Source: Bolinopsis microptera (lineage: Eukaryota; Ctenophora; Tentaculata; Lobata; Bolinopsidae). Taken from it: DNA of 64,000 nt. Both the position numbers and the translations under genes were made by a program. Positions 1 through 64,000 of the stretch are shown here, one piece after another. Location of the stretch: NCBI RefSeq assembly GCF_026151205.1, contig NC_087079.1, forward strand, positions 7,802,635 to 7,866,634. The letters run 5' to 3'. The notes under the pieces were generated by a model. That model did not search any database. It was not told the origin of the DNA and was given only the letters and a program-made list of their open reading frames with translations. Position 1 is the first letter of the stretch; each line of letters opens with the position of its first letter.

Positions 1-153
1 AACACGTTGACTGTAGAGGAGTTGAGACCTATACAGAAGCCGAGGAGAGCTCTAGAGAGGAGGAGGGTGTAGTAGTTAGGAACCACGGCACATAACACGG
101 TTACTAGTATTGAGACGTAGAGGGAGAAGAGGAGGATGGGTCTCCGTCCAAAC
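1..153 (-). CDS. MFS transporter, second coding exon (runs off window)
   Basis: After acceptor TTCTTGTACAG the frame reads FGRRPILLFSLY, then a helix, then the TM4-like motif RALLGFCIGLNSS, typical of SV2/SVOP-type and organic-cation MFS proteins. The frame stays open to base 1, so most of the protein lies outside the window. The intron to the upstream exon is 167 bp (154-320). Confidence 0.75.
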
Positions 154-320
154 CTGTACAAGAACATATTGTTTATCAGCTAAAAAAATAAACATTAATA
201 TCAAATTTAGTTGAAGCTCGTAAAAGAAAGCCCCGTGCAAAAAGTCCTATTGACGGAACTAAAGTAAAAAGAACATACTGAAAAATATCAAGTACCAAGT
301 AAGAGACAATTTGCTTGTAC

Positions 321-583
321 CTATCTGTAAGAAAAGCAGTTACTAGAATAGTCGCTCCCATAGTCACATATAAAATAACAGCAAGAAACCCCTCCTGTAG
401 GGAGGACACGCCCATCTGACAGGACACGTCTTGAGTAATAATACCCGGCAGGTAGATCTCAACTGAGTCCCCCAACTTTACCAGAATGGTAAGGGTGAGA
501 ACTAAGCAGTCTCGTGTAGTCCAGCTGTTCTTCTTGTGGCTGTGGTCCAGGAGGGTCTTCTCTGTTTCAGTAGAATCTCCCAT
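321..583 (-). CDS. MFS transporter (SV2/SVOP-like), first coding exon
   Basis: Probable start of a 12-TM major facilitator transporter. The chosen start is the ATG at 583 (MGDSTETEK); an ATG at 634 is in frame but lies inside a tandem repeat. A hydrophilic N-terminus is followed by a TM1-like stretch (LVLTLTILVKLGDSVEIYLP) and a second helix, then a Thr-Asp that begins the family loop motif. Splicing at AG|GTACAAG (320) to the exon ending at 153 joins it into TDRFGRRP, the classic MFS motif A (GxxxDRxGRR), which supports both splice sites. Substrate is unknown; the SV2/SVOP-like label is by general resemblance. Confidence 0.75.
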
Positions 584-604
584 TTTCTGCGATACAGTGA
601 GTGG

Positions 605-1093
605 GTGTTGCAACTCAGTAGAAACGTGTATCAAGAAAGGAAGTGTGTTATGTTACTGATAGTGTTGCAACTCAGTAGAAACGTGTATCAAGAAAGGAAT
701 GTATTGTTTCTGTATATAAGAGCTTTTATTTAGCCACAGGTAGGTTGGTCTGCACGGAGCCCCACAGTTTCAATTCCTTGTTTAACTAGCCGTACAGCAA
801 GGATATCCACATTCCACTGTGTTCACCAGGTTAGGCACATAACCAACACTACCCTGCCAAAGTCAGCTATATACTATGGTTTTCTCGAAAGTATTTCCTT
901 GTAAATGTGTTATGTTACTGATAGTACTCAGTAGAAAGGTGTATCAAGAAAGGAAATGTGTTATGTTACTGATAGTGTTGCAACTCAGTAGAAAGGTGTA
1001 TCAAGAAAGGAAATGTGTTATGTTACTGATAGTGTTGCAACTCAGTAGAAACGTGTATCAAGAAAGGAAATGATGTGTTATGTTACTGATAGT
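605..1093 (+). repeat. Tandem repeat of about 58 bp, 5 or more copies in two blocks
   Basis: The unit contains GTTGCAACTCAGTAGAAACG, then GTGTATCAAGAAAGGAAA and TGTGTTATGTTACTGATAGT. Two copies lie at about 605-703 and three more at about 905-1093, with non-repeat DNA between. The first copy overlaps the region just upstream of the MFS start codon on the other strand, so it may lie in that gene's 5' UTR or promoter. Confidence 0.85.
735..850 (+). repeat. Dispersed SINE-sized repeat, copy 1
   Basis: About 115 bp containing CCTTGTTTAACTAGCCGTAC and GCAAGGATATCCAC. It matches the reverse complement of about 54000-54115 with moderate divergence. No coding potential and no clear pol III boxes seen. 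Confidence 0.55.
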
Positions 1094-1138
1094 CATCTCA
1101 TCCATTGCTATTTATAATGATGTTTTCTTTTGTTTCAG

Positions 1139-1198
1139 AAATGGGCCTGCATACATACTTATGTTTGTTTTTTGTTATATCAGTAGTATCTAATACGT
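1139..1198 (+). CDS. Candidate signal-peptide leader exon (doubtful)
   Basis: After a good acceptor (TTTGTTTCAG) an ATG at 1141 opens MGLHTYLCLFFVISVVSNT, a plausible signal peptide. A possible phase-1 donor is at 1199 (GTGTCG, poor). Genes 2 and 3 also start with a short phase-1 signal exon, so this could be the leader of gene 1, but the first ShKT exon is 6.5 kb away beyond a 3.56-kb transposon. It could equally be chance. Confidence 0.25.
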
Positions 1199-1999
1199 GT
1201 GTCGTGTATGTATAATTATTTCTATGTGCAATATAAGATATACTACAGGGTGGCCCAGAAGTAACTGCCCGCACGCAACCCTTTAATAACTCAGGTAATT
1301 CTTCCTAGAATTGCACAGAAATTTCAGAAATTATAGATTATATGGGTCAAACTTAGATTTCCTGAAAGTTTCGTCAAAATTAATTAATTACAGTGGGTGT
1401 GGCACGCCAATCCCTCTTTTTCCCTATTGTCACCAGAAAGTGAAAACGCTTTCAGCAAGGAACTTCAAAGTTTCTAGACATATTTGGTTTGATAATTGAA
1501 GTGCTTTCCCAAAATTTCAAGTTGGTTGTTCACAACATGGCTGATGGCATGTCATGTGCTTACGAACAGGACAAAATTTAGATCAATAGTACAAAAATGG
1601 TACTTGCACTCTTGACAACTAACTTCTGTCCCGAAATTGTGCAGTGTAGTTCTAATAATATATGAAATACTGATGGATGGGAATCCAATTAATAATGATC
1701 TACCCCATTCGAATATTATTAAATTTACCAGAAAAAAGAGTAAAAGAATATAACAACTAGCACAAAAGTAAGCAAGTTCATTGTTGATTGTCATGGTAAG
1801 GATGAACCGCGTGAAAAGTGAGGTAATAACTAATAACTATGTATAATAACTAGATAAAATATAGAGTGAGATTGGAACTAATAACTTAAGCAAAGTTGTA
1901 CAGTTTTACACTAAACTGGATCGATAGATAATAAGTTTAGTGTAAATGTGAGGTTTAGTGTAAAGATAACTGAGGGACACATCCCATGAGGAATATATG
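1199..1999. other. Non-coding stretch with a mariner-like terminus
   Basis: AT-rich DNA. At about 1246 the sequence CAGGGTGGCCCAGAAGTAAC resembles the tip of a Tc1/mariner-type element, but no matching inverted end was found. Short open frames here look accidental. Confidence 0.35.
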
Positions 2000-2246
2000 G
2001 GAGCAGTGGCCCCCCTTCTTGGGGGGGGGGGGGGGCATCTTAGGGGGGTGCCATATCGTCGTTCGAATGTGGGACAATTTTGAAAAACTTAACTAAGGTA
2101 CTAGCAAAACTGCGCGTTTTGCTCTAGAAACACACTTTTTTAGAGATTTTAGCGGCATATCCTCTAAAATCACCTTATTTGTCAAATTTTAGGGAGGGGC
2201 GCCAAAAGGGGAGGGGGCGCCAACAGGCAACGTTACGCCACTGCAT
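2000..2246. mobile_element. Poly-G MITE with GCAGTGGC/GCCACTGC ends
   Basis: Short terminal inverted repeat (gCAGTGGC at about 2003, GCCACTGc at about 2240), a long G-run near 2022-2036 and G-rich motifs at the right end (GGGGGCGCC). Non-coding. No clear target duplication. Confidence 0.45.
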
Positions 2247-2249
2247 AGA

Positions 2250-3900
2250 AGTGAGCACGTATGTACTATGTAACCGACCTCACTGATTGGTCACCGGTTA
2301 AAAATTCAGTCAAAACCGCCGAATATCGGTCAAGGAGACTGCAGAAAAGCCTCTCTTCAAAAATGTTCAAAAATCTCCTTTTATATTTTGATGATTTTCT
2401 GTTCATTAAAGCTTTATTTGGGAAAAGAACTTTTAGTACCACGGCCACAATCGTGTCTTGTGCCATCCCCAGTGCCCTTGTTAGATGGTCGGTCATTCAA
2501 GAAAAATTCAGTCAAAACAGTGAAATTTGGGTTGCGGAAAGCTGAAATTTGAAAGTGTCCTACTGGTAGGCCATATCCAAAATTATCATTACATCAAAGT
2601 TTCCTCCGGATAGACCGGATATACTGGTTCCAGTACCTGGATGGGGACTTGTGTCACTTTTTCGCGGAGGGAATGCGCCAGGTTAGTCTACCTTAACTCC
2701 TAGTTATATTATGGTTCCCATTATAGGTGCTGAGGAACCTGGCCAGCTAATTGCATCCTCGTTTCCTGTATCTCATATTCACTCTCGTAAGATTGCAATA
2801 AAATTCTTTGCTCGACCGGTGAAGTTTTCAGGCTACGTCTAATGCCATCATATCATTAATTAACGTTGTGAGCTAGTATTATTAAATCCAAAAAAGCATG
2901 TTTCACAAGTGTTTTTTTTTTCAAAACCTCAGATGCTCTGAAAAGGGAAACCTAAATTGAGGTTGTAGTATCAAGACCTACGATTCCAACTGTTTTCAGC
3001 ACATTTCAAGCCGAGCGGATTCTAGGATAATTTTTTGTTTATTTCGTTTGAAATAGACCCAGTTTACATAGATTCAGAGTAGTTAAATCCAGAAACAATA
3101 TTATTCCATATAAGGCCCGATCTCGTAGCATGAGCTCTAGGTGACGACATAAGATATCTTTGTAAACATACGACACGTTACGAATGAGCTCACGTGTCCG
3201 AAGATTTACGAATCAAGGTCACGTGATAGGATCAGCAGACACGTGATAGCATCGACGGTCATGTGACCTCAGTTAACCCTTATATGGCACAAGTAGCTGC
3301 AATTGATTAGCTCATAATCCTTGACAGGCCCAGGTCTATAATTATAATTGGAATCAACATAATGAAAAGAACAAGATGCCGTGTGAATGCGGAGAATTTA
3401 TGCTCCACTGGCAGTCCCTCGCCCTCAGAATGTCAACTACTTTGAAACCAAAATGAAACATTGCCACAAAGCCATTTCTGAGCATGCCAATACCAATCGA
3501 TTCCGATCGTTTTCAATACAGTGCAGGGCATTGCGAGACAATGTTCATTATTTATTCATTTTGTTCATTCAATGAATCAGGTTAATATTTCATAGGTGGC
3601 TGTAAATGTCAGCACACATGCCCCTGTATCATATCATAGGAAATTCAACTTAGTTTATGGACAAATACAGCCAAAAAACATCTATCAAAAGTTGTCTCAA
3701 ACTCAGTTTGAGTCAAGCTGTTCCAAAATCTCTGATTCATCTTCTGGTTCGCCGCTAAAATGGTTTTAAAATTATTGAAAGCACATCTTGTCACACTCAC
3801 CTTAACATAAAAGCGCGTATTATCAATTGCGCGCGCATGCGCTTCGCTCAGATATACTGATATATCCAACAAGAGCTTTTTATTTCCTCTGGTATATGGA
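2250..3900. other. Intergenic AT-rich DNA
   Basis: Apart from the E-box cluster no coding exon, RNA gene or strong repeat was recognised. Open frames of 62-94 codons here lack any family resemblance and overlap on both strands. Confidence 0.5.
3191..3265. promoter_or_regulatory. Cluster of E-boxes (CACGTG x3, CATGTG x1)
   Basis: CACGTG at 3191, 3220 and 3240 and CATGTG at 3260. Three of the four sit in the context GTCACGTGAT, ACACGTGATAGC or GTCATGTGACC, as favoured by USF/MITF/TFEB-type bHLH factors. Spacing of the last three is exactly 20 bp, about two helical turns. A promoter role is inferred; no TATA box or start is evident. Confidence 0.35.
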
Positions 3901-3910
3901 TATAGTTATT

Positions 3911-4777
3911 TAGTTAGGGACAATTAACATTAATACAGGACCATCTGGGAAAAAATTTGCGACAAGCTGATTTTTACAGGAATGTGTTGTCCATAGTGTC
4001 AGGAACCACCCCAAAGAGTTTCCAATCTGGATCTGCTGAGCAAAAAAAGTTACAGCCAATTTTCTTCAGGCGTGTATGTCAGCCTGAGGACCGCACTTGA
4101 AAAACTCGTAACTATCGTAATAAAGACCCCCAGGAGCACCACAGGGGGTGCAAAATGACCGCAATAGTGACATTATGTGGGGCGAATCAGTGTTTTAGGG
4201 TCGTCAGATCTTTACTTATTGAGATAATTTCATTTTTATAGGCTAACCTCTCAAAAATTTACTAAAATTTTGAAATTTTACTTAAATTTGGAAATTTAGC
4301 AAAAATTGTTGTACAATTAAAACATTGTCTAGTTATCAGTATTCAAATTCTAAAATTTACTTTCAATTGTCAATTGATCCTTATATTAGTATAGTAAATA
4401 ATATACATATCACATCAAATTCTGTAAAAAAAGGTCCTGAATTATTAGCATGGTGTCTTTGATTGGCAACTATTAGGTCACTTCTGGCTATCCCATTTCC
4501 TCAGAGTTGTTTGATTCTCCTGAATCGTCCTGTCTTTCGGGTGCATTAGTGCAACTTAATCCATGACATTGGCCACATGCAGGTAGACATTTAAAGCCAT
4601 ACTTCCGGCAGGAACACCTTAAGTACTAACAAGGGTTCTCAACCTTCACCGAGCAATTGCAGCAAATGAGGTTGAGCATCCCTGCCGGGGCAATCGCAGC
4701 TTTAGTCGGGATTGGTCGGTAGTATCCTTCAGAACTCATCTCCCATCCATAATGTAGTGGATTTAGACTTGCAGTGT
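3911..4777 (+). repeat. Left inverted arm
   Basis: Reverse-complement partner of 6611-7469. Homology stops sharply after GACTTGCAGTG. It holds the minus-strand C-terminal coding segment of the element's gene, where a TGT-TAG stop replaces the TGT-AAG of the right arm. Confidence 0.9.
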
Positions 4778-6540
4778 CGAGTGTCACCCAGTTATGGTAC
4801 TGAAGATATGATCTTAATATATGCTCAGTTGCAGAGGATGTAGACGGTGGTAGCATTGATGGGTTGAGTTTTTTCTTTGCTATCATTCTACTGTAGCTGA
4901 GAAATCTGAGAGTTTCAAGTGCCTTGGTTTTATCTCCTTAGATATGTTGAAACAAGGAGAGGCTAGCTTCAATTACTTCATTTGTTGAAACTCTCACAGA
5001 GAGTAATGATGCTAAATGACCCTCCTCACGAAAAGAAACTGCCTTTTTCAATATCTTCACAAAGCCATGTATACTGCTGACCGTGTCACATCCTGACTTC
5101 CTGAGAAACTGTGAACAAACAGTAATATGCGTTTTATGTTGGCATCAGGAGCATTTACTATTTTACTGATCGAGTGTGAGCCGTTTCTGGTCGTCATCAC
5201 AATTTCATTGTGATTCTCTCAATAAGGAGGCAAAGTATATCATTATCCTCTGCTTTTACCTCAACATCTTCGTAGAAGGACAAGTTTAAAGCTTTATTAG
5301 CTACCATGGTATCAGCATCATCAGTAGCTACATGTACTTCAATTCCATGTTCTGTAAAAACGTTCGACAGAAGCTTTATAAGCTCATGCTTGTTCTTTGA
5401 GTTGCTGAACAGTTTTTTCATCGGACCTGTGCACACAGTAGTACTTTTAATAGCTATATCAGAGCAGTATGACTTGATTCTTCGCTGATGCTCATGATCT
5501 TTTGTTGATCGGGCATAGCCATCAAACACAACAATCACTTTCCGCTGTTCGGATTTCGGAACTAGCTTAAGGTATTCATTAGCTATGTCGCCGTATGTTA
5601 AAGCTTTTGCCATCCAGCTCTTTCTCGAGGGCAGTACCAACTGAAATGCAATCTTCTGGGTTGACATTATCCTTCTCTTTCTGTGATATGAGACCCGTTG
5701 AGTACGATAGCATTTAAGTCTTGTCTTCAGATTCGTCGAAATCAGCTGTATCTTTAAACCAACACAACAGCTTGGTAAACACTGCAATATTTTTCTGTAC
5801 AGAAGATTTGCTAAGATCTGAGTGATTAGCACTAGAGGCTGTTGTTGTTGTTCTTTTATTGGATAAGTCTGCAATAGCTTCATCGACACTCTCGTTTATC
5901 AACGCCATTTGATTGAGGGTTGCAGTCCATAACTTATGGGCAGATTCATGAGTTCGCATTCTCCCTCCAGACAAACCCCCTGATGACTTTGCAGCCTTCA
6001 TTAGTCGCTGTTCGATCGACAGGTCTGTCCACACACCAGACCACTCGTGTTCAGTATATATAACTGTGTGCAGACCTACGACCTTGAACGTTTTGGCTAG
6101 TGCCCCATACTGAATCTCAAGTACGGTAATCTGCTCAAGATACAGCCGTAGAGCTTTGGAGTACTGACCTCGACCTGCTGCTGCAAAGATAGGCAACATC
6201 TTAGCCACAATTGCAAGATGTAGATCGAAGTCATGTAACCGTTCTGCTCTTATCTTTTTATATAAAATCTTTTATTATGCAAATGAAACCATGATAAGTT
6301 GTCCAAAGAGCAGCTGTTCGACGATAACATCTCGAACTTCTTTTTTATACGCTCTGATAACTCTTGTACGACTCTGGTCTTGTGGTTTACACAGAGTTTT
6401 TCATTGCTACACTTGGCAATATAGCTATCCATATCTTCAAGATCCTCCTCTGCTATTTTGTCCTCAAATAAATAGCAGCAGAGAGCACAATTTTTCAATC
6501 AAACATAAAAACTGGGCCCTCAGTGCTTTGTAATAGGATC
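4500..6540 (-). pseudogene. Decayed transposon-borne gene (PIN/FEN-like core plus CXC tail)
   Basis: Read on the minus strand, conserved pieces fall in several frames: 6498-6250, 6208-5714 (starts MAKMLPIFAAAGRGQYSKAL), 5889-5197 and 4886-4626. The third piece has VIVVFDGYARSTKDHEHQRR, then DADTM and EDNDILCLLIE, an acidic-residue pattern like a PIN/FEN nuclease fold. It resembles proteins repeatedly found in repeat-rich invertebrate genomes with a C-terminal tesmin/TSO1-like CXC motif. At least two frame changes and one premature stop (left arm) mean it is not functional here unless introns rescue it. The nuclease assignment is inference. Confidence 0.6.
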
Positions 6541-6610
6541 CACCGTCCATTATGTGAGTTACATCCCCAGGGTAGACTAATCTCATAAGGTCTTCCAGTC
6601 CGGAGTCTGC

Positions 6611-7469
6611 CACTGCAAGTCTAAATCCACTACATTATGGATGGGAGATGAGTTCTGAAGGATACTACCGGCCAATCCCGACTAAAGCTGCGATTGCCCC
6701 GGCAGGGATGCTCAACCTCATTTGCTGCAATTGCTCGGTGGAGGTTGAGAACCCTTGTAAGTACTTAAAGTGTTCCTGCCGGAAGTATGGCTTTAAATGT
6801 CTACCTGCATGTGGCCAATATCATGGATTAAGTTGCACCAATGCACCCGAAAGACAGGACGATTCAGGAGAATCAAACAACTCTGAGGAAATGGGATAGC
6901 CAGAAGTGACCTGATAGTTGCCAATCAAAGACACCATGCTAATAATTCAGGACCTTTTTTTACAGAATTTGATGTGATATGTATATTATTTACTATACTA
7001 ATATGAGGATCAATTGACAATTGAAAGTAAATTTTAGAATTTGAATACTGATAACTAGACAATGTTTTAATTGTACAAAATTTTGCTAAATTTCCAAATT
7101 TAAGTAAAATTTCAAAATTTTAGTAAATTTTTGAGAGGTTAGCCTATAAAAATGAAATTATCTCAATAAGTAAAGATCTAACGACCCTAATACACTGATT
7201 CGCCCCACATAATGTCACTATTGCGGTCATTTTGCACCCCCTGAGCTGTGGTGTTCCTGGGGGTCTTTATTACGATAGTTACGAGTTTTTCAAGTGCGGT
7301 CCTCAGGCTGACATACGCGCCTGAAGAAAATTGGCTGTAACTTTTTTTGCTCAACAGATCCAGATTGAAAACTCTTTGGGGTGGTTCCTGACACTATGGA
7401 CAACACATTCCTGTAAAAATCAGCTTGTCGCAAATTTTTTCCCAGACATTTTGCATTATTCCCTAACTA
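6611..7469 (-). repeat. Right inverted arm
   Basis: Partner of 3911-4777. It includes an intact plus-strand copy of the cysteine-rich (CXC) coding segment. Differences from the left arm are mostly single bases and 1-2 bp indels. Confidence 0.9.
6648..6899 (+). CDS. Duplicate C-terminal CXC (tesmin/TSO1-like) segment in right arm
   Basis: Open frame encoding CSCRKYGFKCLPACGQYHG followed by LSCTNAPE, close to the CXC signature of tesmin/LIN54-type zinc-binding repeats (CNC...CxCxKxxCxxxxCxC). It is an outward-facing copy of the C-terminus encoded in the left arm, without the left arm's stop. It lacks the N-terminal part of the gene, so it is a gene fragment carried in the inverted repeat. Confidence 0.5.
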   Translation: MSSEGYYRPIPTKAAIAPAGMLNLICCNCSVEVENPCKYLKCSCRKYGFKCLPACGQYHGLSCTNAPERQDDSGESNNSEEMG

Positions 7470-7664
7470 ATTATAGAACCTCTTTCGTCATTATTATCAC
7501 TTATCAGATTATTTTACATCACTGACCGCTCCCATCATATCATCAGCGTTATCGTTCCTTGAGGTACCCCAGGTACATCAAGTCACTGACCCACAAAAAA
7601 TAGGGGTCGCAGAGAACAGGAGTTATCCCCTTCTTACTCCGCACTCACATGGTGTCTCACTCAG

Positions 7665-7832
7665 GTTCGAACAGTAAAGAAGAAACGAGACGTGATGACG
7701 TACTAGACGATGGTGCCTGTCAATTTGGCTTATCTCAAGGTTTCTGCAAGTCCGAAAAGTACATTATATACATGGAAAAGTACTGCAGAAGAACATGTGA
7801 TAAAGAACTTGAATTAAGCGCTTCATCTGAAG
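7665..7832 (+). CDS. Gene 1 exon: atypical ShKT module with four cysteines
   Basis: Acceptor CTCACTCAG, donor GAAG|GTAAG, phase 1-1. The module reads GACQFGLSQGFCKS...EKYCRRTCDKE. Only four of six ShKT cysteines are present; the missing ones are the first and last, which pair with each other in the fold, so a single disulfide appears to have been lost as a unit. Confidence 0.7.
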
Positions 7833-8245
7833 GTAAGATGTTGTTCAGTGGTTGACGACTAAGCGCGAACAACCAACAAATGGTTGTTCAATTTAACGTA
7901 CCCTGATTTACAATGTTATATCTCTCCCCTTTCCCCAAACTTTGGAAGAATATCCGCATTCTTAGTTTGATATCACGCTATCCTTTGAAATACGGATTAT
8001 AAATGGGTCCCTGATCAAGGAAAATTTCTGTGCGGAGAGAAACCATGTGATCCAACGGTACCCCGATTTACTGTAATATTTATTTTCCCCTAAACTGTAC
8101 GGTAAATCAGAGTTTTACTGTTGTTGGTCAGTAATGATTGCTACTGTAATGTTTGACGGAAGAAAAGCCGAGTCTTGAGCTACAACCTACAACTTTGAAA
8201 AGGAATTTCGTGGTTTTTGTATAGTTGTAGTATCTGTTTTTCCAG

Positions 8246-8377
8246 GTAGCGAAGCCGACGGTTGCAAAGACAGCTTTGATGGAGAAAGATGCAATTATTT
8301 AAAAAGTATCGGCTACTGCAAGTTTGATAGTAAAATAGCTACTGATTACTGTCCTGTGACATGTGAAAACTGCGATG
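8246..8377 (+). CDS. Gene 1 exon: ShKT module
   Basis: Acceptor TTTTTCCAG, donor GATG|GTACG, phase 1-1. Six cysteines; starts DGCKDSFDGERCNYLK and ends CPVTCENC. Too short to be called by length alone; recognised from the cysteine pattern. Confidence 0.8.
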
Positions 8378-9189
8378 GTACGTATTATTTATAATAGCTG
8401 CTAGTACATGTAATATATTATATATATGTAGGGATCTATTTCTTAGTTAATGTTTATCGCTGCCGACTAGAAAGGAACTCAACTAGACCTAGTTAATAGC
8501 ATGCCTAATTTGAAATCCAACGTCCCTGATAGAAGATTATACGAAGTATTTTGTTCACAATTATTTAGACTTTGTAATGCAAATACGATTTTAGAAGGAT
8601 TTATTAGAAATGTGAAATCTCTGAAAAGTAAATTATTTTATCAGAATTTTAATCCCGATGTGTTACATAAATTTGCTAAAAAGTTCATAGAGGCTAAACA
8701 CCCGTGTACTTATAAGTTTTGGGAGGTTCTAACAACTAACAGTTTTATTTAATTGCCCTTAATTGTAAAATTATAATTTTCCAAAATTCGCTTTGATGAA
8801 GGAGTAAATTTTATATTTTACGATTTTGAGTCATTCTTCAAATATCGTATGTTTTGTTGCTATTTTGTTATTTTGTTATTTTGCCATTATGTTATATTAT
8901 GTTTATATATTTTTTTGATTTTTTATTATTTGTTCTTTTGTGATATTTTGAATTATTTCTCGTTTTATCTTTGCATAAATAATATTTGTTGGTGTTCAGT
9001 AATGTTTTATAATGTCTAGAACTATATATTTATTCAGGACGGTACAGAAGGAATATATTTAATGTAGTTTGAGTTGAGGAGTCCTTACGTCCGACAATGG
9101 CGTTTCTCTTGTCGCTAATGCCTAATACAACTAACATTTGCAGTAAATAATTAAACTTGGACCTGTTAGACTTAATATCCACTCCGCAG
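8378..9189. other. Intron, AT-rich
   Basis: No exon found. The 83-codon open frame at 8501-8752 has no recognisable domain. T-rich low-complexity DNA around 8830-8960. Confidence 0.5.
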
Positions 9190-9351
9190 GATCATTGTCC
9201 TCCAGCTTTAGGGATGCCGATAATTCAACCATCATTATTGACACCTGTATCGACTTGTACAGCACAGCGCACTGCATCTCCAGGATTGAAGCCTGTGAAG
9301 ATGATGATGATTTGCAACTCTATTGTCGTAAAACTTGCGGACTTTGTAACG
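9190..9351 (+). CDS. Gene 1 exon: ShKT module with long third loop
   Basis: Acceptor CTCCGCAG, donor AACG|GTTAGT, phase 1-1. Six cysteines: DTCIDLYSTAHC ... YCRKTCGLC, with an acidic run (EDDDD) between the third and fourth cysteines. Confidence 0.8.
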
Positions 9352-9454
9352 GTTAGTACTAGATTTTGGATAGCTAATCGAGTACTCATGAATAAACAGA
9401 GTGCTTGGCATGGTCAGTGTAGTACTGTAGTGGTGACATTCTCATGGTAACACG

Positions 9455-9690
9455 ACATCTTTCCGACATCGACATCTGTCCGACAGCACTATTTTCGTGT
9501 GTTTGAAGTGATATCTCAAATTTGGCACATAGAAATTTATCCAAACTTGCACAAATTATTTGTCTTAAAGCTATCTTACTATCTAGAAAGTTTCAAGAAA
9601 ATCGTATCGTTGGATCCGACATAAACTATTGTCCAAATAACCTATTTTCTGAGTCGGACAGATGTCGCTGTGAGACAGATGTCGCCCACT
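9455..9690. repeat. Short inverted-repeat element in intron
   Basis: CGACATCTGTCCGAC at 9470-9484 is the exact reverse complement of 9653-9667, with further imperfect copies of GACAGATGTCG nearby. MITE-like; target duplication not seen. Confidence 0.45.
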
Positions 9691-9802
9691 CCATTCTCAT
9701 ATCTAAACTATCTGTATTCTGTTGTAAACAAGGTCACTACGAATTGCAAGCTATTAAAGATATTCCATAAGTGTTTCATCGTTCACATTAATCAATTTAA
9801 TA

Positions 9803-10166
9803 CAGGGTGTTCCAAGACACGAGCCCAAATTTGAAATAATTATAATTTTTATTTTATGAAGGAGCAAATTAGATGCTTGTTAGGTCTTACATTTAAGTTA
9901 TCTCTTGCAAAATCGTTTCAAAACTCATTTTATCACAATTTTGCAATCTTTTAAAATGTTCTTTGAAAAATGTCAAAATTTGCCATATCAAACGAGAATA
10001 AAGTAGACATCGTCAAAATTTTTTGAAATAGTAGGCTTATTTATGATATGTATCTTAAAATGTAATAATTTATCTATACAATTTAAAACAAAAATCGAAC
10101 TATTTGACTCATTTGTAAGATTTTGAGAGCCATTTAAAATTTGGACACGAGTCTTTTATCACCCTT
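9803..10166. mobile_element. Tc1/mariner-type MITE (CAGGGTG ends)
   Basis: The left tip TACAGGGTGTTCC...ACACGAGCCCAAATTT is matched at the right end by AAAATTTGGACACGAGTC...CACCCTTTA in inverted orientation (imperfect, about 28 bp). TA precedes the left tip. Non-coding, about 360 bp. Confidence 0.5.
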
Positions 10167-10315
10167 TACATGATATCGAGAGTTCTATCGTTTGCTTCAA
10201 TAAAATTTAAATTAAAGAAAAAATTGTTTTTCTCCCTTTATTCACCCAACAAACCATTAAGATTAGCTCCGCCTCGACAATAATCTTAATAATTTAAACC
10301 TCCTCTCAGAGTCAG

Positions 10316-10450
10316 ATCCCCCCGAGGAGGCTCTGGAAGGCTGCAGTGACAAGATCGGAGAGGCAACTTGTACTAGGAAGAGTGGCCGCTGTAATTCTGA
10401 CTTTTACATGGAACGTTACTGCAGGAAAACTTGTGGATTTTGTGAGAAAG
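10316..10450 (+). CDS. Gene 1 exon: ShKT module
   Basis: Acceptor GAGTCAG (another AG lies 7 bp upstream), phase 1-1. Six cysteines: GCSDKIGEATC ... YCRKTCGFC. The donor GAAAG|GTTGTT is weak. Confidence 0.75.
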
Positions 10451-10560
10451 GTTGTTCGATTGCTACAATTTAATAATCTTTATTTAAAAATTTTTTATCG
10501 GTATGGTTATTTAGTTTGCAATTTAGTTTTGAATTTAGCTAAAGTTTTCCTCAGAGTCAG

Positions 10561-10851
10561 GTGTCTCTCTAGCCTCAAGTTCCAGTAGCTCAGAACCAGC
10601 CTGCGAGAACCAATATGGCAGTCAAGAATGTGAGTTCTACGCGGCCGTTAACATGTGCGAGTACGCGAACATAAAGAGGACACTGTGTAGAGTAACCTGT
10701 AAGATGTGTGTACCAGAGCTGAAGGAAGATCTGACTTGTGAGGATGATAAAGGGGAGTATAACTGCAGGATCTGGAGGGATCTGGGTTATTGTGTTAGAG
10801 ATTCTATTCGGTACACACACTGCCGGAAGACATGTGCCGTGTGTGGTGAGG
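10561..10851 (+). CDS. Gene 1 exon: two ShKT modules in one exon
   Basis: Acceptor CAGAGTCAG, donor GAGG|GTGAGT, phase 1-1. A Ser-rich leader, then ACENQYGSQEC...LCRVTCKMC and, after a 10-residue linker, LTCEDDKGEYNC...HCRKTCAVC. All 12 cysteines are present. It is the only double-module exon of gene 1, so an intron was lost or the duplication was within the exon. Confidence 0.85.
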
Positions 10852-11023
10852 GTGAGTTTAATTACTAGCTAGTTTTATTTTAATGTTTATGATTCAATTT
10901 GATTCCTCCTCCCTAAATCTTAATGCTATTTAAAAACTTTTTTAGATCTTGATTTTAAATCAGCTCCGCATGATGTCATGAACATTTTCTTCATATACTA
11001 TCTCAAATTAATTTCTTTTCTAG

Positions 11024-11146
11024 ATAATTGTGAGGACAAAAGACTACAATCGGGCAAATGCGAATACTTCAAGAAGATTGGATACTGTGAGAGTCAAAGC
11101 AAAGTCCGAAATGTCATGTGTCCTAAAACTTGCCGCAATTGTCAAG
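11024..11146 (+). CDS. Gene 1 exon: ShKT module
   Basis: Acceptor TTTTCTAG, donor CAAG|GTTAG, phase 1-1. Six cysteines: NCEDKRLQSGKC ... MCPKTCRNC. Last ShKT exon before the nested sulfotransferase. Confidence 0.85.
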
Positions 11147-11389
11147 GTTAGAACTACCCCGGGCTAAGGTTGATCCCAACCCATCTGAATTTTAGCAAAC
11201 TTGAATTCTTATTCTTTGTCGGAATCACAAAAAATTAAAATATGAATGTAACGGTGTCAATGTGTTTTATGCCTCAATTTTTGCTGAATTGTATACCATT
11301 CGTATACTATTTGTATAATAAGTGGTCCAAATTAAATAGACGGCTGCCACACAGTTGCGCCTTTTCTCACCCAATCTAGATCAAGTTAC

Positions 11390-11757
11390 CATGGCCATGG
11401 GAAGATAAGTGAGAATATGGTCATTCCAGTTAAAGTTATAATTCATTGTCACTCCTAAATATTTACACCTGTCTACTTGTTCGAACTGATTTACTGATTG
11501 TTCAGTAATCCAATAAATCTTCCATTCTCAGCTGGTTAACTCTTTCCAAATTCCGTAAAACAGCTTTTTCAAAATTAATGATTAGCTTATTTGAACAACA
11601 AATTTTAGATAATAATTTATTAGCGTTATTGTATAGTAAGTTACGATCTCTGTCTTGAAAAAAAGATGTTAGTTGTCCGCAAATGATACAAATTTAGCTA
11701 AGTTACTCACATTAGCTAGATCATTTATAAAAATCAAACAAAAGGGTGGACCTCATC
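11390..11757 (-). pseudogene. Non-LTR reverse transcriptase relic
   Basis: On the minus strand, frame-broken translation gives FLIFINDLANVSNLAKF (RT block before the catalytic YADD-type motif, here with the second Asp lost) and later VDRCKYLGVTMNYNFNWNDH (thumb region). An old 5'-truncated LINE fragment in the intron. Confidence 0.6.
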
Positions 11758-11837
11758 AGTTAGTGTAACCTTGCTTTGCATTGTATCTAGATTACAATAA
11801 GACCACTCTTTACACCTAACTGCAATAACATTTGAAG

Positions 11838-13280
11838 ATGTTTATATTACAGCACACAGTAAACATTTTGTTGCTTTTACATTTCTTCTGTTCGTTGGTT
11901 TTCGTTGTAACTGGACTCGGAGGCACAATGGGCATCGTTACCGAGAGGACATTAATCGGAGCTCTTTGCGTTTTCTGCTGCGCATCAATCATCTTCTTTG
12001 GATTTATATTCTTTAGCGGGAACACCTCTCCAATTTTAATCCCAGAACTCCGTTATGAAACTCATAACAACCACAAACAGTTCTCCATCTTGAGATCAAT
12101 TGATCGAACAGAGGACCACGCTTTTAACCTTGATCCGAGTCCGCACAAAAAGATTATCATCATGGTAACCGGCTTCAGAAGTGGTTCCTCATTTCTTGGC
12201 AATTTGTTCGATGGTAACCCAGCTATTCATTATTTATTCGAACCCTTCCACGATAAGTACATCAGTTCCCTCCGTAATAGAAAGTTGCTGATCGGAGAGC
12301 ACCCACGTCATCATGAGTCAGATCTACGAATGCTGTACCTTCAACAACTGCTTCATAACTGCACTGCGTTTGCTTCACCGTATAGGGCAATTTACGGGAA
12401 GTGTGGAACTGAGGTGGAAAATTGGCACCGTTTTAACAGTTCCGCTTGTAACAAAACGCGGGTAGCGGGGAGGGTATCCTATCATGAAATATGTAAATAC
12501 CGTAATACTACAGCTATCAAGGTTATCAGACTTGAAGAAGTATCAGATATCTTGAAAATCACCAAGATTAAATCAGCTGATGTCAGAGTAATACAGCTGT
12601 TGAGACACCCCGTCGCTCTTACCTCATCGCGGAGGAAATTTAGGCATTTCTTCTATTGGAATAGCATTAAAGCTTTTCAAGATCCTATCAGAGGTGATAA
12701 AACTCAAAGAAAAATTAGGATTGCTTTTGAGAGTTTTAAATACTGCTCCGATCACCTGAAAACGTTAGAGCTAGCTGAGGGTGATGCCTGGTTCAAGGAG
12801 AGATTAAAGACGGTAACTCACTCATCAATGTCCCTCCGCCCGCTGAAAACGGCAGAAATGATTTACTCATTCGTTAACGAAACATTGACTGATCAAGTAA
12901 AGGAGCACATGACTAACATTAGTCTAGGACTTTCTGACGGTTACAACAACTCTCGCAATGATGATCCCCTGAATGTGTACAGAAACTCTACAGCGTTAGT
13001 TGATGAGTGGAGGGAGTTGGACCAAGTGAAGTTTTTGGACGTTTACTCTATCGAGTCTCAGTGCAAAAAACTGTTTGGTCCTCTGGAAGAGAGGTTTTCG
13101 ACAGATCATTTGTCGAGAAGAAAATCTTTGCAGATTTACTCTGATATCAATAGTGAACTGGATAGAGTAGGATTATCGAGAATATATGATTCTTCACCTA
13201 CAAACACGACATCTAGTGTTCCATCAAGTAGTTCATCAAGTGTTCTATCGCTCTATCGGCAACAGCTACAAATTCTTTAA
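11838..13280 (+). CDS. Carbohydrate (GlcNAc/Gal/GalNAc 6-O type) sulfotransferase, intronless, nested
   Basis: Golgi type II membrane enzyme that would transfer sulfate from PAPS to a sugar of a glycan or proteoglycan. Visible: N-terminal hydrophobic helices; 5'-phosphosulfate loop MVTGFRSGSSFLGNLF (about residues 109-124 from the first ATG); 3'-phosphate binding motif VIQLLRHPVALTSSRR (about 251-266); several N-glycosylation sequons; a Ser/Thr-rich C-terminal tail. This is the CHST1/3/4-like layout. The ATG at 11838 gives 480 residues; the ATG at 11928 (good context, MGIVTER then a single TM helix) gives 450 and looks more like family members, so it may be the true start. It lies in the same orientation within a gene 1 intron and has no introns, suggesting a retrogene or ancient single-exon gene. 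Both active-site motifs are intact. Acceptor specificity cannot be told. Confidence 0.85.
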   Translation: MFILQHTVNILLLLHFFCSLVFVVTGLGGTMGIVTERTLIGALCVFCCASIIFFGFIFFSGNTSPILIPELRYETHNNHKQFSILRSIDRTEDHAFNLDPSPHKKIIIMVTGFRSGSSFLGNLFDGNPAIHYLFEPFHDKYISSLRNRKLLIGEHPRHHESDLRMLYLQQLLHNCTAFASPYRAIYGKCGTEVENWHRFNSSACNKTRVAGRVSYHEICKYRNTTAIKVIRLEEVSDILKITKIKSADVRVIQLLRHPVALTSSRRKFRHFFYWNSIKAFQDPIRGDKTQRKIRIAFESFKYCSDHLKTLELAEGDAWFKERLKTVTHSSMSLRPLKTAEMIYSFVNETLTDQVKEHMTNISLGLSDGYNNSRNDDPLNVYRNSTALVDEWRELDQVKFLDVYSIESQCKKLFGPLEERFSTDHLSRRKSLQIYSDINSELDRVGLSRIYDSSPTNTTSSVPSSSSSSVLSLYRQQLQIL

Positions 13281-14299
13281 ACAGCACTGGTGCTGAATCA
13301 ATATATGAATCACTAGCAACATCGGTTGAAGTTGACTTGGAGAATCCAGAATGAATTTTTATTCCGAAAGCCTTTCTACTTAATAATAATATTAACTGAA
13401 CAGCTGATAATGCATTTATTGTTGTAAGTTGGGCCGATAATCTTTAAGCCTGTTTTTTCCGATTGCGTAAAATAATAAGAGATCCGACATTTTGCCTTTA
13501 TATATAGAACAGTAAGTTCAGGCAAGGATTGTATGAAACCTGAGACCCTTGGCCTTGGCCTTGGGCGGATGTACATATAAGATAGATAATCCGGCCAAAC
13601 CAAAAAAAATGTGTTTTTGATATTTTGATTAGATCTAAGTTATAATTGTGGGGTTTTATTTGAAAGTTAAGACATATTGTAAATAACGTAATATAATTTA
13701 CTTCTTCGACACCGCACGTTTATCATTTCGTTTGTAAACGAAGGGCCTGTTGGGATATCTGGGATCCAATTACAGGGTAGTTCCATCTGGATCATGTTAA
13801 ACTTAACGTCTTGTGGCCTTCATCATGACGTATTGTTATAATTCTTAGAAAGTTGAAAATGCACAGGCGTTGACGAAATTAAGTACTGTTAGCTGCAGCG
13901 CTTGGGTTCCTAGGAACTCTTTACTCTTCAGGCTACAGCTCTTGCTGGCAAATCTTCAAAGCGGTGAAATTTTAAATTTTACATAGCCAGTGCCTGTGAC
14001 ACCATCTAATTAAAAATGATCGTCGGAAGACCTCAGTCAATTGTCAAACCTTTTTTGTTAACCCAGCGTGACCAAATGATAAAACGAAAATTCATATTAT
14101 GATATACAGCATCATGGATGCAGATGCAATCTCTTTCCTTTTTGCTCTGTTTTTGTTGTTGTTGAAAGATTGACATTTGCCACTTAGACCTTCATAACTT
14201 TATTACATACATCAAGTGGAATAAGCTAATATATTTGAAGTATATTAACGCTTTTCAAGGGATTTGCGAATAATTCGAAAAATTGCAGATTCTTTGCAG
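13281..14299. other. Sulfotransferase 3' flank and gene 1 intron
   Basis: AT-rich, no coding exon recognised and no canonical AATAAA close to the sulfotransferase stop. GGCCTTGGCCTTGGGC near 13550 is a short palindromic run. Confidence 0.4.
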
Positions 14300-14452
14300 G
14301 TACTCTTTCTACTGGAGTCGTGGAGCCAGTCCCTGTAGACGCCTCGTGTAAGGATAGATACGAGACCGCCACATGTTTATCTCAGATCGGGAAATGCGAT
14401 ACTAAAAAGAGTATGAAGTTCTTTTGTCGCAGAACTTGTGGATTCTGCAAAG
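14300..14452 (+). CDS. Gene 1 exon: ShKT module
   Basis: Acceptor TCTTTGCAG, donor AAAG|GTGACC, phase 1-1. Six cysteines: SCKDRYETATC ... FCRRTCGFC. First ShKT exon after the nested gene. Confidence 0.85.
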
Positions 14453-14643
14453 GTGACCTTTTGCTGATTAGTCTTTTCTTTTTGCTAAGTTTGCCTACTC
14501 AGTACCCAACTAAATCTTTATATAATTATATGACAAGATGTTAATACCCAAGTCATTATTATAGTTATACATACTATAACTATTGTATTTGTAAGTGCGA
14601 TTTTACCACAAACCGTACATCTTACCTCGTGTATCAAATTAAG

Positions 14644-14826
14644 TTTCACTCCCTCGGCCTCCCGCTCCCTCCGTTGAACCTATTCGTTCAGATGAGGACC
14701 CAGCTGATTTTGAAGAGGAATGTGACGATTTGATAGGAAGTTCAGAGTGTGATAGACTGAATAGTGTGTGTGCCACATACCGACCAATGAGAATGAACTG
14801 CAGGAAAACATGCCAATTCTGCACAG
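14644..14826 (+). CDS. Gene 1 exon: Pro-rich linker plus ShKT
   Basis: Acceptor ATTAAG (no pyrimidine tract, uncertain), donor ACAG|GTAAG, phase 1-1. Pro-rich then acidic linker, then ECDDLIGSSEC ... NCRKTCQFC with all six cysteines. Confidence 0.75.
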
Positions 14827-14960
14827 GTAAGTTAATTCTAGTGTCTCAGATACAAATTCAGAGGAACTTAATCGTTGTATAACTCAAACCGGTCTTGATC
14901 TTTTCAGAACCAGCTTATTGATCACTTATTATTCGTTCTTTGAATTCCTTACCCCAACAG

Positions 14961-15113
14961 CTAAGGAAAGGCCGCAAGAGAGGGATGGGTTTAACAAAAA
15001 AGAGTGCACGGATACAGACCCCGAATTTTGTAGGGGCATGGAAAAATTCTGCAGGGCAGAAGGGATACAGAGAAATTGCCCGGTTACTTGCAAAATATGT
15101 GCATCTGATTCAG
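14961..15113 (+). CDS. Gene 1 exon: ShKT module
   Basis: Acceptor CCCCAACAG, donor TCAG|GTATTT, phase 1-1. Six cysteines: ECTDTDPEFC ... NCPVTCKIC. Confidence 0.85.
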
Positions 15114-15244
15114 GTATTTTTAAGAATTCCATGGTAATCGTTAGTACAACGTTTCTGATCGCTGACGGTTGCAATTCCACAGAATTTTGACCGTTTTGAA
15201 ATAAATGACAATAACTTACTTTATCATACCCTCCCGGCTCCCAG

Positions 15245-15415
15245 AAGATGGTTTAAAGAGCGCAGTGAGGCCTCAAAGGAGCAGCAGAGACTCACAAGAC
15301 CCAAGTTGTAGAGATGCAGATAAGACGTATTGTCTTTCCATGTCCTCATATTGCTCATCAGCTAAAGTTCGCAAATCCTGCCCTAAATCTTGCAATATCT
15401 GCAAAATTAACAAGG
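15245..15415 (+). CDS. Gene 1 exon: ShKT module
   Basis: Acceptor GGCTCCCAG, donor AAGG|GTAAAT, phase 1-1. Basic/Ser linker, then SCRDADKTYC ... SCPKSCNIC. Confidence 0.85.
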
Positions 15416-15624
15416 GTAAATTATTTTTAATTTGCCATCGATCTACTCTGTTTCAAAAATCTAATTTCATATATTAACCGTTACAATAATATTCAACCAT
15501 ATTGTCGTCGATTTCACGTTTTCCAAGTTTTCCAAGTACTTTAGTTGTTCCTAGTCTCTTGGGAAAAAATCCCACTTTTATTTCAACTTTTCTATGTATA
15601 GAATATTTAGTAATTATATTTCAG

Positions 15625-15774
15625 AGAGGCAGAGTGTGTCTGGTGGAGTATGTGGAGATAGGATGGGCAACCGTAGGTGCTCCAGAATGAATACAAAGGG
15701 ACACTGTGAGAAAACGAGCAAAATGAAAATAATCAGGGCGAGGTATTGCAGGAAGACCTGTGGTACCTGCAAGG
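15625..15774 (+). CDS. Gene 1 exon: ShKT module
   Basis: Acceptor TATATTTCAG, donor AAGG|GTAGGT, phase 1-1. Six cysteines: VCGDRMGNRRC ... YCRKTCGTC. Strongly basic core. Confidence 0.85.
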
Positions 15775-15876
15775 GTAGGTTGTGTCCTGTCACTAATACT
15801 CATTTTTAGAGATGGGGAGTAACCACGTTTGTCGTTTATACACTTTCACATTATTTTTAATTTATCATCACTTCAG

Positions 15877-16023
15877 GTCAAGATGCAGATAGTATGCCTG
15901 GGACACTGTGTCGAGATGAAAAGGAAACTTCTCTTTGTTTAGCATTTGAGTCACATGGGGACTGTGTTAGTGATGAAGTTATCAGAAACAAACACTGCAG
16001 GAAATCATGTGGAACCTGTCAGG
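15877..16023 (+). CDS. Gene 1 exon: ShKT module
   Basis: Acceptor ATCACTTCAG, donor CAGG|GTATGT, phase 1-1. Six cysteines: LCRDEKETSLC ... HCRKSCGTC. Confidence 0.85.
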
Positions 16024-16304
16024 GTATGTTTTAGAAAAACACTACATAATATACTGAACTATATGTAGTATATTAATATTCTAATATATATATTTGAATT
16101 AGTCAGTGGTATTCACGATTTTTGTTGTTCAAGTTCAGGTAGCAGGCTTGCCAGATAGGTCCGGTAGTTCCGAACGTTTAGGCAGGGTGCTAGGTGTTGG
16201 TACACACTCAACTACTGAATCACTGAACCTAATGGTTATATCTGCACCATAACTTGGTCGGGGGTCAGTAATTGTGTATTACTCACTTGTGTAAGTCAAC
16301 TATA

Positions 16305-16420
16305 GGTGACAAATGACACGATTGAGGTGCTGGAAGATTAATTTTGGTCGGAAGAAGCCCACAGCAGGAAACGTAACAAAACAAAATTTTGTATTTTCCA
16401 GACTCTGTCCCATTTTCAAA
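16305..16420 (+). repeat. Dispersed intronic repeat, copy 1 (partner 17975-18110)
   Basis: Contains AGTCAACTATAGGTGACAAA and GAAGCCCACAGCAGGAAAC. The same order of motifs recurs at 17975-18110. Non-coding, boundaries unclear. Confidence 0.5.
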
Positions 16421-16534
16421 TAAGAAAATTTCAACAGAGAGAACTTAAACAAACTAAACAAACTAAACATTCATCAATCGTTCTATTCACTGGACCCATT
16501 ACTTTTCTTATATCAACATTTTGGATTGTTTCAG

Positions 16535-16729
16535 ACGGAAGTCCTATGCCAGATAATGATGAAAATAAAAAAAAGAAAGATCATAACACGTCGAAGAAAG
16601 ACACTGATACTTGTAAAGATAGGGAAGTTGTCAGTAAAGATTGTGGTGAATGGAAATCGCAGGGATATTGTGAATCACGTAAACAAGTTAAAGAAATATT
16701 ATGTAAAAAGACATGCGGTGCATGTGGAG
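16535..16729 (+). CDS. Gene 1 exon: Lys/Asp linker plus ShKT
   Basis: Acceptor GATTGTTTCAG, donor GGAG|GTTAGT, phase 1-1. Charged linker beginning DGSPMPDNDENKKKK, then TCKDREVVSKDC ... LCKKTCGAC. Near-identical paralogue at 25470-25664, part of a larger duplicated block. Confidence 0.9.
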
Positions 16730-16769
16730 GTTAGTTATTGTTAGTTTGGTTCCATTACAGTGTTCTTGG

Positions 16770-16993
16770 ATACTTATATACTTATATACTTATATACTTA
16801 TTATACTTATATATACTTATATACTTATATACTTATATACTTATATACTTATATACTTATATACTTATATACTTATATACTTATATACTTATATACTTAT
16901 ATACTTATATACTTATATACTTATATACTTATATACTTATATACTTATATACTTATATACTTATATACTTATATACTTATATACTTATATACT
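16770..16993 (+). repeat. ACTTATAT octamer satellite, about 28 copies
   Basis: Near-perfect 8-bp tandem array in the intron between two ShKT exons. Because three units make 24 bp, all forward frames stay open (LYTYILIY-type translations), but this is repeat, not gene. The paralogous intron has a longer array (26023-26418). Confidence 0.95.
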
Positions 16994-17040
16994 ACCATGA
17001 CTATCTAATTTGTAATAGTTGTCCTGTTACTGTAAAACAG

Positions 17041-17505
17041 TAATGGCTCTTGAGCCAGATAATGACAGAATTTTTATGCCAGATAATGATGAAAAGAAAG
17101 TGGAAAATATTGATACTGATGAAAAGAAAGGAGAAAGTATTGATAATGATGAAAAGAAAGAAGAAATGATTGATAATGATGAAAAGAAAGAAGAAAGTAT
17201 TGATAATGATAAAAAGAAAGAGGAAAGTATTGATAACGATGAAAATAAAGAGGAAATTATTGATAATGATGAAAAGAAAGAGGAAAGTATTGATAATGAT
17301 GAAAAGAAAGAGAAAAGTGTTGATAATGATGAAAAGAAAGATAATAACAAATCAGAGAAGGATACTGAGTCTTGTGATGATAAGGAAGGTGCTGATAGGT
17401 GTGGTAGATGGAAATCAGAAGGATATTGTGAAACGAATATAGAACTTAAAGAAATATTCTGTAAGAGGACATGCGGTTCTTGTGAAGGACTAACCCTCAA
17501 TGAAG
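17041..17505 (+). CDS. Gene 1 exon: 30-bp acidic/lysine repeats plus ShKT
   Basis: Acceptor ACTGTAAAACAG immediately downstream of the octamer satellite, donor GAAG|GTTAGT, phase 1-1. About eight copies of a 10-residue repeat like DEKKEESIDN (17087-17340), then SCDDKEGADRC ... FCKRTCGSC. A highly charged, probably disordered linker. Paralogue at 26465-26894. Confidence 0.9.
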
Positions 17506-17743
17506 GTTAGTTATTGACAATTATGTCAGTATTTTTATAGACATTTATTCCAGTCGCAAGTAACCTTGTTGTTTTTACTTTTTTTTCTTTGCTTTTCGAA
17601 GTCATAAAGATAACCGTTTACAGACTTGATTACGTACAAACTTTGTCGAACAAATGTCCAAATGAGCATGCAGGATGATCTGTTGATTTACATCAAATTT
17701 ATAAACACTTTAATTAAAGTAGCCTGAAACTTCTCCATGTCAG

Positions 17744-17809
17744 GCGAAGAGGCCAAAGTTGTGCCGAGGTCTCAATACATTCATACAGCCTCCTCGAGCC
17801 TGAACCAAG
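17744..17809 (+). CDS. Gene 1 possible spacer exon: truncated copy of the 27133 exon
   Basis: 66 bp bounded by CATGTCAG and CAAG|GTAATT, phase 1-1. It matches the first third of the exon at 27133 (EEAKVVPRSQYI, then ASSSLNQ) and stops just before the ShKT cysteines. It keeps frame and usable splice signals, so it could be spliced as a cysteine-free linker, or be a dead remnant. Confidence 0.5.
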
Positions 17810-17974
17810 GTAATTGATGATGGTATGAAACCGACTTGAGGTATTAGTCAAAATCCCGAAGAAAATTGCAAAATCATATTGTCCCATTTTCTGTCCCATT
17901 TTCAGTTTTCGAAGATGATATTTCAGGGATCGAAATTTTACAGTTTTGAAGGAATTTCTCGCCTGCAACCAATT

Positions 17975-18110
17975 AGTCAGTCAACTATAGGTGGGAAATG
18001 ACACGATTGAGGCGCTGTAAGTTTAATTTCGGTCAGAGGAAGCCCACAGCAGAAAACTTAACAAAACGAAAATTTGTATTGTCCAAACTCCGGTCTCCGT
18101 CCCAGGCCTG
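17975..18110 (+). repeat. Dispersed intronic repeat, copy 2 (partner 16305-16420)
   Basis: Shares AGTCAACTATAGGTG, GACACGATTGAGG and GAAGCCCACAGCAG with copy 1. Non-coding. Confidence 0.5.
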
Positions 18111-18177
18111 ATTAAAGTATGAACCAGCGGGCGACGTACAGAAGTCTTGTAGGAAGGTCAACAGTCTAGTAGTTATA

Positions 18178-18348
18178 CAGTAATACCCTGATTTACCGCG
18201 GAGTTCGGGGAAAGGTAAAAGGCTCGGTAAATCGGGGTTTTGATTGTTTTCATTTCTATTATGTTTACCCCTAATCTGGGGGAAGGAAATGGCTGCAGTA
18301 AATCGGGTTGTGCGGTAAATCAGATCGCGGTAAATTGGGGTTTTACTG
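18178..18348. mobile_element. Pogo/Tigger-like MITE
   Basis: About 170 bp with inverted ends (CAGTAATACCCTGATTTACC at left, the complement of TAAATTGGGGTTTTACTG at right), flanked by TA on both sides. Internal sub-copies of GGTAAATCGGG. A degenerate relative lies at about 8055-8128. Confidence 0.65.
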
Positions 18349-18712
18349 TACTTATATTGAGCAAAGTATTGACGTTAAGTTACTGTTATTTCTCAATCTA
18401 CCTTTTTAAAACTCTAGATGAGGGCACAGAACTGGAGAACTAGAAGAAAGTGAAGCTTGGAGGGGACGGATCTTTTAACTCAAATGTTCCTTTTAAATTT
18501 AGTTCCTTGAACTTGTTCGGCCCAATTTAACAAAGATTTATCAAGATCGAAATTTGAAATTTGGGTATCCGTGTTGGGATGGTAAGCATCAAATATCAAT
18601 CAGTTAATACTTATGGAAATCGAACAAGTTTCACCCAATAAATACTATTTCAAATTAAAGAAGGCCTCACCCAATAAATACTTATAGAAACTAAACAACT
18701 CCTCACATCCAG

Positions 18713-18832
18713 GCGATCAGATAAATTGTAAAGATAGGTGGTCAGATTGTGTTACTTGGGATAGGAAGTGTGACTCGGATGGTTATACTGACTACTGGTG
18801 TGCCAACACGTGTCAATCATGCTCAAAACAAA
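18713..18832 (+). CDS. Gene 1 exon: ShKT module
   Basis: Acceptor CACATCCAG, donor CAAA|GTTAGT, phase 1-1. Six cysteines: NCKDRWSDCVTWDRKC ... WCANTCQSC; the most divergent loop composition of the set. Confidence 0.8.
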
Positions 18833-19077
18833 GTTAGTACGTCACATATTAAAGCACAGTTAGCATATTTAACATATTTAACATATTTAACATATAAAGA
18901 AATAAGCATATCTTTGAAGGTTCAACAATTCTAATCACATTTAACTATCTTTTTATCATAAAAACTATTTTCATCTCATTATGCTGATTGTTTCCATCCG
19001 TACAGCTGCTCGTTGCCCAAATATATTAATTGTATGCCCCTTTTTTGAGTAGGAAGTTTAACTTCACTCTATTTCAG

Positions 19078-19233
19078 AGGAAGAAGGAGTGGGACTATCA
19101 GGTGCTCCAACTCAGTCGTGTCAGGATACTGTGGCTAGAGCAGTCTGTGCCATGTGGAGGTCTAAAGGATTTTGCGGGAGTCGAACAAAAATTCGAAACA
19201 TATTTTGCAAGAAAACGTGCGGCAGTTGTGAAA
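19078..19233 (+). CDS. Gene 1 exon: ShKT module
   Basis: Acceptor CTATTTCAG, donor GAAA|GTGAGA, phase 1-1. SCQDTVARAVC ... FCKKTCGSC. Confidence 0.85.
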
Positions 19234-19404
19234 GTGAGATGAATGGTAGAATAAACTGCTGTTGCTATCTTAAACGATAGTCGGTAAAGCAAATGAATTT
19301 TCCATTAATTCTTAAAATATGCTACACGTTAAAGAGTAGGTGGTTTTATTTTAGCCACTTTTGTTAGAGTCGCAGAAACTTATTTAACTTCCTTCTTATT
19401 GCAG

Positions 19405-19539
19405 AAACAAGCTCGGTATCAGAAGATAATGATGATTATGATTGTAAAAACTTGGACGATCTTCGCTGTCCTGTCCAGAAAAAGTACTGTACCACTGACG
19501 AGGTTAAGAAACTGTGTCCGAAAACTTGTGGAACTTGCG
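19405..19539 (+). CDS. Gene 1 exon: ShKT module
   Basis: Acceptor CTTATTGCAG, donor TGCG|GTTAG, phase 1-1. Acidic linker then DCKNLDDLRC ... LCPKTCGTC. Confidence 0.85.
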
Positions 19540-19599
19540 GTTAGCATATTATCTTCTCATAATAGTGATATTACCTTGTTAGTTTTGGTTGATCAAGGT

Positions 19600-19740
19600 A
19601 CCACTTTTTTTTCTTATTTTTAAAGAGAGGCTGGACCTGGTGGTCCAGGAGAGGATAACATAAAGATGCTTTGCCTGCCTCTGAAGTCTGGGTGTAGCAT
19701 CCCTGATGGATACCGGTGTAAAATGATATGTTAAGGTACC
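19600..19740 (-). mobile_element. 3'-end fragment of a LINE (same family as 38.8-43.5 kb)
   Basis: AAAGAGAGGCTGG and AAGATGCTTTGCCT match 38784-38850, the 3' end of the large minus-strand LINE. The T-rich run at 19606-19625 is the reverse of an A-rich tail. Severely 5'-truncated. Confidence 0.55.
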
Positions 19741-19817
19741 AGTGGTGTGAACTTACTGTGGAGTTGTTTTAGTCTTTATTAATGTCCAGAGAGAGTGACG
19801 TGGACCACTTGTTACGT

Positions 19818-21417
19818 GGACACGTTCATAAAAAGGTGGCACTAGAGATTGATTTTTCACTGCCAAAATTGTGTGAAGCATTTTAAAATACTTGTATCTC
19901 AAGGAGTATGCTATGAAAGTTAACCAAATTTTAATATGTGGTCCAAAAAGAGTCAAATGTCACATAATTAAGTCATTCATCTCTTTAAATCTGTTAATTG
20001 TGCAGATATGAGCCAGAAATCACAAAATATTCATTTCTTGCACCTCTAATGATGAATTTACATTCTGTGAGTGTGTCCTGCTTCTCAATGTGATTATTGA
20101 ACCTTTCTGAGATAGTTGAGTGTTAAAAGTGCAAAGAGTCACCGGTTAAATGTGGAGTTATGATGCAATTATCACACATAGGGTTAATTCTGACTAAGTA
20201 TTTTAGAATGATGAATGTGATATGAATATCAACGGAATGATTGTAGCAATGAACTCTATCAATCACAATTATATCATGCTAACTAATATTTAGAGAATTT
20301 AGATGATTAAAAGTGCCATAATGAGTCAAAAATCACATAAATGAGCATGTATTGAAATTATGCTGTATCAGGGGAATGTATCACTTTTTGGCTCTATATC
20401 AGGTTTGTATTCATAGTAAATATGCAGTAATTTGTTGTGACACTTGTTTATGGTCATGGAGAAGTTCGTTATTAGAGTAATAGTGGAATCAATAATCACA
20501 AAACACTAATTTTAAACTGAGTAAACTAGGCAAGTACTTTTACTACTCAAGCCATGATAATTTTGTCTCCATAATGTGACAAATGAATCAATCAGTAACG
20601 TATAATACTTAATTGAATTTTTGAAATGTGATTATCGATTCATTACCTTACCTTTCAAAATGTCATTACAACTTGAACATTACATATGATTCAATTGTCA
20701 CACTTTAAAGAAAATTACATATTTGGTAGCTAGATTTAAGTGATTTTTGAATCATTTAAGCACCCAGATCAAAAATTATCGCTCAAAGGCCTTCAATATG
20801 GTATAAGCTTAGACATGGATTCAAAAATCACATAATAATAATCATAGAATGGATATAAATTGTCATATCGTTCACTTAATTTAAGGATAACTATAGTGTG
20901 ACTTAATAGCGCACCTTTAACGAAAATGTGACTTTTGAATCATATTAATTGGTTTTAATACTATTGAATACTATTTTGTACCCTAAAAAATGATAGAAAG
21001 CCAATAAAAACGTTAGATGATTCAATAATCACTGCTCAAAATAGGCTCATTTCCAACGTTTAAGTTGTGATTTTTGACTCATTTTGGCACCAATAACAAT
21101 TTCAGATAAGACATTCCATTCCTTACATGCATTATAGTCACCATATCAATTTTGGCTTCTTTGTGAATATTACTTTTCAGATTATCTAGTGTTGATTCAT
21201 CTTGCATTTCTAATTGTGTGACTTTTGACTCATTGGCACACAAATAACGATAACTCCTGTGATATAAGCACTAGAGACTCCGTGATTTCAGGATCATGAA
21301 ATTTAATCGAATTTCTAAAGGTATAGATAGACATATCAACCAACAAAGAGTAATGACTATTTTTAAAACGCATTTTAAAAAATCAATCTCTAGTGCCACC
21401 TTTTTTTGAACGTGTCC
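19818..21417. mobile_element. Element A: 1.6-kb TIR element with internal motif array
   Basis: About 40-bp inverted ends beginning GGACACGTTCA and including GGTGGCACTAGAGATTGATT, flanked by ACGT on both sides (19814-19817 and 21418-21421). No coding potential. The interior holds some 13-14 copies of a motif near GAnTCAAAAATCACA, mostly in that orientation in the left part (19949, 20008, 20317, 20487) and mostly as the reverse complement in the right part (20575, 20625, 20739, 20926, 21066, 21215), with a few exceptions. Superfamily unassigned; 4-bp duplications occur in, for example, Sola1 and Chapaev, but no transposase is present to decide. Confidence 0.8.
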
Positions 21418-21627
21418 ACGTGAGGTTGAGAAAGTTTGATAACGTCATCATCTTCTTTTTTCCTCAAAGTTAAACTGCCAAAATATATCGTGCTACTTAC
21501 CCTATATGAGTCTGTGGTCTGTACTGAATTACCTAACAGAGTTCACACTTTCCTATAATTTATCAGATTACGAAGTTTATTTAGGTATTTATTTTGCTGT
21601 TCGATAATCAAGGTGACTATATTTCAG

Positions 21628-21771
21628 GTAGAATTCCCAAACTTGTTGCAAGGAAAGCTATGAAGAATAACGATTGTCAGGATGCAGATATATACCGTTG
21701 CCCTTTCCTAAAAGCAAAATGTGCCAAAACAGATGTACACACTATGTGCCCAAAATCATGTGGAATTTGTG
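21628..21771 (+). CDS. Gene 1 exon: ShKT module
   Basis: Acceptor TATATTTCAG, donor TGTG|GTAAG, phase 1-1. DCQDADIYRC ... MCPKSCGIC. Confidence 0.85.
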
Positions 21772-21896
21772 GTAAGAAGTTTTAATTTATATCATGTAAC
21801 TGCTGTGATCCATTACAAGAATAAAAGACTGGATCACAGATTATACACGTCCTGATATAGAAGTCCTGAAACGCTTTTACCTACATCATATTTCAG

Positions 21897-22061
21897 GAAT
21901 AACCGGTTTGCAAAGTGTGGGCTCTGGAAAATGTGGAAATAGAGTGCGCTACGACGTTTGCGCTGTATGGAAAGCAAAAGGAATGTGCGATCCTAAAAAT
22001 AGTGGATATAGATCAAATGTCAGAGGAAAGCTTTGTAAGAAAACATGCAACTCCTGTGAAG
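21897..22061 (+). CDS. Gene 1 exon: ShKT module
   Basis: Acceptor CATATTTCAG, donor GAAG|GTCTGT (weak), phase 1-1. KCGNRVRYDVC ... LCKKTCNSC with a lengthened loop (DPKNSGYRSNVRG). Confidence 0.8.
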
Positions 22062-22533
22062 GTCTGTCCTGTTTTTTCAAATGTATTTGTTTAAAGTTGT
22101 AACAAGAATTTCGCTGCGGTTAAACCACGCACGATCAATTTTCCCTACGATGTACTTGTACCATTAATTCTTTTGAGTGAAAAGTGTTACTGGAAAAAAG
22201 TGCAACATAATTAAATACTGTGTTTTTTATAAATGAGTGGGATGCATGGTAAAAATTGACGAATGATTTGACCAATGTAGCGCCGCGCATCAACAATAAA
22301 TCCCATAAATGAATCCAGAAAATTGCGGAAAATAACTTTGCGAAGGAGGAATTTCTAATTTAAATCTGAAACTTGAAAGTTTGTCTTAAACCATATATTT
22401 AGATATTTGTGAATGTGACCTACGAGCACGGATAATATGTCGGATAACTTTTGAGGCATTCAAAATTGATCAGGCAACTATCTGTTTTCTACACATACAA
22501 ATCTTCTTGTATCAACGTTTTGGATTATTTCAG

Positions 22534-22632
22534 ACGGAATTCTAATGCCAGATAATGAGGAAAAGAAAGACGAAAGTATCGATAATGAGGAAAAGAAAGA
22601 TGATAACAAGCCGAAAAAAGATACTGAGAAAA
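22534..22632 (+). CDS. Gene 1 exon a1: charged linker
   Basis: Acceptor GATTATTTCAG, donor AAAA|GTAAGA, phase 1-1. Encodes a Lys/Asp/Glu-rich linker (MPDNEEKKDESIDN) without cysteines. Its intron to b1 is only 154 bp. Confidence 0.85.
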
Positions 22633-22786
22633 GTAAGATTCTAAGCAACCAATTTTGGAATCTCAATTTTTCACCTCTCACTTTTCTCTTAAAATAAAAT
22701 TGTCACCATTTAGTTTATTTTTTATTTCCCTAAAGTTAATTGATCTGATTATTATATGAACTTTGAACTTAATCTCTCTCTATAAG

Positions 22787-22987
22787 ATTCAAGTAGAACT
22801 GAACCAGACAACAACAAGAAAGAAAGTGACGGAAAAGGAGGGAACAATAATAACAACGGAGATACTGATAAATGTGAAGATTTAACTACATATAAAAGCA
22901 GATGTGGTATCTGGAAATCAAGAGGATTTTGTTCTCGTACAAAAATTAGAGAAAGTTTTTGTAAAAATACGTGTGGTACATGCAAAG
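22787..22987 (+). CDS. Gene 1 exon b1: Asn-rich linker plus ShKT
   Basis: Acceptor CTCTATAAG, donor AAAG|GTTAGT, phase 1-1. Asn/Gly/Asp linker then KCEDLTTYKSRC ... FCKNTCGTC. Confidence 0.85.
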
Positions 22988-23222
22988 GTTAGTTTGGTTA
23001 GTTAAAATCCAGAAAATTGTGGAAAATAACTTTGCGAAGGAGGAATTTCTAATTATCTGAAACTTGAAAGTTTGTCTTAAACCATATTTAGATATTTGTG
23101 AATATGACCTACGAGCACGGATAATATGTCGGATAACTTTTGAGGCATTCAAAATTGATCAGGCAACTATCTGTTTTCTACACATACAAATCTTCTTGTA
23201 TCAACGTTTTGGATTATTTCAG

Positions 23223-23321
23223 ACGGAATTCTAATGCCAGATAATGAGGAAAAGAAAGACGAAAGTATCGATAATGAGGAAAAGAAAGATGATAACAAGC
23301 CGAAAAAAGATACTGAGAAAA
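23223..23321 (+). CDS. Gene 1 exon a2: charged linker
   Basis: Same as a1 with the same splice signals, 689 bp downstream. Confidence 0.85.
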
Positions 23322-23475
23322 GTAAGATTCTAAGCAACCAATTTTGGAATCTCAATTTTTCACCTCTCACTTTTCTCTTAAAATAAAATTGTCACCATTT
23401 AGTTTATTTTTTATTTCCCTAAAGTTAATTGATCTGATTATTAAATGAACTTTGAACTTAATCTCTCTCTATAAG

Positions 23476-23676
23476 GTTCAAGTAGAACTGAACCAGACAA
23501 CAACAAGAAAGAAAGTGACGGAAAAGGAGGGAACAATAATAACAACGGAGATACTGATAAATGTGAAGATTTAACTACATATAAAAGCAGATGTGGTATC
23601 TGGAAATCAAGAGGATTTTGTTCTCGTACAAAAATTAGAGAAAGTTTTTGTAAAAATACGTGTGGTACATGCAAAG
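23476..23676 (+). CDS. Gene 1 exon b2: Asn-rich linker plus ShKT
   Basis: Copy of b1; the first exon base is G (Ser at the junction) instead of A (Asn). Confidence 0.85.
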
Positions 23677-23911
23677 GTTAGTTTGGTTAGTTAGAATCCA
23701 GAAAATTGTGGAAAATAACTTTGCGAAGGAGGAATTTCTAATTATCTGAAACTTGAAAGTTTGTCTTAAACCATATTTAGATATTTGTGAATATGACCTA
23801 CGAGCACGGATAATATGTCGGATAACTTTTGAGGCATTCAAAAGAGATCAGGCAACTATCTGTTTTCTACACATACAACTCTTCTTGTCTCAACGTTTTG
23901 GATTATTTCAG

Positions 23912-24010
23912 ACGGAAGTCTTATGCCAGATAATGACGAAAAGAAAGACGAAAGTATCGATAATGAGGAAAAGAAAGATGATAACAAGCCGAAGAAAGAT
24001 ACTGAGAAAA
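23912..24010 (+). CDS. Gene 1 exon a3: charged linker
   Basis: Copy of a1 with a few substitutions (GlySerLeuMet start, DNDEKK). Good donor GTAAGA. Confidence 0.85.
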
Positions 24011-24164
24011 GTAAGATTCTAAGCAGCCAATTTTGGAATCCCAATTTTTCACCTCTCACTTTTCTCTTAAAATAAAACTGTCACCATTTAGTTTATTTTT
24101 TATTTCCCTAAAGTTAATTGATCTGATTATTATATGAACTTTGAACTTAATCTCTCTCTATAAG

Positions 24165-24365
24165 ATTCAAGTAGAACTGAACCAGACAACAACAAGAAAG
24201 AAAGTGACGGAAAAGGAGGGAACAATAATAACAACGGAGATACTGATAAATGTGAAGATTTAACTACATATAAAAGCAGATGTGGTATCTGGAAATCAAG
24301 AGGATTTTGTTCTCGTACAAAAATTAGAGAAAGTTTTTGTAAAAATACGTGTGGTACATGCAAAG
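24165..24365 (+). CDS. Gene 1 exon b3: Asn-rich linker plus ShKT
   Basis: Copy of b1; same ShKT residues. Confidence 0.85.
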
Positions 24366-24600
24366 GTTAGTTTGGTTAGTTAGAATCCAGAAAATTGTGG
24401 AAAATAACTTTGCGAAGGAGGAATTTCTAATTATCTGAAACTTGAAAGTTTGTCTTAAACCATATTTAGATATTTGTGAATATGACCTACGAGCACGGAT
24501 AATATGTCGGATAACTTTTGAGGCATTCAAAAGAGATCAGGCAACTATCTGTTTTCTACACATACAACTCTTCTTGTCTCAACGTTTTGGATTATTTCAG

Positions 24601-24699
24601 ACGGAAGTCTTATGCCAGATAATGACGAAAAGAAAGACGAAAATATCGATAATGAGGAAAAGAAAGATGATAACAAGTCGAAGAAAGATACTGAGAAAA
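24601..24699 (+). CDS. Gene 1 exon a4: charged linker with altered donor
   Basis: Copy of a3, but the donor reads GTAGAA instead of GTAAGA. This weaker site could cause skipping of this exon; skipping would not shift frame. Confidence 0.75.
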
Positions 24700-24853
24700 G
24701 TAGAATTCTAAGCAGCCAATTTTGGAATCCCAATTTTTCACCTCTCACTTTTCTCTTAAAATAAAATTGTCACCATTTAGTTTATTTTTTATTTCCCTAA
24801 AGTTAATTGATCTGATTATTAAATGAACTTTGAACTTAATCTCTCTCTATAAG

Positions 24854-25054
24854 GTTCAAGTAGAACTGAACCAGACAACAACAAGAAAGAAAGTGACGGA
24901 AAAGGAGGGAACAATAATAACAACGGAGATACTGATAAATGTGAAGATTTAACTACATATAAAAGCAGATGTGGTATCTGGAAATCAAGAGGATTTTGTT
25001 CTCATACAAAAATTAGAGAAACATTTTGTAAAAATACATGTGGTACATGCAAAG
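24854..25054 (+). CDS. Gene 1 exon b4: Asn-rich linker plus ShKT
   Basis: Most diverged b copy near its 3' end (ETFCKNTCGTC, Ser-His-Thr in place of Ser-Arg-Thr); donor GTCAGT. Confidence 0.85.
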
Positions 25055-25109
25055 GTCAGTCCGGTTAGTTTGTTTAAGTACTCTTATAATACTCTTTCTA
25101 AAACTAGCT

Positions 25110-25180
25110 GCACGAATCTGTCACGGAAAAATAATCTTCTAGAAGCTCTCATTTGGTGGATAATCTCATTATTTTGATCA
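25110..25180 (+). repeat. Dispersed repeat shared with 44985-45070
   Basis: CGAATCTGTCACGG and CTTCTAGAAGCTCTCATTTG recur in inverted orientation at about 44985-45070. Non-coding. Confidence 0.5.
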
Positions 25181-25469
25181 AACCGGTAGGCGGTAACGTA
25201 AGGTCGGAAAACTATAAGTTGGCGATTGTCCATATTTTACAGAAAGAATAATATGTCTACGAACATAGATACATGTATATGCATTTTACTCAGGAGCAAC
25301 TTTGGTAGATAGCGTTTTCAGAACAGTAGGGTGGTATGGAGTTAAAGCAATTGATTGGTCTGTGTGATTAAGTTAACATTTTGAGGAATTTATCAATCGT
25401 TTTATTTACTGGAGTTGGACCCATTACTTTTCTTATTATACATATAATCAACATTTTGGATTGTTTCAG

Positions 25470-25664
25470 ACGGAAGTCCTATGCCAGATAAAGATGAAAA
25501 TAAAGAAAAGAAAGATAATAACAAGTCGAAGAAAGCCACTGAGACTTGTAAAGATAGAGCAGATGTCAGTAAAGAATGTGGTGAATGGAAATCGCAGGGA
25601 TATTGTGAATCGCAGAAACAAGTTAAAGAAATATTATGTAAAAAGACATGCGGTGCATGTGGAG
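25470..25664 (+). CDS. Gene 1 exon: Lys/Asp linker plus ShKT (paralogue of 16535)
   Basis: Acceptor GATTGTTTCAG, donor GGAG|GTTAGT, phase 1-1. TCKDRADVSKEC ... LCKKTCGAC. Confidence 0.9.
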
Positions 25665-25715
25665 GTTAGTTATTGTTAGTTTGGTTCCATTACAGTGTTC
25701 TTGAATACTTATATA

Positions 25716-25732
25716 GCCCCCCCCCCCCCCCC
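25716..25732 (+). repeat. Poly-C run
   Basis: About 17 consecutive C at the edge of the SINE-like insert that splits the octamer satellite from its flank. Confidence 0.9.
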
Positions 25733-25741
25733 TTATATACT

Positions 25742-25998
25742 TATCCATAGACACAGTGTTTCGTCCTATTAGGACTCATCAGTGTGGATCAAATCATCAG
25801 GGATGGTTTTGCTGATGGCGGGACCAGATTACTGGTCCGGGACCGCGCCACTGAGCCACCAAGCCCTTAATGATGAAGGAATTACATAGGTACCACAGTG
25901 CTCTTCAAACTCATTACGAGTTAGGAGCTTTGCATTTAAGCTAAGCGGTGATCTATTCATTCCCTATAGAGTGCTCAAGCTTAGTAAACTAGGCAAGC
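25742..25998 (-). mobile_element. SINE-like insert with terminal hammerhead ribozyme
   Basis: About 250 bp absent from the otherwise parallel intron at 16730-16770, with TTATCCA at both edges. On the minus strand it has TGGCTCAGTGG (25848-25858), a good match to a tRNA pol III A box, and a degenerate B-box-like GATTTGATCC (25786-25795), followed directly by a hammerhead motif. A tRNA-derived SINE or retrozyme-like element is inferred; limits approximate. Confidence 0.5.
25743..25789 (-). ncRNA. Hammerhead ribozyme (type I)
   Basis: On the minus strand: stem I strand ATCCACA, core CTGATGA (25776-25782), stem II GTCCT/AGGAC with loop AAT, core GAA plus A15.1, stem III ACA/TGT with a 3-nt loop, cleavage triplet GTC (C at 25750), then stem I strand TATGGAT. 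All invariant core positions are present; stem I has one mismatch in seven. The very short stem III is typical of hammerheads carried by retroelements, which tend to act as dimers. Confidence 0.85.
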
Positions 25999-26022
25999 AT
26001 ATTTATCCACATACTTATTATA

Positions 26023-26418
26023 CACTTATATTATATACTTATATACTTATATACTTATATACTTATATACTTATATACTTATATACTTATATACTTATAT
26101 ACTTATATACTTATATACTTATATACTTATATACTTATATACTTATATACTTATATACTTATATACTTATATACTTATATACTTATATACTTATATACTT
26201 ATATACTTATATACTTATATACTTATATACTTATATACTTATATACTTATATACTTATATACTTATATACTTATATACTTATATACTTATATACTTATAT
26301 ACTTATATACTTATATACTTATATACTTATATACTTATATACTTATATACTTATATACTTATATACTTATATACTTATATACTTATATACTTATATACTT
26401 TATATATACTTATATACT
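26023..26418 (+). repeat. ACTTATAT octamer satellite, about 49 copies
   Basis: Same unit as at 16770-16993 but longer, and interrupted from its upstream exon by the SINE-like insert. Confidence 0.95.
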
Positions 26419-26464
26419 GTAAAAGAGTAATGAATTTCCTAAGCCAGATAATGACAAAAGTCTT

Positions 26465-26894
26465 ATGCCAGATAATGATGGAAAAAAAGTGGAAAATATT
26501 GATACTGATGAAAAGAAAGGAGAAAGTATTAATAATGATGAAAAGAAAGAAGAAAGTATTGATAATGATGAAAAGAACGAAGAAATGATTGATAATGATG
26601 AAAAGAAAGAAGAACGTATTGATAATGATGAAAAGAAAGAGGAAAGTGTTGATAACGATGAAAAGAAAGAGGAAAGTATTGATAATGATGAAAAGAAAGA
26701 GGAAAGTATTGATAATGATGAAAAGAAAGATGATAACAAATCAGAGAAGGATACTGAGTCTTGTGATGATAAGGAAGGTGCTGATAGGTGTGGTAAATGG
26801 AAATCAGAAGGATATTGTGAAACGAATATAGAACTTAAAGAAATATTCTGTAAGAGGACGTGCGGTTCTTGTGAAGGAGTAACCCTCAATGAAG
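26465..26894 (+). CDS. Gene 1 exon: acidic repeats plus ShKT (paralogue of 17041)
   Basis: About eight DEKKEESIDN-type repeats, then SCDDKEGADRC ... FCKRTCGSC, donor GAAG|GTTAGT. The true 5' limit is uncertain: the acceptor equivalent to that at 17040 (here AAAAGAG near 26428) would enter in the wrong phase because the leader is two bases longer, so an unseen acceptor is used or the leader carries a frameshift. The start given is the first in-frame ATG, not a proven exon edge. Confidence 0.75.
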
Positions 26895-27132
26895 GTTAGT
26901 TATTGACAATTATTTCAGTATTTTTATAAACATTTATTCCAGTTGCAAGTAACGTTGCTGTTTTTACTTTTTTCTTTGCTTTTCGAAGTCATAAAGATAA
27001 CCGTCCGCAGATTTGATTATTATGTACAAACTTTGTCAAACAAATGTCCAAATGAGCATGCAGGATTATCTGTTAATTTACATAAAATTTATAAACACTT
27101 TAAAAAAGTAGCCTGAAACTTCTCCATCTCAG

Positions 27133-27336
27133 GCGAAGAGGCCAAAGTTGTGCCGAGGTCTCAATACATTCGTACAGCCTCCTCGAGCCTGAACCAAGCT
27201 CCAGGTTGTAAGGATGCAGATACTAAGTTTTGTAAACACGTTAAAAGTGAATGCTACGAAAAAGGAATCCAGGAAATATGTCCGAAAACCTGCAGAGTAT
27301 GTCAAGCAAAAAGGAAGGATAACGAGCGAAAAGAAG
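27133..27336 (+). CDS. Gene 1 exon: ShKT module
   Basis: Acceptor CATCTCAG, donor GAAG|GTTTGT, phase 1-1. Leader GEEAKVVPRSQYI, then GCKDADTKFC ... ICPKTCRVC and a basic tail. Source or sister of the truncated exon at 17744. Confidence 0.85.
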
Positions 27337-27553
27337 GTTTGTGGAATTAAAAATGTGTCTATATAGCTCTTTTATTATATTTAGGTACCATTGCTAGAAG
27401 GAACAGTGTACCATTATTGCTAATCGGTCACGAAGGCCAAGGGTCGCCATTCGCTGTTTTCCGAAGAGTCAATCACATAAATTACGCAAGCACGTTATGC
27501 AAAATTTAACAGTTTCTTGGATCCCTCAAGCTCATAGTTAATTCTCATTTTAG

Positions 27554-27664
27554 GAAGATGTAATGACCAGTCTGTTGACTGTGCATTTTTCTCTGGCTAC
27601 TTCTGCAAAAAGTTCCTAGAGGTGGCTAAAATGTGCCCTGAAAGTTGTGGCGTCTGTGATCAAG
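27554..27664 (+). CDS. Gene 1 exon: last ShKT module
   Basis: Acceptor TCATTTTAG, donor CAAG|GTATTT, phase 1-1. RCNDQSVDCAFFSGYFC ... MCPESCGVC. Confidence 0.85.
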
Positions 27665-27869
27665 GTATTTGAATAAATGTTGCAAATTGTTGCAAATTTA
27701 CCCCTAACCTGTATAATTATTGAGGGTTATATTATTAGGTATATTATTAGGCATGTATAATGTATATATAGTATATTAGTATATAGGGTGTTCCTATTAT
27801 CCATAACACGCTCCAATTTTGTTTGATTCAGTCTTTCACATTCAATTCGCGTTACTAAAAATCTTTCAG

Positions 27870-27908
27870 ACAATGGTCTTGATGAATACTCCTTGAGTTC
27901 AGTAGTTG
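27870..27908 (+). CDS. Gene 1 mini-exon: 39-bp spacer
   Basis: Acceptor AATCTTTCAG, donor GTTG|GTAAGT, phase 1-1; encodes DNGLDEYSLSSVV. Good splice signals on both sides and phase match to neighbours. Confidence 0.65.
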
Positions 27909-28080
27909 GTAAGTCAGATTGAACAAAATCAAATACATGTAGTTAGATCTTACTTTATTTTGCTGTTCATGTTGCCTAGTACTATGAACTTTTCAATAAA
28001 TTTGGACGTTAGAAGTTTTCATTGTTCCTGTTGAAGTTTTGTTAGTAATTGTCTACATTCTTACATTAAAACATTTTCAG

Positions 28081-28131
28081 GCGACACTTCCAGTCCTTTG
28101 AGAGGTTTACGGCTCCACTTGGAAGTGCCAG
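28081..28131 (+). CDS. Gene 1 mini-exon: 51-bp spacer
   Basis: Acceptor ACATTTTCAG, donor CCAG|GTATGC, phase 1-1; encodes GDTSSPLRGLRLHLEVP. Confidence 0.6.
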
Positions 28132-28156
28132 GTATGCAATTGCAGGGAAATTGCGA

Positions 28157-28618
28157 GGGGGGGGGGGGGGGGGGGGGTCTTCATCAAAATTCTCTCGAAA
28201 TTGACTTTGTAGTTGTTTCTGATGGAGGGGAGTGATATCTATCAGCTGTTTTTGTTCCCATGGAATAATATTGTTCCTAGCCGAAATTATTGCCAATCAA
28301 AGGTCAGCGCTTATGTGTAATTGTATTGCGCGAGCGATTCCCAATCGCGCGCCCTGAAAATCGAGTCTAAAAATCTATCTTCTCCTACATTTTTGAGTAA
28401 TCACCCTGAAACTTTTAGGATATGTTCTAAGGACCATATTGCCGGTCAAAGGTCACCAATTACTCATTTAGCTGAACTTTGACCGGCAATAATTTCGGTT
28501 AGGAACAATATTTTTCCATGGGACCAAAAACAGCTGATAGATATCACTCCCCCCCCCCACAAAGTCAATTTCGAGAGAATTTTGATGAAGACCCCCCCCC
28601 CGGCCCCCTTAATTATAT
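28157..28618. mobile_element. Poly-G/poly-C TTAA-type MITE, family 1 copy
   Basis: Largely palindromic: a G-run at left and C-runs at right enclose inverted copies of CAAAATTCTCTCGAAATTGA and CAGCTGATAGATATCACTCC. TTAA follows the right end (28619-28622). No TTAA at the left, so that edge may have been altered. Second copy at 57500-58084. Confidence 0.75.
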
Positions 28619-28854
28619 AATAACAAATGTTAAGTTCAATTTTCAATCTAGAAATTACCAGTACCTATCCAATCATTTCTCTCATGAATTACTATGACAG
28701 AAATCTACATTGCATTGTCTGGCCTTGACGTTCTAGCTTATCCATGTTTCTGGATATTTTGTTGATACTTGAGTTCTTCTCTCTACCAAATCTATGTCAT
28801 CATTATTTTTTTTTCAAAATTCAAATTTAATGGTTAAACGATTCTACAATACAG

Positions 28855-29127
28855 GAGTGAAGGAATGCCTCCGCGAAGGTGTATCATTTGTCGGGTCTCC
28901 TACAGCAAGATATGAGGAAGTTACAGAAACATCAGAGTGCTACACTAAGTGCGCCACTAGAGCTGGCTGTGTTGCGTTCTCTCTCTATAAGGACACCGGT
29001 TCATGCATGCTGAAGAACGCTTGGCTAAACCCTGAACCTGTTACTAACCATGAGGCAAAGGATGTCGTTTCCGCGTCTATGGATTGTATTTTAGACGCAG
29101 TTGGAAAAGTTGATAAGATTATTTACA
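28855..29127 (+). CDS. Gene 1 exon: PAN/Apple domain 1
   Basis: Acceptor TACAATACAG, donor TACA|GTAAGT, phase 1-1. ECLREGVSFVGSP ... ECYTKCATRAGCVAFSLYKD ... CMLKN ... VVSASMDCI: the PAN cysteine spacing with the CxxxCxxxxxCxxFsy core and the closing G/ASMDC motif. PAN domains bind protein or carbohydrate ligands extracellularly. Confidence 0.85.
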
Positions 29128-29252
29128 GTAAGTTTTACTTGAACATTGCTAATCATTGTATATGTTTATTGTCTAGATCAAGAAATTATATCATTGAGAA
29201 TTCTTAACAACCTTTGAAGTTGTATAAAGGGGACCAACTTCTAAATTTTCAG

Positions 29253-29333
29253 AGTCTCAAAAAGAGAAAGTTCCGTCAGGGGTAAGCGAACAACCTCCTG
29301 TCCCTGATAGTTTTATTATACAGTCCTCAATAG
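29253..29333 (+). CDS. Gene 1 exon: linker
   Basis: Acceptor AAATTTTCAG, donor ATAG|GTGAGA, phase 1-1. Pro/Ser-rich linker (KVPSGVSEQPPVPDS) between PAN 1 and the Sushi domain. Confidence 0.7.
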
Positions 29334-29726
29334 GTGAGAAACACTTTTCTCGATACTTCTCAATTGAGGTTAGAGGGGGGAAGGGTAAATATGTATTTTT
29401 GGTTTTCACATGCATGATATGACCGCATCAAAATTGGACCTTGCGTCAAAGTTTAAGGTTTACCTATTATTACTAGTAAAACTTAAATTAAAATTATAAT
29501 TTAACTTGTTTAAGTTTTACTACTACTAGTAATTACTGCAGCTCTGTCACATAAGTGACAACTGAAAAATACATGTTTACCCCTCCCTCTGGCCTTAAAT
29601 GAGTGATGTAACTCAAGCGTAAATAATTAATTCAAAATAATACTCGAACTTGTACTTTTGAACTACTTTCACTTGTTAGAATGTATTCACAATGCTTGTA
29701 TAACATTTATTTGGTATTGTTTCCAG

Positions 29727-29894
29727 GCCGGTCTAAAGGATGCGATCTGAGTAGATTGCCGGATGTTTTAGGATTCTATCCTGATAAGAAAACTAACCTT
29801 GATGTCGGGGACTCCGTGATCATGTATTGCAAGACACCTCCTACAAACCCTAAGCTTGTCGATTGTTCTGCTCACGATTCCATTTCATTCTCGG
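29727..29894 (+). CDS. Gene 1 exon: Sushi/CCP domain, first part
   Basis: Acceptor TGTTTCCAG, donor TCGG|GTTAGT, phase 1-1. GCDLSRLPDVLG ... VGDSVIMYCK ... LVDCSAHD gives three of four CCP cysteines; the fourth (PVCES) opens the next exon. The C-terminal Trp usual in CCP modules is not evident, so the call is moderate. Confidence 0.65.
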
Positions 29895-30107
29895 GTTAGT
29901 GAAACAATCATCCCAGCCCAGGGTAGCGTGGTGGTGAGACTCACACCACGGATCGCTATTTTAGACCAAGGAATAGTTCTTTGCTCTTTATCTGGTTATC
30001 TATTGTATGTCTGAACATTTATCAAAAAAGGTAATTGAATTTAATAAGTAAATTAAGGCACAATCAGGAATTAGATTCAGTCAACCATAACCAATGAGAA
30101 GGACTCA

Positions 30108-30732
30108 AAGGAGACATATTTATGTTCGACATAATTCCGGTGACATAAATGATTTGGGAACGAAAATATGGGAATTTTTACCGAAAACCACCACATTTTG
30201 TACCCCAAATTAAATCATGGTATTTGGGATTTTTTTCATCTCCTTATTTTACAAAAATGAAACCCAATATTTGAGAAAATTAAACACAAAAATCTTCTCT
30301 GATCAGCTGTTTCATCTTGTAAACAATTTCTCCGGAGCCTTTGAAAGTCAGCCTCAACTTAACTTATAATCCTCCAGAAGGTATAGGAGACCGACAGTGT
30401 TTGTTATCTTCCACTAATCCCGAAATTTCACCGCCGTGACCATTAAAGTAGTGACAGAACTTGCTTATTTTTAATGGAACGTGTCTAAAATCATTTTTAA
30501 AGCTATTCATGATCGAATAATCGTTCATTATTGGTTTGATGAATAATATTTATAACTTACTATATTGATGATTTGATAGTAAATCGATAAAATCATAATT
30601 AAGGAAAATACGTGAAAAATAATTCGGGGGAAATAATGATACTATACGTGAAAATAAATTTTGGTAGTCCGAAAATATGGTTTTTTCCCCGAAAAACCAC
30701 CGACTTTCGCACCATTTAAATATGTCTCGTAA
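30108..30732. mobile_element. Possible TIR element in intron
   Basis: GAGACATATTTA at about 30109 is matched inverted near 30717, and both ends contain CGAAAATATGG and AAACCACC motifs in opposite orientation. Old and degenerate, no target duplication seen. Confidence 0.35.
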
Positions 30733-30756
30733 GGTAACTACAATACTTTTAACCAG

Positions 30757-30926
30757 ATTACCCGGTATGTGAGAGTAAAGATAAGAAGTTTGAAGAGGAC
30801 AGACGACGTGACGAGGTAGAAGATGTCGACACCTGGGAAACTCAATCGTGTTATAACTACGGGGGAGTGTATCCTGGGGGTACTCTCAAGGTTCAACTCA
30901 GGGTCCGTACTCTTGCTATGTGCCAG
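30757..30926 (+). CDS. Gene 1 exon: end of Sushi, start of PAN/Apple 2
   Basis: Acceptor TTTTAACCAG, donor CCAG|GTAAGA; enters phase 1, leaves phase 0. PVCES closes the Sushi module; CYNYGGVYPGG opens the PAN domain. Confidence 0.75.
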
Positions 30927-31052
30927 GTAAGATCATATACAAATAAAACTTGAGTGCGCCAATTGTTTCAAGGATTATAAATTGGACACCACGGTGAGAA
31001 TCTGTGATAATAAAATGTTGAATTAGATAGCTTCATCGTCTAAATCTTACAG

Positions 31053-31235
31053 CGAATGTGCGAGAACAGAGGGGGCTGTGTAGCTTTCACAATAGTCCAG
31101 CGAAACTGGATGTGTATCTTGCGAGGCCTGGAGCATGGAGAGCTGGAGAAAACTAGTCGGCTTGCTAGAAACGGGGACGTGGTTTCTGCTAGCATGGATT
31201 GTATCAGAAAATCCTCAGATTATAGTTCCAAGTGA
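31053..31235 (+). CDS. Gene 1 terminal exon: PAN/Apple 2, stop
   Basis: Acceptor AATCTTACAG. RMCENRGGCVAFTIVQRNW ... CILRG ... VVSASMDCIRK then TGA at 31233-31235. The ending VVSASMDCI is shared with PAN 1, so the two PAN domains are paralogues despite different intron positions. Confidence 0.8.
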   Translation, partial: RMCENRGGCVAFTIVQRNWMCILRGLEHGELEKTSRLARNGDVVSASMDCIRKSSDYSSK

Positions 31236-31357
31236 CTAGTACTTCATCTCATATTACATCATTTCAATACACACTATAAGGAACCTCGGTTGAAATCACG
31301 ACCCGCGGCCGCCTTATACCATTCGTCACCTATCTATATCTTTAGTGATTAATGAAT

Positions 31358-31363
31358 AATAAA
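31358..31363 (+). terminator. Poly(A) signal of gene 1
   Basis: AATAAA 123 bp after the stop; the only canonical signal close downstream. Confidence 0.6.
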
Positions 31364-31839
31364 CGTTAAAAATCTAATATTTCATTTCATATTTGATAAG
31401 CACTTCCATGTGACTTAATAAGGTTTTTTAATACATGTAATTAATGTATAATATGTAGTTATATGGTTTTAAAGATTTATACACTTTTAGTTGTTATTGG
31501 TTTCATGTAGTTATGATTATCTCTTTCGATATTCGTAAACACTTCAATATTTGCAGACATCGCATTCAAAATCACGGAAAAATATAGTCATATAATAAGT
31601 ATAACAAATAAATATTCCTTATTTTATAACAATACCTGGCTGCCATACAGATACACCTCTATATACCGGGCCTCTCGAGGGAAACTAAAAGTGCACAGTA
31701 TAGACAGACGCGTTTGTCCAGAGTTTCCCTCTTTGCTTCTGAAATTTTGTGTTTGTGATAGGACTAGGACGGTAGGATGCAAGTGTGGAAGTGATAAAGT
31801 GTAGAAGTAGTGAAGTGTGGGATCATTTGAGCCTTTCTA

Positions 31840-32100
31840 AACCACACGTGGTTTCAGAAGCGAAGAGGGAAACTCTGGAGTCCAGAGTCTGGACATATCT
31901 CTCAGATATGAGTCAAAGTAGATCTCAAATCGACTTCATCATTTGCCGAAAGAAATGGCGGAACTCCGTCAAGAACTCCGAAGCATATGGTAGTTTCCAC
32001 AGTATTGGCTCGGATCACAGAATAGTCGTAGCAAGGGTTAAGCTTAGTCTACGGATAAGCAAAACGGAGAAGAGGGCTCCCGGTTCTGGACTGGTCTAAA
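31840..32100 (+). pseudogene. RTE-like LINE endonuclease fragment
   Basis: SQIDFIICRKKWRNSVKN ... SDHRIVVARVKLSLR is the C-terminal block of an APE-type endonuclease from RTE-like non-LTR elements (SDHR catalytic motif). RT is absent, so it is a fragment. It lies just upstream of the gene 2 leader. Confidence 0.7.
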
Positions 32101-32312
32101 CTTAAAGTTGAATAGAAGAGGCCCGGTTTATCGAGGTGCCCGGTATGGTCTGGTTTATATTATATGTTGATAAAATAGACCTACACGAGCCAGGGGAACA
32201 GCTATAGCAGAGTAATCAGGGTAGCCCAATACCCAAAATTCTAGTAAACTATCAGGGATTAGGAAACAAATGTTACTTTTATTCTAAAATTCATTACACG
32301 TCAGGAAGCACA

Positions 32313-32370
32313 ATGTCTATTGCAATAGCAAGTTTGCTTCTGGTCCTCGTTCAGCTTTACACTACAGCAG
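32313..32370 (+). CDS. Gene 2 signal-peptide exon
   Basis: ATG in context CACAATGT; MSIAIASLLLVLVQLYTTA is a classic signal peptide with likely cleavage after TTA. Donor GCAG|GTATAG, phase 1, matching all downstream exons. Confidence 0.8.
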
Positions 32371-32559
32371 GTATAGAATAAATAATAATTATATAAATTA
32401 GCATTTATTGCACGCTTAGACATTAATGGAAATGTCAAAATTATGGACTTTTATATTAAAATATCTGTTTCTAAAAATGAAAAATCGCTACATTGCAATT
32501 TTTGGAATATACTTAATCAGAGTTGTTGATTTGAGTTTTAATCATAGTTGTTAATTCAA

Positions 32560-32985
32560 AAATTTGGTAATTTTGTAGCTAATTTTTGCTCAATTGTGCT
32601 AATTCACCAAAACATGCTCAAAACCTTTAGGGTACTCTACTTGTAGCTAGTAGTCTCCTGAAATTCGTACATAAATAAAATGAGCCAAAAACTATATGAC
32701 CAAACTGCAGTTAAAAAAAATCGGCCGCCAAATTTAAAAATGACTAATTTAAAATTCATCATTTTAAATTATCGCTATTCTACATTGACACTGAAAATTT
32801 CATGCAAAAATATTAATCAGTGGTTAATTTCTATTCTGTTTTTTGGACAAAATCACTTTCGTGAATATCACGAACTGAGAGCACCCCAAAGCTTGGTTTA
32901 GGTGATTCGCATAATTGAGTCGGATTTGGACGCCACCGCCCGGGACCCTAAAGTTCGGTCAGGGCCTTAGTTTTTTTGGTCTCAA
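32560..32985. repeat. Diverged relative of the poly-G element at 34310
   Basis: Shares ATGAGC-AAAAACTATATGACC, GGCCGCCAAATTT and GTTCGGTCA stretches with 34310-35218 but lacks the G/C-run ends. Confidence 0.4.
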
Positions 32986-33009
32986 AATTAAGTTTCCTAA
33001 CAACATCAG

Positions 33010-33180
33010 GGCAGGACTGGTATGTACCACCAGCAAAAAACGATGTACCAGATAAACGCTGTCAAGATTCTAAGTTTGGCTCGGAGCACAACTACTGTGA
33101 TATGTGGAAATTCCTTGGTTTCTGTGACTTGATGGAGGAGGAGGAAACGTTTTGTCGGAAGACTTGCAATATCTGTCAGG
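33010..33180 (+). CDS. Gene 2 exon: ShKT module
   Basis: Acceptor CAACATCAG, donor CAGG|GTAAAA, phase 1-1. RCQDSKFGSEHNYC ... FCRKTCNIC, loop rich in Glu. Confidence 0.85.
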
Positions 33181-33518
33181 GTAAAATGTCGACAAGTTCT
33201 ATATTGTGATAATTTTTCTTCGTGTTGTATGACTGACTATGTTCAATAGGAAGTTGCATAATAATGAGGTCGAAGGCTCGAAGCGTCCAAGGGTTTTTAG
33301 AGCCACTTAGTTACTTAGTAATCTGTTATCATTCTTGCCCACCACTAACTTAGTGATCTGTTTTGATTTGAAAAAACATTAATTTTAGTGCGTGATTTCC
33401 TAAAATAGGCACATAGGCACTAAAATAACCCTCACTCGAACAAAATGATTCACTTTAATCTGCAGTGAAAAAACAATGGAAAAACTGCTTCATCGAGGCT
33501 TAAACTACCATCTTTCAG

Positions 33519-33671
33519 ATAACGAAACCGGGGAATGTTCAGACGATAGCCAACATACCTTGACATTTTGCCAAAGGTATAAATTGAATGGATTGTGTGT
33601 TAACAAAGAGGATGCCTATCCCAATACGCAACATCTTTGTGAAAAGACATGTGGAACTGGACCATGTACAG
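33519..33671 (+). CDS. Gene 2 exon: ShKT module with extended end
   Basis: Acceptor CATCTTTCAG (chosen over an upstream AG because it gives phase 1), donor ACAG|GTTTCT. ECSDDSQHTLTFC ... LCEKTCGTGPC: last spacing is CxxTCxxxxC, two residues longer than usual. Confidence 0.8.
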
Positions 33672-34245
33672 GTTTCTATTACCTTTTATTTACCCTCCTG
33701 TTTCCTACTGTCATTATAAAGACAGTGTAGTTATAAAATGTGTTGTTACTTAAAATGTGTTGTTACTTAAAATAGACAATAATACATTTACTATTTAGTG
33801 TCAAACAAGTTTAACACAGTCACTTATGTAGCCATCCAATCGAATAAGTTTTAAGGCAGTAGGAGAATATGCGAGTTGTGTCTCGGCTCTCATGAGCTGC
33901 TCATTGAGCTGCTCTGGGAAACGACTTCTCGTTCAAAATACAGGGATCTAAACTTACAGAGTAATTAGTGTCAAAGAGTTGAAATAAAGTTTTATAATTC
34001 AAACAATATACACATAATATAGCAATGTCCCTATATACAAATTCTATAAAAATGTAAAATTGTAATAATTTATAAAATCCTCAAATTTGTATTACAACAA
34101 AAAGCAGTTTAGACCCTCATCCAAAAGGCACTCCATGACCTTTTAGGGTTTAGGAGTGTTGATCAGGTTAAGGTCCAAATCAATTATCGCTGTGGGTGGA
34201 AGAGTTCTAGTACCTATGTACCCCCTGATAGAGATTATACAGGTT
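33672..34245. other. Gene 2 intron, nothing recognised
   Basis: AT-rich DNA with short local repeats of TGTGTTGTTACTTAAAAT near 33740-33770; no exon or RNA gene seen. Confidence 0.45.
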
Positions 34246-34309
34246 CAGAGTAGATCAAAACGCAGTCTGACAAATGACATCACATCAGAATACTGTTGGC
34301 CTCTCTTAA

Positions 34310-34340
<31 letters not shown>

Positions 34341-36561
34341 CACCCTGATTTTTTGTGAAACTTGGTTTCGAGATAGCAGTTGACCAACAAACTAGGACCA
34401 GTGACCGAACTTTTGAGGGGGTCCCAGACCCCAACCGCCAAACGGTGCCTGCGGGGCAGCCACGCCCATATTTGGTCCAAATTAGGCCCAATTTAGCCAA
34501 ATACCCTGAACATGCCCAATATCCAGATTTAAGATGCTTTACTTGTAGCTAGTGGTTCCTTGAACTTGTATATGAATTTTCATCAAGATTGGAAAAAAAT
34601 GACTGAGTTATGAGCAAAAAACCATATGACCATATTTGGGCATACGCACCAAATTTGATCGATTTTGGCCCATAAATTGGTCAAATATCAATATTTTTGA
34701 ATGAAACCAACTTTATATGGAAGGTAAGCCTATACTACACATTATCGATGATTATCAGCTCAGTATCTACCTAATTGTGGATTCGATGTTCAAATAATCG
34801 CAAAAAATGAACAAAATTGCCCATATCTCAGTTCGCGATATTTGCAAAACTGACTTCGCTCAAAACAATAGAACTCAATAGGGTTTCAATATTTTTTCAT
34901 GAAATTTTCAGAATCAACGTAAAATTGTCTCATAACCTTAAGTTTTAGGACAGAATTTTGAGTTAGGCCTTTTAAAAAATTTGGCGGCCAAATTCTAAAT
35001 TTAGCAGTGCAAATTTTTGGAATTTGGCCGCCAAATTTTTTTGCTGGATTTTGGGCATGTTCAGGGTATTTTGCTAAATTGGGCCTAATTTGGACCGAAT
35101 ATTGGGGTCCGGGACCCCCTCAAAAGTTCGGTCACTGGTCCTAGTTTGTTGGTCAACTGCTATCTCGAAACCAAGTTTCACAAAAAAATCAGGGTGAACC
35201 CCCCCCCCCCCCCCCCCCTTAAGGCTGATCTTTTCGGCGAGATGTTTTAGGAACTGTGAAGCCTCAGACGCCATTTCTCCGGTAGTACTGAACACCAGTG
35301 GCGCGAAGGTAGCCTTTTCTACATTGAAGGTAGCCTTTTCTGTCATTGTACTCACTTTTTTGTTTTTCTCGTGAGATTGGTACATCTGCGAGATGCTCTT
35401 GTCACTGTTTGACTGGGCTTGAGGGTGAAGTACCCTTACATCTGTGAATGCCCTGTCCAGTGGCGACCAGAACGATCTCGCACTGATATCCAGTCTTGCA
35501 CCATCCTGTCTATTTGGAGAGAAGCTGAGGTTCTATATTCTGTTTCAACGTCTTTGCAAACAGTGGTTAGGAGTTCAGCTATTGTATCTCTGAGTGAATT
35601 GTGTCTAAGTGAAACTTAGCCTCCGATTTTGCAAGTTAGAGTATGGTTGATATGGTTTTGTTTTTCACATACACATAGGGTACGTTTCTGTTAGCTGTAG
35701 ACTTGTAGGCAGTGTAAGATTATATCTGAGTGAGAGGAAATCAAAGAATTCTTGTTTGTTGAGGACATACCTTGACATGCTTTTAGAGGGAGTGTGGATA
35801 ACCAACTGGATGCTCCTTTTTCACTAAGGAGTTCTATTTGCCTTTGTGTGGACTGTGGATGATGATACCTCATTCATAATAGTTTCACGTTGGTGTTTCT
35901 TCCTTATGCTTCTTTACTTCGTTTATGATGTTATGCTGCAGTTCCTCGTTTAGTTGGAATGTAGTATACTGTTGAAAAACTGCTTCCGTGAGCTGTTTCG
36001 TAGCATTTACTGAGTTGGAGTACTCCATCTCTGCTGTTGATGTGCAGTCTGGAATGCTCAGACCGCCCATTCTTGCGGGAAGTGAAGCTATCTTTCTGAT
36101 CTGATCAGGCACAAAACTTTTGCCCATAATGGCTGGTATAAAGTCTTCTTTGACACAATATTCCAAGAGTGTTAGGTGATCAGAAATCCATGGGGTGGTA
36201 CGTCAAACAAAGTTCCACCTTTTGGAGGTTCCGTAGATGAAAGCGGAGTAAGCTGGCTGGGGTTCGTTTGCAGCTATAACGGTGGCCTAAGTAATCTGTA
36301 CATCTGGAAAGATTCCTTAGCTTTGATAGCATGCTCTGGTTTCACTATCAAACATGTCTTGCTGGGCTTTGGGTAATACCCATACATGGGACAATGATCT
36401 TTCAGATCCTCCCACCATTTCATGAGTTGATCAAGTTTACCCCATGCTGCAGAGTTGTCTGCATACCAAACTTGTTTGGGATAAGTTCTAGGTTCCGTGT
36501 CTGGTTCTAGTTCTGAATCAAGTTCTGTCTGTTTAATCTGGACTTCACTGAGTAGAGGCAT
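34246..36561 (-). mobile_element. Degenerate non-LTR-type RT element, split by a MITE
   Basis: Minus-strand pieces in order: KQVWYADNSAAWGKLDQLMK with GYYPKPSKTCLIVKPEHA (RT catalytic region, YADN in place of YADD), ARMGGLSIPDC, LLSEKGASSWLSTLPLKA, FSTTGEMASEASQFLKHLAE, and, beyond the MITE, YSDVMSFVRLRFDLL then a stop at about 34245. This order matches an RT family common in invertebrate genomes. Stops and frame changes separate the pieces; it is dead. Clade not assigned. Confidence 0.65.
34310..35218. mobile_element. Poly-G/poly-C TTAA-flanked MITE, family 2, inside the RT element
   Basis: 909 bp. G-run at left and C-run at right; inverted ends of more than 100 bp including AACTTGGTTTCGAGATAGCA. 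TTAA at 34306-34309 and 35219-35222. Deleting the element and one TTAA rejoins the host RT element's reading frame (LAEKISLK to RGQQYSDVM), which confirms the boundaries. TTAA targeting is that of piggyBac- and Kolobok-type elements. A partial copy lies at 54420-55080. Confidence 0.9.
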
Positions 36562-36757
36562 CAGGCTAAGTGCATATCATCCAGGTGCACTGGTATCTCC
36601 CTGTGTTGTTCCTTCTTGAGACAGAATGGGAATTGGGATCAATACTGTTGGCGATGAATAGGTCAGCTTCTTGTCTGTATGTATTTAGGATGTAAGTGAA
36701 CAGCTCTGGACAGGTGTATCGAAGGTTCCTGAGGGCTGTGTTGCGATTTCTATTTAT

Positions 36758-36850
36758 GGGGGCAGGGGGCTGGGGGGTCTTTATAAAATTCCACCGAAAT
36801 TGATTTTATACCTTATCGGACCTTATTTGGACGGATATTAATATGCATAA
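36758..36850 (+). repeat. Fragments of two MITE families
   Basis: GGGGGGTCTTTATAAAATTC is a tip of poly-G family 1; CCTTATCGGACCTTATTTGG is from the TAATGTCCG MITE at 37147. Both directly precede the first TSP1 exon. Confidence 0.5.
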
Positions 36851-36882
36851 AACGGAACTAATCTAAAACGGAACTATTTCAG

Positions 36883-37059
36883 CTGTTGATGGAGGATACA
36901 GTGCTTTTGGAGATTGGTCTAAGTGCTCTGCTGAGTGTGACGGAGGAACCCAAACCAGAACCAGACAATGTAACAACCCCGCTCCCAGGCATGGTGGTAA
37001 AGAGTGTGAAGGGGACGATTCCGAAACTCAAACATGTAACGAAGACTGGCCTTGCCCAG
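36883..37059 (+). CDS. Gene 2 exon: TSP1 repeat 1
   Basis: Acceptor AACTATTTCAG, donor CCAG|GTAATT, phase 1-1. YSAFGDWSKCSAECDGGTQT then R-x-R-x-C and six cysteines: a TSP type 1 domain with the WxxC core. It ends NEDWPCP where the other copies end NEDPCP. The WSKCSAEC motif is a potential C-/O-glycosylation site as in thrombospondin. Confidence 0.9.
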
Positions 37060-37146
37060 GTAATTTTATTATAAAACTTACCAGTTCCGATTTTTTATAG
37101 ATGTAAAATATTCATCTTAAAGATTCCTGTCTTCAGGTGCTTCCTA

Positions 37147-37541
37147 ATACTAATGTCCGTTCATAATTATGTCCGTTAATTTAATGTCTGTCCAAATAAG
37201 GTCCGATAAGAAAATAATTTTTTCCGAGAAAAAAGCTATCAAAGATGAAATAGTATTTTACAGTAATGTGTATAAATGGCCATGGGATATTCCTGTCTTT
37301 TTCATTTCAATTTTATAAAAGCAGATATCTTCGAATTATTCATGAACAATTAATTAACGGAACTTAAAATACATATCTTGATCATGATCAATGATGGCAG
37401 CCATATTTTTGTGATAGGAACGCATTTTTGTGATCGGACAAATAAGGTCCGATAAGGTAGATATAATTTCTATCTACCTTATCGGACCTTATTTGGACAG
37501 ACATTAAATTAACGGACATAATTATGAACGGACATTAGTAT
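37147..37541. mobile_element. TAATGTCCG MITE
   Basis: Inverted ends of about 60 bp starting CTAATGTCCGTTCATAATTA, closing with the reverse complement and ACATTAG. Half of a second copy lies at 51690-51810, in the paralogous intron. Confidence 0.75.
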
Positions 37542-37745
37542 ATATTTTCGAATTGTTTATGAACAAAAGAATTAATTTACGGAACTTAAAATACAAATGT
37601 TGATGGCAGCCATATTATTGTGATATGAATTACATTCTACATTGAATGGACATTAGTATGAACGCTAGAAGGCATTTAAAACTATCAACAATCCTCATTT
37701 TTTAGATTTTTTAAATGTTTTTTATTTTGACCGCAAATCATACAG

Positions 37746-37865
37746 ATCCAGTTTATGATGCAAATTGTGAAGATATTGCGGACACCAGATATTGTGTCGG
37801 AAGCGGAAATTGCCGAAGTACGTATTCGATAAAAAAATGCCAGAAAACATGCAGAATCTGTACAG
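37746..37865 (+). CDS. Gene 2 exon: ShKT module
   Basis: Acceptor AATCATACAG, donor ACAG|GTTAG, phase 1-1. NCEDIADTRYC ... KCQKTCRIC. Paralogous to 52017. Confidence 0.8.
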
Positions 37866-37993
37866 GTTAGTTACATTTTGTTACCGTTGCTATTTTATCA
37901 CAGAAACCTTAAAAATTGCTTTATTGAATTTATACACCTCCTTCAATTCTGGCCTTACGTCTCCGTAATGGTAACTTCAATAATCATTTATAG

Positions 37994-38044
37994 ATACGCG
38001 TGATGAATCCGAAAAAGAAAGTGATGATCACGAAGACGCATTAG
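37994..38044 (+). CDS. Gene 2 mini-exon: acidic spacer
   Basis: Acceptor CATTTATAG, donor TTAG|GTTAG, phase 1-1; encodes DTRDESEKESDDHEDAL. The same start is found in the exon at 55855 and in a relic at 56329. Confidence 0.6.
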   Translation: MRVMNPKKKVMITKTH

Positions 38045-38760
38045 GTTAGAAAAGGTCTGCTGATGATTTTAACACCCTGACCAGATGGTTATAAAAAGCA
38101 GGAGATTTATAGGAAGTTGGCAAACTCAAAGGTGGTCAAAAATGGTACTTTTAAAAATGGTAAATTCTCGGTACCACAAGCCAATTCTCCAACTTTGATG
38201 GATCCCAAATTTGGTTTTTTAATATTGCCTAAACGATTGTGCAATATCAGTTATTAGAATATATATTCGCATATATCTACACTATATTTACATTACACGT
38301 TCAACGTGATATCATTATCAGTGCAGTGTGTACAACACCAACTACACCGATCAATTGCCAATCTGCGAAAAATTTAATCATTATTATCACTTCGAGATGG
38401 TAGGGCCTACTCTCTCATTTTGTGTGTAGTCAGTGTAGCTTACGTTGCAATTATCGAGCTCCCTTATCTTTTGTAAATTGCGATAAGTTCAGTTTGAGGC
38501 TACCGCGTAGTTAGCCTTTGCGTGTGTACTTGTACATTCCTATACAAGTACACTATGGAGGATGATTGTAAGGTGACCCAATCTCTGGACCAAATTCAAG
38601 GATTCGAGTATGATGAACAGACAAAATTGAAGGACAGTGCTACTTAGTGGTTCATTGCGCTGGGAAAAGAACTGAAAATCGACGACAGAGATATTGGTGG
38701 AGATATGGACAGAGAAATATTTATGGCTCCAACTGTCTATAAAAAGCATCTGGCACTTAG
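38045..38760. other. Intron with one arm of a split repeat
   Basis: TTATCACTTCGAGATGG and GGGCCTACTCTC (38386-38420) recur inverted at 44702-44740 on the far side of the LINE insertions, suggesting that the LINEs landed in an older inverted-repeat element. No exon seen. Confidence 0.4.
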
Positions 38761-39262
38761 GCTTTTTTTTTAATTTTTTTTAAAGAGAGGCTGGGCATAG
38801 AAAGCCCACTAGAGCATAGCATTAAGATGCTTTGCCTACCTCTGGGATGAGGGGGAGTTTGAATTGTGGAGGAGTGTGAATTGTGGAGGAGGGTGGTGGT
38901 AATGATCTGAGTGGGAATACCGCTCTTTGGTACCAGATGAGATTAGAAATCAGTTAGGTAAGGCTGCATATGTAATGTGTTAATGCGCTAGGTTACGCCA
39001 GTCTGATCCAGTTCTTCTGGTACTATTAAGCGTTTGGTGCGGTTTGTGAAGTTGACGATTGTGGTAATGTGGTGGTTGTCGAATATGTCGTTGACCGAGA
39101 GGTAGTAGTCCCGAAAGTATTGACCTCTTAGTTGGGCAATAGCTGGGCACTGTCCAAGAAAGTGTGAGACAGTCTCCTCTCCGTCTCCGCACATGGGACA
39201 AGCACTGGTGCTTGATTTGCGGATGGTGTGGAGGTGTTTGTTTAAGCCGCAGTGGCCCGTGA

Positions 39263-40339
39263 TTAGGCTAGGTGGACTGCGGTTCTATAGTCTTGTCTAT
39301 TGTTGATGAGTGACGTGTTTATATTATTGATTATTTTGGTGTGCTTTTGGCCAAGTGTTAGTTTGGTGTGTCTAGGACCATCTGTTAACCAGATATCCTG
39401 ATTCAGTCTGTGGACTTTGTTGTCGATTTGTCGTTTGATGTAAGATTGAGGGATTGTGCATTTCAAAACGAGTTCGCTGGTCGTGCCGAGCTTGGCCAGC
39501 TCATCCGCTTTTTCATTTCCCCACAACCCAATGTGGGCTGCAATCCATCGGATCTCTAGAGTGTTGTTCGATCCCAGTGCATTAAGGGTGTCATAACAGT
39601 CTCTGGTAGTTCTGCTCCTCGTTGAGAGGGAGGAAATAGCTTGTATGGAGGAGAGACTATCAGACCATATAATGATGTGTGAGTTGGTGTAGGATGAGAG
39701 ATACTTGCAGGCTTCAATGATTGCAGTGAGCTCTGTCCGGTAGACAGTGCAATAATCAGGGAGCTTGAATGATCTCTCTTCCAGGGTGGTGTTGTTGTTG
39801 TCAGTCGTGATGATGTACCCAGCCCCACTTCCGGAGTCTGATAGAGACCCATCTGTGTAGCAGGTGATCGTTTCTCTGGTAATGTTGTCGATGGTGTGTT
39901 GGAGTGCGGTTCTGTATTCAGTGTTGTTAATTCCAGGAGTGGTGACGGTGAAGTGCCGTCCCAGCATCATGGTTGGTGCTGTGAGGTCTCTTGTGGCTCT
40001 AGGTGGTATGTTGAGATCCTCCATGAATTGTTTGTTGATCGTGGTGTGGTTTTTGATAGTTCCCTTCCTGTGGGCGATAGTTTCAAGAGTGAGGCTGCCG
40101 TAGGCTTGAAGCCTTGCTGCCCCTTTCGCTGCTTCGCCCCTCAGGAATAGTATGGTGTCTGGGGTGTCAGTAAGGTGATTCAATGCGAGGAAGGGTGTAC
40201 TTGGCATGGCACCAGACATCATTCTCAGTGCCAATGCCTGCACACGTTTGAGCTTCCTCACATTGTAGTCCGTGTCAGTTGCCCTGATCCATATACTACA
40301 GCAGTAGGACAGAATGGGTCGAATGACCGCTGTGAACAT
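39263..40339 (-). pseudogene. RT thumb and RNase H domain of the LINE
   Basis: 358-codon frame. RNase H catalytic residues are visible in order: Asp in CYTDGS, Glu in RTELTAI, Asp in WSDSLSS and Asp in NEKADELA. Intact as a domain but detached from its start by a frame break. Confidence 0.8.
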
Positions 40340-40567
40340 CCATTAACAAGTTTTAGGGCTCATACCCCATGTGGGGCCGACAGCTCTTCGACATTGCATG
40401 AGGGATGCCGTGGCTTTTTTGGTGATGTTGATGATGTGTTCGTTGAAATTGAGTTTGCTGTCCAATGTCACTCCTAGGAATTTAGCCGACTTCGAGAGAC
40501 CTATAATATTGTTGCCAATTTTTATTGGTCTCAAAGTCCACTTAGTATTCCAGGTAAACATGACTAT

Positions 40568-41614
40568 CTAAGTCTTGAGTGCGCTGATAGATAGATCCTT
40601 GGTTTGGCACCATGTTTCTATCGTATTGATGGTTTTGCATGTGCGGTTCCAGATGATGTCCAGGTCATTTCCTTCTGCTAGTGAAACCAGGTCATCTGCG
40701 AAGGCTTGCAGGTAACCCGGTATGTCCTTCGCAGTAAAGGAGAGGAGATCATCGACTACCAGGTTCCATAGAAAAGGAGAGAGGATGCCTCCTTGGGGGC
40801 AGCCTCTCCTGATCTGTACCCTTCTCAACTTATCCTTATGACTAAGAGTGATAAAGCGATTAGTGACCATGTTGATGATCCATTGCGCTGTAGCTAGGTC
40901 CACTTTCGTGGCCCTCACTGCTTCAGAAATAGCTTTGAACGAGACGTTGTCGAAGGCGCCCTCTATGTCAAGAAAGACTCCTAGGACGTATCCCTTCTTA
41001 GCTATTCTGCGCTTAATGGTGTGGGTAACTTTATGAAGTGCCGCTTCTGTTGAGCAGCCCTTCCTAAAGCCGAATTGTCGTTTGTTTATGTCATTTGCTA
41101 TGTTGAGGTCGTGTTGCATGTGCCAAAGAATCACTTTCTCCTGTAATTTTAGCATCACAGGTGAAAGAGTGATTGTGCGAAAAGACTTAGCCTTGTTGTA
41201 GTCGGTTTTGCCGGGTTTGGGGAGAAAGATTCCGATGGAATCCCTCCACAAAGTAGGGATGTGTTGTGTTTTGTGATTATTTGTCATGATGTTTTGTGTT
41301 ATAACTTTGATATGGTTCCAGGCTTTCTGGAAAATGATCGGTTTCAGGGTGTCCGGTCCTGCAGCCTTCAAAGGATCGAAAGACATGAGGGCCTTCTCGA
41401 TTCTTTCAGGGCTGTAGATTTTGTCTAGTAAGTCTGAGGTGATGGGTATTGGGCCGAGGTGCGGGACTGGCGGATCAGTAACACTCTCCCTGAAGTGGGT
41501 TTGAGTCATGACCTCCAGTGTCTCCTCTGCGTTTTTGGTGAGTTCTCCGTTGGTTTTATAAATGGCTTCTAGTTTGTTGTTGGTGTCAGTACAGGTTTTC
41601 AGAATCTTGTTCAT
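40568..41614 (-). pseudogene. RT domain of the RNase H-bearing LINE
   Basis: 348-codon uninterrupted frame with all RT blocks, including FLDIEGAFD and the catalytic FADD. It is out of frame with the endonuclease upstream and with the thumb/RNase H frame downstream (break near 40565), so the polyprotein is broken. Confidence 0.85.
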
Positions 41615-43541
41615 CCTTCCAGATTCTTTGACCGATTCTGTGTCTCTGCAAAAGTTCCGCCACGCATTGCGCTGGGAGTTGGACAGGATCTTGTTGTATT
41701 GCTTGTTGCTTTCTCTGAGAGCAAGCCACGAATCGTCAGTTTTCTTTCTGCGGGCTGTAACGAGTTTGCGTCTTATTCCCCTCTGAGCTTTCTCGAGTTA
41801 GCCAGGGTGGTTTGCGGACCGCACTCGATATGTAAGTAATAGGACATGCCTCCTCGAAGGCTGCCCTGAGAGCAGAGTTTAAGGTGTTGACCTTTAGGTC
41901 GATTTCTTGGGGTGTGATAATGCCGTTACTGTGGAGGTCGTTGTTGTTCTGTAAAATCTCGTCAAATTTCGCCCAGTCAGTGTGCTTGACTAGTCGTATT
42001 TGACGTGGTTCTTTTTTGGGGCCGGATGTTATATCAAACATAATATATCTGTGGTCTGAGTTAGAGTATAGATCGCTAACGTGCCAGTTGCTGATCAGCT
42101 CCGCACCCTTTTGGTTAGTTATGGTGAGATCAATAATGGAGTTATGACCGCGTGAGTTGAGAAATGTGGGTGTTGACCCTCTGTTGGAACAGGCGAGCCC
42201 TAGTGACGAGAGGAAATCTAGGAGATCCTCCCCCCTACTATTGCACATCCTATTACCCAGAGAGTGTGTTGGGAGTTGGTGTCAGACCCTATGATAAGCG
42301 GTATGTTGTTATCAATAGCATACTTGGCTAGAGGTGTTGTCTCGTGGGATGGAGCAGGGCCATTAATATCCATGTACGAAGCTGCCAGAATTACTTCTGT
42401 TTAGCTTAGTTGGATCTTAATGGCAACCTGATCCGGGGTTGTAAATTGCAGTAGTTCCCAGCTTTTGAGGGCTAGGTTTTTGTGTATTACTACGGCGGCA
42501 CGTGGCCTAATGTCCCCGGCCTTATAATAATACTCAGTTAGGTCCTTGCTTATAGTTGGGATATGGTTCTTGTTGTTTGTGTATGGTTCAGTAGCAAGTA
42601 TAATAGGATTTTTCCTGCCGTGAGTGTTTACTAGCAGGGTTTTCCAGGCGTTGTACTTGCGTTTGAGGTTGATTTGGGTAACAGAGTAATGTTCAAAATG
42701 AGTTTTACCTGTTTTGGCTGTAGTTTTTGAGGTGGTCTTCTTGCCCCTTCCACCTCTGCGTGTCTTATGTCGTTGTATGTTATTGTTGTTTGTGGGAGTG
42801 GTATAGATTGGAATAGTATTGGTGGTGGGGGTGGTGGGGTTTGCATTAGTGTTGGTGTTGGAGACGTGGAGTTCAGCATCAGCAGTTTCCCTCACCGGAC
42901 CGGTACTAGGACCTTTTGGTTCGGGCACTGTGTCTGGGGGCCGGCCTGAGGCGTACCGCAGCGACCGTACCACAGCGTTTCTAGTAGGAAACTATGTCCC
43001 TTGAGGAAGGTCTCTCCCTCAGGAGAGACCTCCACCCAGATCCGCTGCCGCTGCCTGCACCCAACCGACAAACCCCCACCTTCCTGTTGCTGAACTTCCA
43101 CAGTCTCCCAGGTATTGGACACGTGCCTCAGAGAGCTGCATGGTAGACCATGAGCTACGTTCCTCAGCATTAGTCCCCGTACTATAGTGTGAGGGTCAAG
43201 ACCAACATCACTAGGTCCCTTCCCCGATAACTGATTTGGCACGTAAAAGGTGTACCGGCTCCAGACGTCCTGGGAGGTGACTGTCCAGCCCGCCTTTTCA
43301 AGGCACGCTGTCACCATCTCCGCAGACGCCAGGTCCGCCAGCTCTATCCGCGATCCACCAGGTATCGGTACTAACGACGTAATTACCAGAGGCTGTGGGA
43401 CGAGGAAAAGTTGGCGGGCGATGAGATCGCTCGCATCACTACCCTCCCCTTCCTTGACAACAAGAAGGGTGATCACCGGATCACCCTTCCTGTATATCTC
43501 TTCGGGGGTGGGAAGCAATTCCTCCTCCGGCACTTCGGCTT

Positions 43542-44243
43542 GTGGAAGCAATAGACCTCGTTCAGCGGCCTGAATGCCAGATGGGTAAAATGGAGGAGAT
43601 CATCTATTTCTTGAAGACGGAAGCGTTAGAAGACAAGGATAAGGTGATCAGGCTGCAGGGCCAGCTGCTTGAGCAGAAGGACAAAGAACTACAATTGTTT
43701 AAGACGTCGGTTAAGGAGACAGTGCAAACAACGGTGGAGTCAGGGATTAAGAGCTGCAGTGCAGCTGTACAACAGAACAGTGCAAGTGGTACGGTCTGCA
43801 ACAGTTACATCCTGAAGAAGGGGATGAAGAGTGTGGCTGCAGAGGAGGACAGGAGCAAGAACCTGATTGTGTTTGGGTTGAAAGAAGAAGAGGGAGAACA
43901 GCTTCCAGCGCTAGTAACCGCAGTTCTGGAGGAGATTGGGGAGAAACCTCACTTCGAAGCGACTAGAGTCGGCAGGAAGAGGCCAGGTAGTACGACTATC
44001 CGACCAGTAAAGATCACTGTCCCAAGCTCAACAGCGGTTCAACAGATTCTGATGAAGACAGGAAGACTGAGGCTAGTTGAGATCCACAAAAATGTATGGA
44101 TCTGTCCAGATAGATCTAGCGAAGAACGAGCAACGAGGAAACATCTGGTTACCGACCTGAAGAAGAAGAGGGCTGAACAGACTCATCTCGACCACTATAT
44201 CCGGTACGGGAAAGTCTGTAGCCGTGATAAGAAACCACCATGA
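43542..44243 (+). CDS. LINE ORF1-type protein
   Basis: 233 residues: N-terminal coiled-coil-like Lys/Glu/Gln region (about residues 20-70), then SKNLIVFGLKEEEGEQL, ATRVGRKRPGST, RPVKITVPSSTAVQQIL and WICPDRSSEERATRKHL. This is the RNA-binding core common to CR1/L1-like ORF1 proteins. The frame is intact. It abuts the opposite-strand LINE head-to-head. No endonuclease or RT follows. Confidence 0.75.
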   Translation: MEAIDLVQRPECQMGKMEEIIYFLKTEALEDKDKVIRLQGQLLEQKDKELQLFKTSVKETVQTTVESGIKSCSAAVQQNSASGTVCNSYILKKGMKSVAAEEDRSKNLIVFGLKEEEGEQLPALVTAVLEEIGEKPHFEATRVGRKRPGSTTIRPVKITVPSSTAVQQILMKTGRLRLVEIHKNVWICPDRSSEERATRKHLVTDLKKKRAEQTHLDHYIRYGKVCSRDKKPP

Positions 44244-44662
44244 AGCAATTCATGTCTCTCGGACACTGATCAGTATTTGAATGAGTAATGTGTATCTTAA
44301 TAGTTTTCGGACGTTATCTGTATTTGAGAGACAATTTTATAATTTATATACGAGCTATTTCTTGATTGTTTCACACTTCATATTTCATAATTTGTTTCAC
44401 ACTTCATATTTCATAATTTTATTACTAGGTGGAGGTGACGTTATTGACTTTGGGCGGCCATAAACCTCGTGTTTCAAAAGTTGTCCTCTGTACTTGTTTC
44501 ACTGACCCATGCTTTATAGCATTTATACATTTCGGCCCATTTTATATGTTTGTTCGATTTGCTGTACATTTGTTTATTTGCTATTTTGTAATTTTTCGAT
44601 TTGCTGTACATTTGTTTATTTGCTATTTTGTAAAAGTTTCAAATCAAATCAAATCATTCCCC
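43542..44662 (+). mobile_element. ORF1-only (half-LINE) retroelement
   Basis: ORF1 is followed directly by a non-coding 3' region and a short-unit tail (CAAATCAAATCAAATC at 44638-44655). The whole endonuclease/RT ORF is missing, as in HAL1-type half-LINEs. The 5' limit is uncertain because it meets another LINE. Confidence 0.6.
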
Positions 44663-44814
44663 AGTTGTCCCTAGTTTTTCAGAATTAATCATCACCTATA
44701 GACAGCATGAGAGTAGGCCCTGCCATCTCGAAGTGATTGTGCAATAAATAGGCAATAATGTGGAGCGACAAAAAATCATAAATTGCCTCTAATTGAGATG
44801 TAAATTAGGTGTAC

Positions 44815-45165
44815 TTTTAAAAGTACATAATTCTAGAGTCCAATGATGTACTTTTAAAAGTACGTACTTTTAAATGTTATTAGCCCGGCCCGGATTTAAA
44901 TGCATGTATCTCTGCTCATATAATAGACATAGTATACATTTTATTCTTTTTGGAAAAGTTGTACTATCGCAAATCTGTAGATGTCGCACAGTTTGATCAA
45001 AATATTGAGTATATCCACCAAATGAGAGCTTCTAGAAGTTGAAATTTTTCCCGTGACAGATTCGTTAACATAGTTTTTTAAAGTGCCCGACAATGATGTA
45101 CTTTTAAAATTACGTACTTTTAAAAGTACATTATCTTCGAATGATGTACTTTTAAATATACAGGT
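44815..45165. repeat. Palindromic GTACTTTTAAAAGTAC cluster
   Basis: Five or more copies of GTACTTTTAAAAGTAC or halves, at 44812-44875 and 45090-45160, several preceded by AATGAT. The middle part (44985-45070) matches 25110-25180 inverted. Confidence 0.65.
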
Positions 45166-45599
45166 TACAGGTTTCACGAAAAATGTATTTTTAAAATTTC
45201 AGGTTTATATCTACACAAAGTGTGTTGGCTTAATTAAGGCAAGTGCCAAGTAAGACTGTCCTAGCAGGTAAATTGTTCTGAATCAGAACGGAAGTCACAA
45301 CTCACAACAGAAACTTATACTTTCATTTTGTGCAGTATTTAACTTGGTTCTCAATTTATTATACTGTCAGCAGTGCTCTCCGTGGGGCATGAAATCTCGA
45401 TTTTGTTCTAACGCAATTTTACCTTTCGATGTAGATTCAAAAGTGGCAGCACATTGACACATTGCTGGTTTATTGACTGACATTTTTTAGCTTAGTATTT
45501 TCTTTTCTTAGTATAATTTGTCTTTTCTTAGTATATTCTTAGTACATGAGTACATGAGTACAATGTACATGAGTACCCTAGTACCTGAGAAACCACATC

Positions 45600-45900
45600 T
45601 TGGTTCATGTAACCCCGATGATTGTTAAAGAGCAACATGGTTTTCTGTCTAAAAGATCTTGTATCTCAAATCTTTTAGAGTGTATGGAAATAGTGAGCGA
45701 AATACTGGCAAGGGATGGTTCAGCTATACTACCCTTTACCTGGACTTCCAGAAAGAATTTGATTCCGTGCCACACGGAAGACTACGTAAACTTGAGACCT
45801 TAGGAATTACTGGAAAAACACTCTCAATTTTAGCTTTCTAACAGGAAGAAGGTTCCAGATGAGAGTAGGATCCTCATTCTCTAGCTTTACGCTTATTTCT
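45600..45900 (+). pseudogene. LINE RT fragment
   Basis: VKEQHGFLSKRSCISNLLE, then in another frame YLDFQKEFDSVPHGRL (RT palm, with the usual D-x-x-KAFD altered to KEFD). Frameshifted relic of a CR1/L2-like element. Confidence 0.65.
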
Positions 45901-46185
45901 GTTACATCAGGTGTCGGGATTGATCTGGCGAACTAAAGTCTCCATACTCGTTTGAAGTGAGTGTTGACTGTTGGGCAACGTTCTCCATCTGGCATCTTTC
46001 CCTTGGATTTGTCAGATGCAGTAAAAAGGAGGAGGGGAAAGAGGAGCCCTGAGAAAGATGCGGCCCAGATGTGTTATATAATACACTACTGTTATGTAAT
46101 ATAATATTACTTCTTCACATCTGTAACCATGAGATACAATCCAATTATAGGTTTTCACATTTGCATTGGTGAACTTATTTATTGA

Positions 46186-46425
46186 ATGGCTAATACTAAA
46201 CTACACCATGACCAGGACTATAAATGCGACGTAGGGGATCTTGTTTACAAAGAATGGGGGATACAGTGGGAGCCGGCTCGAGTGCAGAAGATATATAAAG
46301 GAGGATCAGGAGGGATCAAGATTCAATTTGTGGAATGTAAGAGAAAGCTGGATGTCCACAGAAAAACTTTAAAGACTACTCTGAAGGAGAAGAAAGCTAA
46401 AAACAGGACAATTCTAGAGGAATAG
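46186..46425 (+). CDS. Hypothetical small protein or element remnant
   Basis: 79 codons, lysine-rich. DLVYKEWGIQWEPARVQKIY resembles an SH3/Tudor-like fold or an integrase C-terminal domain, but not closely enough to name. It is followed by three degenerate repeats of GAGAGAATTCTAGAGGAACA in a Glu/Arg-rich broken frame to about 46610. Probably part of a mobile element. Confidence 0.3.
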   Translation: MANTKLHHDQDYKCDVGDLVYKEWGIQWEPARVQKIYKGGSGGIKIQFVECKRKLDVHRKTLKTTLKEKKAKNRTILEE

Positions 46426-46767
46426 AATAGAGCAGCAGAAGCTGAGAGAATTCTAGAGGAACATAATATAGCTGCAGAAGCTGAGAGAATTCTAGAGAAC
46501 AGAATAGAGCAGCAGAGATGAGAGAATTCTAGAGGAACAGAACAACACAGCTGAGGAAATGCATAGACTACAAGAGCTAGAGGAAGGGAATCTTATGTTG
46601 GAACAGTAGATTGCTGATGGTACACAATCATGTCAGTATTCAATAGTAAACATACATCGTAAACCAGTTGCAAGATCTAGGATTGTAAAAATTAAGAAAG
46701 ATAATAATAATATTATTATCTTTTTTAATAATTAATATTCGTGCAAATAAAACACAGGAAACCTTAT

Positions 46768-49056
46768 GGTCATGTTAGAGATTGATGGGTCCCTTTTTTC
46801 CTACTAATTACCTACTTTTCACTGTCAATCAGTTATGACTTCATAAAATCCAAACCATAGCTTGCTTGCAGAAAATATTTCACCACAGTATTCCTATGAC
46901 ACTTCTCTACATATTCGTGTCATCAGAAAATCCAAATATCAACTTTGGTGGAGCCAGTGACCATTAAAAAAACACAAGTGCTCCACTTGTGGGAAGGTGG
47001 ATGTGGCATATCTGTATTTATCCATGTCTACAGGTGGAGAAGGCATATGGGAACACGTATTGTTTCGGTTGAGACACTTTTGGTGTACAACCTAGGTGGA
47101 GCGGCCAGTGTAAAATAGGTCAACTTATACCAAGTGAAAACATGATCATATTATTATAATTTCTACCAAAACTTCATTGTAAACTCAATGGCACATATTT
47201 TTTAATACCATTTGCTTTGTTAGGAGGTCCCATAAGGTCCCAACTCAAGTGGAGCAGACTCATTCTAAAACTTGACTTGTTCAAAATCAGTCATTTTGCC
47301 ATTAAACTTGTCTCAGACATGACAGGGATTAGGTGGTAAATGATCTGTGAATATTATTCCAGGCGCTAATTATCATAATACTATGGTGATTAAGACTGCC
47401 AAAAACTGCTCAACGAAGGTGGAGCTCGTATTTAAAAGCCAAAATTTTGGACGTTTAAAACCATCTTTTAAGAGTACTAAAATTAGAACTAATTGAACTT
47501 ATAGCTTTCTAATATGTTTAATAGTTCACCCCTAAGTGATTTATAAAGTAGTGATTACCCTGGGATCAACCTGGTGGAGCAGAATTGGGTCTTTAGTTAC
47601 TGTATTTAGGAAGAAATTCGTGGACTTAAATATCCCTCTCATATCTTGTCCCCTCAGCTAGCAATCCTAGTACAGTGGTATATAATAATTATATTGACCA
47701 ATTAGATCAACCTGGTGGAGCACTGGGAGCTAAATCTATATTACAGAGTGTTGCGTGAGAACTTATGTAATACGTAATAGATTAAAATAGAGCTGAGTTT
47801 GAGAGTATATAAATTAGAGACGTAAACTAGTGATTTTCTATTTACTGCTCCACCATAGTTGATCATAATTGGGAATGTTTGATCATTAAAATGAGTTAAC
47901 AATTATCATATCTTTCTGATGAAATCATTGATTGAGTTCAAAATGTCTGTATCAACCTGGTGGAGCACTTTAAACACATTTTTAGACGCTAAGTTTTTAG
48001 ACGCTAAGTTGACGTTTGCTCCACCAGGTTGAACAACCCTGGTCCTTTAGCCCAGCTAGATATTAAGATATGACAATTGTGATTGTAGTTAATGCAGTTT
48101 TAGAGCCATTTTGGGTTTGTATCAGCTGTGGTGGAGCCTCAGTTTTTGATATATTTCTACTGTTCAATCTGCATCAAAACCATAAATTAGAGACGTAAAC
48201 TAGTGATTTTCTATTTACTGCTCCACCATGGTTGATCATAATTTGAGAGTTTTAAATATCAGAACAGGTGCTCAGTTATCACAACTCTCTTTAAATACAA
48301 CTGACAGGCATCAAACAGCATGTCTCAGTCAGGTGGAGCACTTTTAAATCTTAACATGGTGTTGGTATGGTATAACATGGTGTTGCTCCACCGGGTTGAG
48401 CTAATTTACTAATTATTCACACTCATATCACATACCATGACACTTATCGATGGAAGGGACGAAGTTTTAAACACCATAGAGGTTGTTAACATATTTTTAT
48501 ATCAAGTTTATATTTACACTGTCAAATTTTCAAAAAATGCATTTTCAACACTTGTAGTTTAACTGACCTAACCTGTTGCTCCACCTTGGTTGAACTAGGT
48601 AGGGGATAAAACCTTAATCCTGTGACATGCTTGAGATTCAGGAGCTTACAAATAAACAAGAATGGAGATCCAGTGACAATGCTAACCCCGGGTTGAGACA
48701 GCTTTAAGGTCTAAATTTGATGGCTCCACCAGGTTGAGACATATTTGAATTTAAAAACCGCATCATTGAACTGGAAATTTCTCCAGATAAGAATTCCGTG
48801 ATATAACTGGCACCGCCTGAGGGATTTTAGTTTTTTTACCAAAGCCCTGCTCCACCCAATTTGCTTCACCTGATTAGAATGGCTATAGTTTCGCTCCAGG
48901 TTGAGCTTTTAATTTCTTTTCTTTTTTATGAGGAGGATGTGATTTTTCGCTACCTAAGCTAAGCTATGTATCCAAATGTCACAGTATAGCTCCACTAACA
49001 CAGGATGATTTATTAGAAAAAAGTAAAAAAGGGACCCATCAATCTCTAACATGACC
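46768..49056. mobile_element. Element B: 2.3-kb TIR element filled with GGTGGAGC motifs
   Basis: Inverted ends GGTCATGTTAGAGATTGATG continuing GGTCCCTTTTTT, flanked by TTAT (46764-46767, 49057-49060). About 18-20 copies of a motif near ATCAACCTGGTGGAGCA. In the left half most point right (46948, 47089, 47241, 47411, 47567, 47708, 47953); in the right half most are reverse complements (48018, 48219, 48384, 48577, 48721, 48848, 48893). No coding potential. An uninterrupted copy of the insertion site is present at 49487-49540. Confidence 0.85.
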
Positions 49057-49064
49057 TTATCCAA

Positions 49065-49490
49065 AGGGGCATTTTGGGGGTCACAAAGGCGCATATCTCG
49101 AAACTTAAAGATCACACTTTCTTCAAACTTTTCACGCAGTTGTATGGTCAGGAGACGGATAATCGGTGAAATTTTGGGCTAATTTTAGGCAGCCGAACTC
49201 AAGATAGGGCATTTTTGGGGTCACAAAGGCCCATATCTCGAGACTTAAAGATCACACTTTCTTCAAACTTTTCACGCAGTTGTATAGCCAAAAGACAGAT
49301 AATCGGTGAAATTTTGGGCTAATTTTAAGCAGCCGAACTCAAGATAGGGCATTTTTGGGGTCACAAAGGCCCATATCTCGAGACTTAAAGATCACACTTT
49401 CTTCAAACTTTTCACGCAGTTGTATAACTAGGAGACGGATAATCGGTGACATTTTGGGCCAATTTTAAGCAGCCGAACTTGAGATATTCG
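49065..49490 (+). repeat. Three tandem copies of a 140-bp repeat
   Basis: The unit includes GGGCATTTTTGGGGTCACAA, CATATCTCGAGACTTAAAGA and CTTTTCACGCAGTTGTAT. Step 140 bp. The sequence just after it (49487-49540) repeats the flanks of element B. Confidence 0.85.
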
Positions 49491-49782
49491 TGCAAACACA
49501 GGAAACCTTATCCAAAGGGGCATTTTGGGGGTCACAAACTTTAATATTGAAGTAGAGGTCTATATAACTATAACTATACGTGGAACAACCGGGTGAAAAC
49601 GTGAATCTTTCAAGATCGACCAAACCCCCAAAATCAAATAAGATGGCTGAAGTTATGATAGAAATCACGAATAGAATTATTCGTGAACAAAAGAACTAAT
49701 TTACGGAACTTAAAAATATACATATCTTGATGGCAGCCATATTATTGTGATATAATAGAAATAACATTCTATCTAATTTCAG

Positions 49783-49953
49783 TTGATGGAGGATACGGTG
49801 CTTTTGGAGATTGGTCTAAGTGCTCTGCTGACTGTGAGGGAGGAACCCAAACCAAAACCAGACAATGTAACAACCCCGCTCCCAGGCATGGTGGTAAAGA
49901 CTGTGAAGGAGACGATTCTAAAACTCAACCATGTAACGAAGATCCTTGCCCAG
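49783..49953 (+). CDS. Gene 2 exon: TSP1 repeat 2
   Basis: Acceptor CTAATTTCAG, donor CCAG|GTAATT, phase 1-1. YGAFGDWSKCSADCEGGTQT core with six cysteines, ends NEDPCP. Closest to repeat 5. Confidence 0.9.
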
Positions 49954-50247
49954 GTAATTTTAATATAAAACTTACCAGTTCCGAGTTTTTATAGATGTAA
50001 AATCTTTATCTGAAAGATTCCTATTTTCAATAATTTCTCCCGAGAAAAAATCTATCAAAGATGAAATAGTTTTGTATGTAGTAACGTGTATAAATGGGAT
50101 ATTCCTGTATTTTTCAATCAAATTTTATAGAAGCGGATATTTTCGAATTATTCATGAACAGAAGAATTAATTTACGGAACTTAAAATATATATCTTGATG
50201 GCAGCCATATTTTTGTGATATAGAAATTACATTCTATCTAATTTCAG

Positions 50248-50421
50248 CTGTTGATGGAGGATACAGTGCTTTTGGAGATTGGTCTAAGTGCTCTGCTGAG
50301 TGTGACGGAGGAACCCAAACCAGAACTAGACAATGTAACGACCCTGCTCCAAGTAATGGTGGTAAAGAATGTGAAGGAGACGATTCCGAAACTCAAACAT
50401 GTAACGAAGACCCTTGCCCAG
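50248..50421 (+). CDS. Gene 2 exon: TSP1 repeat 3
   Basis: Phase 1-1, donor GTAATC. Same core; has QVMVV-type bases where others encode PRHGG, here reading PSNGGKEC. One extra codon at the start (AVDGG), as in repeat 1. Confidence 0.9.
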
Positions 50422-50726
50422 GTAATCTTATTATAAAACTTACCAGTTTCGAGTTTTTATAGATGTAAAATCTTTATCTGAAAGATTCCTATTTTCAGGT
50501 GCTTCTTGAAAATAATTTCTTCCGAGAAAAAATCTATCAAAAATAAAATAGTTTTGTACAGTAATAACGTGTATAAATTCCTGTCTTTTTCATTCAAATT
50601 TTATAGAAGCGTATATTTTCGAATTATTCATGAACAAAAGAATTGATTTACGGAACTTAAAATAAATATCTTGATGGCAGCCATATTATTGTGATATAAT
50701 AGAAATAACATTCTATCTAATTTCAG

Positions 50727-50897
50727 TTGATGGAGGATACAGTGCTTTTGGAGATTGGTCTAAGTGCTCTGCTGAGTGTGACGGAGGAACCCAAACCAAA
50801 ACCAGACAATGTAACGACCCTGCTCCCAGGCATGGTGGTAAAGACTGTGAAGGAGACGATTCCGAAACTCAAGCATGTAACGAAGACCCTTGCCCAG
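50727..50897 (+). CDS. Gene 2 exon: TSP1 repeat 4
   Basis: Phase 1-1, donor GTAATC. Same core, ends NEDPCP. The intron flanks match those of repeats 2, 3 and 5 closely. Confidence 0.9.
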
Positions 50898-51204
50898 GTA
50901 ATCTTATTATAAAACTTACCAGTTCCGAGTTTTTATAGATGTAAAATCTTTATCTGAAAGATTCCTATTTTCAGGTGCTTCTTGAAAATAATTTCTCCCG
51001 AGAAAAAATCTATCAAAGATGAAATAGTTTTGTATGTAGTAACGTGTATAAATGGGATATTCCTGTCTTTTTAATCAAATTTTATAGAAGCGGATATTTT
51101 CGAATTATTCATGAACAGAAGAATTAATTTACGGAACTTAAAATACATATCTTGATGTCAGCCATATTATTGTGATATAGAAATTACATTCTATCTAATT
51201 TCAG

Positions 51205-51375
51205 TTGATGGAGGATACAGTGCTTTTGGAGATTGGTCTAAGTGCTCTGCTGACTGTGAGGGAGGAACCCAAACCAAAACCAGACAATGTAACGACCCTG
51301 CTCCCAGGCATGGTGGTAAAGACTGTAAAGGAGACGATTCTAAAACTCAAACATGTAACGAAGATCCTTGTCCAG
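51205..51375 (+). CDS. Gene 2 exon: TSP1 repeat 5
   Basis: Phase 1-1, donor GTAATT. Same core. Its downstream intron and next ShKT exon match the block after repeat 1. Confidence 0.9.
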
Positions 51376-51689
51376 GTAATTTTATTATAAAACTTACCAG
51401 TTCCGAGTTTTTATAGATGTAAAATCTTCATCTGAAAGATTCCTATCTTCAGGTGTTTCCTGAAAACAATTTCTTCCGAGAAAAAATCTATCAAAAATAA
51501 AATATTTTTGTACAGTAACGTGTATTAATTTATATTCCATTTATGGGATATTCCTGTCTTTTTCATTTCAATTTTATAGAATCAGATATTTCCGAATTAT
51601 TCATGAACAAAAGAATTAAATAACGGAACTTAAAATACATATCTTGATCATGATCGTGGCAGCCATATTTTTGTGATAGGAACGCATTT

Positions 51690-51810
51690 TTGTGATCGGA
51701 CAAATAAGGTCCGATAAGGTAGATATGATAATTTCTATCTACCTTATCGAATCTTATTTGAACGGACATTAAATTAACAGACATAATTATGAACGGACAT
51801 TAGTATATAT
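51690..51810. repeat. Partial TAATGTCCG MITE
   Basis: Right half of the family seen whole at 37147-37541, in the equivalent position of the duplicated intron. Confidence 0.6.
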
Positions 51811-52016
51811 TTTCGAATTATCCATGAACAAAAGAATTAATTTACGGACTCTAAAATACATATCTTGATGGCAGCCATATTATTGTGATATGAATTACAT
51901 TCTACATTGAACGGACATTAGTATGAACAATCCTCATTACTATTAGTATGAACAATCCTCATTTTTTTAAACGTTTTTTTATTTCAGCAAATGATTTTAA
52001 ATCCATTTTTATACAG

Positions 52017-52133
52017 ATTATGATGCAAATTGTAGAGATAGATTTAACGCCAGATCTTGTGCTTTTATTTTTAATGGAAAGAGGTGCCAACAGAGCGGAG
52101 ACAAATGCCGAAAAACATGCAAAATCTGTACAG
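52017..52133 (+). CDS. Gene 2 exon: ShKT module
   Basis: Acceptor TTTATACAG, donor ACAG|GTTAG, phase 1-1. NCRDRFNARSC ... KCRKTCKIC. Confidence 0.85.
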
Positions 52134-52293
52134 GTTAGTTACATTTTTATTTTGTTACCGACTACCGTTGCTATTTGATCAAATAAATCTTTTGCTTTAT
52201 CGAAGTTATGTATAACCCCCTCCCTTCAATCCCAAGGCCAGCCCCCGCCCCCAGCCCACTCTTTCTGGTATCTCCACGTAACTTCATTTACAG

Positions 52294-52413
52294 ATTTAAA
52301 ATACAAGCCAGTTTATGATGAGAATTGTAAAGATACTTACAGCCCTTCTTTTTGTGGAAATTGCCAAAAAGGGTACCGACAATACTGCTTGAAAACATGC
52401 AAAATCTGTACAG
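52294..52413 (+). CDS. Gene 2 exon: compact ShKT module
   Basis: Acceptor CATTTACAG, donor ACAG|GTTAG, phase 1-1. NCKDTYSPSFCGNCQKGY ... YCLKTCKIC; only two residues separate cysteines two and three. Confidence 0.8.
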
Positions 52414-53999
52414 GTTAGTTATTATATTTTGTTACTGTTGCTATTTGATCACATAAACCTTTTGCTTTATTGAAGTTACGTATAAGGACACGTTTTTTAA
52501 GTGTGGTGAAAATGACTTGGAGTGCCATGACAGTTTTTATAGTGAAAGTGAAATGACTAGTAACTAGAAAGTTTTTCACAGAAATGCCTTCAATCTTAAC
52601 TGCCCCTATAAGGAAAATCCATTAGTTAGTCAATATGTCATAATATAGTACCAAGGTAGTGCCAGTTTTCAGCATTTTGGACTATAATGTTTAAAACGCC
52701 CGTAAAAAACTGAATTTTGCGACTTTTCTGTTCTAAATTCAGATTATTATATATATATCTCAGAATTATTCAAGAATATTTGGATTTTGGTAGGAATACT
52801 TAAACTGTGCTCAAAATAAGCAAAAAGTCATTTGTTTGATAAAATTTCTAGTTTGGTCGAAGGAGTTGTACAATGCCCATACTTTCGATCAGCTTGTGAA
52901 TGAACTGCAACAACTTTTAAGAAACGTTGGTCTGTAATAATGGAGCCTAGCAAAAACCTATTGTGTGCCTGTATTCAGTAAAAATTCACTCAAAAAATTA
53001 CAAGTGAGCTTTTTTACATTGCAATAGCTACTAGCTAGACAGCCACAAATTAGAACGTTTTTCAAGCATACTGTCGAGATTAAATCTGCTCAACAGCATT
53101 CTGTTCGAAAATCAAATTAAGAGTGTGTCAGTTTTCAGTCAAAAGTCATTTTTAGGTCAAAAGACAAAAAGTCAAAAGAAATGACTCTTTGCTGAATATT
53201 GGCACTATACAATTGATGTCTGACAGAATTTAAAGCAGGTTCATCAAGATGATTCTTTACAAAATCTAACGATATTGTGTGTTCTAATTCAGCAAAAGCC
53301 ATTTTATATAAATAATATTTCTAGCTTAAAATCTTCATAAAAATGAATTTTTGCTGATTATTAGCACAATAAAGTAGATTTCTGACAACAATATCATGTT
53401 CATCATGGAAATTTGGTACATACTATTGATGTTTGAAGTTCATTGTGCCAGTTTTAAGTTAGTTATAGCAGGTTATCATAACACTGCATACAAAGCACAT
53501 ATTTTATGTGATTTACTATTGGTATATGCCTAGAAAAAGAAGTCACTTTAAGCTGGATAATGGCACACAGTGCAACAAAATTGTGCCACACACACAATAA
53601 AAGGCACACTCCTCCCTCAAACAATATTCCAAACTTTAAAAAGTGCCATTTAGCAATAAAAATGATTATTTCTGTCAAACAAGTCACTTTTTTACTGATT
53701 TCCAGGACACATATGCTGTTTAAATTTTCAAGATATAATTATAACTAAACTAAGATTTATATCTGCAACATAAACAATTCGGTGGTTTGAGATTTTTGAT
53801 AATGCTTATATTGACTTAAAATAGTCGGTAATTCCCACGATGGCTGCAGTAGTCACTACAGCTGATAAGTGGCACTCTAATATAATTATCTGTTTTTGAC
53901 CCCTTTATGAACACATTACTTTTCGAAATAGATGCTTAAACTAAGGCTAACATAAGATATATTCTTGTGAACTCGGCTAGTATATATTAAACATTTGTC

Positions 54000-54115
54000 A
54001 TGGAGTTGTAGAGGGAGTTATGTGCCTCGCCGGGCTAAAGTAGTGGATGACCTTGCTGTACGGCAAGTTAAACAAGGATCTGAAACTACTAGGTTCCGTA
54101 CAGACTCAACTCTGC
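54000..54115 (-). repeat. Dispersed SINE-sized repeat, copy 2
   Basis: Inverted match to 735-850 (CCTTGTTTAACTTGCCGTAC, GCAAGG-CATCCAC), inside element C. Confidence 0.5.
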
Positions 54116-54419
54116 ACCCGTGTCAATATGTTCATTATATGCAAGCCTCTTGATTTATACCCATGGATTAAGAAATAGACATGTAGGATTAGGAATTAGT
54201 TTAACGACACAACCAAAAATTATCTTATCTATAAAAAACACGCCTTCATCTTTTTAATATTTTGCAAGAACCATCACTATTCATGTATGAAAGTGACTTT
54301 TTGCTGGATTCTGTCACCTACTGGAATTGCTAATGATGACTAAAATACTGAAAACAGTTACACACTGAACAATTTTTGCGCGAAATGTGACAAAATCAAT
54401 GAATTTAGTCATGTTGAGG

Positions 54420-55080
54420 TTAATTTAGCAGTGCAAATTTTGGAATTTGGCCGCCAAATTTTTTCAAAGGCCTAACTCAAAATTCTGTCCCAAAACTTAA
54501 GGTCATGAGACAATTCTACGTTGATTCTGAAACTTCCATGAAAAAATATTGAAACCCTATTGAGTTCTATTGTTTTGAGCGAAGTCAATTTTGCAAATAT
54601 CGCGAACTGAGATATGGGCAATTTTGTTCATTTTTTGCGATTATTTGAACACAGAATCCACAGTTAGGTAGATACTGAGCTGATAATCATAGATAATGTG
54701 TAGTATAGGCTTACGTTCCATATAAAGTTTGTTTCATTCAAAAATATTGATACTTGCCCAATTTATGGGCCAAAATCGATCAAATTTGGTGCGTATGCCC
54801 AAATATGGTCATATGGTTTTTTGCTCATAACTCAGTTATTTTTTGTTCAATCTTGATGAAAATTCATACACGAGTTCAGAGAACCACTAGCTACAAGTAG
54901 AGCACCTAAAATCTGGATTTTTGGCATGTTCAGGGTATTTGGCTAAATTGGGCCTAATTTGGACCAAATATGGGCGTGACCCCCTCAAAAGTTTGGTCAC
55001 TGGTCCTAGTTTGTTGGTCAACTGCTATCTCGAAACCAAGGTTCACAAAAAAATCAGGGTGAACCCCCCCCCCCCCCCCC
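54420..55080. mobile_element. Partial copy of the poly-C/TTAA MITE (family 2)
   Basis: Matches the right-hand three quarters of the 34310-35218 element, with conserved AAATTTTTTCAAAGGCCTAA and the C-run at 55064-55081, followed by TTAA. The left end is truncated but also meets TTAA at 54419. Confidence 0.75.
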
Positions 55081-55339
55081 CTTAAAATGATTCAGCTGAT
55101 TTTTGGCACTTAGTTTAATTTTTCATTGTTCATATTCTGCTTGAGCCTGGAACTTCGTTTTTTCAAATCACAACTGCTGAATATTTTCACTTCATCCTAT
55201 GAACAAATTTATGGTTGCACTTTAAAAAGCACTGCGACATTTTCCTCATTTTGTGCAGTCTACTTTGAAAAAGGTAAAATCAGCAACACACCACACTTTT
55301 AAAAAAATGTGTCCATAACCTCCCTTCCTCCCCCTAAAG

Positions 55340-55486
55340 ATATACCTGAGAAGAAAAAAGACAAGCCAGTTAATGATGAGTTTTGTGACGATAGACTTGA
55401 CGCCGGTTCTTGTTCTTCAGTTTTACGTGCCGGGAATTGCCAACGGACGGGAAAATACTGCCAGAAAACATGCAACATGTGTACAA
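55340..55486 (+). CDS. Gene 2 exon: ShKT module
   Basis: Acceptor CCCCCTAAAG, donor ACAA|GTTAG, phase 1-1. FCDDRLDAGSC ... YCQKTCNMC. Confidence 0.8.
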
Positions 55487-55565
55487 GTTAGTTACATTTT
55501 TATTTTCATCGTTGCTATTTGATCACAGAAACCTTTTGCTTTATTGAACTTACGTATAACCCCCG

Positions 55566-55672
55566 CCCTCCCCCTAAATACATACCTAAGGAGAAAAAAG
55601 ATATGCCAGTTTATGATGAGTCTTGTAACGATAGTCTTAACGTCGGTTCTTGTTCTTCAGTTTTACGTGCCC
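55566..55672 (+). pseudogene. Broken duplicate of the 55340 ShKT exon
   Basis: Matches 55340 from the pyrimidine tract through GTTTTACGTGCC, but the acceptor AAAG is now AAAT and the copy is cut off after the second cysteine by unrelated sequence (CCCTGTTTGGCACC...). No usable donor follows. Confidence 0.75.
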
Positions 55673-55796
55673 CCTGTTTGGCACCAAATTTCCTCCAAAA
55701 TCCAAAATTTCCTCGCAGGTTATCTGCTGATCTGCCGTCTTTCAGGATGTGGGCCAGCAGATCTGATCACATATAATACATGGGAAAATTAAAAAA

Positions 55797-55830
55797 GTGC
55801 CCTTCCCCCACCCCCCCCCCCCCCCCCTCC
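55797..55830 (+). repeat. Poly-C run
   Basis: Long C-run interrupted by single A or T, just upstream of the next exon; another homopolymer scar in this cluster. Confidence 0.8.
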
Positions 55831-55854
55831 ACGTAATGGTAACTTCATTTATAG

Positions 55855-56190
55855 ATACGAGTGATAAATCCGAAAAATCTGATACTGAAGAGAAATTACC
55901 TGAAAATGATAGTGATGATAACGAAGACGCTAGAAAAAATGATACAGAAGACGATACTGAGAATGAAATTGATGATAACGAAGACGCTAAAACAGATGAT
56001 ACGGAAGACGATACTGAGACAGAAAGTGATAAAAAACCTGAAGACAAACCTAAGGAGAAAGAAAACGAGCCAGTTTGTGATAAGGAATGCTTTAATAAAT
56101 GGCCGAGGTCATTATGTTCTTCAGTTTTACGTGGCGGTAATTGCCAACGGATGGGAAAAAACTGCAAGGAAACATGCACAACCTGTACAA
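55855..56190 (+). CDS. Gene 2 exon: acidic repeats plus ShKT
   Basis: Acceptor CATTTATAG, donor ACAA|GTTAG, phase 1-1. Two or more repeats of DDNEDA...DDTEDDTE, a Lys/Glu/Pro linker, then CDKECFNKWPRSLC ... NCKETCTTC. Seven cysteines, one more than usual (VCDKEC). Confidence 0.85.
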
Positions 56191-56319
56191 GTTAGTTACA
56201 TTTTTATTTTGTTACCGTTGCTATTTTATCACAGAAACCTTTTGCTTTATTGAAGTTACGTATAAACCCCCTCTCCCCTTCTTGCCTTAACTCCCCGCGC
56301 CGTAATGGGAACTTCGTTA

Positions 56320-56345
56320 ATCATTTATAGATACGTTATTGTAAT
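56320..56345 (+). pseudogene. Exon-start relic
   Basis: CATTTATAGATACG repeats the acceptor and first bases of the exons at 37994 and 55855 but is followed by unrelated non-coding sequence. Confidence 0.5.
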
Positions 56346-56731
56346 GTAAACTGAATGGAGTTGGGTTAAAAATAAATAAATAAAGACGATTTACACTAGT
56401 ATTTTGAAAGCTCCTGCTAATAAATATCCCCCTCCAGGGTGTAAAGGCGATACGAATCGAAGATCAAGTAAATCAAGCGTTGCATTTCAGCTATGCAAAA
56501 TTACAATGACATATATTTTGATTTATACAAATTGATAAATGGTTCTGCAATATAAGTTTCTTAATGTTTGGCTGGATGACAACTAACTAAAAAATGAAAA
56601 TAAACTTGATTACATAATAATTAATTCGACTGAACCAACACATAGCAAGAGCCACATTAACGTTTGGGCCGTCTACCAAATTTGAATGACAAACAATAAC
56701 AATAAATCAAACGTATCATAAATAATTACAG

Positions 56732-56896
56732 ACGTTGCGTGGTTATCAAATGGTGAGAAAGTCGAATTACAAAGGGAATTAGAAAGTGGATCTTGTGAGG
56801 ACTTTGACCCCCTTTGTAAGGACAAAGAAATAGCTTCGCAGTGCGATGAAGATTCTACGTTACAAAAGATCTGTCCAGCAAGTTGTGGACAATGTG
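56732..56896 (+). CDS. Gene 2 exon: ShKT module
   Basis: Acceptor ATAATTACAG, donor TGTG|GTATGT, phase 1-1. SCEDFDPLC ... ICPASCGQC. Confidence 0.85.
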
Positions 56897-57043
56897 GTAT
56901 GTGATTTAATAATTAAACAATTAATTGACTTACTGATTATTTTATTGGTTAATCTGGTTTTTAAGATATTTTAAATAAGCGCAGTCTTGAACAGTGAACA
57001 CGCTTGGTCTCATGATATCTTTCAACTTCCCGCAATGGTTTAG

Positions 57044-57355
57044 TGATCCGGTTACAAAGTGATGATGCTGACGAAACTAAGGAAGATGATAACGGGAAGG
57101 AAAGTGATGATGCTGACGAAACTAAGGAAGATGATACTGGGAAGGAAAGTGATGATGCTGACGAAACTAAGGAAGATGATACTGGGAAGGAAAGTGATGA
57201 AGATGCTGAAGAAGATATTAAGACTTGTGAACTTAACAGTGAAGATAACCATCCCGATAAAACAGTGTGTGGTAAATGGAAATCATACGGATTTTGCGAA
57301 CGTTATAAATCAGTGAGGGATTACGATTGTAAGAAGACATGCTGTTATTTTAAAG
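57044..57355 (+). CDS. Gene 2 exon: 45-bp acidic repeats plus altered ShKT
   Basis: Acceptor TGGTTTAG, donor AAAG|GTTAGT, phase 1-1. Three copies of DDADETKEDDTGKES, then TCELNSEDNHPDKTVC ... DCKKTCCYFK. The last cysteine sits next to the fifth (TCC) instead of three residues on, so the usual C1-C6 bond geometry is doubtful. Confidence 0.85.
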
Positions 57356-57499
57356 GTTAGTTAATACTAGTTTTACTTGTTGTACTTGTTGTACTTGTTG
57401 TAAGTATTATTATATTATAAGGATACATTATTGAAAGTTATTGACGTTAATTTGTCTTCTCATTGTTCATTGTTTAATTTTGATTTATCTATTTGTTAA

Positions 57500-58084
57500 G
57501 ACAACTACAAAGTCAAAATTCTCTCGAAATTGACTTTGTAGTTGTTTCTGATGGAGGGGAGTAATATCTATCAGCTGTTTTTGGTCCCATGGAAAAATAT
57601 TTTTCCTAGCCGAAATTATTGCCTGTCAAAGGTCAGCGCTTATGTGTAATTGTATTGCGCGAGCGATTTTCAATCACGCGCCCTGAAAATCGATTTTGAA
57701 AATCTTGGACCTCGTATTTTGACGATTTTTTCAGGTCCAAGATTTTCAAAATTGAATAAAAAATTTTCTAAGGCCTATCTCAAAATTCTGGTCCGACAAT
57801 CTCTTCTAAATGGTCCTAAGAACATATCCTGAAAGTTTCAGGGTGATTACTCAAAAAATGTAGGAGAAGATAGATTTTTAGACTCGATTTTCAGGGCGGC
57901 GCGATTGAAAATCGCTAGCGCAATACAATTACACATAAGCGCTGACCTTTGACCGGCAATAATTTCAGCTAGGAACAATATTTTTCCATGGGACCAAAAA
58001 CAGCTGATAGATATCACTCCCCTCTATCAGAAACAACTACATAGTCAATTTCGAGAGAATTTTGATAAAGACCCCCCGGCCCCC
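57500..58084. mobile_element. TTAA-flanked palindromic MITE, family 1 copy
   Basis: TTAA at 57496-57499 and 58085-58088. Same internal sequence as 28157-28618 (GTCAAAGGTCAGCGCTTATG, CAGCTGATAGATATCACTCC). The left end has lost its G-run; right end ACCCCCCGGCCCCC. Confidence 0.8.
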
Positions 58085-58175
58085 TTAATGAACTACGTTC
58101 CGATAGCGATAGGATAGACATCTGTACATACGTTAGGTACGCCCAAGTTCATTTCACGTCGTTGTATTGTTTCAG

Positions 58176-58325
58176 AGAAACCTAAAAAGAAGGAAAAAGA
58201 CGAGCCTGTTTATGATAAGAACTGTAAAGATTATCTACCGGCGACAGTTTGTGCTAACCAGAATTGCAAAAGAAACAGTAGTTACAAAAAATTGTACTGC
58301 AAGAAAACATGCAAAACCTGCACAA
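58176..58325 (+). CDS. Gene 2 exon: Lys-rich linker plus ShKT
   Basis: Acceptor TATTGTTTCAG, donor ACAA|GTCAGT, phase 1-1. NCKDYLPATVC ... YCKKTCKTC. Confidence 0.85.
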
Positions 58326-58493
58326 GTCAGTAGCATTTTTATTTTTGTTACCTTTGCTGTAATATATGTCTTCACTGTTGGATACGGGATCAGTGATTTC
58401 AATTCAATAGTTAACACTATTCAGCACTTCCACTAGCACAGCTGCTCTGATGGTGTTACCCTTCACACTTATTCCATTCACTTTCACTTTCAG

Positions 58494-58801
58494 GTGAGAA
58501 AAAAGTCGAATTACAAAGCGAATTACAAAGTGAATTACAAAGTGGATTACAACGTGGATTACAAAGTGGATCTTGTCAAGACTTTGACCCTCTTTGTAAT
58601 GAAAAAGAAATAGCTTCGCTGTGCGATGATTCTGAATTACAAAAGATTTGTCCAGCAACTTGTGGACAATGTAGCTATGAGAATAATGGACAGTGCAAGG
58701 ACAAGAGAGAGGCATGTAAAACTGATGAATTGCGGGAGTTTTGTTATCACCCAAATGTGAAAGACCTCTGTCCGCTATCTTGTGGACAATGTGGTATGTA
58801 A
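58494..58801 (+). CDS. Gene 2 terminal exon: two ShKT modules and stop
   Basis: Acceptor TTTCACTTTCAG. A run of LQSE/LQSG repeats, then SCQDFDPLC ... ICPATCGQC and QCKDKREAC ... LCPLSCGQCGM followed by TAA. The first module parallels 56732. A GTATGT right at the stop could serve as a donor, but the next gene's signal exon lies 650 bp on, so termination here is favoured. Confidence 0.75.
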
Positions 58802-59087
58802 TTGTTATTAAATTATAAATTCATTTTGTGATTACTTTATTCGTTAATTAGTGAGTAGTTAGTACAATAATGAGTCATGAAAACTGAAAAGGAGCTAGCT
58901 GACATTTTTCATCGTATGGGCTAACTAATAAGTATTATTATATATAACCATATATAATATTATATATAGTTCTTGCTTCAATGACTCAGATAATAAATTA
59001 CCATTTTTGAATGAGTAGCAAACAATCCAGAGATTTTATTGAATATGAACTATTTTATGTGTCAAATTGTAATTATGTAAAAATGTA

Positions 59088-59116
59088 AATAAAATTTAAA
59101 TAAAAATGCAAATAAA
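59088..59116 (+). terminator. Three poly(A) signals for gene 2
   Basis: AATAAA at 59088, 59099 and 59111, 287-310 bp after the stop. Confidence 0.6.
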
Positions 59117-59453
59117 ATGTAAATGTATATATTGTATATAAACTTATTGTTTCATTGATTTAAAGTCGCAGTTCACGAAGGAAAGTTTCGAGAAACTTAT
59201 TGTAATCATTCATTTATTTATTAAAATCTTATGGCTTTCAGTTTCATTCAACGTTTTAATCTTTAAAACTCACTAAACAGTCAATTTCTTATCTTGGCTT
59301 TTTCATGTTATTATGTCTATTATCATAGAATGTCTATTATCATAGAATGTCTATTATCATAGAATGATAGACAATAAATATAACCAAATCCATGTATCCA
59401 TAGGCATGAAACACTGCTGACTTTACGATATTTAATTCGGCAGTATCTTAAGA

Positions 59454-59538
59454 ATGTATAATACCAAACATCTCATTGCCGTTCTATGTTTGGTGTTGCA
59501 TGTTCCTGTTTGCCAAGGGCTTTTTGATGGTTTCATTG
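59454..59538 (+). CDS. Gene 3 signal-peptide exon
   Basis: ATG in AAGAATGT; MYNTKHLIAVLCLVLHVPVC then QGLFDGFI. Likely cleavage after VCQG or nearby. Donor ATTG|GTAAGT, phase 1. Confidence 0.75.
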
Positions 59539-59748
59539 GTAAGTGATTTATAGCCTTACGACCTTGCAATTGAATTCAATTAGAGACTATTATTAGGAGT
59601 TTTATGTTATAAATATTATTTGCATAGACAATCTAGGTATTTTTCGATTTGGGTTAAACGAGGACGAAATCAGCCAGCTAAGCTTTTGACTGATTTAGTA
59701 ACCCCGAAGACCGAAGTTAAGCCGTAGTACATGTACATTGTACATATT

Positions 59749-59862
59749 ACATTACACTGGAGCTTACACAGTGTAATTTCCTCTGCGCCGCCTACGTTTA
59801 TATAGGCGCGCGGCGCAGACTGGAGGAAAGTACACTGTAAGCTCGATTCAGTGTAATGTACG
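59749..59862. repeat. Hairpin MITE
   Basis: ACATTACACTGGAGCTTACA pairs with TGTAAGCTCGATTCAGTGTA; inner arms TTTCCTCTGCGCCGC and GCGGCGCAGACTGGAGGAAA also pair. About 114 bp in the first intron of gene 3. Confidence 0.75.
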
Positions 59863-59904
59863 GCTTTTGTAAATTCGAGATAACAACTACATTTAAACAT
59901 GCAG

Positions 59905-60051
59905 GTGGTTGCAAATGGCGGGCCATTATCACAGGCGACTTGTTGCAGAGACACAACAACATAATCGATCCTTTGGCCTGCGAAACACTGTGTAAGGAAC
60001 ACAGTGATTGTGTTGCGTATACCTACATGGGAAATCTTCTGAGGAACCCTG
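59905..60051 (+). CDS. Gene 3 exon: PAN/Apple-like domain 1, first half
   Basis: Acceptor AACATGCAG, donor CCTG|GTAAAA, phase 1-1. GCKWRAIITGD ... ACETLCKEHSDCVAYTYM: the PAN CxxxCxxxxxCxxf core. Confidence 0.75.
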
Positions 60052-60260
60052 GTAAAATAAGTTTAAATTTGACCTTATTAAGTTATCTCTGAATCAGAGG
60101 TACATTCACAAGAGGTTCTGATTAGTTCCATTCTAAACCTTCAACCTCACTGATCTTTTTCAGATCTTGAAATATTAGATGGATTAATCCGTTGCAAACC
60201 ATGACATACAATAGCATACGTACATATACCGTATATTATTACAAGCTCCTCACTCGGCAG

Positions 60261-60368
60261 GTGCGTGTTTTCTCCGAGGGACAGGGCACAGTCCACTTAA
60301 AGGAGCCGGTAAGGAACTTATCGTCAAAAGTGGGGCCATTACTGGAATACCGAACTGTCAAAATACAG
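60261..60368 (+). CDS. Gene 3 exon: PAN/Apple-like domain 1, second half
   Basis: Acceptor ACTCGGCAG, donor ACAG|GTTAGA, phase 1-1. ACFLRGTGHSPLKGAG ... GAITGIPNCQN; the CxL-R strand and closing G-I-x-N-C are typical PAN ends. Confidence 0.7.
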
Positions 60369-60546
60369 GTTAGAGGCTTCCCAAGTGACGTCATTTAGAT
60401 CATTGAGTTTTAATTTTAATCTTAACCCTTTACTTATCAGGTTTTTCAGATTATTGGTCGGCCAATATATGAACAAATTGTTAAGTTTTAACATCGTCCT
60501 TGTCTTGAAAATTCTTCCATTTTTAACTTAATCTACTTCACCCCAG

Positions 60547-60678
60547 ATTCTTGCATTAACAACGAGGTTGTCTTCACAAAAGGATTAATGGAAAAGTTAG
60601 AAATGATCCCAAATTTGGAGGAATGCAAACGAGCCTGCCTTATTATTGAAGCCTGTGCTCTGTTCACTTTCTTTCCAG
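60547..60678 (+). CDS. Gene 3 exon: PAN/Apple-like domain 2, first half
   Basis: Acceptor TTCACCCCAG, donor CCAG|GTATGA, phase 1-1. SCINNEVVFTKGL ... ECKRACLIIEACALFTFFP. Confidence 0.75.
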
Positions 60679-60985
60679 GTATGAAGGTTAACAGTTCAGT
60701 CATATGGTGCTATGGCAGTTAAACTTCTAGTGCCTTACCAATTTAAATTCCGTAAAATGGCAAATTTTCCGATGTGACACTAACCATATGGGCTCTTTGG
60801 ATTAATGGAAATAAAATAAGTATATAGATAGAAAATATGTGACCCCTGGCGCGATTTTCCATAATTTTTTGCCCGGTAATATATCGGTCCGGCAGAAATT
60901 CCGTCCGAAATTCAAAACACGATGCTATATTATTCAATCACATTTTAAGATTTTATATAACAATCATACTGAGCTATAAACCTAG

Positions 60986-61072
60986 ATAAAATGTTGTGCT
61001 TCCTGAGAGACGAAACCGCAACCGTTCTACACAAAACGAAATCGGTGAAAGTTGTTTCGGGAATTCTTAACT
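60986..61072 (+). CDS. Gene 3 exon: PAN/Apple-like domain 2, second half
   Basis: Acceptor ATAAACCTAG, donor AACT|GTAAGT (perfect), phase 1-1. MLCFLRDETATVLHK ... VVSGILN; the final cysteine is completed across the splice (T + GT). The split is at the same place as in domain 1. Confidence 0.7.
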
Positions 61073-61229
61073 GTAAGTGTAAACCTGCTATTAAAAGTAT
61101 AAATCTTCGTATTTAAAAAAAACCTTCAGTTAATGTACTTGGTCCTGACTTTTAGCTCATATTCACAACAGAAATGTTAGTGATGCAGATTTTCTTCTTA
61201 AACATTACAATTATCCATCGACTATTCAG

Positions 61230-61499
61230 GTGATCGTACAAGTAATGGAGTCAACCAATTGGGGAACAATTTTAAATCACAAAACAACCTTGACCGTAAT
61301 GAACAATTCCTAAAGGACGAAGATGCAGAGATAAGCATGTATCACTCCAATCAAGACGGTGTTGGGAGATTCATGAAATCGAAAAATGAATTGGAGGAAA
61401 ACGGGAAATTTAAAAAAGTAGTGTTAGATGATGTAGAGGGGTGTTCAGTTAATATCGGAAAAGATAAGGCAAGCACCACTGAGCTACCCATCCCAGTCG
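61230..61499 (+). CDS. Gene 3 exon: Asn/Lys/Glu-rich segment
   Basis: Acceptor GACTATTCAG, donor GTCG|GTAAGT, phase 1-1. Begins by completing the PAN cysteine, then a hydrophilic region with two similar halves (NNFKSQNNLDRNEQF and FMKSKNELEENGKF), one further Cys and a Thr/Pro end. No named domain. Confidence 0.65.
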
Positions 61500-62148
61500 G
61501 TAAGTTGACTATTAGTTAACCTAGTTTCTTTGTGGACACAATCGAATGATTTTGCTGCTGCTGATATAGTAGAAAATATTTAATTTTTCGTGTGTTTACC
61601 TCAAAAGCGTATCTCCAGAGGCTGTCTTCGTGTTCAGAAGTAACAAGATCTGCTCCTTGTTCCCTCTTTTTTCCTCTTTTTAATCCTTGCAAATTCTTCA
61701 TTTTTCCGTTTATATGACCCTATTAAGAGAACTGTTTTGTTTTGAAACCCCAAGGTGGAGGTTGGCGTGTGCCGCAATTTATTAATCAATGGTTATTACA
61801 TAAATGAAATTATAGAAGTCACACTAAAATATAATAATGTAAAATAAAATATATTAAAATGAATGCCCTACTAAAAGTACTATATAACTAACGGTCTGCA
61901 AAACTGGTTGAAGTCGCAATTTGTAAACATGCTAATTACTATTTAATAATAATAGATAAAAAGTTTTGCGCGGCAGATGTAAATTCGGCATTGCATAATG
62001 GCAGTGAAATTAAAATGATATGTTGTTGATAAAAGATCATGGTCATTTGTCGCGAGTGATCTTTCTTTACGCGTTGTCGCTTACTAACTCGGTGTTGTAG
62101 TCTATCTGCGAGCGCCCTTCTCTTTGAGACTTTCTTAGCCCAGGTATA
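61500..62148. other. Gene 3 intron up to the LINE
   Basis: No further exon seen. The downstream continuation of gene 3 is interrupted by the LINE at 62149 or lies beyond the window. Confidence 0.45.
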
Positions 62149-64000
62149 CTATAAAGTAAGAAATTTGGCCAATTCATCGTCTCCTGAGCTTTGCAGCTTG
62201 AGGAGTTCGCGCTTAGCTGAATTTTTAAAGATTTCAATTGAAAAGGTAGAACTTGGAATAGTTATATCCTTACTTTGTTTTGTAATAGAGAGCATGGGTC
62301 CTTTGAAGAAAAGAGTATTTCTAAATGTTGGGCCGTTGTAAGTTGTGAACCAAGAAAGGTTATGTTCGTATGTGGAATTATAGGTGGGAATATCGTGAGG
62401 GAAAAGTTCTTTGATGGATTTAGGGAGAAGGCTTGGCATGTTCCTTACTTTGTGTAGTAGAATAAGAGCGTTTTTTACAATGACGCTATGGACTGTTAGG
62501 ATATTATGCAATCTAAACGCACTTTTTGTGTGCTCCGGGGGATTGCCGTCTTTATATCTATAATTTACATATCCTGACATAACAGCTCTAATTCCCTGCT
62601 TTTGCTTGGTGAACAGAGATTCAATGTGACCTTTTGAGGCAAATCCCCACACTAAAGAACAGAAATTTAGATGGGATTGGATAAGGCTTTGGAAAATGTT
62701 TAGGCGGGCTTTGATAGGTAGAAGGTGCTTTAGCTTATACATAACTCCGAGGTAGCGACCCATCTTTATTCTAACTGCCGTAATGTGTTTTTGCCAAGTG
62801 AGCTTTTCGTCTAGGATCACTCCTAAAAATCTTGCTTCAGTCTTACGTTCGATTACAGTGTTGTCAATGGACAAATTAAAGCCGCTGAAGTCGATTCTTT
62901 TTCTAGTGAAAATCATGTAACACGTCTTTTTTACATTTAAAGATAGCCCATTAGCACCTACCCAATCTACAAGACGTGAAATTAGCTGATTAGCTTTTAA
63001 TTGTATTTCTTCTAGGGTGGTTCCACTAATTAATATGTTTGCGTCGTCGGCATAAAGGATGAACTTTGCAAAATCACTAATTCCAGGTAGGTCGTTTATA
63101 TAAATTACAAATAAGAGAGGTCCTAAAATGCTACCCTGAGGTACGCCGTAAACTATGGGCATGCTAGAAGAGCAAGTTCCGTTTAAAGTTACGTATTGAG
63201 ATCGATTACAAAGGTAAGATCTAAACCATTCGTGCGCGACTCCCCTGATCCCACAATGGTCAAGCTTCTTAAGTAAGGTCTCATGATCAAGCACGTCAAA
63301 GGCTTTAATGTAATCGAGCAGGAGCAGTAGGGAAATTTGTTTCTTATTCAGAGAGTATAGTATAGAATTTTGGGCATTGAGCAGTGCATGTTCGCACGAT
63401 CTTCCTGGCCGAAATCCGTATTGATTTTCGAAAAGAGAATCGTTCTTATCTAAAAATTCTAAAACACGAGCATGCATAAGTTTCTCATAAATTTTCGAGA
63501 ATGATCCCAAAAGAGAGATCGGCCTATAATTAGCTACTTCCAATTTTGAACCACCTTTGTGGATAGGAACGACTTTCGCAGTTTTTAGAGCATTTGGGAA
63601 GGTACCACTGGAGAACGAACAGTTAATGACATTAGCTAGTGCCCTGGTAAAGTTTTCGCAGCTGTTTGCAATTTTCAATGGCTCAATTTTACAATCGAGT
63701 GTGGACTTGTTCTTAAGCCCTGATATTATCTTTTGGACTTCACCGTGTGATGTAGGCTTAAGAAACATCGAGTTACTACACGAAGCCTTAAGAAAATGCT
63801 TGAAACCACCTGGGTCAAAGGTTCGACGGGCAGCGATTTGCCTCTTGATACTGGCTGCAATACCGGAGAAGTAGCCGTTAAATTTCTCAGCGACTGCCAG
63901 ATCGGAGCTTATAATCGTGCCATCGTCGTCCTTCAGACGGGTGTGTCCGAACTTTTTTCTGTTACGGTTCAGGAGGCCATTGATAATTTTCCATTGATTT
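62149..64000 (-). mobile_element. Non-LTR retrotransposon RT ORF (3' part, runs off window)
   Basis: Stop at 62149 on the minus strand; the frame is open from there to the window edge (over 600 codons). RT blocks: VVPIHKGGSKLEVANYRPIS, NQYGFRPGRSCEHAL, LLDYIKAFDVLDHETLLKKL, YGVPQGSILGPLLF, LYADDANILISG and a thumb with ARFLGVILDEKLTWQKH. No RNase H. Jockey/CR1/L2-like layout; upstream INGLLNRNRKKFG is the pre-RT region. Intact over the visible part, so possibly young. Confidence 0.9.

Follow-up and report, generated by a model that had tools for sequence, protein, structure and literature searches.

Hermes, a hAT element, has many short sites for its BED-domain transposase inside each end, most of them sharing an orientation at a given end; in cells about 220 bp of terminal sequence are required, and the authors consider additional transposases at the inner sites probably unnecessary (PMC10368747, in the part of that report consulted). 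The three elements described here, A, B and C, resemble Hermes as portrayed there in having repeated short sites inside the ends with one prevailing orientation per end. They differ in their target, which is 4 bp rather than 8 bp, and in their layout: the Hermes sites are tetranucleotides crowded at the tips, whereas here a 15-20 bp word recurs at steps of about 154 bp throughout.

Foldback and Galileo elements, by the partial descriptions consulted, likewise have a repeated structure inside the transposon, but it belongs to long, internally repetitive terminal inverted repeats (TIRs). Here the TIRs of A and B measure 35-40 bp, with the array outside them, and those of C are shorter and imperfect; that assignment was rejected. 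The coral CMITEs, in the excerpt consulted, are also non-coding elements with a notable interior; however, that interior is piggyBac-like and is itself conserved between families, whereas here the likeness is confined to motif and spacing. A further parallel is the CENP-B box, the site of a transposase-derived protein repeated at nucleosome length. The likeness lies in a protein site (a putative one, in our elements) recurring at nucleosome-length steps, but CENP-B boxes belong to a true tandem satellite, whereas the present motifs are separated by unrelated spacers in a dispersed transposon. The alpha satellite monomer is given as 171 bp in the part of the source consulted.

Termini, target duplications and families

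Elements A, B and C lie in a window of 64,000 nucleotides, the whole stretch of DNA analysed, and are non-coding DNA transposons with 4-bp target site duplications (TSDs):

19818..21417: element A, a non-autonomous TIR transposon of 1600 bp
19818..19857, plus strand: left TIR of A, 40 bp
21378..21417, minus strand: right TIR of A, 40 bp
19814..19817: left TSD of A (ACGT)
21418..21421: right TSD of A (ACGT)
46768..49056: element B, 2289 bp
46768..46802, plus strand: left TIR of B, 35 bp
49022..49056, minus strand: right TIR of B, 35 bp
46764..46767: left TSD of B (TTAT)
49057..49060: right TSD of B (TTAT)
52486..55314: element C, 2829 bp here, with a family length of 2.2 kb
52482..52485: left TSD of C (ATAA)
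55315..55318: right TSD of C (ATAA)
54424..55081: secondary insertion in C, a TTAA-flanked repeat with a C-run end

The first-pass annotation had assigned all three a terminal GGNCAYGTT and the duplications ACGT, TTAT and ATAA. Both assignments hold: the short inverted ends open with this pattern, with one change in the right end of C, and the window TSDs are exact. The paired TIRs are 98% identical in A and 97% identical in B; the ends of C are imperfect (GGACACGTTTTTT / GGACACATTTTTT, plus an inner match of 16 nt at 88%). The sequence said to be common to A and B, TAGAGATTGAT, occurs in both TIRs of both elements, at differing offsets. The greater length of C is due to its nested insert, which is related to a repeat at 34321-35216 and falls outside the transposon group. 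The reported absence of coding capacity agrees with our finding that no ORF in A, B or C exceeds the longest one in 100 mononucleotide shuffles.

GGNCAYGTT occurs seven times in the window, compared with 1.9 in simulated sequence; five of these are ends of A, B or C, and the remaining two lie inside the repeat at 34321-35216. In the 264.65-Mb eukaryotic genome, ends of this type are far above chance, with 980 matches to WTATGGNCAYGTT against 129 for the reversed pattern. A search for other TIR continuations gave 14 matches and 14 in the control. Exact family ends number 115 for A and 64 for C, and there are six B-related loci, the window locus counted, all of which scored B-like. Two further families have such ends: D, whose 903 exact ends would correspond to some 450 copies if paired for the most part, and F, with four copies (8 exact ends forming 4 pairs).

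With all families pooled, the 4-bp TSD is exact in 35 of 37 elements; among full-length A copies the figure is 20 of 22, counting the copy in the window. ATAT is preferred, and 28 of the 35 are A/T-only, a count to be read with the fact that the D copies and F were chosen by ATAT/TTAT. No pair among the 22 A copies has flanks in common. A longer A form carries a 345-bp insert within the array, and the two such copies checked have flanks in common, both between themselves and with one insert-free copy; common flanks are also seen in the four short B copies, a form without most of the minus-strand sites. These copies were therefore duplicated along with the adjoining sequence, and are little guide to mobility. 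The termini are thus not unrelated, being common genome-wide in several families, nor are TSDs missing from most copies, and the earlier suggestion of one transposon group whose arrays differ by element is supported by full copies and by families D and F.

Inverted termini, fixed-length target duplications and dispersed copies occur together here, as in class II TIR transposons. Several superfamilies were considered and rejected. The target of piggyBac and Kolobok is TTAA, found in none of the 35 TSDs; EnSpm/CACTA elements have CACTA-type ends, and the present ends begin with GG; and hAT, P and Merlin duplicate 8 bp (7-9), compared with 4 bp in 35 of 37 elements here. The termini of Ginger1/2 are TGTNR (PMC2836005) rather than GGNCAYGTT. 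Sola2 elements have short TIRs and 4-bp AT-rich TSDs (ATAT, AAAT, ATTT, AWWT), according to the part of the source consulted (PMC3627910), and on that description they resemble the present elements in both respects, the TSDs here being largely of this kind. They differ in that no transposase is seen in our elements, and in the interior array, which the consulted part of the Sola2 account does not mention. Repbase matches Sola2 ends by their terminal 11 bp.

An autonomous relative with the same ends, which the first-pass annotation had proposed to look for, was not found among the copies read, namely two long A copies, five long D copies and one long C copy, together with the B and F candidates. 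A 7.4-kb A copy (L065) and a 7.1-kb D copy (L068) contain nested frames that by eye are those of non-LTR retrotransposons. Of three more long D copies that were probed, those at L076 and L078 matched reverse transcriptase, and the third, at L077, matched an endonuclease family below the Pfam cut-off, with no Pfam match at L079 in the same copy. In an 8-kb D copy (L075, L080, L081) the nested element is unrelated and includes an exonuclease-like gene; the one piece of it searched had no Pfam match. The interior stretches read in two others, about 1.5 kb of a 4.5-kb A copy and 0.7 kb of one C copy of 6.8 kb, show a GGAGGA-type minisatellite, and the longest F copy (L071) has no long ORF.

End-anchored motif arrays

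A family-specific motif of 15-20 bp is repeated inward from both ends in A, B, C, D and F, on the plus strand from the left end and on the minus strand from the right. In the window the sites are:

20008..21033, plus strand: A array of ATGAnTCAAaAATCACA, sites at 20008, 20160, 20321, 20484, 20686, 20816, 21017
19948, plus strand: extra ATGAnTCAAaAATCACA site of A
20627..21233, minus strand: A array of ATGAnTCAAaAATCACA, sites at 21217, 21066, 20927, 20739, 20627
20089 and 21281, minus strand: extra ATGAnTCAAaAATCACA sites of A
46940..48342, plus strand: B array of CAACCTnGGTGGAGCA, sites at about 46940, 47088, 47241, 47411, 47566, 47707, 47952, 48123, 48324
47844..48864, minus strand: B array of CAACCTnGGTGGAGCA, sites at about 48846, 48720, 48575, 48382, 48217, 48015, 47844 (further irregular matches omitted)
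52659..53661, plus strand: C array of GTGCCAntATTCAGCAAAA, sites at 52659, 52807, 52965, 53125, 53279, 53643 (also seen in a family copy, L067)
53187..55190, minus strand: C array of GTGCCAntATTCAGCAAAA, sites at 53187, 53349, 53548, 53857, 54299, 55091, 55172

That each interior has a different motif, as claimed earlier, is borne out by consensus sites numbering 15 in A, 19 in B (four overlapping two-strand pairs among them, hence 15 places) and 13 in C, compared with 0.6, 0.3 and 0.3 in mononucleotide shuffles, each consensus being built from the element itself. In the rest of the window these consensuses match 0.3-0.4 times per element length. The F motif has 15 sites with a seed taken from observed repeats, an earlier seed having given one; it is partly like that of A.

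Regularity was assessed in several ways. Hand-curated site lists, from which weaker or off-series matches were removed and to which B 642 and D1 183 were added, underlie both the spacing and start figures and the motif-column agreement below. In these lists, a regular series begins 171-205 bp from the end at all ten ends, and 44 of 57 spacings fall in 125-180 bp (mean 153.9). Extra sites lie off the series, some closer to the ends (A 132 and 122, C 55-160, D1 67 and 134). A pooled test took all matches of A, B, C, F and the D1 ends; D2, a relative of D1, was omitted, and D1, which has a tandem part, was restricted to its outermost 900 bp on either side. Of the 76 spacings between neighbouring sites on one strand, 36 were 138-170 bp, whereas random sets averaged 5.7 and reached at most 14 in 5000; the motif seeds came from repeat lists, without regard to spacing. 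Unsupervised top 8-mers placed 22 of 86 spacings in this range (6.7 random, maximum 16 in 2000), although 0 of 16 for A alone, and motif-free autocorrelation over the same range was above every shuffle in A, B and C but not in the D1 left arm or F. Of the earlier description, repetition on both strands roughly every 50-150 bp, the first part stands; the interval is mostly about 154 bp per strand, running inward. A common period, end-anchoring, inward polarity and joint motif change did not figure in that description.

Between sites, motif columns agree at 0.59-0.75, compared with 0.25-0.31 in the flanks and 0.27-0.29 by chance, and sequence within 70 bp of the sites is at about chance identity in the five families tested. 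The motifs are therefore not satellite insertions, nor is this satellite DNA, with whole-length similar units arranged head to tail. A decayed satellite, in which a unit of about 154 bp grew in tandem and left the motif as its remnant, might draw on the tandem duplications of about 303 bp (two sites) in D elements, but near-chance surroundings, a polarity that tends to flip between element halves, and a D1/D2 motif change set in independently diverging sequence make it very improbable. Short-tract gene conversion among sites could also give rise to family-specific words, homogenising the motif without any reader; it would need tracts of about 15 bp that spared the flanks and respected the spacing, and we find it hardly credible.

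A third scenario is that the step of about 154 bp positions nucleosomes, with the motif mainly a positioning or linker signal. The spacing is close to nucleosome length, and an uncontrolled measurement gives a weak correlation of WW dinucleotides at about 10 bp within the elements. However, neither a family-specific 15-bp word nor a joint single-base change in it is necessary for positioning, and GC around the sites spans only 0.30-0.37, so that we regard a chromatin scaffold as improbable. Helical phasing of the sites was not detected (p about 0.08-0.17).

Among recent copies, the motifs are no more conserved than adjacent bases. Motif columns are no less variable among the 22 A copies (shared variants 5.2% vs 4.8%, p = 0.76), and in copy pairs motif columns and the rest differ by 5.6 and 6.9% in C and by 3.3 and 4.2% in B.

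The D1/D2 motif change and putative readers

At each of the 10 matched sites, D1 has A and D2 has T at motif position -7, compared with a random maximum of 5 in 5000. The change is embedded in otherwise independently diverging sequence: all six GTCACA cores of the D1 left arm are retained in D2, as against 28% of hexamers. Such a joint change would imply a sequence-specific reader that co-evolves with the motif.

We suggest that A, B and C are non-autonomous transposons of the cut-and-paste type, mobilised in trans, and that their interiors are not cargo: the two end-anchored motif arrays would be bound by a DNA-binding protein particular to the family. It is probable, in our judgement, that the arrays act in cis as sites for such a protein, the likeliest candidates being the cognate transposase and an accessory factor supplied by an autonomous relative. 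The reader would load roughly once for every nucleosome length of the element and could assist in locating or pairing its ends, and word and reader would diverge together, family by family; the data suggest a separate partner protein for the word of each subfamily. The Hermes authors' judgement of inner sites counts against this role, as do the off-series sites, the equal variability of motif and other columns among recent copies, the lack of helical phasing, the autocorrelation results for the D1 left arm and F, and the failure to find an autonomous partner among the copies read.

The occurrence of different motifs in one genome argues against a single host factor and for element-specific readers, and their similar positions within one host make regulatory cargo a disfavoured reading; of the roles proposed earlier for the interiors, binding-site-like arrays are the one supported. 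The arrays might still serve host DNA-binding proteins, such as zinc-finger proteins, that open, express or silence the element. Hosts may have large, diverging zinc-finger families, and small nematode transposons with arrays of host motifs are a precedent, but a separate host protein would be needed for most families, and sites for a repressor would be expected to disappear rather than to persist with a new code at all 10 places. We therefore think host-factor arrays unlikely.

Significance

Non-autonomous elements retain mainly what mobility needs, and a conserved array, anchored at the ends and with a step of about 154 bp, thus implies that something besides the TIR counts for moving DNA in chromatin. 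There is perhaps an even chance that we are dealing with an undescribed architecture, in which transposase or partner sites are set at nucleosome-length steps across the element and the word is re-coded everywhere when specificity shifts. If so, one genome would hold a matched series of sites of changed specificity that could be read with no knowledge of the protein, and the 10/10 change between D1 and D2 would record, in nature, how a DNA-binding protein shifted specificity together with its sites. Because BLASTN among A, B, C, D and F finds no similarity longer than 25 bp outside the ends and simple sequence, the array rather than the sequence would be the classifier, and grouping by array could help to classify unassigned non-coding transposons.

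Families, ends and target sites

The first-pass annotation had given exact ends, TIRs and 4-bp target duplications (TSDs) for three elements of the window, and these were confirmed by script and by a repeat finder. Its claim that they lack coding capacity also held, as none of the three has an ORF beyond the longest of 100 mononucleotide shuffles.

Elements and other repeats in the window (lengths of A, B and C from script and repeat-finder output)
19818-21417: element A, 1600 bp
46768-49056: element B, 2289 bp
52486-55314: element C, window copy, 2829 bp
54424-55081: nested repeat in C, 658 bp, TTAA-flanked, related to 34321-35216
34306-35221 and 54420-55085: two copies of a TTAA-flanked repeat (ends G-run/C-run), of which one is inserted in C
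3910-7470: large inverted repeat, probably a further mobile element; inward of about 3958 its arms are almost identical over long stretches, and the centre has ORFs at 5197-6271
16770-17341 and 26011-26730: two copies, about 9.3 kb apart, of a compound repeat: ATACTTAT microsatellite, then a minisatellite with 30-bp units (GATAATGATGAAAAG...)
39263-43599: non-LTR retrotransposon remains with endonuclease, reverse transcriptase and RNase H matches
49067-51648: tandem arrays between B and C, 140 bp x3 and 476 bp x4

A, B and C are members of dispersed families in the assembly that holds the window (264.65 Mb, eukaryotic, 232 contigs). Family A has 131 matching pieces, and its exact TIR ends number 115 across the genome, where a reversed control has none. 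Counting the window's own, at least 22 copies are full-length, with identities of 96-100%. Because the median divergence of these 22 from their consensus is only 1.75%, the family has been recently active; because no two of them have common flanks, they are separate insertions. A longer A form occurs at 12 places. Family B consists of two long copies, one of them the window's, and four shorter ones; the latter have identical flanks (ten bases on each side) and so are probably one insertion duplicated with its surroundings. Family C (2.2 kb) has 64 exact ends against 0 in the control. The pattern WTATGGNCAYGTT has 980 matches genome-wide against 129 for its reverse, at least seven among 100 listed sitting in a short tandem array. 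Two related families were added from the genome: D, with ends GGACACGTTCATTNNAGTTTGAGG (903 exact matches, control 0) and subfamilies D1 (copies L068, L070, L072, L073) and D2 (L069, L074); and F (L071), whose eight exact ends form four pairs, three of them of 2.24 kb.

A left ends also occur in clusters with kilobase steps (genome G000, contigs C10:10707585-10714472 and C11:1656466-1685372), without right ends among the matches listed. Short tandem arrays at C1:12492430-12492800 and C1:419573-419948, with units of about 45 and 52 bp containing TAGAGATTGAT or ATATGGTCATGTT, are possibly transposon ends become satellite.

The TSD is perfect in 20 of the 22 full-length A copies (ATAT in nine, TTAT in three); it is off by one base in L026 and was left unjudged in L027, where the reported match ends short. 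With all families pooled, a set in which L028 and L037 have common flanks, 35 of 37 elements have a perfect TSD. These are A/T-only in 28 of 35 cases, a composition biased for the D copies and F by the presence of ATAT/TTAT in their search pattern.

No autonomous copy was found among the long copies read or probed. In the long copies L036 (A) and L082 (C), a GGAGGA-type minisatellite gives spurious long frames. The flanks of A copy L065 (C3:4649500-4657500) contain repeated DNA that by eye resembles C2H2 zinc-finger coding sequence. A D copy (L075, L080, L081; C1:15637000-15643400) contains a nested inverted-repeat element with exons resembling, again by eye, a DEDDh 3'-5' exonuclease; the one piece searched had no Pfam match.

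Sola2 has AT-rich 4-bp TSDs (PMC3627910), and the termini rule out Ginger (PMC2836005). Other published accounts describe a Repbase rule for placing non-autonomous elements (PMC4455052), coral CMITEs (PMC2872659) and Hermes subterminal repeats (PMC10368747). Among the papers listed for transposons with binding-site arrays, whether subterminal, periodic or evenly spaced, none was recognised as describing the present architecture.

Motif arrays anchored at the ends

Motif matrices were made from each element's own repeats, with the cut-off set so that a shuffled element yields about one false site. They gave 18 sites in A, 19 in B, 22 in C (copy L067), 23 in D1 (L072), 22 in D2 (L074) and 15 in F.

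Motifs and site series (plus strand, bp from left end; minus strand, bp from right end)
A, ATGAnTCAAaAATCACA: plus 192, 344, 505, 668, 870, 1000; minus 186, 337, 476, 664
B, CAAcctnGGTGGAGCA: plus 171, 319, 472, 797, 938 (642 from a separate scan); minus 192, 318, 463, 656, 821
C, GTGCCantAtTCAGCAAAA: plus 174, 314, 472, 625, 784, 949; minus 204, 353, 509, 696, 852
D1, GTAAAnTnnGTCACA: plus 205, 359, 521, 723, 862, 1014; minus 334, 496, 641, 818 (183 from a separate scan)
F, ACACAAaAATCACA: plus 196, 349, 509, 686, 841, 1007; minus 183, 335, 486, 628, 789, 941
Off-series matches are omitted, e.g. A 132, 122; B 231, 360; C 55, 123, 160, 633; D1 67, 134, 690

With all matches counted (A, B, C, F and the ends only of D1), there are 76 spacings between neighbouring sites on one strand, and 36 of these are 138-170 bp; 5000 trials of random placement gave a mean of 5.7 and a maximum of 14. 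Pooled end distances are periodic, most strongly so for a period of 165 bp, where R is 0.50; 300 random sets reached no more than 0.42. A hand-curated list places 44 of 57 spacings at 125-180 bp, with a mean of 153.9 for these, and a further ten at 187-202 bp; these longer steps may have raised the pooled period. When the top 8-mer of each element replaced the chosen motifs, 22 of 86 spacings were in the period range (6.7 expected; maximum 16 in 2000 trials), A's own 8-mer giving 0 of 16. Motif-free autocorrelation at 138-170 bp exceeded all 40 shuffles in A, B and C and did not do so in the D1 left arm or F; the scores were 13, 8, 13, 5 and 11, respectively, against a mean of 3.0 and a maximum of 8 in 21 control chunks of the window. 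No helical phasing was observed. The sites are also polarised: across A, B, C, D1 and F, the left half holds 35 of 47 plus sites and the right half 37 of 50 minus sites. For D2, kept out of this sum as a relative of D1, the corresponding counts are 10 of 15 and 5 of 7.

The 3' part of the motif is common to A and F, and the B and C words differ; no interior sequence common to the families was detected. One possible origin of such an array is a decayed tandem repeat. At the curated sites, between-site agreement is 0.59-0.75 in motif columns and 0.25-0.31 in flanks within 70 bp (chance 0.27-0.29), and this near-chance agreement of the flanks rules out that origin. It also disposes of ordinary satellite insertions, one of the alternatives named in the first-pass annotation. 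Later tandem duplication has nevertheless added two-site units of about 303 bp to the D elements.

Several observations count against a cis-acting array. Among recent copies, motifs are not more conserved than the rest; irregular extra sites lie off the series; minus-strand sites are few in the short B copies; and the array of a long A form is broken by an unrelated 345-bp insert. The two long-A copies checked, L037 and L038, have flanks common to each other and to the insert-free L028, and thus spread with their surroundings; because the short B and long A forms were copied in this way, they weigh less as counter-evidence. In L028, L037 and L038, the A insertion lies inside a larger copied repeat, with and without the insert.

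A joint word change and a candidate reader

The strongest single result is the comparison of D1 with D2, whose consensus sequences (of four and two elements) are 77% identical in the left arms and 86% in the right. At 10 matched sites, two of which face each other and all of which keep the core GTCACA by definition, position -7 from the core holds A in D1 (10/10) and T in D2 (10/10). Among 5000 random sets of 10 positions, examined over 24 columns, no single change occurred more than five times. The word has therefore been re-coded everywhere in the element at once, its surroundings drifting independently. If short-tract gene conversion among sites had made this change, its tracts would have to end at motif edges. 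The pattern instead suggests a motif-binding protein, or reader, with altered specificity, which would explain the change simply.

Selection on non-autonomous transposons acts mainly via mobility, and because the present elements encode nothing, it would act on A, B, C, D and F mainly in this way. That an end-anchored array is kept across families without a detected common interior therefore suggests that the array has a cis-acting role in transposition. The step near 154 bp suggests that there may be one site per nucleosome. Within one nucleus, family-specific words argue for a family-specific reader, probably element-encoded, over a single host factor.
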